Source: Branchiostoma floridae
Taxonomy: Eukaryota; Chordata; Leptocardii; Amphioxiformes; Branchiostomatidae
Length of the DNA: 64,000 nucleotides
NCBI RefSeq assembly: GCF_000003815.2
Contig: NC_049987.1
Coordinates: 17,959,959 to 18,023,958, forward strand
Reading direction: 5' to 3'
Shown: one piece after another, positions 1 to 64,000 of the stretch
How the letters are laid out: every line of letters begins with the position of its first letter
How positions within the stretch are numbered: the stretch's first letter is position 1
Made by a program: the position numbers and the translations under genes
Notes under the pieces: model-generated
Databases searched by the model: none
Seen by the model: only the letters and a program-made list of their open reading frames with translations
Told to the model about the DNA's origin: nothing

Positions 1-1062
1 CAGAGAACCGTCGGTAGCCAAGACAACAACAGGGGCCTGTATTGAGATTGTGAGCAGAGAAGGATCCAAATAATTACATGGCTTGCCAGGGTCGACCACT
101 GATTGGTCGATCTTACGAGGCACTTTGACTGACGAATTAAACGTCCACCCAAAGGAGATTTTCTGCCTTACCTTGTTTTGCCTGACACAGAATAAGAACT
201 TGGGAACCCCAACGACCAATTTTGCCAACCCATCGATCATATAGGATGATCGACCTAGGTTCCACTTTAGTTCGTGTGGTTTTGCATCATGGATAGATGA
301 CAACATGTCATTGCTAACATGAAGATATGTCTGTGAAGACTGCAACCAAAACACCTGTTCATCCATGTATGACAGGTCAGTATCACTCAGGTCTAGCCAG
401 GTTAGCTGTAGGTGTTGGAATGCCCCCGAGGAAATGCTATTGATTGCATTACAGCCCAGATTCAAGATCTCGGTACGTTTCAGTCCAATGAACCAATCAG
501 GATCCACAACTTGTAACCGATTGTTTTCTAGGTCCAAATGACTAAGCCTAGAAAGGTATACGAAGCCCCCTGACTCTATCTGCTTGATGTAGTTGTTTGA
601 CAAAATCAGCACCAAGAGGTTCTTTAAACCAATGAACCAAGCCTTCTTGACATGCGTCAATCTGTTAGAATCTAAGGATAGGACGCAAAGGTTGGAAAAC
701 ATCAAAAAGGTGTATCTTTCTACATCAGTGATCTTACCTTCTACCAAAGCCAAAAGCTTGACCTGATAATGCTCGAGCGGTTTCAAGCTGTTTGCCGACA
801 GGGCATAGAATGGGTACCCTCTCACTGCAACGCGCTCGGCACTTGGAAGATAAGAAAAGGGACTGACGATTGCACCATCCTTTGATAGATCATCGCATAT
901 GGCACAAGCGGATCTAGGTGCATCGACCGTCACCAGTAAATGAGAGGATGTTGATCTGCTCAAGAAGGGAACACACGCTCGCCATTCTTTTATCTTACAT
1001 TGATGATTACGCTGGTCAGTTGGGGATGCAGACGCAACTGTTAAGAGAAGCAAAAACAACAT
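1..1062 (-). CDS. Leucine-rich-repeat secreted/membrane protein, 5' part (runs off left edge)
   Basis: Reading the minus strand from the ATG whose first base is 1062 gives 354 codons with no stop up to position 1. The protein opens with a signal peptide (MLFLLLLTVASAS). A Cys-containing N-terminal region follows (C22, C30, C53, C56), then about five 24-residue leucine-rich repeats at roughly residues 123-245, with LxLxxNxL cores such as LSLDSNRLTHV, LILSNNYIKQI and LDLENNRLQVV. Proteins of this type are extracellular binding or receptor proteins; lancelets have large LRR and Toll-like receptor families. No membrane segment or intracellular domain is seen, since the C-terminal part lies outside the window, so receptor versus secreted form cannot be decided. 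The start is the only ATG that puts a signal peptide in frame. Function beyond LRR-mediated binding is unknown. Confidence 0.8.
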   Translation of the reverse strand, partial: MLFLLLLTVASASPTDQRNHQCKIKEWRACVPFLSRSTSSHLLVTVDAPRSACAICDDLSKDGAIVSPFSYLPSAERVAVRGYPFYALSANSLKPLEHYQVKLLALVEGKITDVERYTFLMFSNLCVLSLDSNRLTHVKKAWFIGLKNLLVLILSNNYIKQIESGGFVYLSRLSHLDLENNRLQVVDPDWFIGLKRTEILNLGCNAINSISSGAFQHLQLTWLDLSDTDLSYMDEQVFWLQSSQTYLHVSNDMLSSIHDAKPHELKWNLGRSSYMIDGLAKLVVGVPKFLFCVRQNKVRQKISFGWTFNSSVKVPRKIDQSVVDPGKPCNYLDPSLLTISIQAPVVVLATDGSL

Positions 1063-1954
1063 CGCTGTGTTGTTCTCCCTTGCATCACCTCTTAATACGT
1101 TTTCTCTAATAGTATGCGTATATAAACCTTTCATTCAATAAAAATTCCCACTTACCTGCTTTTTGTGTGCATGTGTTTTCGTCAGAAATCTGTAAGAGTA
1201 TTTTGACTGGCATATCGGTCAGTTAAAAACTCGTTCCTTTCGTTTTGGTGATGATTGTCTAACCGTACCAAATGTTGAAAGATCGTCTACTGTGAGCACA
1301 CTATTTTTATTCACCAGACTCATAACTCTTGATTTTATGATTATATGTATTTAGGGCATTGCGCTGCAATATGATTAAATCATTAAGGGTTGTTATTGTA
1401 TAGGAGTTGCACAGAATCGTGTCTTGTAGACGCTTGCACTCAGACTAATCTTATCTAGCTAATGATTAAGTCATGTAATAAAAGTCGTTGGATGATATGA
1501 TTTTCGCGAGTTAAAAGTTGTTACAGTGTAATCGTGTTTTTTTTTTTATGCTTATTTCTTGTTTCATCACAACCAGAGTGACCCCAGATCTTCTACGGTT
1601 GGTGCCGACCCAAAGAAATTAATGAGGGAAAGAGACAAAACGTTCACTGGGTTCTCGGTCTGAACCTAGGGTGAGAGAAGACTACAGAAAAGAAATGCCC
1701 TTCTCACTTGCACGTGCTGATTTTTGTCTCTATCTAAATTTCAGCATTAAATGTTGATTTATTTGTATTATAGCATTTATGGTGATATAAAATATGAATA
1801 TACGGCCTGATTATGATAACAGTTTAAGAAAAGGAAACATTGCGACATCGTAGAGTAGCACATTAAACACAGCATACATCTGGGTACTAACAAAAAGATC
1901 ACGTGCTCTGAAAAAAATAGCCAATATTGCCAATATTCATGTTGGCCATAGAGG

Positions 1955-2053
1955 ATGAGTGAGTGCGTGAGTGCGTGAGTGAGTGAGTGAGTGAGTGAGT
2001 GAGTGAGTGAGTGAGTGAGTGAGTGAGTGAGTGAGTGAGTGAGTGAGTGAGTG
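1955..2053. repeat. (GTGA)n microsatellite
   Basis: Nearly perfect GTGA/GAGT tetranucleotide run of about 95 bp, with two GTGC variants at its left end. Confidence 0.97.
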
Positions 2054-2345
2054 GTCTTATCGGGTGTACGCAAAATATAAAACAAATGAAATGAAATTTA
2101 TTTTGATAAAATGGAAAAAAGATAAGATTCAATTAAACAAAATAAAAAGATAAAACATTCTAAGAGATGTGCAAATTTAGGTATATCTTGACACCCAATT
2201 TAAACAACGCTGCCTGGGCTTCGCATTGTCTAGAATTTAATTAAAAAGTAATATAGAATAAAATAATATGTATTTAGAGAAAATAAAATGACAATAATTA
2301 AATTAGATTAGATTAGGTTAAATCAAATCAAATCGAATTAAATTG

Positions 2346-3382
2346 AACTAGAGTTCGGCGACCTCATACCTTCATGAAAATTTAGAGCTTTGAAAATTTC
2401 ATGCAATTGACTAATACATTAACATAATTTATGCATGGTGTTGTTCATCATTGACAAACGTACACATGTCACAATTATAAAATTCCCATTATTAATCATA
2501 AAGCGGTTTTGCAATTTTTACATAAATTATGCAAATAAGTTCCTCATTACCATATTTGGTATCTGCTTATATTCCACCTATCATAATTAACATGTGTTAC
2601 ATTTATTGAAGTCCAGTTGTTGCAAACAATGGAATTATACAATTTCCTCATTAATTATGCAAATTAAGTCCTCACTTGCATAACATGTATATCATTATGA
2701 ACATCTTTGCCTAAGGTACCCGCATGCCTAATATGATGCCAATCCGTCAATCGTTTCTGCAGTTATCCTCTTCGGAATGTCTTGACAAAAACGCCCCTGC
2801 AGTTCCCAAATTAAATGTTAGGGGGCTGAAACTTGCCCAACTTTGTCATGACACTGAAAGCTATCTACCACCTAAATTTCAAGACCATATCACGCCCAAG
2901 ACAAGAGATACATAGAAAAAACTGCTATGATTGAATGTTGTCATTAATTATGCAAATTTGCTTCTATTTTGCATAATTGGTATTTCATTTTGTACAACAT
3001 TGTCTGAGGTGCCTACATACCAAAAATCATGAAAATCCGTTGTTCCCTTCTTGAGTTATCCTCTTCAGAAGTTTTGGACAAAAATGCCCCTGCTATCCCA
3101 AAACTAGACGCTAGGGGCCCCAAACTCCTGTCACTTCTTCCTGAGCACAAGAGCTATCTAATACTTAAAAATCGTGACCATAGCATGTTCAGAACACCAA
3201 AATAGCAAAACCGGAAGTTGCGCTGCAGTACCAAGGGCAGCCGCTAGGGGGCCCAAAATCTAATCATTTCCAGCTTTCATCACACCCTACCAACACACCA
3301 AGTATCAAACCAATCCATCCAACCGTTCTTGAGTTATTTTGTTTACACACACACACACAGACAGACACACAAACACAGGGTA
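2346..3382 (+). repeat. Dispersed ~1.05 kb repeat, copy 1
   Basis: Starts with AACTAGAGTTCGGCGACC and ends in an ACAC/CAGA-rich tail just before the same start motif recurs at 3383. Inside are two diverged sub-repeats (about 2720-2900 and 3005-3195), each reading 'AAATCCGT...GAGTTATCCTCTTC...GACAAAAA', plus repeated ATGCAAAT/ATTTGCAT motifs. No transposase or other protein is seen. It is a non-coding, probably non-autonomous element of unknown class. Confidence 0.85.
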
Positions 3383-4500
3383 AACTAGAGTTCGGCGACC
3401 TCATACCTCCATGAACATTTAGAGCTTTCGTAAATTTCATGCAATTGACTCAGACATAAACATAATTTATGCATGGTGTTGTTCATCATTGACAAACGTA
3501 CACATTTCATAATTATAAAATTCCCATTATTAATCATAAAGCGGTTTTGCAATTTTTACATAAATCATGCAAATAAGTTCCTCATTACCATATTTGGTAT
3601 CTGCTTATATTCCACCTATCATAATTAACATGTGTTACATTTATTGAAGTCCAGTTATTGCAAACAATGGAATTATACAATTTCCTCATTAATTATGCAA
3701 ATTAAGTCCTCATTTGCATAACATGTATATCATTATGAACATCTTTTCCTAAGGTACCCGCATGCCTAATATGATGCCGATCCGTCAATCCTTTCTGCAG
3801 TTATCCTCTTTGGAGTGTCTTGAGAAAAACGCCCCTGCAGTTCCCAAATTAAATATTAGGGGGCTGAAACTTGCCCCACTTTGTCATGACACTAAAAGAT
3901 ATCTACCACCCAAATTTCAAGACCATATCACGTCCAAGACAAGAGATACATAGAAAAAACTGCTATGATTGAATGTTGTCATTAATTATGCAAATTTGCT
4001 CCTATTTTGCATAATTAGTATTTCATTTTGTACAACATTGTCTGAGGTACCTACATACCAAAAATCATGAAAATCCGTTGTTCCCTTCTTGAGTTATCCT
4101 CTTCAGAAGTTTTTGACAAAAATGCCCCTGCTATCCCAAAACTAGACGCTAGGGGGCCCAAACTTATGTCACTTCTTCCTGAGCACAAGAGCTATCTAAT
4201 ACTCAAAAATCGTGACCATAGCATGTTCAGAACACCAAAATAGCAAAACCGGAAGTTGCGCTGCAGTACCAAGGGGAGCCGCTAGGGGGCCCAAAATCTA
4301 ATCATTTCCAGCTTTCATCACACCCTACCAACACACCAAGTATCAAACCAATCCACCCAGCCGTTCTTGAGTTATCTTGTTTACACACAGACAGACAGAC
4401 AGACACACAGACACACAGACAAACGCGGGGTAAAATATAACCTCCATGAAATTTCATGGAGGTAAATATAACCTCCATTCCATTACATTTCATGGAGGTA
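3383..4500 (+). repeat. Dispersed ~1.05 kb repeat, copy 2, with terminal hairpin
   Basis: Directly follows copy 1 and is closely similar over its whole length. It ends with a CAGACAGA-type tract, then CCTCCATGAAATTTCATGG, a near-perfect palindrome that is repeated in decayed form up to 4500. The start also carries a CCTCCATGAA motif, so the element is bounded by related short inverted sequences. An inverted copy lies at 41310-42400 and a truncated one at 47361-47624. Confidence 0.85.
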
Positions 4501-4969
4501 ATTAATGCGTTCAAATATAACGAAGAGAACCCAAAGCTTATTCTCAATGGTTGAGTCCACAATCATATCAAGTTGCCCGAGTAGCTCTAATTGCTATTTT
4601 GCGTATGATCTTATTACCTGGATATCTAACTTTCCCCGACGCAAAAATTCACCAATTTTCTTTCAAACAGATGCAAGTAAACAGAATATATTTTACTCTT
4701 ATACTAAAATTGTGATTAGAATGAATATTCTTTATTTATTGTGCAAAAAAAAATGCCATTGGGATATAGTTATTGCGGATAGTTACGTCAGTAAATGATG
4801 TTTCATATTCTTCCTGCCTGCAATCAATAATCAATTCGATAGGCGACGCTTCTGTCATGTATTTACAGATCCTGACATAACTCTAAAACAAAACAAACAC
4901 GAAATCTACACTGTTCCTCAGCACAACCGTGAGTTCTTAATTGCATCATAACGTCGATGAAATAAAGGA

Positions 4970-4975
4970 TTTATT
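4970..4975 (-). other. Candidate polyadenylation signal of the first NXPE gene
   Basis: AATAAA on the minus strand about 90 bp past the stop codon at 5065. Position and sequence fit a poly(A) signal; in an AT-rich flank a chance match is possible. Confidence 0.35.
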
Positions 4976-5064
4976 ATTTTTTTACTTTACGATTCCCGTG
5001 TGCACAACACGTCGTTACGTCTGTCACCTCAGATCATTTTCTCATGAATTCACTGTTTATCTCT

Positions 5065-6489
5065 CTAGTTTGGGCAGATATGAGACAAGAATCTGTTCAG
5101 CTGACTGTCCACCATAGTTTGATCAGGGTGAATGCTGTCTTTCCCCGGCTGACACACGCTCATGTCCCATGTGTCCAGCACGACCACGTCTGGATCCGCC
5201 CGGAACACCTCTCGTATCACCTCCGTGATCTGGTAAGCCAGCCAGTCGCTCCCAAGCACGTAGTACTCCAACTTCCCTTTATTGTGTTCTCGCGTTGTCC
5301 CAGTTCTCACGTAGACTTGCGTGTCCGGACTCCTGCGCAGGAGACGGTGCACAGCACCCCGTATGTAGTGCAGACGCGACCGGATCATGTCCAGCGGCTC
5401 GGCGGTAAAGTGAGCCCACAGACCGAGAACCACTACCGTGTTTGGGCCTCCGCGAATGGAGTCCAACACGTCGGCAGTGTAACTAAAATCGTAGAAGTAA
5501 TTCCAGCTGTGCCCTTGTGTGGGGAAGTGATGGAACTGGAAACTAACTGAGATGTTCCATTGGCTGCTGTTCCTTAGTCTGATATGTGGAGGTCTTTTAG
5601 GCGTGCCGTCCTTAGCTGTAACAGAAAAAGGCACAAATCTCAGAGAATTATGTTTTTCACGTCATAATTACATTTGCTCACCACGATTCCAAGCAGTGTA
5701 GTACGTAGAGCATGGCGAACGTTTGCTTGGCTTCATGTCCGAATTTTTTTGGAATGACCTGCTATTACAAATAGGTCAGAAATATTACAATAAGATCTAT
5801 CAACTTGAAAATAACAATTCAATGTCTACAATCTGGAGATCTCATTCTGAGAAGTTAAAATAATTTCTTATTTTCAAGCAGTGACCTTTTTTTAAAGGTA
5901 AACACACGTACCTTCAAATCTTGCTCACGGAGTGACCTAGTTCTCGCGAGAGTTGTGAGAACTAGGTCAAGACTTGCGTGGATCTTCAGCCCCCCGCAAC
6001 TCTTGCGAGAACTAAGTCATTCCGTGAGCAATACGGACGTGTACGTGTGTTTACATCTAAAACGTAGTCACTGGTTGAAGAAAAAAATTAATAACTGTGT
6101 ACATACGTGAGTAATGCATGAATCTCTTCAACGATAATTCTGAGTAGATCTCACTCTCTCGCTTCAAAAAAAGTGTAAACCTAACCGTAGACATACCTGC
6201 GGGACCGATGATGTCTGTCAATGGTATCACTTCCCTCAAACGAGTGCTCCACTGTAATAGGGCGGAGTCACCTGAGGTAAAATAAAGTCAAACTACAGTT
6301 CGTCGACCTTTAATTCATATTCATGATTTAAGACATATATATGTAGTGTTATGTATGGTTATGACCACCAGTAATAGGCTTACACTTTTTCTAAGTAATT
6401 AACTGGTTATACAATATGTTAGAAGTCATATTTTCTTTTGTTTGACAATTCTAATACATCATAATAATTAGTAACCTTGCGGGTTTTGC

Positions 6490-6537
<48 letters not shown>

Positions 6538-9500
6538 ACAAACTGACTACATGAAGTATAAAACATTAGGAAGCAGAAATGAAAGGCGCTTGACTACTTA
6601 TGATAAGGTGAGATAATACGTGCGTATATACATGTATTCAGGTCCGAATGAGGTCCTTATAAAAGCCTTTAAAAGCCCACCATTACACGTACCTTGCATG
6701 TAAACTGTCTTGTTAGCCAGGCACCGCCGGATGTCCTCTTTGGCAAAAACTCGGACATTGCAGACTGATGATGTCCAGACCTTGGCTGACCAATGACCCA
6801 GTGTGACCCCAGACTCACGTACGTCCCCGGTACACGCCGGAAGGTGTTGAGGTGTGGTCAGTTCTGCCTCAAGGACACGTATGGGCTCCTTGGTGTCTAC
6901 TTTAAGTTCCGCCTCGAGATATGGTCTGTGTATGGGGAAACAAGGACAATGGGGTTAGTGAAATATTAAGTATGTATATGGGTATGTGTGTGTGTGTGTG
7001 TGGGTGTGTGGGTGTATGTGTGTGTGTGTGTGCGTGTGGGTGTGTTTGTGTTAGTAAATAAGTGGGTGAGAGAGAGAGAGTGAGTGAGCAAGACAGTGAG
7101 TGAATGAGCGATTGAGTGAGGGAGTTAATGAGAGTGAGCAAGCGAGGGAGTACATAAGTGATTGAGTGAGCGAGTGATTGAACGAGTCAGTGAGTGACTG
7201 AGTGAGCGAGTGAATTAGTGAGTTAGTGACTAAGCGATTGAGAAAGCGAATGAATTAGTGAATGAGCGAGGGAGCAAGCGAATAATTTCATAAGTGATTG
7301 AGTGAGTGAGTGAGTGAGTGAGTGAGTAAGTGAGTAAGTGAGTGAGTGAGTGAGAGATTAAGTGAGTCTATAAGTAAAAGAGTAAACAGGAAACAGGAAA
7401 CATATTATGCCAAAGGTTAAGAAACAACTACAGCATCTACTTAAATTATTCATAGTTTACGTTTATTTTAAAGATATTATTGGTTGCACTTACTTTTTGA
7501 AAAGTTTTGGTTCCATTTTACCAGACAGGAGACCCACTGCTCTTTTATAACTTTTGCCCCCGTCCCACCGACACAACCAAATAGAGGAACATGGAAGTTT
7601 TTCCGGCTTGTCACAAATCCAGGTTCCGTTCACCTCCCGTTTGGAGAAATCGCACTGTTGTTGGGGCGGTAGGCTGGGGTTGGGAGAACTGAAGCATTGT
7701 CTTGTTTCTGTAGCCTTCGTTTTCACGTCGAAGAAGGAGCAGACGAAGAACCGCTTGTTCGGAGTTTCTCTCGTTCTCTGTAGAACCTGCACTGCTTCAC
7801 TCGGATGGACGAGCTGAATCTTTATCTGGTATAATGGATACAAAACGTATTAAGTCTTCGAGTTATCTGTCTGTATAGAAATATATGTATCTTGTAATAT
7901 ATAGTTTTAAGTGCTTATGACAAAGAAAATAGGTCAGGGTGCACGGGGAGAGCCGGCGGGTGACTGGGCAGTTTGAGCCCTGCGCACTCATTGGTTTACA
8001 TGTGACGTATCCATGACAAAGAAAGACCTTTGGCCAATCCAAAAGCTACATTTCACGGCCTCCAGTTTGTCATCGGTTTTTATTGGATCCTTTTATTGGA
8101 TCTCGGTTTGAGCGAGCGATTTGAGCCCTGCGCGCTGATAGGAAAACTGTGACGTGTCCCCCATAAAGGCAGACTTGTGACCAATCAAAAAGCTGGAAAC
8201 GTAAAGAGCATGTTACAGCTTCCATTTCTTTCTGTGTTACGAAAACGGAAAGTAATCTCCCTATGGGGAAGACTTAATTATTTACTATTAAATTAATTTT
8301 TTAAATGTAACGTTTGTACAAATAATATACGCTTTTGGTGTACCTGCCGCCAGGCAATCAGTTATGATTTCTAGCTAAAAGCATCATTTCTTAGATTCAA
8401 TCGTGAATGACAAGGGTTATTATTTCACTGCATGCAGACATAAAAGCCTGTTATGTCGAATCAGGCAGACATAACCACACTCCTCTAGAGCAAAGAACAA
8501 GCCAATTTTGTAGTTTAGGCAAAGTAGAAGATGAAGTACATTTTACTATGGATTGTCCTTTGTATGATTGCGATAGGAGCATTTTACTTGACTGTGTGTT
8601 AGGTAAATATACCCACTTTAGATACTTGAATAGTAAAGAGAAATTTATATTCCTGACAGCTTTTGATAAACCAACTCTAACCAGCGAGAGGAGTTGAATG
8701 CCCTAGAATATATTAGGCACATATATGCATATATAGATGTGTATGATTGTTTCCATTGTTACATATACATGATTCTTACCATGTGACCTTTACTTAGCCC
8801 AGTGGGGCAAAATGTGCAATAAAGGTCTTCATTAATTGTACTCACCGAAACGCCGCCTACCCAGTAAAGCGGGAACTGCACAGTGTAGGTACCGTTACAG
8901 TGGTCAGTGACGTGACCGGCACTACTGGCCTGTAGCGAACGGTCACTACTGACCAGTCTGGCGCGGAAGAAGTCTCCTCCGTACGTCTTCGGCCTTCCTT
9001 TCTTGTCCCTTGCCACCACCCTTACGGTAAGAACGTCTCCTTGGTGATGGTCACTGGCATTACTTAAGACGGTAACGTCTGTATTCCCTGGGTACGTGAC
9101 CTGATCTAAGTCGCTTTGGCTTGTGACTTTTTCAAGCTTATCCCCAGTGTTGTATCGACATGAGACTTTTTTTGGAAACACGACTATTTCAGGATGAGGA
9201 TTTTCAGGCAGAACGGAGAATATCATAGTCTACAAGACAGAAAATGGAGAAAATAAATGAATACTAAGTTGTAGTCTTATTTCATAATCTAGACGTCCAT
9301 ATACACTACTTTAAGATTACTAGTACACTACTTCATTTTCTTATCCTTTTTAGATCACTGAAATGACCGCTACGTCAGTTCTACTCTTAACCTAAATTTT
9401 TGGTCACTTGACGTCGTAGTTGGTAACGCTAGTTAACCTTTATCTGTGGCGTAACCTATATCCGTTGTTTCTATAAACAGGGTAGTTATGAACATCACGT

Positions 9501-10961
9501 CGACGGGCGGTGGGTTCAAACTTAACAATTGTATGTACAAGTGCAATTAAATGGGCTACAATGTACAAGAGCAATGAAATGAGATACAATTATGAAATTA
9601 CAGAGGACCCCCCTTCTATATAGATAATCACCCATAAATCCAGTCAGGTGTAAAGCACAATTCGCGATGATGAATACCGCCCTATCACTGATATCAGACA
9701 TGCTCCGTTACAACAGGTGGCCCACAATACATCGCACAATTCAACATAGATGAGGCCATGAATTATAATGAGTCAGGGTGAAATAGCTTTGCTGTCAAAG
9801 TACCACAATGTAGACTTCACAGAGAAATTGCTTTTCGAATGCATAGTAATTGCAGCATCAGAAAACACTCTTTGGTTCATTGAAATATTCGCTTAACCTT
9901 TTTAGATCTGCTCTTGAAACTGACTGGATTTTACAAAATATGATGCTGAACATTTTACTTCAGAGGAAAACAATTCTAATGATGGGTTTTGATGATATTC
10001 AAGCCTTTCCCATGTTTCCATTTCAGTATCACATTTATGTAACCTACATTGAAAAATGCTTGCCATGCTATATACATTTATAACTCTGTGACTATGAAAA
10101 ACAGTGTGTACAATGTGCATGTATATCAAGTGATCACTAGTGCAGCACCACGAGCTAGGTATGCACAGTTGAGATATACAGGTGTGGATTAAGCCAGGGA
10201 ACGTTACATTTGAGATCTATATTTAGGCTCATTTTTTGTGATATGAGATGTATAAGGAGTAGGTTGAATTATGTAAATAGATATTACAATTCTTCTCCAA
10301 AACTAGAAAATATCAACGTTGTTTCCTGGATATAAAGTTTCTTTAAGTCTGAATTCTATATATGGCAGTTCGTGATCTACATACTATATTATACTCAAGG
10401 GACATAGCAGAATAAAAAGGCCGTGAAGCCAACACCCACCCCCATCCCCGGTCCTCCCTTAGCCAGCTTATATACATGTATGGTCATTCAACCATAATTG
10501 TTTCTTCCTTAAAATATAACCTGTTGAACCAGGTGGCAGGTTGTGATGAATATAAACTATCTCTGAAAGCATAACTTTCTAGATGACCCTGCCAAAATTT
10601 GATACTTGGATACTTCATTTTCCATGCATGCATTTACCCATCGACATGATGTCTATAAGTGCCCTGTGTTTAGAAATAGATATAGGTTACCAACGGATAA
10701 AGGTGAACTAGCATTACATACAAAGTGTTTGGTTGTGTTCCATTCTGTTATTTCTAACCGGGTTCAGTCAAAGTTATCAAAGTAATTTGGAAATTTAAAA
10801 AAAAATATTTTCCAACTCTATGCCTCATTTTTCCTGGTTAACGAAGAATGTGTGTTGAAATAATGAGTGGTAACAACAGTAGGAGAAAAACGTACCGTAA
10901 GTATAGTGACGACAGCCACTAGCGCCGTAAACACTCCATACATTCGGGCACTGGCCATCAT
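5065..10961 (-). CDS. NXPE family protein, copy A (six exons)
   Basis: Exons in transcript order: 10961-10896, 9229-8846, 7825-7494, 6925-6702, 6271-6197, 5615-5065. All have GT/AG ends and reading phases that join to 543 residues, the usual length for the NXPE (neurexophilin/PC-esterase-like) family. Residues ~8-22 form a hydrophobic N-terminal signal or anchor, which points to the secretory pathway. Residues ~40-190 are the Ig/filamin-like NXPE region (GDVLTVRVVARDKKGRPK, then VDH/TDHCNGTYTVQFPLYW). A Cys-rich stretch follows, then GDS at 336-338 and, near the C-terminus, D520-S-I-H523. GDS plus D-x-x-H is the block I/block V pattern of SGNH/GDSL acyl enzymes. Human NXPE1 has been linked to sialic-acid O-acetylation; the substrate here is unknown. 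Two ATGs are adjacent; I use the first. The last exon and its 3' flank are closely similar to copies B and C. Confidence 0.88.
5898..6054. mobile_element. Foldback (MITE-like) element in an NXPE-A intron
   Basis: A 157 bp inverted repeat bounded by GTAAACACACGTAC and its complement. Inside, TTGCTCACGGAGTGACCTAG and CAACTCTCGCGAGAACTAGG-type arms pair with the right half. No coding capacity. Confidence 0.75.
6492..6534. repeat. (TC)n microsatellite
   Basis: Uninterrupted CT dinucleotide run of about 43 bp inside an NXPE-A intron. Confidence 0.97.
6970..7370. repeat. (TG)n then degenerate GAGT/GAGC array
   Basis: TG-rich tract followed by about 300 bp of diverged GAGT, GAGC and GATT units and a short pure GTGA run. 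It sits in the intron between exons 3 and 4 of NXPE copy A, the same intron that holds the array in copy B. Confidence 0.9.
8407..8697 (+). mobile_element. Remnant of a non-LTR retrotransposon ORF2 C-terminus
   Basis: The 96-codon frame contains ESGRHNHTPLEQR followed by GKVEDEVHFTMDCPLYD. This matches the pattern 'GRxNxTPLxxRxC...GxVEDExHFxxxCPxYxxxR' found after the reverse transcriptase domain in many invertebrate non-LTR elements. The frame breaks at 8697, but a related reading continues in another frame (ELNALEYIRHIYAYIDVY). It is a dead 5'-truncated piece in intron 2 of NXPE-A. The corresponding intron of copy B lacks it, so it landed after the duplication. Confidence 0.65.
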
Positions 10962-11229
10962 GTGCTCTGTTAACAAATAGCACAATTAGCGAAGCCTTTT
11001 CAAATTTACACAATGCAACCGTTCTGAGACGAGGAAAGTTCAAACTGCCAAATGGCGGCACACGTGTACATGTCCTGTGTGCCGCACCCGGATATATCCG
11101 ACCTTGTTTGGGGGGTTCTTTTTCGAGGTCAGCAGGCAACCCTGGCACTGATAGCATTTTATAGTGCTGAAACTCTGTTAAGGGTTAAGACTTTGGGATT
11201 CTAATTGTAGTATTTCAAGATGTCGCAAG

Positions 11230-11675
11230 TTTGAAACCAGGCTTACTTTTTAAAGTAGGCAAAGGAAAAAGAAATCAGGCTTTGGGTGCACCAACTTCCA
11301 TGTGGCATAACGCTTACGCTTAAGCCACCAACATCCGTACGTTTTCCTAAATTTAGCTAAATTTGAAAATGTTTTCATTTTTCCTGTGGCAACCGTTTTG
11401 CTAATTGCCGTTTAAACAATGTATTTTTCACGTTAATTTGCTATATTACTGACATAGTTCCACGGTTTCAGCTAAATCAGCCAAATAAATGACGTCATAA
11501 TTACGTCAAATTACGTAATAATAGTGTCATGATCTTTAAACATTATGTGTACATCATTCTCTAAAAAATGGAGGTCATATGAAATTTTGTTTAAGAGTTA
11601 CAGTAGTCAGAAGTGGAGGGCCTCAAAAGACCCTGGAATAACCAAAAAAGCCCGGCCTGTATAGGGTCAAGCCAA
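11230..11675. repeat. Decayed relative of the TTAA-flanked element at 54361
   Basis: Shares, in the same order, 'ACGCTTACGCTTAAGCCACCAA', 'AACAATGTATTTTTCAC', 'TTTGCTATATTACTG', a TGACGTCA site (11490-11497) and the end 'AGTGGAGGGCCTCAAA...TATAGGGT' with 54361-55319. Internal deletions; no clear left terminus. Confidence 0.6.
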
Positions 11676-11813
11676 AACGCACTAATGTTATGATAAGCTT
11701 TACCTAACGCATAGATATGAAATGAGCAAGGACACCGGTGTTGAGTTCTTCTACGACTCTAGGATATAGTCTGCCTCAGTAGTCACCTGCGGCTCTTTAG
11801 ACACTGGGACTAA

Positions 11814-13667
11814 GACCACAGCAAGTAAATTTTATAAATGATATCCTGTGCATGCTGCCAAAACAAATTGAAATAGGGCGAAAAAAAAACAAGATAGGTA
11901 AAAAAAAAAAGATTGCTAAATTTTCAAAATAGACATCATAAACGTCGTGAGAAGAATTGTGTAATGAGTAATGACAAAACGTACAATCATTCATTCCTCT
12001 ATCCAGGAAGTGACCTAGTATAGCAAAAGTGGTAATAGTTAGTGTGGTAAACTGGTCTCAATTACCAAGTTAGCAACTACACCCATGACTTTAATAGTGG
12101 TGCAGCTTTTACAACAATCCAACTGCATTCACTTCTACACATACAGTCATAGTTACCTTGCTAGACTACAACACACCATAGTTTTTTAGTTTTGGTATTT
12201 TCTTTGGTATTTATAAGTGGACTATCTCCAAAAAATTTGTTTTTTTTTCTGAAATCACACGAAAACAAGAGTCTGAAAACTCAAACCTGCTTGAAATATT
12301 TTGTTTTGTGATGGTGCGTATGGTGTGTTGTGGGTTTGATATGGTTTGACGTTTGGCAAAATTATTCCATCATTGTTCTTATATATCTACCTATGGTAAA
12401 CGGTAAAATCCAAAACTACACCTTTCTGGTGACCTCTGACCATTTCCTTTTTATTTCCTATTGTTACACCTGCACCTGGCACATATCCCTAAGGCCACAG
12501 CAAGTAAATTTTATGGATGACATCCTCTGCAGACTGCAAAAATAGTGCGATAGGGCGAAAAAAACAAGATGGGTGAAAAAAACAAGATGGCTACATTTTC
12601 AAAAATAGGCTCCATAAAGTTGTGATGAGTGTTGTAAAAAGAATTAAAGGGACAAAACATGATATCAGAGCCAACAAGGCATTCATTCCTGTATTTAAGA
12701 CATGTACTGGTGTGGTAAAAGTGACACTAGTGTGGTAGACTTGCATCACCAACAAAGTTGGTAACCACACTCATAGCGTCCATATTGGTGTCACTTTTAC
12801 AATTATCCAATAAGTTTCACTTCTACAACTACAGTCCTGGGTACCTCGCAAGTGTCACTTCTACAAGTACAATTATCAGGCTATAACACAATATATTTGC
12901 TCATTTTGGTACTTTATCGTCATGTTGACCATCCCTGCAGAAGAAAAAAATTCTTTTTTTTTCTGAAATCAGGCGAAAATTAATGCGCGCGCTGATGTCA
13001 TCCATAATATTTACTTGCTGTGGCCTAATGTGTATATAATGGTTCGTTCCATACAGAGGTGACAGGGATAGTCACAGTTACTCTTTCTACTAGTTGTGGA
13101 TCTGTGCAGCCATCAGCTTCATATCCCTAATGTGTATATAGTGATTCACCCCGCACCAGCGGATGCCTAATTACCCAGCTGGCATGCTCTATCAGTTACT
13201 GTTACGGTATCAGTTACTGGGACCACCCTACTCCTGTCAAAAAGGGGTGTAAATAATTTTTTTTTTAAACGAACCACAAAACAACAGCAAACTTCTAATC
13301 TACTTAATAGCACAATAGGTCACACACTCTATCCCCATAGCAAAGGAAATCGCAATCCATCCAGAGGTTCTAAAGATATAGGTCCGGAATCACAAATATC
13401 CCTACCAGAAACAGTACATGCTTTTTTCAAGCATGTAATGATAAATATTTCAAGCCCTTAACGCGTCCTGTACACAAGAATGGTGCATTTCCGCGAGATT
13501 CTAGGACATGTAAAGGACTGTACAAATCTCGTTCGCAGGCAGCACACCTCCGGGTTTTGAAGGACATGTATAATTTCGAGGGATATGTAAGTCAGTTTCC
13601 ATCCTGGAAATGAGGTTTTTCGTGCAGTGCGCGTGGATGTCATCTATAAAATTTACTTGCTATGGCC
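11814..13667. mobile_element. Outer MITE-like element with ~32 bp terminal inverted repeats
   Basis: Left end reads GACCACAGCAAGTAAATTTT and right end is its near complement (AAATTTACTTGCTATGGCC). Both ends are flanked by TAA (11811-11813 and 13668-13670), a three-base target duplication of the kind made by PIF/Harbinger-type transposases. It contains a complete second copy of the same family. No transposase frame seen. Confidence 0.6.
12493..13025. mobile_element. Nested 533 bp MITE with terminal inverted repeats and TAA target duplication
   Basis: The 32-base ends (12493-12524 and 12994-13025) are complementary at 31 of 32 positions, starting GGCCACAGCAAG. TAA stands at both flanks (12490-12492 and 13026-13028). 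The interior matches the first ~470 bp of the outer element, so the two belong to one family and this one inserted later. Non-coding. Confidence 0.85.
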
Positions 13668-13929
13668 TAATGGTGGCTACGTAGATGACAGATGACCGTA
13701 AACGCCCCCCCCCCCCCAGACGCTTTGTTGACTTAATCGCTCTCCTAGCCAGACGGTTAACGCCCATCATTAACCCAGCCACTCAGGCTAGCAATAAGCA
13801 AACTACGTATTTTAGCCATACTGCTGGATAACAACGTTTTACCCAACCAATTTATACCTCACTGTGACACATAACGACTCACATGTATTCTCCCTCAAAT
13901 ACATGTACACTACACCGAGAACAAGATGA

Positions 13930-14790
13930 ACATTCGAGTGTATCGTCATTTTGAAAACCACAAGAATTCTCTGAGGGTAAAGTTTGGTCATTTTATATAT
14001 AATCAGGAGGGAAAATTAGTTCTAAAATAATGGCTACGTGTATGTGTAATAACTTCAAACCCTATTCACAACAACAAAAGACAGCTTGATTCCTTCGCCT
14101 AAAACCTGTGAGACAACGTTGGTGACAACATTCAAGCGTATCGCCATTTTCAAAACCACAAGAATTCCCTGAGATTAAAGCTTAGTCGTTTTGTATACAA
14201 TCAGAAGCATCAGGACATGCTTTCTAAAATAATATAGCTACATAATTATATATGTGATAACTTCAAACCCTGTTCACAACGAAAAAGACAGCTTGATTCC
14301 TTCACCTAGAATTTTGTACACCTAATATATTCCCACCTGTGAGACAAAGTTGGTGACAACATTCAAGCATATCGCCATTTTCAAAACCACAAGAATTCCC
14401 TGAGAGTAAAGTTTAGTCGTTTTATAGAACTCTATACAATCAGGAGGGGATATCAGTACATGTTTTCTAAAATAATAGCTACATATATATGTAACTTCAA
14501 ACCCCGTTCACAACGAAAAAAGACAGCTTGATCCCTTCTACAGGGCCGGTAGTCAGAAAAGGCCAGCAATCAGCGACCCAGTACAAATAGAAATGGCCAG
14601 CAAAAGTGTATAATGAGCCAAAAAAAGGCCCTAGAGAGCCTGCTATGGAGGCTAAACTACATATATGTATATATGTGATAACTTCAAACACTGTTGACAA
14701 CGAAAAAAGACAGCTTGATTCCTTTACTTAGAATGTATACAGTTAATAAATTCCCACCTGTGAGACAAAGTTGGTGACAACACTAAATAT
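13930..14790. repeat. Tandem repeat of ~200-240 bp units
   Basis: Units begin near 13933, 14131 and 14362 with 'TTCAAGCGTATCGCCATTTT'-like sequence. Each carries 'AACTTCAAACCC...CACAACGAAAAAGACAGC' and 'CTGTGAGACAAAGTTGGTGAC'. A last partial unit is broken by an insert at about 14545-14650. One diverged unit stands upstream of copy B at 21538-21660. Confidence 0.8.
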
Positions 14791-15065
14791 TTTCAAGCTT
14801 GCAGTGCTGACCTCCCCGCGTCACACTCGGTCTGTAAGTAGTGCTGTCTAACCGGTTTGCCTGCCTCTTCACTTGACTTGATTTCAATAACTGGGAAGTA
14901 GTATAGTAGGGACACGCTGACTATCATTATTCTGGCGGTGCACGGTGGTGCAGGTCAGAGGGCATCGTCTGACGGCCTAGTCTAGGGGAATTTTCTGAGC
15001 TCTGGGTAGGGGTGAAAGAGGGGTCAAGTCGACCTTTTGACCCACCAAGGTAACTATGACAAGAC

Positions 15066-15112
15066 CCCCCCCCCCCAAGACCCCCCCCAAGACCCCCCCC
15101 CCTCCAATAATG
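15066..15112. repeat. Poly-C tract
   Basis: Three C runs separated by AAGA. Length is likely unreliable in the assembly. Confidence 0.9.
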
Positions 15113-15324
15113 AGGGACATGCCCTTATTTGGCCTTGTTGTAAGGCTCTACGCCGGTATACCTTACCTTTTTCTTTATTTTTTATCTATTTTTTTGTTGA
15201 ACCAAGGCCCAGGCCGACCTTCTAACCCGCTGAGGTAATTCTTACACCCCCACCCCCAACACCACCCCACCCCCTCTTGTGAGACATGCCCTTATTTGCC
15301 CTGGTCGTAAGACTATACGCCTAA

Positions 15325-15612
15325 AGTAAGCATATTTGTCATGTACGTACGAACATATACCACATATATGTACATGCAGTGAAATATTGCTTTGGAATAG
15401 CTATACGTGTTGCTCCGGAGTAAAAAAACTGCTCCGGAGTAACAAAAACTGCTCCGGAGTAAGTGAGTAAGTATATTTGTTGTAAGTAAGTATATTTGTC
15501 ATGTACGTACGAACATATACCACATATATGTACATGCAGTGAAATATTGCTTTGGAGTAGCTATACTTGTTGCTTCGGAGTAAAAAAAACTGCTCCGGAG
15601 TAACAAAAACTT
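15325..15612. repeat. Tandem duplication with CTCCGGAG motifs
   Basis: A ~125 bp segment beginning 'AAGTAAG(C/T)ATATTTGTCATG' occurs at 15325 and again at about 15485. The end of each contains 'TGCTCCGGAGTAA', repeated two or three times. Confidence 0.85.
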
Positions 15613-15902
15613 CAAGCAACAAAGTATCTTCTCAATCTGTACTTATATATCCTGACATGAAAAAAAAATTGTATTTTTCATGTTCCACATTTTTTACAGA
15701 TCCTGACCTGAAAAAATTATATATTTTGCCCGACCGGCAAAACTAACACAACAACTACATTGGCCCTCAACATCACCGTGGGTCCTGTTTTACATCATAA
15801 CGTTTACAAAACATTCGCAATTTTTTTATATTGTGATTTTCGTGTCCGCCATCTTAGATCATCTTGTTACTAAAGCAGTGCTTTATCTGTCTTTGAAACC
15901 GT

Positions 15903-18900
15903 CTAGTTTGTTGGGCAGATATGAGATAACAGCCTGTATAGTTCACTGTTCACCATCGTTTGATCGGCGTGAACATGGTCTTTCCCCGGCTGACACACGC
16001 TCATGTCCCACGTGTCCAGCACGACCACGTCTGGATCCGCCCGGAACACCTCTCGTATCACCTCCGTGATCTGGTAAGCCATCCAGTCGCTCCCAAGCAG
16101 GTAGTACTTTAACATTCCTTTATTGTGTTCTCGCGTTGTACCAGTTCTCACGAAGACCTGCGTGTCGGGACTCCTGCGCTTGAGACGGTGTATGGCGGCC
16201 CGTATGGCGTACATTCGCGACCGGATCATGTCCAGCGGCTCGGCGGTAAAGTGAGCCCACAGACCGAGAACCACTACTGTGTTCTGGCCTCCGCGAATGG
16301 AGTCCAACACGTCGGCAGTGTAACTAAAATCGTTAAAGTAATGCCAATCTGTTATTTGAACGGGGTAGTGATGCCACTGCCAGCGAACAGAGATGTTCCA
16401 TTGGTCGTTGTCATACACTCTGACATGTGGAGGTCTTTGTGGTGTGCCGACCTTAGCTGTAACAGAAAAAAGGCACAAATCTTAGAGAATTATGTTTACT
16501 ACTTAATCAAATTAGATTTTGCTCACCACGTTTCCAAGCAGTGTACGTAGAATACAACATGACGTCCGATTTCTTTGCAATGATCTGCTAAATTACAAAT
16601 GGGTCAATTTTTTTTAATTAGAATAAGAGGGATCAAAGAAGCCATCAACATCCGAGCTTCACAACCTTCTTTGAACAGAGACGGTGGGCGACATAGACTT
16701 CCTGCAACCTATGATCCACTGCTTACTGAGTCACGTGTTCTATCTACATAACGTGACGTGCAGTGAGTTGTTCAGTCAAATTTTATGGTGAGTCCAATTT
16801 TTGTGTTTGATATTACAGTTAAACTAGTTAAGTAATGCCTTTTACTAACACAGGTTAACTTTCAAGTTAGAAATGATCTATCAAGGAGAGGAAGATTAGT
16901 TCGTTCTATTTAAAGGCAAGTTAATCTCTACTCGGCTCCAACACACACGACGCCAATCTAGCTATAGCCATAGACAAACCTAATCTCCAACCAAATCCAT
17001 GGTGCGTAATGTATAGTATCAAACTTCCCGTTTGACTCCATTAACTGGCTATACTTCTCGGCCAGCTTTGATTTTTTTATCTTATGACACCGTAGGATCT
17101 GCTTGGAGATTAAGACAAACCTTCCGGACCCATGGTGTCTGTCTTTGACAGTGGTATCACTTCCGTCAAACGTTTACACCACTGGAATTGAGAGGAGTCG
17201 CCTGTGGTAAAATAAAGTCAGACTAAAGTTCGTCGACCTTTTATATGATACATATATGATTGTAAGAAATACGTAGCGTTGTGTATGGTAATGACCACAT
17301 TTAACAAGCAAGCATTGTGTTTGTGCACATGAACATGTGCCAATGTGTACAGACACACGTGCACAGTGCACATGTGAACCCACCATTACATGTTACGTAC
17401 CTTGCGTGTGTACTGTCTTGTTAGCCAGGCATCGCCGGATGTCCTCTTTGGCAAAAACTCGGACATTGCAGACTGATGATTTCCAGACCTTGGCTGACCA
17501 ATGACCCAGTGTGACCCCAGACTCACGTGCGTCCCCGGTACACGCCGGAAGGTGTTGAGGTGTGGTCAATTCTGCCTCAAGGACACGTATTGGCTCCTTG
17601 GGGTCTACTTTAAGTTCTGTCTCAAGATATGGTCTGTGTATTGATAAGCAAAACATGAGGATAAATGAATGAGTAAGTATACATGTGTGTGTGCGTTTGT
17701 TTGTACGTGAGTGTGTCAGTGAGTGTGAAAGTAAGAGTGAGTGAACGAGCGAGTGAGCGATTGAGTAAGTGATCATAAGCGAGTGAGTGAGCAAGCGAAC
17801 GTATGAATGAGTGATTGTGCGAGCAAGTAAGCGAGTGCGTGAGTGAGCAAGCGAATGAGTTCGTGAGTGATTGAGTTAGTTGGTGAGTGAGTTAGTGAGT
17901 AAGCTTGAGTTGGTGAGTGAGTGAGTGAGTGAGTGAGTGAGTGAGTGAGTGAGTGAGTGAGTGAGTGAGTGAGTGAGTGAGTGAGTGAGTGAGTGGTTTT
18001 TGTGTCAGAAAACAAACTATGCCAAAGCCTAAGAAACAACTACAGCATGACTTTAATCATGCATACATTCAATTGAAAAACATCATTGGTGACACTTACT
18101 TTTGAAAAACTTTTATTTCCTTGCCAGACAGGAGACGAGCTGCTCTTTTCCAACTCTTGTCCGCGTCAAATCGACACATTGAAATAGAGGAACAAGGAAG
18201 TTTCTTAGGTTTCTCACAAATCCAGGTTCCGTTCACCTCCCGTTTGGAGAAATCGCACTGTTGTTGGGGCGGTAGGCTGGGGTTGGGAGAACTGAAGCAT
18301 TGTCGTGATTCTGTAGACTTCGTTTTTACGTCGACGAAGGAGCAGAAGAAGAATCTCTTGTTCGGAGTTTCTCTTGTTCTCTGTAGAACCTGCACTGCTT
18401 CACTTGGGTGGACAAGCTGAATCTTTATCTAAAGTATGAAGTATACAAAACATACCAAGGCTATGAGTTATCGCCGTGTATAAAAAGGTATATATCTTTA
18501 TTACATTCAATTAGCGGGCAATCAAGATTATTCCCGCTTGTGACGTCATAGCAGACACGGCAACCAACCGCGAAATTCGCAAAATATTTTTTTACATACA
18601 GAAAAGGAAATATTACACAAACGTACAGTTGTTATTGTTGTTATTGGGTGTGCCGACTCTCATCGCAATCAGGGGCTACGAAGACCTTACCATAGGAGCG
18701 ACTAAATCGCAATGAGCTGGAGCGAGCTGCCATTCAGTGCCATTCAGGTGACCTCAATACGACAGTAATTGCCCAAGGTGCGGCCATAGGACTGTAGGGT
18801 TGAACCACTCATATCTTTAACGTACTCGGGGTGTGGCTCTCCTAAAACATGGGACCTCCATTTAACGTCCTATCGGAGGGACGGCTCTAACCAAAGCTAG

Positions 18901-20464
18901 GAACTCATTTCCACCTGGGTGAAGTTAGGAAAGTTGCCTTTCTCGAGGACACAAGGTCGGTGAGATATCAGCGGATTTGAACCCATTACCTCCAAAATGT
19001 ATAGGACAAACACACGATCCCACTTTAATCGCAGTCGTATGGACTGAAGAATTTTTTGCGAGTTGCGGTGGCAAGTTCCGAACTAACTGCCATGTTCTCA
19101 ATGACGTCAAAGGCAGAAAATTGTCTTGACTACCTTACTACAGTAATTAGAAGTAGCATTTCTAAGATTCGATCGTCAATGAAATCAAAAGGATGTATAA
19201 TTTGAACAAAAGTATAATGTCGAACGAATGATACTGTTATACTGTGACTGAATGTGATAAGAGCTTGTTGACTTTTAACGGCAATAGCACTTTAAATCAT
19301 GGTTAACTGTATGTATCCGCAAAGAGTATTTCACTGTACTCACCGAAACGCCGCCTACCCAGTAAAGCGGGAACTGCACAGTGTAGGTACCGTTACAGTG
19401 GTCAGTGACGTGACCGGCACTACTGGCCTGTAGCGAACGGTCACTACTGACCAGTCTGGCACGGAAGAAGTCTCCTCCGTACGTCTTAGGCCTTCCTTTT
19501 TTGTCTCTTGCCACCACCCTTACGGTGAGAACGTCTCCTCGGTGATAGACATTGTCTTTACTTAAGACGGTAACGTCTGTATACCCTGGGTACGTGACCT
19601 GATCTAGGTCACTTTGGGTTGTGACTTTTTCAAGCTTGTCTCCAGTGTTGTATAGACATGAGACTTTTATTGGAAACGCGACTATTTCAGGATGAGGAGT
19701 TTTGGTTAACTTCCTTTTTGGTGAAGGGACTAGCTCGATTTGATGCCATGAGTTAGTTATTCCGAAATACGCCCGAGGTAAAGCAAAGAATTTAGCCTGC
19801 AAGATAAAAAAAAGGATGAAATAAACGATTACAAAGTGATGGTTTTGTATTACAATTTAGAAGACTTTTCTTATAATAATGGTACATTACTTTTGTTGTC
19901 TCTATGATTTGCTTTCACTTTTTCCCGTCACCGAATGCCCGCCGCTTCGTTCTACACCTAACCTTAGTTCATCTTTACCTGCGGGGTAACCTATATCCGT
20001 TGTTTTTAAAAACTAGCATTTATGGATATCAAGTCAAGGGCATTAGCTATAAATTGCAATATTTTCAAAACATTGCAGTTTGAGACAGCTTTTCGTGGAC
20101 TTGATATCACTAAATACCCTCTTAAATAACGGATATTGGCTGCCCCGTGGATAAAGGTGAAGTAGCATTAGCTAAATGTTTGGTGACTTGACAACGTAGT
20201 TAGTACAAAGTGTCTGCAAGTCCATTCTCTTATTCCTAAGTGGGTTCAGTCAAGGTAATCAAAGAAATTTGGAGAATTTTTATATTTTACAACTCTGTGC
20301 CACACTTTTCCTGGTTAACGAAGAATTCCCGTTGAAGTAATAAGTGGCAGCAACAAATTCTTCCCATGTTAACAGTAGGGGATGAAATAAAAAAAACGTA
20401 CCGTAAGTAAAATGACGACAGCCACTAGCACCGCAAACACAACAGACATCCGGGTTTGGGCCAT
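15903..20464 (-). CDS. NXPE family protein, copy B (six exons)
   Basis: Exons in transcript order: 20464-20402, 19796-19344, 18428-18100, 17633-17401, 17201-17121, 16456-15903, all with GT/AG borders and the same intron phases as copy A (0, 0, 2, 1, 1). Product 570 residues. Residues ~6-21 are hydrophobic (signal or anchor). The Ig/filamin-like region and the VHPSEAVQVLQRTRETPNKR segment nearly match copy A. The catalytic motif set is kept: GDS at 360-362 (followed by SQFQW, not the family's TLRQW) and D546-H-V-H549. It lies in tandem with copy A about 4.9 kb away on the same strand, pointing to a tandem duplication that included flanking DNA. Likely a Golgi or secreted acyl-transfer or esterase enzyme; substrate unknown. 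Confidence 0.88.
17650..17996. repeat. Degenerate to pure (GTGA)n array
   Basis: Diverged GAGT/GAGC units lead into a pure GTGA run at about 17912-17996. Same intron (3-4) as the array of copy A. Confidence 0.92.
18636..18935 (-). mobile_element. SINE-like dispersed repeat
   Basis: Carries a TTGTTATTG-type tail at its left end and matches, in inverse orientation, 61752-62062: shared motifs include 'GCGAGCTGCCATTC', 'CAGGTGACCTCAATACGACAG' and 'ACCTCCATTTAACGTCCTATC'. Further right is 'CTTTCTCGAGGACACAAGG', a motif also found at 23725-23745. Short, non-coding, with a simple-repeat tail, so SINE-like. Confidence 0.65.
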
Positions 20465-21925
20465 CGTGTGCTCTGTCAACACAACAAAAACCAATTAGCG
20501 CATAGCAAAGCCTTTTCAAATTTGCACAGTGTGACAGTTCCGATGCGAGTGAAGATACAATTTTAGGGATTTTAATTTGAATATTTCAAAATGTCGTCAA
20601 ATTGAAAACTAGACTAAAGCTAAGGGTACAACAAGGGTACGTGTAAATTTTATACGTGCTGTCTTCGTGACAATCTTTTGGATCCGTAAGTCAATTCAAT
20701 CAATCTGCCTCCATACGAACTCGTAGGGGATCCGACGAATTTTGGGGCACGCAGACATACCGTAGAACTTAACGTGCGGGCAAAACTTTGTGTGCCATCG
20801 GACAGCGAATTCGTGCCAGTACGGGCGACGCGCCTGCGCTGTACAGCCTGAACGTTTTCAGAACAAAACGTGGCGGACGTCCCCCCCCCCCCCCAAAAAA
20901 AAACAAACCGACAGACAGATTGCATGTACGGTGGGTTGTGCCCTTTGCTTTACTGTTTAATGTAGAGAAGGATAAAAGGATTTAATACACAAAATTAAGA
21001 AAAAAAACAGTCGGAGTAGAAAATTGCAAGAGCTTCAAAGAACACATTATGGGTGGAAAATGCCGCCTTTCAAATTTGAAACAAGGGCCAAGCAAGCTAA
21101 AATCTAGAGCAAAATATATTTTGAAGTGGGGGGGGGGGGTGTCCTGATTAAGATAGAAAAAACTAAGACAAAGATAGAAGGATGGCATTTGAGCCTAACG
21201 TGGACTAACGTTATGAAAGTTACTTGCCTTATGCATAATTGAGCTAGGGCACAGCAGTTTAGTTCATCCCAGACTCTAGGATAGTCTGCCCCAATACAAC
21301 AGTTACCTGCGGCTCTTGTGTCATAGGGACTAATTGTGGCTACCTAAATGGCCGTAAACACCTCCCAAACAAGAGCCTGTGTAGACTAAATCGCTCTCCT
21401 AGCCCGACAAATAGTTACCTCCCCTCATTAAACCAAGCCCGCGAGAGATAATAATAACCCAAACTACGTGTTTCAGCCATACTGCGACATATCTGGACTA
21501 CAACGTCTTACACCACCAATTTATACCCCCTCATGACGTGATAACTTTAAACCCTTTTCACAACGAAAAAAGACAGCTTGATTCCTTCACCTACAATGTA
21601 TACAGTAAATATGTTCCCACCTGTGAGACAAAGTTGTTGACAACGCCAGAGATCTTCAAAGTTGCAGTACTGACCTGTTATTGTCACACTATGTCTGTAA
21701 AGGCAGTCCAACCGGTATAGCCGAATTAGCCTGGTCGTCCGTCCTTGACATGTGTAGAGAGAATATGTTTTCAAACAAGTGCTTTCGAAAAAAAGCTGGC
21801 CTTTCGCTCATTTTAGGTCGTGTTTGTAAAATTGTACAAAATGAGTTTCAAATTACAAATGCAGTTCCATTGTGGTGTGTTGAAAGGAACATATTTCATT
21901 TCTTTTCGGAAGGTACAACTATTGA
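20465..21925. other. Spacer upstream of NXPE copy B
   Basis: No coding exon recognised. Contains poly-C and poly-G tracts (20880-20895, 21128-21138) and, from about 21220 to 21720, sequence similar to the upstream flank of copy A. Confidence 0.6.
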
Positions 21926-22324
21926 GACTTTCGCGGAGGCGCGAACACGGTTGTGGTTCTCGGTCTGTGGGCTCACTTTACCGCCGAGCCGCTGGACATG
22001 ATCCGGTCGCGTCTGTACTCCATACGGGCCGCCATCCTTCACCGTCTCAAGCGCAGGAGTCCCGACACGCAGGTCTTCGTGAGGACTGGGACAACGCGAG
22101 AACACAAGAGAGGAGAGTTAAAGTACTACCTGCTTGGGAGCGACTGGCTGGCTTACCAGATCACGGAGGTGATACGAGAGGTGTTCCGGGCGGATCCAGA
22201 CGTCGTCGTGTTGAACACGTGGGACATGAGCGTGTGTCAGCCGGGGAAAGACAGCATTCACCCTGATCAAACTATGGTGGACAGTCAGCTGAACAGACTC
22301 TTGTCTCATATCTACCCAAACTAG
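21926..22324 (+). pseudogene. Orphan fragment of an NXPE last exon
   Basis: Reads D-F-R-G-G-A-N-T then 'VVVLGLWAHFTAEPLDMIRS' and continues open through D-S-I-H to a TAG stop at 22322-22324. It covers the last ~130 residues of the NXPE C-terminal domain. It lacks the start of that exon: a TGA lies just upstream, one codon is missing after the first Asp, and one codon is inserted in 'RAAILHRL'. The GDS exon and all earlier exons are absent on this strand, because copy B occupies the upstream DNA on the other strand. Similarity to copy C continues into the 3' flank to about 22985. Best read as a truncated duplicate; the open frame shows it is young or under weak decay. Confidence 0.75.
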
Positions 22325-25300
22325 ACGGGTTCAACGGTAAAGAAAAATGAGTCATCAACGTTAACGTTTTAATTATAAATTTAGATCCAACGAATTCAAT
22401 ATTTGACGGAATGACGTAACGTTCAACTAACTGCCCAAACTTAATTCATATTGCTATTATCATTTGATTTCATTGATCACACATTTTCTTTTTTTACTAT
22501 AACAGATGACTGTGTTAGTTACTTCTCCTTGCTATTTATTGATTCACTGATCATACATCTTTTGTTGTATTATAATAACATATGATTGTGTTAGTTACTT
22601 ATGTTTGTTATTTATTGATTTCACTGATCGTACATCTTTTGCATTATTCTAACATGTGCTAGTTCTTTCTTTGTTAATTATGATTTCATTGATCATACGT
22701 TTTGTATAAGCATAGATGAGGAGGGCACAGCATAAACCGTTAAGGTTTTTTTCCCTCCTCCTGCACCTGTTTTATATTTTATTCTCTTCTGTATCTATTA
22801 TCATTTTGTATGTGCAAACTGAATAAACAAACAAACAAACAAAGTAGTATCGATAGTCCGTGTTGTTTTTGTGTTAGTTTTGTATCAGATTTCTTTTTGT
22901 CTTTTTGTGTTAAAAATGCACAGCTTCGCCTATATGACAGAAGCGTCACCTATCGAAACGATTGTATTCTGCAGGACGATAATGTCGACATATCTTTCGC
23001 TATAAACGTGTCCGCTAGTATCTATACTGTTTGACATTTACATTTGCACAAGGTACAATGTACGGAAACCAATAACTGTACTTAAGTCTAGCGAGAAGTG
23101 GTAAAACACAAAACTGGATGAGACTCAGAAATACGTTCCGACGACAAGGTCGGAAGATCGTCGGAAAATTCAGCTCTGAGAATGAAAGGGTAAAATTTGG
23201 ATACAAGATGCCGGTAGGCACCAAGTATATGATATGGTCTTAACTGTGATTTTGTCCATCTTAGTTTGGATTAAAGCGTTGTAATTAATGACGTCATGGT
23301 ATTGAAGTTTAACTTTTTGCAGCAATGGACGAGACAATTAGGAGTTGTACTGATTCTTTTGACGTTTTACTGTTACAGTAGTATGTCTCAGTAATAATCT
23401 TGCAACTGGGCCTAATTGGGCCAATTATTTATAAGCCCATAAACGCGGCGTCAAAACCGTGCCTCATTTATCAAGACTTTTCGACAGACAGGGACAATGT
23501 GGCGCTGTAATCGAGTTGATAACTTATTTCAACAGTGTCACATACAAAGAACGACAGCTTTGATTAGGGAAAGGTGTTTTAGAGACGTAGGAACAACTAG
23601 AGGGTTGTTATGATATGGAAAGCCGGAGCGCACCCCTCTATGTTGACCATGTTTACCTTAACCGAGGTCAAGTGACCAATTTTACACCTGGATGGAGTAG
23701 GGAAAGTCGTGTGAAGTGCCTTTCCCGAGGTCACACGATTAGTAGAATGACAACATTAAAACCCAGTACCCCTGGGTTCTGGGCCAAAACCCTCCAATAA
23801 CGCCACGCGGCCTCTTGTTTAGTCCGTTAATACAAACTGTTAAAGCTTTTCTGGTCGCTATTATGTTGGCACATGATATATAGGGGAAAGTATTTACCGT
23901 CAAGTTTACACCAGCACAAGAATTGGAATTCAACCAGACAAAGTGCTGTTATTCTGGCTGCTGGTGGAATTTCCGTAGGCTTGGAGCCCTTTCTTTGTTC
24001 AGTAATTTACTAACCTGTTGGCATGCAGCTTTGAAATTGGAGTTGTCCTTGTGACCTTACTTGGTTACTGCCTATCGTAAAATTATTTGTTATCAATTGC
24101 TCAACGAAAGAAACATAGCAACGAACTTTATGGTTAACTAGATATTGGCCCAATTAGACCCAGTGGCTAGGCGGGTATACGGACTAAGACAGACTACCCT
24201 AGCTAGCACCGTAGAAAGCCCACTTGAACTCAAATCCTGTGCCTTCGTCAACTACTGCATAAGGTAAAACTTCAACACGTTGCTATGTTTAGGTTTAAAT
24301 GTTTTCTTCTCTATATCTTAACCCCATCCTGACTAGGGGGGAAGGGTGGTGTTGGTGAAAGTGCCTGCGCCCACTTTGCCTCCGTGCAAATGACTTGTGC
24401 TAGGACAACCGAACTTCGTGACTTTTCCCACTATTTTCGAATTTAAGTTTCAAAAAAAGTTTTCAGTCCATTTTCATGATTTTTGGATTATAGGTTGAAA
24501 ATGATGTATCTTTAGACAATTAAGGTTAATGATCTTAGCTGGGGAATAGAAAGTGATAGGTAAATACACTTGAGACGTCATTTTGACGGTATTGTGGTCG
24601 CTCTTGACTATAAAATTTAAAAAGCCTGAAATGTTCATTAAATAATAACCCTATATTGTTAACTTTTTGCTTAATATCTTTAGGTATTTTGGGAATTCCC
24701 TATATAGATTGTTTTAGCCGATGAAATCAGCTTAATGACGTCATAATTTCGTCAGATTAAATCATAATGATATCAAAATTGCAGGACTCATAAAATTTTA
24801 ACAAGCACATAACTCTCTGAAAATTTGGTGATCGTAGATCAAGCTGTTTTGAAATTATAAAGAGGGGCGAATGAACCCCCACACCCATCCCCCAATGTCC
24901 AACATAGGGTGAATACAAGAGAAATTATTTTTTGGGGGGGGCCCCATACTGCCATATTTCCCCCCATTCTCAGATATCTTGATGACCATTTTTGACGACA
25001 AATCACGTTTAACGACCTGCTGGGGTTACATCGCAAAATATTTTCTAGTATTATCCAGTTTTGACTTTGCGTTTTGCCACTTCCGCTTGACTAAAGTGAA
25101 GTCTTTTGTAATGAATCACCACCATAGAATGTTTAGACAAAAGAGTTTACTGTATAAATGCCGAGGCAATAGAATAGTAGTTAATTATGATCAATTCGTC
25201 CCGTGGAAACGTTAATCACAATATTGCTCCTGAATGACAATGCCTGAAAATGTACCCCACTTTTAACGGTTCTAAAGATATGACAACATTCAGTCCCAAT

Positions 25301-27033
25301 AAAATCATTCAATCTTTATTCATATTCTAAAGATTAATGAGAGTCACTCTAGCGATCAATAACTATGGCGTGGCGCCGGATACAGGTTGCTAGGTTATCG
25401 TTTGTGTCTAGGATACAACGTGAGCTGAGAAACATTTACATGTAATCCAAGAGTAAAACTGTCTATCAAACATTTATGGTTTCCCGACAATTGAATGCCT
25501 TTTAACAAATGTAAATCAAATAGAATGTTAGCTCTCTGGTTTATATTTCAGCTTTTTCTGTAATCACTATACTCGGGTGGGTTAAGGCGACCAAGGCTTA
25601 AAGGAAAGGAGTATTCCTGTAACTTTTGATGGCTTGGTCGCCCCCAGATGAAACTTCGGACAGTTTTTGTACTGCTTGAAACACATTGAACACTTGTAAT
25701 TTTGCTTTCTACATGCCGTTTGGTGTTAGAAATACACCTTTTGGTCTTAAAGGTGCATGCCAAAATGCTCAAAAATATGCCATATGTAATTCAAAAAGAG
25801 AGAAATATTATTTTTACTGTTAAGTATATATTCGATTGGCAAAAATTCCCGAAATTCTACAGCAATTCGTCCGCGCGTGCGCAATTGCACCATACTTTTG
25901 GAAGGGAATAACTCGGGAAGGGGTTGATGGATCATCGTGATTTTTGATATGTAGATAACTTCAGAGATGCCTTCCATAAATAAGGGCTATTAATGCAGCT
26001 AATTTGCATAATTAACGAGCACAGTTTATTAAGCCACAATATTTCATTACTACTAGGACACGTAAACATGACATATGTAACTAGAAAAGAGATGAATATC
26101 GATAGACATCAATTATGCAAATTGTTACCTAATTTGCATAATTAATCAGAAATTGTTATCATAGTATTAAATGACGAAATTCCATTCTTCCGACATTTGG
26201 CAGCAACATGTACGTTAAGTTGAACATGCAGACGTAAGAAGGGCAAATCAGGGTCTCATTTACATAGTTTTTGAGAAAATGCTACAATAGCTTTCTTGGC
26301 TAAGACTTTCATACTTTGAACACATTGTTATGTAGGTAGATGAGATGATCATCTTCATACATACAGCCAGGCGAAAGGATAGAACACAAATACAACACAC
26401 CTACAACAACAATCATTAATACACATGAAAAATAAAACCGTCGCCATGGCAATAGTTTTAATTGCCACACTTTTTTATCATGGGTCTACGCACAGGTGGA
26501 AACAAGACAGCATAAAATTTTAGAAGATGAGAGCATATTTTCTGTTTTACACTAAAATACTAATTTATTTACAAAAAGTTGGTGTTTTACTCTTTCAAGC
26601 AACTATAACTTGTTTACTATATAGCAATAATGAGAAATATCTGTTATTTTATTGAAATCTCTTTATATTACGTCATTTTGAACCCCAACGAACCAGACAC
26701 AGAGTAAAGCTTACTCACCTCATCTTACCGGTCCCATAGCCTCACCGGCCGTAGGGGCAGCTATAACTTATTAGCATACAATAATGGGCAAAACTCAGTG
26801 AAAATTTGTTAGACGTTGTAAGACATGTATGCAAACCAATTCTTCACAGGGTTTTTTTCTCCGATGAAAAATGTTGATATGGCAGATATGAATATACGCA
26901 TGGGTCCAGAAAGACCTATACGGTCAGATTAGGGTTTTTAAAACATATTACGGGACTACCTTTATTTGTCTAGAAGGATCACACTTTTGCATTTGTGAGA
27001 ACTGCATTGATTGTGTTTTCAGCAGATTACGTC
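22325..27033. other. Spacer before NXPE copy C
   Basis: No coding exon recognised. 22325-22985 is 3' flank of the orphan fragment with three diverged 'TTGATTTCA(C/T)TGATC(A/G)' units. 23600-23830 has a SINE-like stretch. 24318 onward has a TTAACCCCATCCTGAC start and a TGACGTCA site (24736-24743), like the TTAA-flanked family. 25860-26160 has ATTTGCAT/ATGCAAAT-rich repeat sequence. The remainder is AT-rich. Confidence 0.55.
22700..22845 (+). mobile_element. 3' tail of a non-LTR element or SINE
   Basis: Ends in 'CTGAATAAACAAACAAACAAACAAA', an (AAAC)n tail preceded by a T/C-rich stretch, typical of 5'-truncated non-LTR insertions. It splits the 3' flank homology shared by the orphan NXPE fragment and copy C. 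Confidence 0.5.
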
Positions 27034-30000
27034 ATGCCTATGGCCAGTACCCGGATGTATGCAGCGTTTACGGTCCTGGCTACTGTCGTATTTATCCTTG
27101 TGGTACGTTTTCTTAAACTGTTATAATGGCCAAATGTATTCATGTTATGTAGTACCTCAAAGGCTATTGCAAAAACGCTAACACACTCCATTTTATCATA
27201 AAGAAGTTAAGATAGCATCTTACACCTGCAAATCAAAAAGTGCATTGATGCAACGCCCTTTAACAATGACTGTCGTATAGGAGGGAAGCTTTATAGTGTT
27301 GGAGAAAAAGATTGAACAAATCATAATGATTCAAACGAAATGTATATTACACATTTTAAGGTAACAATATCATTTTGTTCTTAAATTGTTTAATTTTTTT
27401 CCTGTCACACAGACATTAGAACTCCTTGGTCTATCCTGGCTAAATGTCGGATTCCCCAAACCACTACCTAAACTTCGCTTACTTCAGAGTGTTAAAATCC
27501 CTAACCAGAAGTCGACTAAAATCCGTCAAAATCTATCAATTCCAAATATCATCAGGACTAATCTTAGTCGAAATGTAAAACCCAAAGGCCTAAGCGTTAC
27601 AAATATTGAACCTTGCAACCAAGAGCAGGTCACGTGCCCAAACAATACAAGCATACGTGTCTTGAACAGAGGTAGTCTGTATCACAAAGGAGACGTTCTT
27701 ACCGTAAGGGTGGTGGCAAGAGACAGAGAAGGAAGGCCGAAAACGTACGGAGGAGACTTTTTCCGTGCCAGACTGGTCAGTAGTGACCGTTCGCTACAGG
27801 CCAGTAGTGCCGGCCACGTCACTGACCACTGTAACGGTACCTACACTGTGCAGTTCCCGCTCTACTGGGTAGGCGGCGTTTTGGTGAGTACAGTTAGACT
27901 TTGGTGGGTGCGAACGGAAATCACCCATCAAAATGTGTCTTGTGGTTATCTAAAGCGCATGAGCCCATTTTCATATTTTCCAGCGATTATGATTGGGACA
28001 AAGTAAAATAGTTCCCTAAAACGTGTGTATTTCTTTCATAAGTTTACCATTTTTCCGGTCTACGGACACTGCATATTCTTTAACCATTGTTAATATTTTC
28101 TCGTGTTCGTAACTATCTGCAAATGTATTTTGAAACCTTTTCTTTACCAGAGACATATATCAGTGTATATACATCAAATCTTTCTGCCCTTTTATATCAG
28201 ATAAAGATCCAACTCGTCCATCCAAGCGAAGCAGTCAAGGTTCTACAAAGGGTGCGAAAAATTCCAAACAAGAGAGTTTTCCATTGCAGTTTTGTCGACG
28301 AGAACATAAACGCTACCTACACCAAACAGTGCTTTAGTTCTGCCAACCCCAGCCTACCGCCCAACCAACAGTGCGATTTCTCAAAGGGTGAGGTGAACGG
28401 AACCTGGGTTTGTGAGAGGCCGGAAAAACTTCCATGTTCCGCCATCTCCAAGTGCCGGTGGGCGCCGGGCAATAGCAGAACAAAGACACCGAGTCTTGTG
28501 TCTAATGATGAAGAAAAGAAACTTTTCCAAAAGTAAGTCCTTCCAGAAGTTGCAAATACAGCTATAAACTGATAACATTTGTTAGTGTACTTGTTAATTC
28601 ACATGGCATGATGTCACTTATTCTAATATGCAAATGTTTTAATGTACATTGCATACGTTAAAATATTCTTATACTGTTTTGAGCTTAGCTTATCTCATAT
28701 AGTGTTTTGATATCCATCTTGTTAAAAAAATTGCTCTTTGTTTATTCACATTGGTCGTAATAGATATTACCTTACACCACCTAGTGATAATAGGGTTAAT
28801 TTAGAAATACCATTGTACTGCCACTTTTACATTGAATAGGCTCATTGCTAACAATTTTTGAATAGGCTCATTGCTAAATTCTGAATCTAATATGTTCTGT
28901 AAACATGTCAAACCAAATTTTGTGTATTTTAGAAATATGTCAAATAACACTATAGAAATAGACAACAATCTTTGTACTCTTTGAACACAACTTGATCAAA
29001 ATTCCTTTTTATGTATTATCATGTATGCATTGTACTGCCTGTGCACTGTTATGTGAATGTTGATAAAGGTTGAAAAACATATAGAAATACGTTGATTATT
29101 TTCTCGACACACAGACCATATCTTGAGGCGGAACTTGAAGTAGGGGTCAAGCAGCCCATACGTGTCCTTGAGGCAGAACTTCCATCGCATGAACAACTTC
29201 CATCGTGTACCTGGGACAAGTCATCAGCTCTGGGATATTGGTCAGCCAAGGTCTGGAGATCATCAGTCTGCAATGTCCGAGTTTTTGCCAAAGAAGACGT
29301 TCAGAGATGCCTGGCTAACAAGACATTGTACATGCAAGGTATACAGCTGACCACGTCTATTGACCAATCATGTTTAAAAGACATGCTTCAGAATACAATA
29401 CTGAACAGTACTCCTGAATCCGAGTTTGGTTTTACAGAGAAAAAGGGACCTTCTTATCTAACTCGTTACTACCAATATCATTTAAGCATGAATGCCTAAC
29501 TAAAAGATAAAATTTGATACAGAAATATTTCTATTTCTCTAATTTAGGCGACTCCACCCTTAGACAATGGAGCCAGCGTTTGCAAAAGGTAGTACCACTG
29601 TACTACAATAAAACAACCATGGATTCAACAGGTTAGTAAATGTTTCCTTAAAAAGGTTTCTGGCACGTTTCTTGGTCCGGGAATTGATCAAATTTGCAAC
29701 TGTTACACTTATAGCCGTGTGTAACAGTGAGAAAGGGTGCATTTGCGACCAAATCAACATACAGGTAGCACTCTAAAAAGACAATGGCTTCCGTATATCT
29801 AAGCGTCAACTAAATGGTAACTATAAGACAAATGAAAGAAATAAAAGAAATCACGCCACTACATGTATAGTTGGATATAGTTGGTATCGATCACCACCTA
29901 TGTAACAAGTGGTATGGTCCACTAGTGGGTACGTCACGGACGACGTTGTACCCTTGTCCACCATCATGAGTCGGCTGTTTTGTATCCATGTCGGTATTGT

Positions 30001-30555
30001 TACAAAAACCACTAGTACTTCATTCTCTTTTCAGCTCTCCTAGGTGGTGACAACAACCAGTGGAACATCTCTGTTCGCTACCGGTTCCATCACTTCCCCG
30101 TACAAGGGGGAGCTTGGATTTACTTTAACGATTTCAGTTACACTGCCGACGTACTGGACTCCATTCGCGGAGGCCCGAACACGGTAGTGGTTCTCGGTCT
30201 GTGGGCTCACTTTACCGCCGAGCCGCTGGACATGATCCGGTCGCGAATGTACGCCATACGGGCCGCCATACACCGTCTCAAGCGCAGGAGTCCCAACACG
30301 CAGGTTTTCGTGAGAACTGGGACAACGCGAGAACACACGAGAGGAAGGTTGGAGTACTATGTGCTCGGGAGCGACTGGCTGGCTTACCAGATCACGGAGG
30401 TGATACGAGAGGTGTTCCGGGCGGATCCAGACGTGGTCGTGTTGGAAACGTGGGACATGAGCGTGTGTCAGCCGGGTAAAGACCGCGTTCACCCAGATCA
30501 AACGATGGTAGACAGTCAACTGAACAGACTGTTGTCTCATATCTGCCCGATCTAG
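27034..30555 (+). CDS. NXPE family protein, copy C (six exons)
   Basis: Exons 27034-27102, 27413-27883, 28201-28532, 29115-29338, 29548-29631, 30035-30555; phases 0, 0, 2, 1, 1, identical to copies A and B; 566 residues. Hydrophobic N-terminus at ~8-23. The second exon is longer and basic at its start before the shared Ig/filamin-like core. Catalytic motif set intact: GDSTLRQW with G366-D367-S368, the most canonical of the three, and D543-R-V-H546. Opposite orientation to A and B, with introns shorter and free of the (GTGA)n array, so it may be closer to the ancestral gene. A TTTTCAG acceptor stands just before the ATG, suggesting an untranslated first exon upstream. Predicted Golgi or secreted enzyme; substrate unknown. 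Confidence 0.9.
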
Positions 30556-33500
30556 TCAGGTTCAACGGGAGAGAGAAATGATTTTAAAGGCAGTAAACTT
30601 CACGTAATGCTACATTATATACATACAAATACAGAGGTCACTAATCATACTAAGATATATACACTAAAATTAAATTCATGTACGTATATGGAAATCGCAA
30701 ATTTAACGAAGTTAAATGACATAACAACTAACTACTCAAAGTAGTGCAATAGTCCATATTGTTTTCGCGTTAGTTTGGTATCAGATTTGCATGCTACTCT
30801 GTATTTTAAATGTACAGCTTTGCCGACATGTCAGAAGCGTCACCTACAGAAACGATTGCATACTGCAGGAAGAAGATAATGAACCATGTTGTTCAATAAG
30901 TTAATTAGAAAGAAACGGTTGTTGTTTCTGCACAGAGGTCATTTCGGAATGGCCATATTACTATATCCCTATTACTATTCTGCCAGGCGGGAATCTGAGG
31001 TGAACTTCAATTTCTTATTCAGCGATCAATTGACTTTTGCTTTTATCTCAGGTTTTGTAAACAAAAGCAGCAACCTTGTACTTCCACCAGTGCATTTTCT
31101 GTATACGTGTAGACACGGGCACTTTAAGGCCTGTGACAATTTTGGTCGAACATGAAATTTGAACCACTGCGTGACCTCAGGTAACCCCGCCGGGCCGGAG
31201 CGTTTTTAGAACGGTCCAATGTCAGTACCTAATGTTACATTGCGAAAACAGGAACTTACGATGCACGGGCCACACTATCTACTTTTCTTGAGACTTATTA
31301 ATGTTAAATGTTAAAGATATTGATCTAGTATTTATCAAATATCGGCATAACTAGAAGCGGTTAACAAAAGGGCACCCCCGCGAGGGCTGCAAGTGGTACA
31401 GTCCGAACATGCGTTCCGACCTCCCGGGGTGTGCAGTGGCGGGAAAACAGCGAGGCGCTCATACTTCAAGGAAACAGCAAAATAATGCTATAAATCGGTA
31501 TTTCTAGCCCAAAATGATTGTATGGCAGTTGACTGATGTCTTATAAGGCTAACTGCTTGCGAAATTTCGCATTGATACAACAGCAATTTAACAGATACAG
31601 ACATAAAACATTCATATTTTACCATCGGTTAATGTTACGTACAGTCAAACATGTCTTACTTGGGCGCAGTTCATGTAGGGTAAGTAGTGTTTCGTCGGCC
31701 CCTGCCCACATCAGGGCACCAGTTTTATTACGAGTTTTGTGCAGATTTAGGTTCATTAAGCCTTAGACCTTCAGAAATCAAGCGGGCCTTCTTGCAATAT
31801 CTTTGATTTCCGTGGCTGTATTGATATTTGTACGAAAAATACCAAAAAATTGTCAAAAAATTCTGTTTTTGCCCCAAAACGGAGCCTTACCGATGTAAAG
31901 CGGCAAGATCCCCGGGCATATTAGATATCACAGAGATATAATCTATTACTCCAGAAAATATGACTCAGTTAGACAATCATTTCATAGTGGGCACAGACCC
32001 ATTTTAATAGCATCCCTATTTTTTACCAAAAAATGGTTTTTTAAACCCAAAATATTGAGGATCCACAATTTTCTTGTCATCATATTTTGAATATGGGTGA
32101 ATTACGTTAACTGGCCAAAAATTGTTGAAAACAGATGGTTTCATCAAAAGTTATGGCCATATAACTGCTCGACTGAGAATCTACAGGTGTCACAGGCCTT
32201 AAACTGTCGAGCAACAACACCAAAGAATTTGCCTTTTTCCTAGAGCACATATCGGTCATATCTTGGGGGTCATGGCCACTGAGTAACCTTCGCTATTTTG
32301 CTCTTAACATCTGCACGGAGGTTAGGGTTGGGTGGGCAGGCGATCCATATTTGAAGTTTTTGAGCAATCATTCTTTGATCGGCTGAGAAGACAACAAAAC
32401 ACACAAAGTGTAAAAAGATTCGTTTCTTTACTATAGAAGTCGTTGAGATATATGTCAATAATGAATGTTTTAATAGATCGCACTGCTCGGAGAGAGCGCG
32501 GCGAGAGCGCCGTCCTAGTGGAAAGGGGTATATAACAGCTGCGTTCTGGCAGGCGGTATCGTTGTGAATATAAATAGCGCTGCTGAGTACAAAAGAACTC
32601 ACTGACCTTTTCCGAGAATATGACCCTGTTACAATCTTTAATGCCAAACACTTTTTTTAATCGGCTTCCAAGAAGGCAAGCGGAAGTTAGCGCGCCACCT
32701 GTTGGCTAACGTCATACTGCACCCGGTCTGTTGGAAAAATTTGATATCGTGTTGGACAGGTTATTATTAAATAATAATAAGAAGTCCTAAACCCTTGTTT
32801 TAATAAAAAATTATGTCTGGTTTGTGTTGACAAAACTGTAGAAACAAACAAACAACTATCTTTGTTGAAACCTTCTTTCTTTCTGTCGTCTACCGTATTT
32901 TGTTGTCATTATGATATTTGTCATTATTATATTATAATCATTATGCTGCCCCTATATTTAGCGCGTGCCTGCGAAGCTGGTGTGTTACGCCGAAGGGTGG
33001 TTATACCGGCTATATAGATACAGATACAGATATTTGATACGATATTTGATACTTCAGAGGTAACTACAAGCGGTTTAATAGCACTTAGCACCCGAGTCAA
33101 TGCCCCAAACTGCGTCAGCATCCCCTTTTGTTCTCTCCTTGCGGTCTTTGAAAATCTGTAACAATTGGAACTTTTCCAGAGAAGGAAGGAACCCCAACCA
33201 TGCCCGGGCTTGCCTTACGGTCGTTGGCCTCGATTCAAGCTTAGCGAACCACTTTCCGTGCGTAACAACCGCTAAGTAAAAACACACTAACCCCTTCTGT
33301 CCCAGTTTGAGACAAACGCTTCGTATCATGTTGACAGACTCTCTTCTCTTTGCCAACCAAAACAATCTCCGACTCAACTACGTTAAACTCTAGCTCCCAT
33401 AGCAAGGTGGTTGAAAACAAAACACACTCCAGTTTCTACTAAATCTGGCCCTGTCTTTCACGCATCATAACTCAAATTGAACTTAAGTACATTCGTGGCA

Positions 33501-33809
33501 GGTGTGCTCCTTGCAAGAATTGATCCAAGACGTCTTGAAATGTTTAAGCTAAGGTAAAGGAGACTTCCGGTGGAGCACATCCGGTGTGAGGTCATGACCT
33601 AGTGGGCGTGTTGTACCGTGCCGTGACAAGCCCGGGGTAAGATCGGCAGATTTCTCCGAAATCGGCCCTGAAACTTTTGGCAGCTCTGACTACAAAAGTC
33701 AGACCGCAGCCGCAGTCTTGCCACAGTCTTCCCTAATCACTTGGCCTCAACAGCGGGCACAGAGAGAAGTTAGGGGGATTGGCTGTCAACGTATACGGGC
33801 GAAGAAAAC
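30556..33809. other. Spacer between NXPE copy C and the mosaic gene
   Basis: First ~330 bp are NXPE 3' flank. The rest shows no recognisable exon. GC-richer sequence at 32460-32600 includes a TATATAAC motif, and 33540-33809 is the probable promoter and 5' untranslated region of the mosaic gene. Confidence 0.5.
33589..33600. promoter_or_regulatory. Perfect palindromic nuclear-receptor half-site pair
   Basis: AGGTCATGACCT: two AGGTCA half-sites as an inverted repeat with no spacer, about 210 bp upstream of the mosaic gene's ATG. This is the TREpal-type arrangement bound by thyroid/retinoid receptors in vertebrates. Sequence match only. Confidence 0.35.
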
Positions 33810-33897
33810 ATGGCGAAACAGTGGTTGAATTGTGTTATTGTTTGCGCAGTCTTCACGCTTGCACTGAGTGGCCTGGCGTCTTCCAAGTTTTCTTCGG
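33810..33897 (+). CDS. Mosaic gene exon 1: signal peptide
   Basis: ATG begins MAKQWLNCVIVCAVFTLALS, a classic signal peptide with cleavage expected after the GLASS region. Ends on a GT donor in phase 1, which joins in frame to the first D8C exon 2.9 kb downstream. 5' context is AAAACATGG, a good start context. Confidence 0.8.
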
Positions 33898-36800
33898 GTA
33901 GGAATATTTTTTCCTTCATTCTTTTTTCCTTGTAATATGGCCTGTTATGTTTTGAGTACAATGATTAAGGTGAAATCGTGTCACTTAATATATAGTGACT
34001 CGTTCTGTAAGTTTAAAACACCATAGGAGGTCCTCTTAGAAACGACACATTGGTGACACTTTATATTTTCGACTACTAGTATATCTCCGCGACTCGACCT
34101 CTGCTTGGAGAATAATATTTTCTTACTTCTTAACGTAACATGGGATAAGACCTTGAAGAAATCTACAACTAGCTTTTACCCACAGGTAGTCTTGAGTAGA
34201 GCTTATGTTTGGCACTTGTCCCAAGTACTGCTTGTTGGCTTTTTAGGAAGTATGAAATGCATTGTCAGCGGTTTGTGGCTAACCACTGTGGTAGCCTGTA
34301 TGGATAAAGTAGACAAAAGGAAAAGGCTACTGTGTTATTTGAAACCTTGCTTGTTCTCCTTAGCAAATATAAGTGTAGTAGGCGGTGGAAGGGGGGGGGG
34401 AGGAGGATATGTGTTAGGGCTTTTTAAAAAAGCTAAAAGGTGTGCTAGTTTCAAATGAGTTGGGGTCAGATTATGAAACATTTGGATAGTTTCGAGAGGG
34501 CGTTTCTTATGAAACTTTGGGGGTTAATATTAGTCATCAGCTATTCTGCAGTGTGCAATCGGGCAGGTGTTTGTATCTGCGGTGTCAAAATAACACCTGT
34601 GCAACTTCGAGAGTTACAGTTTCATGCGAAACATTTGCTAACCCAATGTTTCGGATAGTCATCATAAAGATCAGCAAACTTGAGTTTCAAATTTCAGCCT
34701 TTGTGTGTACGTCACGCTTGTGTGTTATGATATCTCGGTGCGTGTGTGTTTGTGTGTGTGTTTGTTTGTGTGTGTGCGTTTGTGTGTGTTTGTGTCTATG
34801 TTTGTGTGTGTGTGGTGTGGTGTGTTTGTTTGTGTGTGTGTGTGTGTGTGTGTGTGGTGTGCGTGTGTGTGTATGAGTGTGTGGTGTGTGTGCGTAGATT
34901 TTAGAATATACCACGTAGACACCTGATACACGGTTTGGAGTAATGTACCTAAAACCCATCCCACACTGTGCAACGAAACTTCGGTTTAACGGCTTATTAC
35001 CGGGTCTGTCACCTTTGATTACCAACGACCTTGAAGTAAGTCAAAGGTCAAACCGGTAACCCACAAAAAGGACGACCAAAGTTCAGTGTAACCTACCGCA
35101 ACGTTAACACAATCGGAAAGACTTCAGAGTCTGTTTACTCGGCAAGACTTTCACAGTTTACATCTGTATGTCATCGGCTTGGATCTTTGCCATGTAGCGT
35201 TGAAAGCTTTCGATGTAACATTAACATGTCTTGGAAAGGTTGGAGATTTTCGTGGTAAGGAGGATGTTTTTCTTTGTCTTTGTATTTTTCAAAAATTTTC
35301 ATTTGCTTTAACGCATGTGGGGACAATGTTATTATGTTTTTATTGTTATTTTGACAATGTAACACAGCACTCAACTTACTTATTTTGATAGACAGTGCCA
35401 CAAGCATATTCTCCAAGCAGAGATTGTTTCGCTGGGATATAGCAGCGGTCGGGATTTTTACCAGCTGCTAGAGCGAGCCGGTAAAATCTCGACTACTATG
35501 TTAACTGTTATGTTATCTCCGCCTCTCAATCTCTGCTTGGGGAATACCACACGCAATGAACAGAGACAAATTAAATTTAGTCCTATAGGCTTTTAGGGTG
35601 CTACCCCCTGTTTCCTGGGCAAAATGTTGTAAAGCACCAACGCTGCATGCCACCGTCTGTTACGGTAGCAGAACACAGTTTTCGGCCTACGGGGATTTCT
35701 AGGTGACTAACATCGACTCTTTACATGGGGTCATGCGGGGCCATGCGGAACTGCAGCCGGCTCACCCAGGCAGTCAGCTGTAAATGTCACGCGCACTAGT
35801 ACGGGGAATGGGCAAACATCATGATCTTATATATACATACGATCTGAAAGCCGACGTATTATACTACCATATAGCAAAGTTCATGCCCCGCTGTCTTTCA
35901 TGTTACAGTGTTTACAGACGCTCCAAGATTTCGACCGCACTACTTTTTTAACCCCTACGGGGGTCGCGGATAAATACTGCGGGCTCCGACCTTACCTCCC
36001 CAACCGAAGACAGGTACTCATTTTACGCCTGGTAGGAGTAAGCCTAACGTCACATTTCCCGGCCGGGCAGTAATAGGCGCGGCAATGTACGACGGGCCGG
36101 AGAAGCGCGATTAAATCAGGCTAACTCTACCGTTGCCTCACGCGAACCCACCCAAGCCAGTAGTTTGGCACTGTACATGCATTTTTCGTGGAAAGAAAGG
36201 ATGTTGTTTTCTTTAGTTCCTTTGAAGCTGAGATGAACCATTGAACTTGGCAAGGTCAGGTCTCATAGTGACGAGTCTCAGCCTGTCGGCTTGTCACTTC
36301 TCAGACTCTTTTAGTCTTTACCCGACGATAACTCCCAACTGTTTGGTAAGATTGTGGGGTCTATTTGGATAGAAACGTAGCGCTTGTGTGTTTTTCCTTA
36401 CTCGTGATGTTCTGAAATAAAATCTACACGTACTATTTAGTACGCTAGAGAAAGGGGAGAGGGACTGGGAAAGGAGAGGTAAGGAAGAAAGAAAGAAAGA
36501 AGGCTAGAAGGAGGGATAAGAAAGGAAAGAAAGAAAAAAGAAATTTTAAAGAAAGAACAAGAAAACGGAGAGGTAGAGATGAAGGGTGTAAAGGAGGAGA
36601 GAGGAGAGAGATAAGGAAAGAGAGAGAAAGAGACTAAAGTTTGTACACAGACTACTTAGTACAGTATGTCTAAAATTCGACAGTGTGTACACTGCAGTTG
36701 TATCAAACTTATCATCAATTTACATCAAACTTATCATCATGTTTTTTTTTTCTAGACCGATACTGCTCCAAGTATCACGTACTAAACGAACCCTGGAGAA

Positions 36801-39800
36801 GTGCCCAAGCTAGATCCCTTGATCTGTACGGAAGACACCACTGTGACAACAAAGACGGGTTCCAGACCACCCGATGGTACAGATTCATGGGGGAGGCAGG
36901 CACAACCATGCCGACGAAACCACCACCTTCTTCCCACCGCTGCGGCTCGGACGCCCCCGTCTGGATGAATGGTATCAACCCGACGTACGAAGACGGGGTG
37001 GTCGAGCGCCAGGTTTGCGCACGGTTTGATAAGAAAATATGCAGATGGAGGTGGAACATACGCGTAAAGCGATGTCCCGAGGGTTTTCTCATCTACAAGT
37101 TGAAACCAGTGAAAGCCTGTAGTCTGACGTATTGTGGTCTAGGTAAGGAAATAATCATTCTTCTACGCAGAGACATCCAACGGCGCCAACAAAACCGCTT
37201 CTTGTCTGTACTCTGCTATCTCTACCATCACCATCAGTTCCTGACCGCCCTGCTTATAAATATTAATGAGCTTATATATGCGAGATCCCTTTTGAAAAGT
37301 GAAAGGCCTATTCTCTGATTCGCTGACAACCGGTATGTGGCGACACCCACAGGAACTGACGGGGATGTTTGAGATGGCAGATTAAAGACAAGAGGCGGTT
37401 TGCTGGTATCATTGTATGTCTCTATGTAGGAGAAATGATCAGTTTTAACGTTTAAACGCTTACCTGTACTTAGACCAGTAGACCTCCCTCCCAAGTCCCA
37501 AATCTATATATCAGATGTTCTATATGTTCTAAAGGTTTGTCTTTAGGCTTGATCTTGTTGTTCTGTATACTTAAAATGTTTAAGTTGATTTTGTGCATTC
37601 TTTGAGAAGTGTATGTGCCAGGCAGCCAGTATCAGCTTAGGTGCTAGGTTTGCCATGTATTGCATTGTCTATAATTTCAAAAAAATATATAATGTAATGG
37701 TGTTATTTGTGTATGTATCCATTGAGATTTCTGACAAGGCATTGCAATTCAATTTAGAATGGAATTGCCGTTTTTTTACACCTGCTTTCTTTAGTGATTG
37801 TGTATAAAATGTTATCCACATGCAAATGAAATTACGTGCTCCACAGGCATTCAAAATATGACGGTTGATGACGTCACCAGGCCTGCATCAAATGAGGATG
37901 AAGATGGCTCTGGTGCGTTGGACAATCGCAAAGAAGATGGTACGTGACTTATCCACCTATGGAATTGCTACTTAAACTCTTATCGCCATCTGTGTCGATA
38001 ATAAGCCGGTAAATAGATGTGGGTGTACAGAAATAGCAAAATAGAACGAGATAGAACGAAATGGAGCTATTCCATTTCGTTCTATTTCAAACTTTCTGTA
38101 CATCGATAGATATCACATTCGTATTTGTGGAATATCAGTCGCCCATTCATTTAAATTTAAAAGAAAACTTGTCAACGGTTTTTCCTAGATGTGAAAACTT
38201 TCTTTGTAAACACTTGAAGATCATTACGAGTGAATACCTAAAACAGGCCAAACAAAAGACAATTTGAATTTTGAATCTTTGCCACCTATCTATGATAGAA
38301 AGTGATTTTATTAGCAGCGCGCAAATTTAAACTTTATACCGTCAGTTGTTGCACCGTAGAAACGGTTGATGTCTTAATGGATCTCTCGGTTTCATTTCTT
38401 TTTTTTTCTTGTTCTGCAGTTCATCCCGCCTGTCACCACTACATTACTTTGGATGAGCCACAGAGAAGCGTACACTATCAAGTAGATCCAAACACAGCTA
38501 CAAACACTCTTCTATGCGACAAAAGAAGCGGGTTGCAGCATGGGTCTTGGTACCGCTTTGTGGGGGAGGGGGGTGTCATCATGGCGACGGAGCGCCCCCT
38601 ATCGACTCATCGCTGCGGTACACACGCTCCTGTTTGGATGAGAGGACCGCATCCAACCATAGAGGAAGGTGTCGTCACCCGGACAGTGTGTGCGTTTTGG
38701 GATGGCAACGATTGCAAGTGGTCTTGGGAAATCAAAGTTTTGTCGTGTCCCGGAGATTTCTTCGTCTACAAGCTGAGAAAAGCAACACAGTGTATTCTGG
38801 CTTACTGTACAACAGGTAAGATTGCTAAACTTTATATTAATTTGTATGATTTTGTTTGTGTACATATGATAAGGGTCTCATGTATTAGCTAGTTCTTTGC
38901 GTTATGGCTGTGTATAATTTGTAAATTGTAATATATTGCATGCACTGTTAGTCAAAGAACCTACGTTTCTAACTTTTAGCTTTACTCTGGTGTACTTAAT
39001 TTTGTTTTCCAAAACTCAAAATTAACCACTAACGCAACATTAATGACCATAAGGTCTTTGCATTCAATGACTTGTGGCTTGTTTTTTTTAAGCTTTAAAG
39101 TGAAATATTGCAACAGCAAACTTTTTATACGCTTTTTCTATAATCACAGATGGAGCCCCACAGACGACAGTGCCTTCCCCTACACCTTCCATGTCTGTTG
39201 AATTATTGAATGATGAGGATGATGAAACTGGGTCTGGGGAGCCGCACTTTGAAGGTGAGAGAAAGAAAGTTTTAGTTCCTTTTCTAAAGATTGTTCACTT
39301 ATGTGAGGATCCATGAAAATTATAATATCCGTTCACGGTTTTATTAGTTTGGAAAGTCACTGCATAACAAATCAGAAGCTTCACAATTCATAACCAAGAC
39401 AAACTAACTGTTACAGCCGACGTTTGGGACCGCATCTGTAGCAGCGACGCCTATAGCTGCAGTGCACGTTGAACCAGCCAGAATTACCCTGAGAAAGGTG
39501 ACAGACGGTCACTGACACGTTGGCTGAGAGTTTATGTCTTGGTTGTTGATTAAGCTATTAAAGACCCTTGTTATCTGGAGAGGGCAATGGTTTGACATAA
39601 GGTTAAATGTTTTCGTCCCTCGTCAGACGTACCTGCAACTGAAAGCCCTGATAACGCAAAAGATGTGGGCGCTGGATCACCTCACACCCCAGGTGAGATA
39701 TAAGACCAGATATTCATTTTACACAATATCCTCCTATTGCATACACGTTTATGGCAATCTCCCTGTTCAGATGTTAACCTTTTTAGCTGGTCACCCTGAT

Positions 39801-42800
39801 ACGACATAAGTGTATTTGTAGCGTTCATCTTGTGTTGGCCTTGGAGGTCCATCCAGGCCGATACTGATGTCAATAATGAGAAAGTGAAAGGGATCATAGC
39901 CCAAACCTGAGGCAAGTGCGTCCGCACACTAGGCTTACGGTGGCCCTGGGATCGGGTCTCCTTCCTGGCTTTTCTTTCCCGGCTTGTCGTTTGCGATCCA
40001 GCTCATCAAGTCTGTTTTTGTTGAAGGTTTTCACTCTTTTGAGAACAGCAAGCCACCAGCAGCATAATGTTAAAATGGCAAAGTTCTCGATGTGAGATGC
40101 TTAATACAGCCAGAGAGAACTTCAATGAGCCCTTGAAGTGTTTATAGCGGGGTCCAACATGATCTCAGTATACGTACAGTACTAGCTTTCATCTAGAAGT
40201 AATGATGAAGTTCAAACCTTGTTCTGGATAATTCAGTTGTTATGTAATAGTTACCCCATGGGCGGGGCGAGTTTTCTGTGTATATCGCCAGGCCCGCCCA
40301 CCGAGGGGAGACTAGAAATCCCCGAGGTGTCGGGCCTTGTGATATACACAGAAAACGAGCCCAAGGCCATGGGGTAACTAACTTAGCCCATGGCATACTT
40401 CCCCGAAGCTTTTCTAGTTCATCAGCTTTACAAAATGTTACTTTATTTTGTCCTAAAAGTCCACAATCTTTCTTGTTATTGCTTGAAAAGCTGTGACAGA
40501 CTGTCAGGCTGTAACAACACAAGGTCATTAATCTTGTCAAGACCTTCCTGGGCAAGGTACCTGGAGAGACATAAAGTCTGCTCATATTCCTCTGGGCAAT
40601 TAGAAGTCAAGCATAGGATTGGTCAGTTATCACATGACACTATTCTGGTCCCAGAAGAAGGTCTCAAAGGTAAGCAAGGATTGGTCAGAACGGGTCACAT
40701 GCGTATAGCACCCACACTTTTCAGGCTGATATCACCACAGTTTTCTTGATATCACCACAGTTTTTTCCTCATTTGCATGAAATAGCAGCACACTTTATTT
40801 CGTAGCACCATACTATGTGGATATATCAACAGAGAATGGGGGCTCCTCATTGGCTGAGGGGAAGTAGCCATGGGCTAATGATGTTTTGTCCTCTTTATAG
40901 AGCGCAGGACGTCATACCTAACTCATCACAAGGGATGGGACTACTACAAAGTACCTGTGATCGGAAAGATGACATCAGCCAACGTGAAGGCAGCCTGCGA
41001 GGCAGCCGGGTACGTGACACCTTGTTCAGGAGACAGCGATTGCATGCATTCCTCGTCGGAGTGCGTCCTTACGGGGTTGGAAGACTGCTACAACCCGATG
41101 AATGAAGTAGCTCAAGAGATGTGTGGTACTAGACCATACGGCTGTGCAAAGCTGCAGGGCGTTTACCAGTACATGAACACGTGGAGTAAAGGCGCCGCCT
41201 GTGGTGTAGAGTCAAAACTGTGGTGTACGATTGGTTCTAAATGGGAGGACCGGTACGCCTTCTGTGCAGGTATTTATGTCATCTTCATTTTATAGAAAAC
41301 ACTGCTATTTTTACCTCCATGAAATGTCATGGAGGTTATATTTTACCCTGCGTTTGTGTGTCTGTCTGTCTGTCTGTGTGTTTGTGTGTGTGTGTGTAAA
41401 CAAGATAACTCATGAATGGCTGGGTGGATTGGTTTCATACTTGGTGTGTTGGTAGTGTGTGATAAAAGCTGGAAATGATTAGATTTTGGGCCCCCTAGCG
41501 GCTCCCCTTGGTACAGCAGCGCAACTTCCGGCTTTGCTATTTCGGTGTTCTGAACATGCTATGGTCACGATTTTTGAGTGTTAGATAGCTCTTGTGCTCA
41601 GGAAGAAATGACATAAGTTTGGGCCTCCTAGCGTCTAGTTTTGGGATAGCAGGGGCATTTTTGTCAAAAACTTCTGAAGAGGATAACTCAAGAAGGGAAC
41701 AAAGGATTTTCATGATTTTTGGTATGTAGGTACCTTAGACAGTATTGTACACGATAAAGTACTAATTATGCAAAATAGGAGTACATTTGCATAATTAATG
41801 AGAATATTCTATAATAGCAGTTTTTTCAATGTATCTCTTGTTTCAGACATGCTATGGTCTTGACATTTAGGTGGTAGATAGCTTTTAGTGCCATGACAAA
41901 TTGGGGCAAGTTTCAGTCCCCTAACATTTAATTGTGGAACTGCAGGGGCATTTTTGTCAAGACACTTCAAAGAGGATAACTGCGGAAAGGAACGACGGAT
42001 TGCCATCATTTTAAGCATGCAGGTAGCTTGGGCAAAGATGTTCATAATGATATGCATGTTATGCAAATGAGGACTTAATTTGCATAATTAATGAGGAAAC
42101 TGTATAGTTCCATTGTTTTCAATAACTGGACCTCAATACATCTAACACATGCTAATTATGATAGGTGAAATATAAGCAGATACGGTAATATGTTAATGAG
42201 GACTTTATTTGCATAATTTATGTAAAAAATTGCAAAACCACTTTATGATTCATAATGGGAATTTTATAATTGTGACATGTGTACGTTAGTCAATGATGAA
42301 CAACACCATGCATAAATTATGTTAATGTGTTAGTCAATTGCATGAAATTTATGAAAGCTCTAAATTTTCATGGAGGTATGAGGTCGCCGAACTCTAGTTT
42401 ATGTTATTTTCAGTAGTACTGTAGTACCTATCGTGATACATCAGTGGTACAGTAGTACATATAACGATACTTTAGTACAGTTGTACTTATAATACATCAT
42501 TGATACAGTGGTACATGTAAAGATACATCAGTGGCACAGTACGTAGTATGATGATACATCGGTGGTACAGTACGTAGTACCAATAATGATACATCAGTGA
42601 TACAGTAGTACATGATAATGATATCATTGAAGTCAGTAGAACAGCAATAGCACAGTGGTACCTGTAATAGTACATCGGCAGTACAGCAGTACTTAAAATG
42701 ATGCATCAGTAGTACAGCAGTAAGCGTACTTATAATGATGCATCAGTAGTACAGTAGTACATACAGTAGTACATACAATGGTACATCAGTAGTACAGCAG

Positions 42801-45800
42801 TACTTATAGTGATGCATCAGTAGTACAGTAGTACATACAATGGTCAGTAGTACAGCAGTACGTATAATTTTACATCAGTAGTACTGCTGTATAGTGCCAT
42901 TTTCAGGCTTCATTTTAGAATGTATGATTACAAGAGCACAAGGATTACTTGTACAACTGTCATCATTGTTTTATTGCATATTATTCTGTTGTAGACTGGA
43001 ACGCTACAACCGCTACACCCCAAGCTACAACCGCTGCACCCCAGACTACAACCACTACAGCACCGGCTACAACTACCGCTAGAGATTCAAGTAAGTAAAC
43101 ATAAATTTCATGTGACGCTGTCGTTGTAGTTTTGTAAGCATTCCCTTGTAATTGTATCGTATGTTTGCATATGTACAATTCTAAAGTATACAATTCAGCG
43201 TCTTCTGTGCATGCAATGTATTTTAGTGTTCGTGGATTGAACCAATAAACCAGTTACATATTTTCTGTTTGGTAGGAAACTGCTGTGGTAAGATTTTGCG
43301 ACAGGCGACGGAAGTAGTTGACCAGTCCAGCGACTACAGAGTTCCAGATGGCTGGACTATGTGCTACATCGACGAACGTGACACCGCACATCACAAAACC
43401 CCGTGTCGGGACCTGCTCCAGGGTATTCCCGGCTACGAAGATGCGGAAGAACTGCTCGCAGCCGGGGGAAACTTCGGGTGCTGGCACGGTACCACGGGTA
43501 ACTCTCACGGACCGGCTTTCGCAACGAATAATGTCATTGAGAACAGCTGTAAAGATGGTGTGCAACAGGAGACACGACTGAAATCGTGGAACGTTCGAAC
43601 AACAACACTTGGCGTCTGCATCAAAGGCATCACTTGTGGTTAGTATTTCATAACTATTGTTAAACTGAAGTGAGTGATCAAGATACTTGAAATATCGAGA
43701 AAGTTCAGACATCCAGATACTAAGATATACCAAAAAGCAGTTACTCAAGCAACTGGATATGATTTTTAAAATGGCCAGATGTTTCAGACAACATCCAATG
43801 TCTTTCGCCAGTAGCACAGTCTTTCTACAGTAGATACTGCCTTAAATGACTTATCGTTTTCAAAGATATGTCAAACGTGGCCAAAAAATTTCTCCAAACA
43901 AACCGATAGCAAGTTTACATTGTTACTGTGTTTCGGATAATTTAAATGTTTAACTGTACAATCTTTACACCGAAAATGTCATACTGTCTTGTCCATGTGT
44001 ATTATAGAATGGTAGCCACTAGTGTGTTTGTAACAACTATAAACATTTCCTTATTATAAGCGATTAGAGCTTAAGGTGCCAACTCAAAACTACTTATGGT
44101 AACAGATGGCATTAAGCTATTCGTCTGTCCTCACTTTTGCAGATGAAGCCCCAGAGACGACAGTTCCTCCTCCTATACCTTCCATACCTGATGAAGTACT
44201 GAGTGATGATGAGGATGATGTTGGGTCTGGGGAGCCGGATGACAAAAGTAAGATTTATTTACAATACCTGATGAGACGTTATACACAATAATTGATATTC
44301 CCAACAGTTAAAATGCAAGTCCAAAATTTTTGCTCATCGACACTCGAGAGCATCTTAGAAAGTAAATCGCAATGGATTTACAACGGTAATTGATTTGTAT
44401 ACCAACGGTTGTACATTCTACTTATTATTCATATAATACTGGCTCTAATAAACCCTTTGGGCTGGCCTAACTCTTCTGCTATTTGAGTCCAACGTTGTTA
44501 GAGAGCGTAGAACACAATGAGGAAATTGACAAAGACTGTAACTTTTACAAAGCTAGTAAAGCTTTGTCTTTATGGATCTACGTATTCAAACTTAACGTTT
44601 GACACCCTACGTTATCACACCTTTAAGTGCTTTTGAAATATTTCATTTTAGGATATTTTCATTTTCTTATAGCCAGCCTTTAACTCTAACCTGCTTACGT
44701 TTCGACGCCTAACATGCATTTTTCTCATCAGAGCTTCTGACTTGGGTACTGCTTATCGTCTGCTATATGCATCTGGAGCCAAAGTAGGTGGCGCTTTTGC
44801 AGCAAGAACACAATCCCATCATGACTATCTTTGTACACCCCCTCCTTCACCCCACGTTTTACTACATTTATATACAAAAGCTCTCTACCAACCTGATGCG
44901 ATTATCTTCGTATATTTTATTCTTCTTTTTTTCTTCTATTTCTAGTCACCAGAAAGAATCTAGCTCTTGGCAAAAGAACGAAGCAGTCGTCTCTCTGGGA
45001 CGCGGGGTACTCGCAGAACGCGGTTGACGGTGACCGCAGCACTAACTGGTACAGTGGGTCCTGTACTCACACCGAGGTCACCCTTCGTGACAACGTCTGG
45101 GACATCGGCACAACAGATCCCTGGTGGTACGTGGAACTCGAATCCTCGCATCCAATCGGAAAAGTCGTCATCGTGAACCGAAGATCACCGAAACACTCCG
45201 TAACCTCACGAATTAATCCGTTCGAGATTCGTATCGGGAATTCGAAAGACGTGACGGCGAATCCGAAGTGTGGAAGGCGACATGTTTTCCCCGGGGATGA
45301 AGACGTGATGGAGGTATCGTGCGGAGGGATACAGGGAAGATACGTCGGGATACGCCTCCCCGGAGAGAACAGAATCCTGACTCTGTGTGAGGTTGAAGTA
45401 TATGCAGGTGAGAAATGTTTGAAAAAGTATGGATCAATAAGTGGAATATTACTGATCTCAAAAAAGATATTCAATATCCATTCTGACTGACACAAAATGT
45501 TGACACTGGACACCGGACACTTGTTATTAGAAATTTGCATGTAGGTATACTACTATAAATTGTGTGTATACAAATACGTTTCTACAAATTAATAGCCATG
45601 TGATTTTGGTCCCATACAAACCTTTGAGTTACCTTATGTTGTTGTACACAGATGAAAATGCACTGCCAACAACTGTACCATTTCCTAGTGATGATGAAGA
45701 CGATGTAGGTTCCGGTGATTCAGGTAAGGAGAAAGTCTAGCTTAACATCGTATATTGCGAACGGTACATACACATGGTCCCGAGCAAATTAATATAAAAT

Positions 45801-48800
45801 GGCACATGTACTTAGGCCTCTGTTAATGCCTGTTGATTGTTTATAACTCGCCCTGACTGTTTAAGTGGGCACATCGCACAATCAGTAAGCGGTATTAAAA
45901 TACTGAATAAACCACCGAGTGAGCGAAGTAAACGTCCTCTTTGACATAGGTTTTCTTTGTTCTGTTTCAGTTGATGATGGACCTTGTACCAAACACTATA
46001 AATTTGATGATGCATGGAGAGATGTAAGCAATGGTCGTGATAATAAGTGCGACAGGAGTGGTGACCTAAAGCATGGTGAATGGCATCGCTTCTCGGGAAG
46101 TAGAGGCAGCATGATGATACCCACGGAGCGCCCCCTAACGACTAATCGCTGCGGTACACACGCGCCCGTTTGGATGAAAGGAAAGCTTCCAACCGTAGAG
46201 GAGGGTGTTGTCACCCGAGCTGCGTGTGCGTTCTGGGGCGAGGATGAATGCAACTGGTCTTGGGACATTGACGTCATGGCATGCCCTGGTGGTTACTTCG
46301 TCTACAAGTTACCAAAACCTCCAGTTTGTCATCTTGCTTACTGCACAACATGTGAGTTTTCTATCGCTTACCCATAACCTGTGGTTTCACAGATGCTATG
46401 TGGGTTCCAGTTACTCGACAGTTCTCCAACAGAAGCCGGCTAGCCACCGAATTTAAAAATAGTCCTGGTTCTCCTTCCGAGGATAACTGAGAACTGAGTT
46501 GCTTAGTACACATCCATTTCATAATGTGTGACGTAGGCGCCGTTTTTCGGAAGTCTGTTTCAGCCCCCGTTATCTCTTAATGATATTTCCATAATATAAA
46601 CACAGATGAACTTTTGTAGCAAATGTACTTGGCTAACCATCCAATATGGCGGACAATGCATACGTCGTAATCACGTGATTTCATATAATCTTTACGTTGA
46701 GTTAGAAGTTGCTTGGCATTGTTGATCTATATAGAATGGGATAGCTGATTAATGAGACAAGAATAAAGTTTCATTCAGTTTATGTTTTCTGCAGATGATA
46801 CTCCACAGCCTTCGCCAACAATGATTCCGGCCATATCTGACGGTTCGCTGAGTGATGATGAGGATGAGGTTGGGTCAGGGGAGCCGGACGATAAAGGTAA
46901 CACCCAAGACAAGCTATCTGATTATTATTCATGTTGTTGTACATTGATGTTTTTAATCTGCATGCACTAATATTGACACACCCCTCCCAAAAAATTACAA
47001 CACAACATCTTATAACTTAGCAATATCAAGTAATGAAGATGCATGGATTGTAACTTTTACGAAATCTGAGATGTTTGTACTTACCTCCGCGAATCGAATG
47101 GTGCTGTTTTATTCTGTTTGTGTTTATTCACTGCTACACTATGTAAATTCTAAGCACGTCCCACGACAGGTCTGACAGGAAGTGAAGTCAAAGTTGCTAG
47201 AATAGGGTACCAAAATTAAAGCCTGCCCCGTTTCCTCTCTTCGTTTTTCTACAATAGGGCAGACACGTGGTCCTATTTATGGAAACTAGTGGGGAAATAC
47301 ACATACAGAAGCTGAAATTAAAAGACGTTAACATTAATAAGGAGCTGCAGTTGTATCTTATTACCTCAATGAAATGTCCTGGAGGTTATGTTTTCACTAG
47401 CGTTTGTCTGCCTGTCTGTTTGTCTGCCTGTCTGTCTGTGTACAAGATTACTCAAGAACGGATGAATTGGTTTCATACTTGGTGTGTTGGTGGGGTGTGA
47501 TGAAAGCTGAAAATGATTAGGTTTGGGCCCCCTAGCGGCTTTCCTTGGTACTGCAGTGCAATTTCCGGTATCTATCTCGTGCTCTGAACAAGCTATGGTT
47601 ACGAGTTTTGAGTATTAGACACCTCGGTTTACTTCATCACACCAACAATACAATATCTCGCCACAGATGTAAACCCACAAACAACAATGCCATCGACGAC
47701 GACGATTCCTACCCCAACTGAAGATCCATCCAGTGATGCTAATGAAGACGATGCTGATTCCCGGAGAGTTGAGGGTTCAGTTTTACTNNNNNNNNNNNNN
47801 NNNNNNNNNNNNNNNNNNNNNNNNNNNNNNNNNNNNNNNNNNNNNNNNNNNNNNNNNNNNNNNNNNNNNNNNNNNNNNNNNNNNNNNNNNNNNNNNNNNN
47901 NNNNNNNNNNNNNNNNNNNNNNNNNNNNNNNNNNNNNNNNNNNNNNNNNNNNNNNNNNNNNNNNNNNNNNNNNNNNNNNNNNNNNNNNNNNNNNNNNNNN
48001 NNNNNNNNNNNNNNNNNNNNNNNNNNNNNNNNNNNNNNNNNNNNNNNNNNNNNNNNNNNNNNNNNNNNNNNNNNNNNNNNNNNNNNNNNNNNNNNNNNNN
48101 NNNNNNNNNNNNNNNNNNNNNNNNNNNNNNNNNNNNNNNNNNNNNNNNNNNNNNNNNNNNNNNNNNNNNNNNNNNNNNNNNNNNNNNNNNNNNNNNNNNN
48201 NNNNNNNNNNNNNNNNNNNNNNNNNNNNNNNNNNNNNNNNNNNNNNNNNNNNNNNNNNNNNNNNNNNNNNNNNNNNNNNNNTTCTCCCTTTAAATAATCT
48301 TTCTCATAATTTCAAATCCTATCAAATGTTATGAGATCTAATCTTGGACAAGAGCCTTTCAAATACTATTAATACAAAACATTTAGGATAGGTGTAAGAG
48401 ATTTAAAATTGATTTGTCATCTTTGCACATCCAATGCGTGCATTTTATGACCTATCCGTCCGCTTTTCTTTCAATAACAGATGATCGACTAGCTTGTGAG
48501 AAACACTACGTATTAAACGAGCCATGGAGAAGTGTGCGAACTCACAGGGAGAGAGACCACAAGTGCGACCAGAGAACTTTGATAAAGCATAACCACTGGT
48601 ATCGATTCATGGGAGAAGGAGGCACCATGATACCAACGCAACGCCCTCCAGCGACACATCGCTGCAGTACACACGCGCCCGTTTGGATGAAAGGAAAGCA
48701 TCCAACCGTAGAGCAAGGTGTGGTGAGAAGAAGGGTGTGCGCATTCTGGGAAGAGGAAGAGTGCCATTGGTCATGGAAGATCAACGTCAGGGCATGCCCC

Positions 48801-51800
48801 GGAGGATACTACGTCTACAAGCTGCCGAAACCAAAGATTTGTTACAGCGCTTACTGTACAACAGGTAAATCACAATACATCGTTTTGGTATAAAGCTCAA
48901 ACTAACGATAACTATTGGTTTTCTCCAAGTCAATTGCCCTAATTTAAATACAAAATATTACAAAATATGAAATGTGATTTCCCATTTCTTGCTATTTACT
49001 TGTTTACTTCTTAAATGCCATACATGACTTTCAACTTTTGATAACTATTGATTTTCTCCAATTCAATTGCCCTAATTTGAATACAAAATATTACAAAATA
49101 TGAAATGTCATTTGACATTGCTTGCTATTTACTTCTTATTGATTTACTTTTTACTTTTAGATGAAGATACTGAGGGGTCTGGAGAGCCAGAGGGCTCAGG
49201 TATGTTATCATTTGTGATTTGCCATGGTCAATTTGTCATCATACGTAAGTTATCATAACGTAGATTTACTAATAAGGCGAAGAATACAGAGAGATAATTT
49301 TGATTGCGAACTTTACTTCTACTGGTGTAAAATTACCGTTACTGGACAGGTGTTACCGCAGTGATATATGATATCTGCCATATTCTATCCTTCATTTCCT
49401 TGATGTAATCTTTTGAAATTGATTTTCATAAAATAGATAGTCTTACATATTTTGGCATTGATATTTGTACCGATAATTCGAGCAAAAATTGCTTTAATTA
49501 TTTTCTACTATATGATTAATATTTGGTATGTGGTACATCAACTCCTCGAACAAGAATCGAATAAACATACCTATGATTTTCACTGAACTTTTGGTGTTTT
49601 CCATTTAACTTTACATCATCACCGTGTATATAGATTTGTCAAAATTAAATGCAAAAAAAATTTGTTATGTTTGGTATATTACAGGTGACATGGGCTATAC
49701 TCAGCGAGGCGATACGCAATACAAGATATACACCGAGGAGAAGACCTACGATGCTGCCAAGCAAACATGTGCTGCAGACGGCGGCCATCTTGTTTCCATC
49801 GAAACCGAGGCTGTATACAACTTTCTTCTGGGCATGATTCGAGACGTCGATGTATTAAAAGACTACTGGATTGGGCTAAACGACCAAGCAGTAAGTGTTG
49901 TAACATTACGTAGNNNNNNNNNNNNNNNNNNNNNNNNNNNNNNNNNNNNNNNNNNNNNNNNNNNNNNNNNNNNNNNNNNNNNNNNNNNNNNNNNNNNNNN
50001 NNNNNNNNNNNNNAATGAGGGATTTTGTCACGTTTTGTAGGATGAACAGAGTTGGACCTGGTCTGATGGAAAACCGTTGAATGATGGTGGTTTCACTAAG
50101 TGGGCACCCGGAGAACCCAACAACAATGAAGGCATCCAGGACTGTGGCCAGTTATGGGCATATAAAAACTTCCAATGGGACGACGACAGGTGTTCCTATA
50201 AGAAGTACTTCATTTGCCAAATAGGTAAAAGCTTCTTTCTTACAACTGTAGTTCTTTCTTTTTTTAAAATTCTTGAATAAACATTCTGAACTAGTTTAAC
50301 TGTGATATCCAACACAAAAATTCGACTGAACAGCACCAGTCTTTGTCAAGGAATGAACAATCCACTGCTGCCGTGACGTCACGTTATGCAGATAGAACAA
50401 GTGACTTGGTGAGCAGTGAAGTCATAAGTTGCAGGAAGTCTATGGCACCCACCGTCTCTGTTTATGGATGGTTGTTAAGCTCTGATGTAGATGACTTCTT
50501 TAATATTTCTTTCAGTTGTACTAAAAACAGTTGTATCTTTCTACATATAGGTCCAGGAGAGGCGTATGACGGAGGTAATTATGATATCATTCTATTCTGA
50601 AATTGATAACTCATACAATCACACATTATTACTAACGACAATATCAAGAAAAGTCCGGAAAGGTGCTGAGAAATTTAGAAAGTGCCAACAAATTTCAAAA
50701 TCCTCGGAAGCCATAAGATATACAAAACAAATAGATACAAAGATTTTAAATTAATGTAAACAATGGCAAGAACACTCCTGACTTGGAATGATAACTATAG
50801 ATGACAATCTTTTAATGTTATCTTATAATACACCTTTGGGCCTACCTGCAGCTGGCGAAGATGTAAGAATGTAAATTGAACCTTAAAAAACATTTCTCCT
50901 ACAGACGACATCATCTTTGAAGGATCTGGGGAGGAACCCTTGCCTACTCAAGAAAACATTAAAGGCTGTCCAGAAAACAACATAGTAGTGCTTCCCAGTG
51001 GTAAGAAATACGTCGCCAGTGATGATACCAAGACGTACGAAGACGCACAGACAGAGTGCAGACGTCAAGGCGGGATCGTCGCCATCCCAAGGGACGAAGA
51101 GGAACAAAAAAATCTGGTGTTCCTGAAGAACTGTGTCAGCAGGTAAGATGGCGTTTTAAAAGGTTTCCTACCAGTACCTTCCCATGTCCCTCCCGCCAAT
51201 GCGCCGCTTACATATATGTGAAGTACATACGATCCTGGCGTAAAGACCTGTGATCAGTCCTTCCTGTCGCTGCATTAGCGCTTGCCAGCAGTCACCAGCC
51301 AATTACGTCGTCGCCTAAGACCGGCCACGAGGCAGCGTGATTGGCTGGTACCTCTCCTTCTAACAACAGGATAGCAAGTATCTGATTGGTTGACTTCTGA
51401 CCAGCGCTAACGCCGCGAAAAGAACAAATAGCAGGCCGGTACTCCATCACCGTTGCTTCACAGCTGCTGGAAAAAAAATGCTCGCTAGCCATTTATCATG
51501 TTCTGAATGCAATCTCATCGAAATAATGTAATCTCATACTAAGCTTAATACCCTCTATTGTGACATGATATCTGACCTCTGTAAAATCATTATGATATTA
51601 TTCACAGGCTCTACTTAGAGTCTGCCAAGCCCCATAGTATACAGAAACTACGTTGACGTTCTAAACTTGTGCGTTTTTTAGCAGTACAGAGTATCTTAAC
51701 TGAAATGTGATTTTGTGATCAAAAATACAGAGAGAACCAGTTCTGGCTGGGTGTAAGGTGGACATCGTCAGCAGGATGGGTGGACGGCAGAGGCAGTCCC

Positions 51801-54800
51801 CTAGGCGGCTTTACGACTTGGGCGCCTGGAGAGCCAAATGACAGATACAACGGCTACAGATGCTCACACATTGTCTATGGCAACAAGGAGGGAGACAGAA
51901 GAAACAACTGGGCAGACGCTTACTGCAATTCGTTGTACAACTTCGTCTGTGAGATAGAAAATGGTAAGGTTGTGTAATACTTTATGTACGTAGTATACTT
52001 TATTCGTATCCAAAACAATTTTACTTTATGCAAAACAATGTGTTCATAAACCCATTCGTCGGTGAGATGTTTAGAGCTTTGGTTTGCAAATTTCTTGATT
52101 TATGATTTATCCTTTGTGATGGAAATAAGGTTGTAATAAGCGCAATCTACTCTAATTTATGGCCTTTTTTGCCTACCGAAATTACATAGGTTGTGTATCT
52201 GAAAGTCCTATCAGAATTCAATCATTGCCTTTCATCACTTAAAGTGCATTTAACTCTTAACCCATCTTTTCAAGCCAAGGAGTTGATAACAAAAATTTCA
52301 TCGTCCTCTGCAGCACCTTCCTGGTCAGCATCCTCCCAGTTTGATTCGCGTCACTCACCTGATCGCGCTGATATCAACTCTCGCGAGACTTCCGACAACG
52401 CCGGCGCATGGGCAGCAGCAACTAACAACCAGGACCAATGGCTGATGAGGGACCTGGGTGAGGTGAAAGTCGTGACAGGTGTCATCACCAAAGGCAGGGA
52501 CTACAGCCCCGATTGGCCGTATGGACCACATGACCAATACGTCACGTCTTATGTCATATCTTACGGCGTCAAAGATGGCGACGAGAAGTTTTATACCAAT
52601 GCGAACAACGAGATCACTGTAAGCATTGTCTCCAACTTCTCCATTAAACGTAAATCGTGACTTTTCCTTTGTAAATTATATATTGCCGACCAAAAACAAT
52701 CTTTTTGCTCGTTTATGTATGGAATTGCTGGATTATTCATGTCCAACTACATACGGAAAGGAGGTCAACACTTTCAAATAGTTGTATTAAAAAAATAGTT
52801 AAAATAGATGTCATTTTTATTTTTGTCTATCATACATTTTATTTTATTTTTTCTTGAGTGTACAATTCTGTGTACTACTGTAAATTTTCTTTGTTTGCAA
52901 TTTTAAAAAATGAATATGAAATAATATTAAAATATTGAATGTTATGACTTAAGCATTTTTCATTCGACAAGCAAATCCTAACTATCTCGGGTGCTAATAT
53001 TCTGGATACTTAAAAATGCGCAAACCTTTCCCATAGGTTTTCCCAGGGAATTCCGACCGTGACGCGGAGGTCTACAACGACTTTAGGGAGTACAACGGCC
53101 CTGTCATGGCGCGTTACATCAAGATCCATCCGAGAATCTGGCATCAGCATATCTCTATGAGGATGAAAATTGTAACCTCTGGTAAGGGACAATTGCAACC
53201 TGCACTTTATTTTTAAGTAGTAAAAGATGCAGTGCAGAATACTCCTACACTCAACTCGAATTTCTTCCTCAGTACAAATGACAGCATTCATCGCATAGGA
53301 CCCAAAACTGACATTCTCTGTTGTCTCATAGAATGAGCCCTTAACCGCAAAACCCCCTCCTCCCCGCCCCACATGACGAAAATGCCCAGTCTGGATATAT
53401 AGAATACAACACGGTGTATTCCGTATCACCCGGGGTACCAGCCCGACCGCGGGTCGGATCGCACGACGGCCGGAGGGCGATCCGACCCGCGGGAGGGCTG
53501 GGACCGAGGGTGATGCGGAATACACCGTGTTGTATTTTATTTATGTCATACCCACCTGAGAAAACCACTGTTTTGATGCGAAATGCGCCAGAATTTGAAC
53601 AAATTTGTTGTCCTCGAAAAAAAAGCGTATTCGAAAAAAAGCGTATTCGAACTTTCGATGGCGCCGTACTCGGCCCACTCGAAACAGCTCGATTTATTCG
53701 AATGGAGCCCGTGTGATAAGCCCGGGCCGTACGGAAAGTTATCACCCGGTCCGGAACACCCGTATCGAACGTTTTCGCGTCAAAGGTATGACATAAGGGT
53801 TTAATACATAACATGTTTAATTCATATCTTCTACAGAAATCGTCAACGTATCATCCTGCTCTGAGTTGAAGTCCGTTGACCCTGCTAGTAAAGATGGCGA
53901 GTACACACTCCACCCTTTTTCAACTTGCCAAGATATATCCCTCCGCGTCTACTGCCACAACATGGCGTCCGAGCGACCAGAAGAATTCCTGACTCTGCCG
54001 TCCGGGCCGGAAAAGAACTTTGCCAACATCTACGCAGACCGATTAAGGGATAATTATGGAGGTCGGTGCAACGGACCGTTACAGGTGAGTGACATACCGT
54101 CGTGAGTTAACTAAGCAATAAACAACTGCGGGAGCGCGTGAGTGGTTGAGCTAAAAGAACGGGGGAGGCTTGGTCGTGATAGGTCGCCCTCCAAGTGTTA
54201 CCGCAAACAAGAAGGGAAAGGAGCTTTCTGTAACGTTTTTATTATATAGCTGATTCAGACCAAATTGGTATTGTTTAGTCATTTAAGTGTGCATGAATGA
54301 CAGAACAAGTGTTTTCTATTTACATTGTATTAGCTCATGACTCTAAAGCTTTGAAATTATTTAACCCTATTCAGACGGGGGGGGGGGTCTTTTGAGGCCC
54401 GCGCCAACTTCGATGTCCTATAACGCCAGAACGCCTTACGCTAAAGCCACCAAATTTCGTGAGTTTTCCTAAAATATTGTCGGCAACAATTTTACGAAGT
54501 TTGCCAAATTTTCCATTTTTTCGTGTTGCCATCGCAACCGTTTGCTGACAGGCAGTTTTGCCAAACATCACTATTTTTGGTTCCAACAATGTATTTTTCA
54601 CATTTATTTGCTATATTACTGCTATTTTGTTACATAAATAAAATTTTATATTATTTAGGATATCTTTCATAATTACATATGCATATTTTGCAATATATGC
54701 TAATTTGATGACGTCATCAGCCCAAAATCCAAGATGGCGGACCGTATGGCCATATCAAGAATAACAAGCTAATTACCCTTATTGAAAGTTTAAACTTTGT

Positions 54801-57800
54801 TCCAACACAAAGAAGGGACTCACCATAAATTTTCATTCGGAAGCTAATTACCCCTTAAAATTTGTAACTACCTGGTATTTTTTCATCAAAAACCATCTAG
54901 ATGAATGAATTTAGTCTATTTCCATTGCCCTTTGTGATTATTTGTTGCAAAAAAAGTAGTTTTAAAAATTCAAGGTGGTGGATATAATATGGCGGAGCCT
55001 CACTCGTATCTTAGATGTGCATGACGTCATTTTATGACGTCATTATGACGTCATCGATGTTGCTTTTGGCAATACGTCGTAATAAACATTATTATTCTGT
55101 TATCTGCACTTGTTGTTACGTTTGTGGTATAACTTGAAGTTTTCTGCGAATACCCTTTATTCATGGGTCGGATACTATGTCGACATCATGTCCTAAAAAT
55201 TTGGTGGCCCTACGGCACGTCTTTCAAGAGTTAGAGGACTTAGAAGTGGAGGGCCTCAAATGCCCCCCCCCCCCCTCGGTCTAGGGATGACCAAAAAATC
55301 CCGGTCTGAATAGGGTTAAGGAATAAAGGCTTTCGGTTGGCTTATTATCTATAATATATGGCCTCATTCGGTCAATACAGAACCATGGTAAAATCCTAAT
55401 TGACATCAGCCCAACAACGTCGACTGTGGCTAAACAGTCCTATACGAGAATGACAGTCCCTGCCACATAGAACACATCTGTAAACTCACCTTTAATAGAA
55501 CATAAGGTTATGCACTACTTCAATATTCTGAACATTAAGATATGCGACAGACAAGATAGACTTTCATCTACTTATATGTGAATTCATGAAGCAAACACAT
55601 TTAGCGTGAATTTAATGCCTATGTCTATGTGTTTTTGCTTTTCAAGGACCCGTACTCCAAACGTGCCGGGACCACGAAGTTTAACAAAATCAGAATCAAG
55701 TTTGAGAACTCCAAGGTCAAGGTTATTCGAGATGACTACACCTTTGCTAGCACTAACGGTAGGTCAGTTAATGACATTGTCAATAGGAAAAATAACTTCA
55801 TTGTACTGTATATGTTTGATATGGCGGGCGGCCGCTCCTTTGATGGTTATATTTGTTATTTTGTTTATAGGTCTTGCTGTCAAAAAAACAGCCAATCATA
55901 AGTAGCTTATAGCTTGCATCAAATTCTACGATCATAACTACATGGTACAAAATATTTATATGTTATATAATAGCATGTAGGATATGCCTGGATAGATCGT
56001 ACTTGCAATATTCTTAAGATCTGTTTAATTATTTTGTCAAACTTACTAGAGACCGTTCCCCTACGTCTTCCTGTTTTGCATAATGTTAAGCAACACATAC
56101 TGTAAATATTGATGTCTAGAGTTTGTTTATTTGTGAATTTATTGGTTTGGCTGTTTATCACGCACAGCCAGGGTTGTCCAACTGTTTTTGTTGGGCAACC
56201 CTGTTTCGCAGTTTGTTTTAACTATTACTTCAAATCTAATGATTATAGATGTTAAGAAAGAATCTCCACATCTTCCAGAAAATCTGGAGATTTTCCCCAG
56301 ATATCTCCAGATTTTTCGATTTTTAACGATGAATGACGACTCCCACTGGGGGTAATTATGATCCGTAAAGTGTCATGGAACCTTTTCACAAAGTATAAAC
56401 TGTGTAAGTATTAGCTGTAAAGGGTTAAAAATGTTTGTCCAAAGTTCAATATTGGTCCAAAATTAATCTGTAGGCTGTTATTTATATTTACCTTTCCTTT
56501 GACTTTAGGCTATAACAACGTACCATACGGGGAGGCTGGCGACTGTTATTCTTGGAAACAGGGATGTGCCAAAGGAACGTTTTCATTGGATCTTACCGGG
56601 ACTGGGCTCTCTTTAGCTTCCAACGTTCACTGGGTCATGGAGGAACGCTATCCAGAGTACATCAGCATCAACGACATGTTTATATCAGAAGACAGAACGG
56701 TTGGTCTTGTTGTTTACATTCTCCTACGCAGAGGGACCCACAGTCGTGTCCAAACTCCTTGGGGTCACCTCTGCTATCTGACGAACTCAGACCAGTTCCT
56801 AGTCGCCCTGCTTATGAATATTAATGAGCTTACCTGTATATGGGCAGTCAGCCGTTGGGGATCGGGCGCAGGAGGATGGTGCTATGTAAGACGTAACACG
56901 ATTGGCTAATAGCTTCAAAGCGGCCTTTGCGAGATGGCTTTCGTAAACAGAAAGCCCGAGAAATGCCTATTGTCTGAATGGCTGACAGCTGGTTTGTGGC
57001 GACAACCATAGTAACCGCTGGTAGGCCATGAGATAGCATGGCCCCATAGGCTGAGTCAGCTAGCCGTTGGGGACCGTGCGTAGGAGGATAGTTGTTAAAT
57101 GACATTTACAGTACCAGTCTTCACAGAACGTCACATCTTACATAGGGGCCATTATGATTTGGTCACAACTGAAAAATGGCCCTGCCGGGCAGTTAACGGG
57201 CTGTTTCGGGCCTTACCCCTACGGGGCACCGTGTGGCTACCGGAATATTTTTGGGCACGACCGGTCGATCAGGCCACGGTTAAAATCAAGCCGGGACCCG
57301 GTAACGCTGTAAGCTTATCATGAGCGCACCAAGAGGCACCCCCGTGATATCCGGCAGTCCTCTGGGACACGTGCAAAACTGTTGGGAAAATATCTTACTT
57401 TGCCACATATGTCGCACGGAGATCTTACTACGATTGTGATCCATCCCTTAACGTCCTTTGTAACCTACGTTGTCTTATTGCACTGTCATTTAGGTTGCAT
57501 CTGCGCGTTGCGGGGGATGGTGTGGACACTGCTGGCCTGTGGAAAAGAACTTAATTCTTTCCCACCCAAAATGTGACAACAACCGCCAAAGCAGCAAGGC
57601 AAAAGGTAGGCTAATTATCGTATACGAATATTTATAAGTTCCACCTGCAAAATTTGCTATCATAATTTCTACCAACTGCAGGTTATGTTCAGGTTTATCA
57701 GTTATAATTATTTTGCGTCCACAAATACATGGAGAGTTTTAGATTATGTTTTATTTTTACATTATTACGTTTGATTACATTGAAGTGAAGCAATTAGATG

Positions 57801-60800
57801 ATTTGTAGTTTCCATTGTGTGGTGATTTTTGTTTTCAAGACAAATCCGTAGAGAATTTCTACGAAGGCTGCTACAAGGATGGTAAAAGACGGAGGCTTCC
57901 CGATGCACTTCTCATCAGCGAGGACATGACAGCAGACATCTGTGTCAAACATTGTCGTCAAGAAGGATATTCTTATGCAGGTAATTCTACAATGACTGTA
58001 TTCTATTCGAAAAAAAAAGTTACAATTGTTATATTTCAGCCATACCATAGGTATGGTGAAATATATTGTATTCGTAATGTTTCTTTCTTTCTTTCTTTCT
58101 TTCTCCTGTCAAATCTTCAGAACACGGTATCTCCCTTGTTCCTCAACCGAATGACTTGAAATTTGGCACAAGGGTAGAGTGGGCCAATACCCTCGGACGT
58201 TTTTTTCATTTTTTCCATATCTGTCTCTTAAATGATTTTATTAAGGTTTTTTGGTCATCTTAAGACCAAAACTGTATATTTGGGCCCCCTGTACCCTGGT
58301 ATTATAACCGAATGAGCTGAAATTTGGTACAGATGTGCCTTGATAAGTCCCCCATATAGATTCAATATCAGTTTTGGTGTACAGTATAACGAAATACTTA
58401 TTTTTGCGATTTTTTGGTCATTTTTTTACCAAAAAAGGACACTTTTGGCTCCTGTACCTTGGTTTTAGAACCGGATGACCTGAAATTTAGTATAGGAGTG
58501 CCCTAGACATATGCGCACATGGATTCAATAACACTTGAGGCATACGGTACAATAAAATGCTCAATTTTGCGATTATTTGGCCATTTTATGACCAAAAAGT
58601 ACACTTTTGGCTATTGTGCTCTGGTTTTAAAACCAAATGACCTAAATTTTGGTAAAAGGGTGCACTAGATATTTATTCAAATGACACATGTATAATTTTT
58701 GTCATAGACTACGTCAAAATGATATATTTGGGGATTTTTTTGTCATTTTCCAATAGCCAGAGGGGTCAATGACCTTAAGGTCGTTGACCCCCAGCTGCAG
58801 ATTGGACCTACAGGCATATATGTCTATCTAATCTAATTAGATAGGTAACCAATCACTTAGCCTGAATCTATATCCTAAAGAGGGGGGGTGGCAGCCAATC
58901 AGCGAGCCCGGTGTTATCTGGAAGAGTCCATTCTTACACGGAGGGGTTCGTTTTTTTTTTTTTATTCATCATTGGACTGGTGAAGTCTTTCAGTGGATGC
59001 ATTTTTGGACAGGTCTATTTTGCAATTTTACAGAATGTGTGCTGGAAGAGTCTATTCTCGCACGGAGGGGGGATTTTTCAAAATTCATATTTTGGACTTT
59101 GGTGACTTCTAGTTTGTCAAAGTCTTTCAGTAGGGTTATTTTTGGACTGGTCTAATTTGCAATTTTACATGGGTGTTCTGGAAGAGTCCATTCTTGCATA
59201 GAGGGGGCTTTTTTTTAAAATCCATTTTTTGGACTTCAGTGATTATGTCAAAGTCCTATTTTAGCAGATGTATTTTTGGACTGCTCTACTTTACATGGAA
59301 GAGTCCATTTTTTGCACACGGAAGGGGGATTTTTTCAAATTCAGTTTTGAACGGGTGATGATTCAAAATTCAATTTTAGTGGAAGTGTTTTTAGACTGGT
59401 CTATTATACCTTTTTATACACTGGGACCTTTTTTGCTAAATTCAATTTTGGATTTGGTTTCTTATTCAAAAGGCCTGAAGGTTTCAGTGGGAGTATTTCT
59501 GGACTGGTCTATTGTGCAAATTCACATAGGGTGCACTGGAGTCCATTCTTGAACGGGGGAATTTTGTAAGACTCATTTTTGGGTTAAACCGTCATTAGTA
59601 AAAGTGATTTTTCAAATGGGTGATTTTGAAATAGCCTATTGTTGCATGGGGAGGGAGATGGCTGAAATATGCTGTATTTGCTCTCAAGCAAATGTCGGCC
59701 TTTCTAGTTTAAAATACCATTATTACCATTGGTGGATTTCTTGGTTGTGATTACGTCACGCATGTCAAACAATTTCTTGTATTTTTCTTTCAAAGGTACT
59801 CAGTACTACAAAGAGTGCTGGTGCGGCACTGAGCTACCACACCGTGGACCACGTGAAGATAATGAATGCGCGACCCCTTGCGGAGGAAATCATAATAAGA
59901 TGTGCGGAGGCGAATGGAGATTATCAGTGTACAAAGGTTGGTAAACATCTTAAAGATTTGTTGTCACTCACCTAACAAAATACTATATACAACTTAGCTA
60001 CGTACAACCTTCAGCATTGAGTTTTCTTTTTCAACACGACCAGATCGGATGGATTTACCCGCCACCGTTTCGATAGGCCATCTCTAGGTATACTCTGGAT
60101 GATAGTTGCCTGTCGTACTTCTTATTGCAGCTAGATGTCGCTGTTGCATTGCGAAGAATGGCAGTCCCAAATGTGATAAACGTGGATACAATCTACGTCA
60201 CGTTTGGGACCGCATTAACGACTGTGCAGTAGCGAAACCTATCTGCAGTGCGATGTACCAAGAATCAGTCATTGTCGACCTTAGGAAAATAACTAAGGGT
60301 CCGATAAAACTGTATCTGGATGGTAAATTACCATTAGTTGTGTTTAAAGAAGTTTTTTCATTCGAATGTCTAATTTCTGAAATTCCTAAAATCACGGACT
60401 TGCTGTGTCACTATTAAAAGGCTTTTTTGGACCCAGAAGAAACAAGGATGAAGGAAAATTATTGTTTGTCGTAGCTATTTGCAATGAAAGATATGGTTCG
60501 CAATAAATGCTGAGCGTCAGTTAATTCAAAATATTTTGAAATTTTAGTGGAGCCAGTTGACGAAATTCATTCGGAGGGACGCCATGACTGCCAGACATCG
60601 GACGGGGCTTCCTACAGAGGAACGGTAGCTGTGACCAGATCGGGCCTTACGTGTCAACGCTGGGACCGGCAGACACCCCATCAGCACACGAGAACGTCTG
60701 ACAATTATCCGTCATCCGGATTGGAGGAAAACTACTGCCGGAATCCGGACGGAACGCCCGGAGTCTGGTGCTACACCACGGATCCTAACAAGAGATGGGA

Positions 60801-63691
60801 CCTATGTGACGTGCCAGTATGTGGTACGTACATTTCAATATAATAAGGAACATTAGAAAGAATAGCAATCTTTTTAGCGTTATATTCAAGGTCATGTTTA
60901 TCACTTGAACGTAGTGGTAAATGATGTTACACTTCTCATATGAAAGCGTAGTTGATAAATGTCATCTTCACAGAAATTTTAGATTTTGAAGTTTCATGTA
61001 TTTCAGGATATATGCCTAAGAATCTTGTATCCCAACCGACTGTTTTCTAAATGTGTTAAAATTGTAGTGGAGCCAACCACCGCTGTTGAAGTTCCTTTGG
61101 ATGGACCTCATAGCTGCCAGACATCGGACGGGGCTTCCTACAGAGGAACGGTAGCTGTGACCAGATCAGGCCGCACGTGCCAACGCTGGGACCGGCAGAC
61201 ACCACATGAGCACACGAGAACGTCCGACAACTATCCGTCATCCGGATTGGAGGAAAACTACTGCCGGAATCCGGATGGAACCCCCGGAGTCTGGTGTTAC
61301 ACCACGGATCCTAACAAGAGATGGGACTTTTGTGATGTCCCAGTTTGTGGTACGTACACTACCATATGTATATGCATGAAAGTGCAAATTATGATAATTT
61401 GCTGCAAAACACAACCAAGAAAACATGATATGATGACCCAATAACCCATGATCTCGACTTAACTTTTACTAGCTTTAGACTAGAGTAGACACTTGTGATA
61501 TAATTGTTTTTACACTGTTTGAATCACTTATGTTACCTGAAATTACATTTTTTTTTCTAAATTCTAAGCTCGTATTACGACAGGTCTGACAGGAAGTGAT
61601 GTCAAAGTTGCCAGAATAGGTCATCGAATACGATCATCTCATTTCCTGTCTTTGATTTCCTACAATAACGCAGACAATGGATGAAAGCCAGTGGGAAATA
61701 CACAGACAGAAACTGACAGATGTTATCGTTTAAAAAGAGCTGCATTGGCATCTTATTTCGCCCCTCGGATAGGACGTTAAATGGAGGTCCCGTGTCTGGG
61801 GAGAGCCATACCCCGGGCACGTTAAAGAACCCGCCACATGTGCGATGGTGCGGTGTGAGCGGTTCAAAACCTACAGTACCTTGGCCGCACCTGGGGCAAT
61901 TACTGTCGTATTGAGGTCACCTGAGTGGCGCCGAATGGCAGCTCGCTCCAGACCCTTGCGATTAAGCCCCGCCCATTGTAAGCTCCTCGCAATTCAGCCC
62001 CTGGCTGCAAAGAGTGAGTAGTCGGCCCACCCAATAACAATAACAATAACAATGACAAATTTTCTCCACAGATGTCAGCCCACAGACAGCAATGCCATCG
62101 ATGACAACGGTTCCATCCCAGACTGGACGTCCAGACAGTGATGATGATGAAGACCGAGAAGTTTGGGGTTCCGCTTACACAAATGGTTAGTGAATCTGTA
62201 ACAATGTTATACATAATACATATGTTTTATTCCTATGGACACAGACCAATATGTTTCATGTACTGCTGTCATTTCCTACTCCAATATCCGCATACGCAGG
62301 TCAATATATATCTGTGCATTATTCCAAATGCGAGACCATATCGCCCATACATAAATGTGCTGTTATCTTTATAATGTTATTGATGAAATTTTGTTGCACT
62401 GTATCTGTATGTAGTTTAGATTCTGTATGCACTATTAATAGTAACAATTGCCATTCGCTGTATCCCATACAATTGTCGATCAATAAAGTTCATTTATAAA
62501 TTCCTTCTATAAATAGCTAACCCATGATGTAATCGTTAAATCTTGATATTCTAGAATTTTTAATTTAGTTAAAGTTCTTTTTATTTCAGAAGCTGTGCCT
62601 AAGAATCTAGCAACCCAACCACCTGTTTCAACAAAAATAGCAGCAAAGTCAGGTTAGAGTTATTGCAATTATCTTTTCCTTTTGAAGAGATCCTTTCATC
62701 CGTCAAAAGCGTACTCCTGATAAAGAAAGTTTACAACACTGTAAACAAGTGGAGAGATTAGTTCCTAGTGTGCTCCACGTGCGTTTTAGCGGTTCTAATA
62801 TGTTAAGTTAAATCACATCATGATCTGCCTCCTGATACACGATTTACTATTTCGATATATTTGATTCATTGAACACTTCGCAATTTTCCAGGATCCTTGA
62901 TAGAAAATCCCTCAACCCAAGTCCCGGTCCACAAAGCAGGAACAGACGCCACGCCAACAGGTCAGCTCATGTTTCATATTGTGTCTACTTTCTACATTCA
63001 TGTCAAAAATTATATTGGTGAACCGAATCGGATATGTTTTATCTATATGTAACTTGTTGTCGATTGATGTAAATATATTAACTAAGTGATTACAGATCAT
63101 ATTCCTTTATAAGGTCAAGGTAGTAGGCCTAGTACTACTTCGACCAATGGTAGAGTCCAGATTGAGACATCTTTCTAAAGTAACATTCATTCTCTTTCTG
63201 ACGCTTGATACAATTAAACACTTTGTGGATCCTTTCTTGAGTGTGTCGTCATGTTGTCTTTATTTGGTTATATATGCTTGCCTAACGAAAAATGAAATCA
63301 TGTCTTTTTACAGTGTGTCCAATATCTGGCTACATTCGTCTACGAGGAGCTTGCTACAAGTTCTTTGCTGAACCGAAGACGTACGAAGACGCTAGACAGA
63401 GGTGTGCCGAAGATGGTGGGCTGTTAGCCATGCCGAAAGACCGTGCCACCAACCGGTTCGTCACCAACCACCATCGCGGATCCAGCTGGCTTGGGTTAAC
63501 TGACATCAACAGAGAAGGCCGTTGGGTTTATGAGGACGGCCAACTCCTGAAGTCGTCCGGGTATTCTAGCTGGGCACGTGGTGAACCAAACGATGCTGAT
63601 TACATTGAAGACTGTGCCGAATTCACGCCAACCCGCGCGTTTTGGAATGATGCACCGTGCAACTCCAGCAAGCCGTTTACCTGTCAGATAG
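33810..63691 (+). CDS. Giant mosaic lectin/D8C/GON/WSC/kringle protein (about 37 exons, 3' end outside window)
   Basis: Exons: 33810-33897, 36756-37142, 37847-37939, 38420-38815, 39150-39254, 39627-39692 (tentative), 40901-41269, 42995-43090, 43276-43638, 44143-44247, 44946-45407, 45652-45723, 45971-46351, 46795-46896, 47667-gap, 48481-48864, 49161-49199, 49685-49890, 50041-50224, 50551-50574, 50905-51142, 51731-51963, 52314-52618, 53037-53181, 53837-54084, 55647-55758, 56509-56699, 57494-57605, 57840-57980, 59796-59936, 60131-60322, 60548-60823, 61068-61349, 62072-62185, 62590-62652, 62892-62960, 63314-63691. All junctions are GT/AG and phase-compatible; nearly all module borders are phase 1. 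Together ~2,400 residues, starting with a signal peptide, so extracellular. The module mix (four D8C, F-type lectin, three C-type lectins, discoidin, GON, WSC, two kringles) suggests a glycan-binding matrix, mucus or immune protein. No internal start or stop suggests more than one gene, but transcript data are needed. No membrane segment seen so far. Confidence 0.75.
34738..34895. repeat. (TG)n microsatellite
   Basis: TG/TTTG-rich tract in intron 1 of the mosaic gene; the open frames across it on both strands are artefacts. Confidence 0.95.
35407..35546. mobile_element. 140 bp MITE with 20 bp terminal inverted repeats
   Basis: TATTCTCCAAGCAGAGATTG at the left end pairs with CAATCTCTGCTTGGGGAATA at the right. 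A lone right-end-like piece (CCTCTGCTTGGAGAATAATA) lies at about 34080-34120. Non-coding; class unknown. In intron 1 of the mosaic gene. Confidence 0.8.
36440..36635. repeat. Purine-rich (GA) tract
   Basis: About 190 bp of almost pure A/G with AAAG and GGAG units, in intron 1 shortly before the first D8C exon. Confidence 0.9.
36756..37142 (+). CDS. Mosaic gene exon 2: D8C domain 1
   Basis: Symmetrical phase 1-1 exon of 129 codons. Hallmarks of the D8C module known from uromodulin, GP2 and OIT3: YHVLNEPWRS, then WYRFMGEAGTTMPT, CGSDAPVWMNG, VCARFDKKICRWRWNIRVKRC and FLIYKLKP...CSLTYC, with eight Cys in the expected order. In uromodulin and GP2 this module lies next to the ZP region and carries glycans that bind bacterial FimH. 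This first copy is the most basic and most diverged of the four. Confidence 0.85.
37150..37345 (+). repeat. Dispersed repeat, copy 1 (second copy at 56712)
   Basis: Begins right after the exon 2 donor: 'ATTCTTCTACGCAGAGACATC', later 'CTCTGCTATCTCTACC' and 'CCTGACCGCCCTGCTTAT' and 'AATATTAATGAGCTTA'. The same order of motifs follows the exon ending at 56699. Non-coding, unknown class. Confidence 0.65.
37847..37939 (+). CDS. Mosaic gene exon 3: acidic Ser-Gly linker
   Basis: Phase 1-1, 31 codons, between CCACAG and GTACGT. Contains SNEDEDGSGALDN: acidic residues then G-S-G, matching the loose signal for xylosyltransferase addition of glycosaminoglycan chains. No folded domain expected. Confidence 0.75.
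38420..38815 (+). CDS. Mosaic gene exon 4: D8C domain 2
   Basis: 132 codons, phase 1-1. Motifs: CHHYITLDEPQRSV, WYRFVGEGGVIMAT, HRCGTHAPVWMRGPHPTIEE, VCAFWDGNDCKWSWEIKVLSC, FFVYKL and CILAYCTT. Close to the family consensus (CGTHAPVW; GGxFVYKL), and clearly more like D8C 3 and 4 than D8C 1. Confidence 0.88.
39150..39254 (+). CDS. Mosaic gene exon 5: acidic Ser-Gly linker
   Basis: 35 codons, phase 1-1. DGAPQTTVPSPTPS start (Pro/Thr-rich, likely O-glycosylated) then NDEDDETGSGEPH. Same plan as the linkers at 44143 and 46795, showing repeated duplication of one linker exon. Confidence 0.8.
39417..39472 (+). other. Possible alternative or decayed exon resembling the 60131 module
   Basis: After a TTACAG acceptor, phase-1 reading gives ADVWDRICSSDAYSCSAR then TGA. 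The DNA matches ACGTTTGGGACCGCAT in the 60131-60322 exon, where the protein reads HVWDRINDCA...CSA in the same frame. Either a decayed copy of that module or a terminal exon for a short secreted form ending after two D8C domains. Confidence 0.4.
39627..39692 (+). CDS. Mosaic gene tentative linker exon
   Basis: CCCTCGTCAG acceptor and CAG/GTGAGA donor frame 22 codons in phase 1-1: DVPATESPDNAKDVGAGSPH. Composition (Pro, acidic, Gly-Ser) fits the other linkers but the acidic GSG is not formed. Only splice logic supports it. Confidence 0.45.
40248..40380. mobile_element. Foldback element
   Basis: TAGTTACCCCATGGGC at the left pairs with CCATGGGGTAACTA at the right; inner arms CGAGTTTTCTGTGTATAT and ATATACACAGAAAACG also pair. 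133 bp, loop-forming, non-coding. Confidence 0.75.
40901..41269 (+). CDS. Mosaic gene exon: cysteine-rich module 1, family not recognised
   Basis: 123 codons, phase 1-1, TTTATAG acceptor and GTATTT donor. Reads 'GWDYYKVPVIGKMTSANVKA' then ACEAAGYVTPCSGDSDC, ECVLTGLEDCYN, MCGTRPYGCAKLQGVYQYMN and CGVESKLWCTIGSKWEDRYAFC. About ten Cys. The start is reminiscent of a short extracellular module that recurs in lancelet proteins, but I cannot name the family. Phase symmetry and Cys content argue for a disulfide-bonded shuffled domain. Confidence 0.7.
41310..42400 (-). repeat. Dispersed ~1.05 kb repeat, inverted copy
   Basis: Full-length copy of the 2346-4500 repeat in reverse: starts with CCTCCATGAAATGTCATGG, has the TGTCTGTC tract, and ends GGTCGCCGAACTCTAGTT. 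Sits in the intron after cysteine-rich module 1. Confidence 0.88.
42405..42895. repeat. GTA-rich minisatellite
   Basis: About 490 bp of diverged ~25-35 bp units built on 'ATCAGTAGTACAGTAGTACAT'. In an intron, directly next to the inverted 1.05 kb repeat. Confidence 0.85.
42995..43090 (+). CDS. Mosaic gene exon: Thr/Ala/Pro mucin-like linker
   Basis: 32 codons, phase 1-1: DWNATTATPQATTAAPQTTT and so on. Short tandem repeat of ACAACC/GCTACA codons; a dense O-glycosylation target, with one N-A-T sequon. Confidence 0.75.
43276..43638 (+). CDS. Mosaic gene exon: cysteine-rich module 2, family not recognised
   Basis: 121 codons, phase 1-1. Starts NCCGKILRQATEVVDQSSDY, then GWTMCYIDERDTAHHKTPCRD, FGCWHGTTGNSHGPA and ends TLGVCIKGITC. 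Eight Cys. Preceded by the mucin-like linker and followed by an acidic linker. No family recognised. Confidence 0.7.
44143..44247 (+). CDS. Mosaic gene exon: acidic Ser-Gly linker
   Basis: 35 codons, phase 1-1: DEAPETTVPPPIPSIPDEVL then SDDEDDVGSGEPDDK. Textbook-like acidic/GSG/acidic context for a glycosaminoglycan chain. Confidence 0.8.
44946..45407 (+). CDS. Mosaic gene exon: F-type lectin (fucolectin) domain
   Basis: 154 codons, phase 1-1. Family hallmarks: NLALGKRTKQSSLWDAGYSQ, AVDGDRSTNWYSGSCTHTEV, DPWWYVELESSHPIGKVVIV, INPFEIRIGNS and GRYVGIRLPGENRILTLCEV. F-type lectins bind fucose through a His and an R-x-D...R set with an adjacent Cys-Cys pair. The His (CTHT) is present, but the canonical R-G-D-C-C region reads R-R-S-P-K-H-S here, so the Asp and the Cys pair are missing and fucose binding may be lost or changed. 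Confidence 0.88.
45652..45723 (+). CDS. Mosaic gene exon: acidic Ser-Gly linker
   Basis: 24 codons, phase 1-1: DENALPTTVPFPSDDEDDVGSGDS. Short version of the same linker plan. Confidence 0.78.
45971..46351 (+). CDS. Mosaic gene exon: D8C domain 3
   Basis: 127 codons, phase 1-1. Motifs: HYKFDDAWRDVSNG, WHRFSGSRGSMMIPTERPL, NRCGTHAPVWMKGKLPTVEE, ACAFWGEDECNWSWDIDVMAC, GGYFVYKLPKPPVCHLAYC. Tyr of the usual WYRF is His. Otherwise a full set of D8C cysteines. Confidence 0.88.
46795..46896 (+). CDS. Mosaic gene exon: acidic Ser-Gly linker
   Basis: 34 codons, phase 1-1: YDTPQPSPTMIPAISDGSL then SDDEDEVGSGEPDDK. Nearly the same C-terminal half as the linker at 44143. Confidence 0.8.
47361..47624 (-). 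repeat. Truncated copy of the 1.05 kb dispersed repeat
   Basis: Has the CCTCAATGAAATGTCCTGGAGG end, the CTGTCTGT tract and the 'GGTTTCATACTTGGTGTGTT' segment, then stops within the first internal sub-repeat. In the intron before the next linker. Confidence 0.82.
47667..47787 (+). CDS. Mosaic gene exon: linker, 3' end lost in assembly gap
   Basis: CGCCACAG acceptor, then DVNPQTTMPSTTTIPTPTED and acidic SSDANEDDADSRRVEGS. Open up to the run of N. Closely related to the linker at 62072 (DVSPQTAMPSMTTVPSQT), and the introns before the two are also related. Confidence 0.7.
47788..48281. other. Assembly gap (494 N)
   Basis: Run of undetermined bases hiding the end of a linker exon and possibly a further short exon. 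Confidence 0.99.
48481..48864 (+). CDS. Mosaic gene exon: D8C domain 4
   Basis: 128 codons, phase 1-1. Motifs: CEKHYVLNEPWRSVRTH, WYRFMGEGGTMIPT, HRCSTHAPVWMKGKHPTVEQ, VCAFWEEEECHWSWKINVRAC, GGYYVYKLPKPKICYSAYC. The CGTHAP motif reads CSTHAP. Confidence 0.88.
48905..49140. repeat. Intronic tandem duplication (~127 bp unit)
   Basis: 'AACTATTG(G/A)TTTTCTCCAA' through 'ACAAAATATGAAATGT' occurs at about 48910 and again at 49040, with few differences. Confidence 0.88.
49161..49199 (+). CDS. Mosaic gene exon: minimal Ser-Gly linker
   Basis: 13 codons, phase 1-1: DEDTEGSGEPEGS, giving one clear GSG and a second GSG across the next junction. The Pro/Thr part is absent. Confidence 0.7.
49685..50224 (+). 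CDS. Mosaic gene exons: C-type lectin domain 1
   Basis: Exons 49685-49890 and 50041-50224 join in phase 0. Reads YDAAKQTCAADGGHLVSIET, DYWIGLNDQA, then WTWSDGKPLNDGG, KWAPGEPNNNEGIQDCGQLW, FQWDDDRCSYKKYFICQI. Four Cys (short form). EPN plus WDD matches a Ca2+-dependent mannose-type sugar site, with Asp in place of Asn of WND. A 100 N gap lies in the intron between the two halves, so exon borders are unaffected. Confidence 0.87.
49914..50013. other. Assembly gap (100 N, nominal size)
   Basis: Exactly 100 N, probably a placeholder length, inside an intron. Confidence 0.99.
50551..50574 (+). CDS. Mosaic gene micro-exon (tentative)
   Basis: Eight codons between ACATATAG and GTAATT in phase 1-1 (GPGEAYDG). 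It fits the linker composition and phase but is short enough to be a chance match. Confidence 0.45.
50905..51963 (+). CDS. Mosaic gene exons: Ser-Gly linker plus C-type lectin domain 2
   Basis: Exons 50905-51142 and 51731-51963 join in phase 2. The first starts with DDIIFEGSGEEPLPTQ, a linker with GSG fused to the lectin exon, then GCPENNIVVLPSGKKYV, YEDAQTECRRQGGIVAIP; the second reads FWLGVRWTSSAGWVDGRG, TTWAPGEPNDRYNGYRCSH, NNWADAYCNSLYNFVCEI. EPN is present; the usual WND is WAD, which may weaken Ca2+ or sugar binding. Confidence 0.87.
52314..53181 (+). CDS. Mosaic gene exons: F5/8 type C (discoidin) domain
   Basis: Exons 52314-52618 and 53037-53181, phase 0 between them. Reads SASSQFDSRHSPDRADIN, NNQDQWLMRDLGEVKVVTGV, DQYVTSYVISYGVKDGDEKF, then FPGNSDRDAEVYNDFREYNG, ARYIKIHPRIWHQHISMRMK. 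Starts phase 1 and ends phase 1, so it moves as a unit. Discoidin modules bind lipid, glycan or protein ligands; the usual N-terminal Cys is absent and the C-terminal Cys is replaced (KIVTS). Confidence 0.88.
53401..53538. mobile_element. Foldback element with ~62 bp arms
   Basis: Arms 53401-53462 and 53477-53538 pair over nearly their whole length (AATACAACACGGTGTATTCC ... GGAATACACCGTGTTGTATT). A further inverted pair TTATGTCATACC/GGTATGACATAA (53541-53552, 53785-53796) encloses the sequence to the right, so a second foldback may be joined to it. Confidence 0.85.
53837..57605 (+). CDS. Mosaic gene exons: GON domain
   Basis: Exons 53837-54084, 55647-55758, 56509-56699, 57494-57605. The joined protein matches the GON module of ADAMTS9/20: SCSELKSVDPASKDGEYTLH, VYCHNMASERPEEFLTLPSG, NFANIYADRL, FNKIRIKFENSKVKVI, YGEAGDCYSWKQGCAKGTFS, LDLTGTGLSLASNVHW and CGGWCGHCWPVEKN. 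Borders are phase 1 outside and 0/1/0 inside. No metalloprotease or thrombospondin repeats are found nearby, so this is GON outside an ADAMTS. The donor at 56699 is the weak GTTGGT. Role of GON is not well understood; in ADAMTS it affects secretion and ER-Golgi traffic. Confidence 0.85.
54361..55319. mobile_element. 959 bp TTAA-flanked MITE, piggyBac-like ends
   Basis: Left end TTAACCCTATTCAGAC and right end GTCTGAATAGGGTTAA are perfect complements. TTAA plus a CCCT terminus is the arrangement of piggyBac-type elements, though TTAA could itself belong to the inverted repeat. Non-coding. Contains four TGACGTCA palindromes (54709-54716, 55022-55029, 55035-55042, 55046-55053). Lies in the first GON intron. 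Confidence 0.8.
56712..57005 (+). repeat. Dispersed repeat, copy 2 (first copy at 37150)
   Basis: 'ATTCTCCTACGCAGAGGGACC', 'CACCTCTGCTATCTGAC', 'GTCGCCCTGCTTATGAATATT', later 'GTTTGTGGCGACAACC'. Same order as at 37150-37345. Again begins within ~15 bp of a splice donor. Confidence 0.65.
57840..59936 (+). CDS. Mosaic gene exons: WSC domain
   Basis: Exons 57840-57980 and 59796-59936, 47 codons each, phase 1 throughout. Reads FYEGCYKDGKRRRLPDALLI, CVKHCRQEGYSYAG, YYKECWCGTELPHRGP, ECATPCGGNHNKMCGGEWRL, SVYK. Eight Cys with the WSC endings (CxGxxxxxCGG...SVY). WSC modules bind carbohydrate in yeast sensors, polycystin-1 and kremen. The intron between the halves is filled by two tandem arrays. 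Confidence 0.88.
58120..58760. repeat. Tandem repeat, four ~160 bp units
   Basis: Units start near 58130, 58289, 58455 and 58614 with 'CTGTACC(C/T)TGGT...AACCGAATGA(C/G)(C/T)TGAAATTTGG' and each carries 'TTTTTTGGTCATTTT...ACCAAAA'. In the WSC intron. Confidence 0.85.
58912..59690. repeat. Tandem repeat, about six ~120-130 bp units
   Basis: Repeated 'CTGGAAGAGTCCATTCTTGC', a G-run, 'TTTTTTCAAAATTCAATTTTGG', 'TTTGGACTGGTCTA' at about 58918, 59041, 59177, 59296, 59415 and 59535. Second array in the WSC intron. Open frames here are repeat artefacts. Confidence 0.85.
60131..60322 (+). CDS. Mosaic gene exon: small cysteine-rich module 3, family not recognised
   Basis: 64 codons, phase 1-1, TTATTGCAG acceptor and GTAAAT donor. 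Reads ARCRCCIAKNGSPKCDKRGY, HVWDRINDCAVAKPICSAMY and ends IVDLRKITKGPIKLYLD. Seven Cys early, none late. May be the first half of a larger domain whose other half is missing. Confidence 0.65.
60548..60823 (+). CDS. Mosaic gene exon: kringle 1
   Basis: 92 codons, phase 1-1. All six kringle Cys: CQTSDGASYRGTVAVTRSG, TCQRWDRQTPHQHT, NYCRNPDGTPGVWCYTTDPN, RWDLCDVPVC. The lysine-binding centre of plasminogen kringles reads D-x-D with two Trp; here the Trp residues are kept but the motif is D-G-T, so lysine binding is doubtful. Confidence 0.92.
61007..61052 (+). pseudogene. Decayed linker exon before kringle 2
   Basis: After TATTTCAG the DNA reads GGATATATGCCTAAGAATCT and CCCAACCGACTGTTTTC, matching the linker exon at 62590-62652 (TGCCTAAGAATCTAGCAACC). 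In phase 1 it reaches TAA after Phe. A relic of a linker copied with the kringle. Confidence 0.55.
61068..61349 (+). CDS. Mosaic gene exon: kringle 2
   Basis: 94 codons, phase 1-1. Over the 78 residues from first to last Cys it differs from kringle 1 at only three positions (L/R, Q/E, L/F). The N-terminal lead (VEPTTAVEVPLDGPHS) has diverged. Recent exon duplication or gene conversion. Same D-G-T change at the lysine site. Confidence 0.92.
61752..62062 (+). mobile_element. SINE-like dispersed repeat (inverse of 18636-18935)
   Basis: Contains GGACGTTAAATGGAGGTCCC, 'CACGTTAAAGAACCCGCC', 'TGTCGTATTGAGGTCACCTG' and 'GAATGGCAGCTCGCTCC', ending in an (AATAAC)n tail just before the acceptor of the next exon. 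Confidence 0.7.
62072..62185 (+). CDS. Mosaic gene exon: acidic Thr/Ser linker
   Basis: 38 codons, phase 1-1: DVSPQTAMPSMTTVPSQT, then DSDDDEDREVWGSAYTN. Paralogue of the 47667 linker. GSG of the others is GSA here, so the putative chain-attachment site is lost. Confidence 0.75.
62590..62960 (+). CDS. Mosaic gene exons: two short Pro/Thr linkers
   Basis: Exons 62590-62652 (EAVPKNLATQPPVSTKIAAK) and 62892-62960 (GSLIENPSTQVPVHKAGT...), both phase 1-1 with TTTCAG/TTCCAG acceptors and GTTAGA/GTCAGC donors. Low complexity, no Cys; spacer between kringle 2 and the next lectin domain. Confidence 0.62.
63314..63691 (+). CDS. Mosaic gene exon: C-type lectin domain 3
   Basis: Single exon of 126 codons, phase 1-1. 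Reads VCPISGYIRLRGACYKFFAE, YEDARQRCAEDGGLLAMP, SSWLGLTDINREGRWVYEDG, SSWARGEPNDADYIEDCAEF, AFWNDAPCNSSKPFTCQI. Long form with the extra N-terminal Cys pair. EPN and WND are both intact, predicting Ca2+-dependent binding of mannose, GlcNAc or fucose. Unlike the first two lectin domains it has no internal intron, so its origin is separate. Ends in a donor (GTATGT), so the gene continues. Confidence 0.9.
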
Positions 63692-63784
63692 GTATGTATT
63701 ATGAGTAAGCAGAACAGAACTTAATTGCACGAAAATCGTACAGAGTACAATGTATTGTAGCAGCTATTAAACGTAGTAGATGTA

Positions 63785-63880
63785 TTGTTTATTGTTTGTT
63801 TGTTTATTCTTTATCTAACCAGGGTGGAAGCATATCGCCTGACGGCGTTTTTCAAAGTCCCCTGGGAGAGAACCCTGGAT
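63785..63880 (-). mobile_element. Simple-repeat tail and end of a dispersed element
   Basis: (GTTT)n followed by 'CTTTATCTAACCAGGGTGG' and 'GAGAGAACCCTGGATTA', the look of a reversed non-LTR or SINE 3' end. Weak. Confidence 0.4.
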
Positions 63881-64000
63881 TACTTGTAGTATATTTTCTA
63901 TTTTGCAACATTGAGCAGACGATGGGCACTAGTTGAATTGTTGTCACAAATATATACCGTAGCTCTTTCAATTGGGGATGCAAACAAACCCTTTTTAAAA

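Follow-up and report, generated by a model that had tools for sequence, protein, structure and literature searches.

A predicted membrane-anchored mosaic protein of sixteen extracellular modules in the lancelet Branchiostoma floridae, with an inverted sister copy

Do the D8C, lectin, discoidin, GON, WSC and kringle exons that follow one another on a single contig of the Branchiostoma floridae genome belong to one gene, and what kind of protein would such a gene make? The window, which is the whole stretch of DNA that was analysed, comprises 64,000 nucleotides (C9:17959959-18023958); the genome counts 513,431,437 bases and is divided into 431 contigs. Exons were modelled with a self-made exon-chain finder (generic splice matrices and self-trained codon scores) followed by manual curation against domain boundaries. 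The curated chain runs in frame from a signal peptide at 33810 through 37 exons to a stop at 65913, 1.9 kb beyond the window, and a linker exon at 62590-62652 was added as exon 38 because a paralogue, described below, keeps its length, splice sites and frame. The final model has 38 exons and encodes 2,542 residues (~285 kDa); 35 of the exons lie within the window (33810-63691) and code for 2,323 residues, and V-set Ig, linker and transmembrane exons at 64035-65913 complete the gene beyond it. There are two assembly gaps inside the gene, and a 39th exon (linker 7b, from ~47667) enters an N gap at 47788-48281 and was left out of the 38-exon model.

The first-pass annotation had described about 37 exons joining into one reading of at least ~2,400 residues between 33810 and 63691, and much of this holds: there is one long reading, and the first and last exons in the window are exact, although the part within the window is slightly shorter than claimed and three more exons follow before the gene ends. 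Its signal peptide was found again by a scan for start exons and is 97% identical at the amino acid level in the paralogue, all of the modules that it named have Pfam matches above cut-off, and its view of a single mosaic gene of phase-1 exons agrees with the model, in which 32 of 37 introns are phase 1 (four are phase 0 and one is phase 2) and 26 of 36 internal exons are of the 1-1 class. Absent from its list were two cysteine-rich modules, here called A and B, the Ig domain, the membrane anchor, a series of acidic Gly-Ser-Gly linkers and the second copy of the gene. With A and B counted there are sixteen extracellular modules of ten kinds, and the order is signal peptide, two D8C, A, B, F-type-lectin-like, two D8C, two C-type lectin, discoidin, GON, WSC, two kringle, a third C-type lectin, Ig and transmembrane segment (Table 1).

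The forward strand of 33500-67000 gives an exon-chain score of 460 with 41 exons and the reverse strand, at the same settings, 52.5 with 21 exons, a comparison in which the forward strand is favoured since this region also served to train the codon scores; five of five shuffled sequences (2-base blocks) score 0 with zero exons. Several candidate exons were rejected: 57127-57300 and 60131-60322 have non-triplet gaps in the paralogue (the latter also has stops), and 40292-40669 and 53442-53748 are without a blastn match in it. A splice out of the transmembrane exon at 65908 was also rejected, since in the paralogue the stop is retained but the donor is gone.

Table 1. Exons and modules of the predicted gene, in window coordinates unless stated otherwise.
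Feature	Position	Strand	Support
Exon 1, signal peptide MAKQWLNCVIVCAVFTLALSGLASSKFSS	33810..33897	+	start-exon scan; paralogue 97% aa identical
D8C module 1	36756..37142	+	PF23283 E 2.4e-17; paralogue 80%
Linker 1 (DEDGSG)	37847..37939	+	splice sites conserved in paralogue
D8C module 2	38420..38815	+	PF23283 E 4.2e-22
Linker 2 (DEDDETGSGEP)	39150..39254	+	mapped in paralogue; Gly-Ser-Gly not kept there
Linker 3	39627..39692	+	paralogue alignment
Module A, cysteine-rich, without Pfam match	40901..41269	+	at least 88 matches in own genome; Ka/Ks 0.25
Linker 4, Thr-rich	42995..43090	+	paralogue differs by 21 bases, in frame
Module B, cysteine-rich, without Pfam match	43276..43638	+	at least 11 matches in own genome; Ka/Ks 0.09
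Linker 5 (DDEDDVGSGEPDD)	44143..44247	+	paralogue alignment
F-type-lectin-like module	44946..45407	+	PF22633 E 2.3e-14, PF00754 E 7.1e-9
Linker 6 (DDEDDVGSGDS)	45652..45723	+	gene model; unmatched in paralogue
D8C module 3	45971..46351	+	PF23283 E 1.4e-21; paralogue without own counterpart
Linker 7 (DDEDEVGSGEPDD)	46795..46896	+	paralogue alignment
Linker 7b, cut by gap 47788-48281	47667..47787	+	paralogue counterpart at 2974659
D8C module 4	48481..48864	+	PF23283 E 1.4e-21
Linker 8 (TEGSGEPEGSG)	49161..49199	+	paralogue alignment
C-type lectin 1, exons 49685-49890, 50041-50224	49685..50224	+	Lectin_C, E 2.6e-38 jointly with lectin 2
Linker 9, 24-base exon	50551..50574	+	paralogue: residues identical, splice sites kept
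C-type lectin 2, leading FEGSGEEP, exons 50905-51142, 51731-51963	50905..51963	+	Lectin_C
Discoidin module, exons 52314-52618, 53037-53181	52314..53181	+	PF00754 E 1.1e-17
GON module, exons 53837-54084, 55647-55758, 56509-56699, 57494-57605	53837..57605	+	PF08685 E 1.5e-50, positions 2-195/199
WSC module, exons 57840-57980, 59796-59936	57840..59936	+	PF01822 E 3.2e-22, 1-82/82
Kringle 1	60548..60823	+	PF00051, E 8.4e-56 over two stretches; acceptor score weak
Kringle 2	61068..61349	+	PF00051; tandem copy of kringle 1; acceptor score weak
Linker 10	62072..62185	+	gene model; no collinear paralogue counterpart
Linker 10b	62590..62652	+	paralogue: equal length, splice sites, frame
Linker 11	62892..62960	+	paralogue alignment
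C-type lectin 3, last in-window exon	63314..63691	+	Lectin_C E 1.4e-19; Ka/Ks 0.18
Pro/Thr linker and V-set Ig	L001:35-469 (L001:1 = base after window 64000)	+	V-set E 1.2e-10
Linker 12	L001:800-892	+	paralogue alignment, one extra base there
Transmembrane segment, tail WRKRG, stop	L001:1783-1913	+	conserved in paralogue

The second copy, located through the best genome matches of module A, lies 15 Mb away on the minus strand of the same contig (C9:2958963-2996788). By tblastn, 30 exons out of the 37 in the first model have collinear counterparts there in the same order, including the signal peptide, D8C 1 and 2, A and B (twice), the F-type-like module, D8C 4, the C-type lectins, discoidin, GON, WSC, one kringle, Ig, linker 12, the transmembrane exon and most linkers, and alignment adds linkers 4, 8 and 9 to give 33. 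Neither search yields a counterpart of linker 6, D8C 3, one kringle or linker 10, which therefore lack this check. The two kringle exons in the window are near-identical, a recent tandem duplication, and the paralogue has one. Boundaries were mapped at both ends for 31 of the 33 exons tried, with linker 4 and the transmembrane exon aligned separately; all 31 have a GT donor, all 30 that have an acceptor use AG, and 30 of the 31 are equal in length or differ by a multiple of three, linker 12 being the exception. Over 31 exons (~2,128 codons) Ka is 0.070, Ks 0.309 and Ka/Ks 0.23, from a simple Nei-Gojobori count that takes in 22 out-of-frame codons of linker 12, and the ratio is below 1 in 28 of 29 in-frame exons for which it is defined (linker 2 has 1.53). 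Exon positions are 97% alignable with 88.8% identity, and the non-exon part 45% with 79.0%. Purifying selection on every module common to both copies strongly supports the exons as modelled, and the nearly complete second copy indicates that the predicted assembly of modules is real and kept by selection.

The product had been thought to be secreted, a view that the last exon does not support: this exon encodes a membrane-spanning segment and a tail of five residues, both conserved in the paralogue, and the stop after WRKRG occupies the same codon in both copies (TAG here, TAA there). A signal peptide, a single C-terminal membrane segment and a stop make a type I membrane protein the likeliest product, a topology judged from the hydropathy of the start and from visual inspection of the membrane segment rather than by a dedicated predictor. 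Because the anchor carries almost no cytoplasmic part, the protein is expected to tether and present its ectodomain, or to be shed, and not to signal alone. At a probability of roughly 0.55 we favour one gene encoding one type I membrane protein of ~2,540 residues. Its long, jointed ectodomain would project from an epithelial or immune cell as a multivalent surface for capture and adhesion; its C-type lectin, WSC and discoidin modules would grip glycans of microbes, mucus or matrix, and the acidic Gly-Ser-Gly linkers would space the modules and may bear glycosaminoglycan chains.

A mainly soluble protein of mucus or matrix, freed by shedding or by a splice upstream of the membrane exon, is an unlikely alternative, and it draws on linker 12 of the paralogue (C9:2959661-2959754), where one additional A within a run puts the exon out of frame. 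If this exon is included, a stop falls before the membrane segment and the product would end after the Ig domain, so the second copy may make a soluble form; if this 1-1 exon is skipped, the frame is kept. The extra A may be a real change, an assembly error or part of an exon that splicing skips. When linker 12 is omitted, the paralogue's collinear exons form an open reading of 2,183 residues up to the stop, which also lacks linker 4 and the second A-B pair. Glycan-modifying neighbours (NXPE genes) likewise suit a soluble product, and against it stands the conservation of membrane segment and stop in both copies.

It is rather improbable that the tethered, single-gene reading arises from two or more adjacent genes misread as one, for example a D8C/A/B/F-type-lectin-like gene, a lectin/GON/WSC/kringle gene and a lectin-Ig-transmembrane gene. 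Fused predictions of tandem neighbours are described as a known source of false architectures (PMC3927609), and agreement of phase is by itself little proof, since any join between two phase-1 exons stays in frame and such borders join freely. Of the 36 introns in the first model, 19 contain AATAAA or ATTAAA, and a duplicated segment carrying two neighbouring genes would resemble the paralogue observed. Apart from intron 1 (2,858 bases), however, all introns are of 1,815 bases or less, similar acidic linkers recur throughout from D8C 1 to C-type lectin 2, and exon 1 is the one signal-peptide start exon found at the thresholds used on the plus strand of 31000-69500, in a scan that also gives one candidate in its reverse-strand control and is not exhaustive, since it misses a likely next-gene start near 69.23 kb. 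The paralogue, moreover, keeps the module order and neither neighbour: DNA similarity is collinear from ~32.5 to 66.5 kb, with an extra patch at 67.1-67.6 kb matching some 5 kb further on, and outside this block there are scattered non-collinear matches, none of which overlaps the upstream NXPE model exons and one of which, 95 bases long, overlaps an exon in the rough model of the kringle/fucosyltransferase gene downstream. That the copied unit has the limits of this gene speaks well, though not conclusively, for one gene, and a single predicted gene across the locus is well supported at the level of sequence. A decaying or unexpressed gene, to which the two assembly gaps might point, is highly improbable with a frame open over 38 exons, a Ka/Ks of 0.23 and 28 of 29 exon ratios below 1.

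The locus adjoins likely glycan-modifying genes, as NXPE1 is reported to acetylate sialic acids in human colon (PMC12216134). Coding stretches of NXPE type, with NXPE4_C and neurexophilin matches, lie at 5068-5661 (-), 15906-16481 (-), 19278-19856 (-) and 27034-30999 (+), and a leucine-rich-repeat reading frame at 1-1134 (-) runs off the start of the window. The next gene downstream (~69.2-79.8 kb in extended coordinates, a rough model) has an odd enzyme-plus-kringle arrangement, with a kringle, two LDL-receptor A modules and a NodZ/FUT8-like fucosyltransferase region.

There are eight GSG sites, in linkers rich in D and E, compared with a mean of 1.1 and a highest value of 6 in 2,000 residue shuffles, and six acidic SG sites, compared with a mean of 0.21 and a highest value of 3. 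At least four acids occur among the eight residues preceding six of the eight GSG sites, and GSG is kept in the paralogue at five of the six sites that lie wholly inside the exons compared. Acidic residues N-terminal of GSG in disordered linkers are described as the setting of chondroitin sulphate sites (PMC10424144); acidic residues precede GSG here, and linker disorder was judged from the absence of domains. A strict attachment rule asks for SGXG with acidic residues before it (PMC2531186), a pattern found at none of the eight GSG sites, and the proteoglycan reading is therefore a proposal. The eight linker sites nonetheless suggest putative glycosaminoglycan chains. That the gene represents a new class of cell-surface lectin proteoglycan, with a tethered core, linker exons that space its lectin, D8C, GON, WSC and kringle modules and bear up to eight putative glycosaminoglycan sites, and the new families A and B, is a tentative extension and rather doubtful; if true, one molecule would both bind glycans and display charged chains of its own.

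The first-pass count of at least six potential glycan-binding modules is weakened by inspection of the sugar sites. A mannose-type C-type lectin site, as in mannose-binding protein, consists of EPN, E and W-N-D. C-type lectin 3 has all elements of this calcium and sugar site (EPN...EDC...WND), and domains 1 and 2 are incomplete, the first with a partial site (EPN with QDC and WDD) and the second with a degraded one (EPN with YRC and WAD). Plasminogen-type kringles that bind lysine have a D-x-D lysine site, which by eye is absent from both kringles here (NPDGTPGVWC, the second acid being replaced). The module that we take to be of F-type lectin kind is called NedA-like galactose-binding or F5-F8 type C by Pfam. 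It shares with F-type lectins the Pfam galactose-binding/F5-F8C match and the cation motif h2DGx (present as AVDGD), and differs in that the fucose motif HX24RXDX4(R/K) (PMC5712786) is absent in a regular-expression search with the spacing relaxed to 20-34. In uromodulin and GP2 the D8C bears a glycan instead of binding one, and is described as part of a decoy module that offers high-mannose glycan to a bacterial adhesin (PMC8930769). An N-glycan sequon is found in one of the four D8C modules (D8C 3), and such decoy use is thus unlikely here.

Modules A and B have no Pfam match at E up to 1, and a Pfam scan of ten A and nine B members gives best E values of 0.063 and 0.28. PDB sequence searches return nothing credible (best E 0.011 for A, an antibody chain, and 0.0037 for B, a ryanodine receptor chimera), PDB profile searches give a best value of 0.44 for A and no match for B, and two scans of prokaryote genomes confirm 0 of 24 and 0 of 23 pattern matches. 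Single-sequence structure prediction yields a mean pLDDT of 39.5 (A) and 46.1 (B). In the lancelet's own genome there are at least 88 matches to A and at least 11 to B, with 66 to D8C and 60, counted exon-wise, to GON. The Ig part is matched in two of 119 among the matches listed, namely this gene and its paralogue (117 of 1,111 candidates scored). A third locus (C9:13.24-13.28 Mb) has four A modules, one B and a C-type lectin, and no other module match over 40 kb. The modules also occur in company at other loci, A with B at C9:13246452-13252154 and D8C with B at C17:77668-89340. C-type lectin 3 has a solitary copy at C9:21689634-21690017 (88% over 118 residues, or 81% in another comparison), where the only further exon matches of the gene within 3.4 kb are lectin cross-matches. 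Being cysteine-rich and having neither a Pfam-A nor a credible PDB sequence match, A and B are ready targets for naming and structural work; that they are two new families widely reused by this lancelet is, like the proteoglycan reading of which it forms part, possible but uncertain.

Among known proteins, thrombomodulin and the lecticans are lectin-bearing proteoglycans that combine a C-type lectin module with acidic Ser-Gly linkers, and thrombomodulin also has a membrane anchor and a short tail. The predicted protein resembles them in its C-type lectin modules and acidic Ser-Gly linkers, its glycosaminoglycan being putative, and unlike them it has no EGF, link or sushi match in Pfam scans of the module exons. 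With ADAMTS9 and ADAMTS20 it has in common the GON module, nearly complete over four exons, and metalloprotease and thrombospondin matches are absent from the Pfam scan of module exons. Uromodulin, GP2 and OIT3 share its D8C modules, four here and each above the Pfam cut-off; EGF and ZP matches, the latter expected of a uromodulin/GP2-type ZP protein, are absent from the module-exon scan, which excludes most linker exons and the gap, and each D8C exon has eight cysteines compared with ten in the D10C domain of GP2 (PMC8930769). No title among the matches listed, from open-licence PubMed Central text and partial module sets, describes this module order. Lancelets are reported to gain domain pairs at more than 10 per Myr (PMC4284660), and a new module order is therefore to be expected in them; in a comparison between two lancelet species 1-1 exons are said to make up ~28% of non-shuffled exons, 40% of shuffled exons and 51% of shuffled domain exons (PMC4284660). 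The predicted gene has the reported marks of lancelet exon-shuffled proteins, which are common 1-1 phase exons, promiscuous domains and fast new pairs (PMC4284660), and differs from others in placing sixteen modules of ten kinds, two of them without Pfam match, in one frame. What sets the architecture apart is how long it is, that two of its modules are unnamed and that it has a sister copy. Since whole modules have been gained or lost between the copies, one can measure directly how fast shuffling proceeds and in what units, and the locus offers a checked example of the reach of exon shuffling in a lancelet, with sixteen modules under selection.
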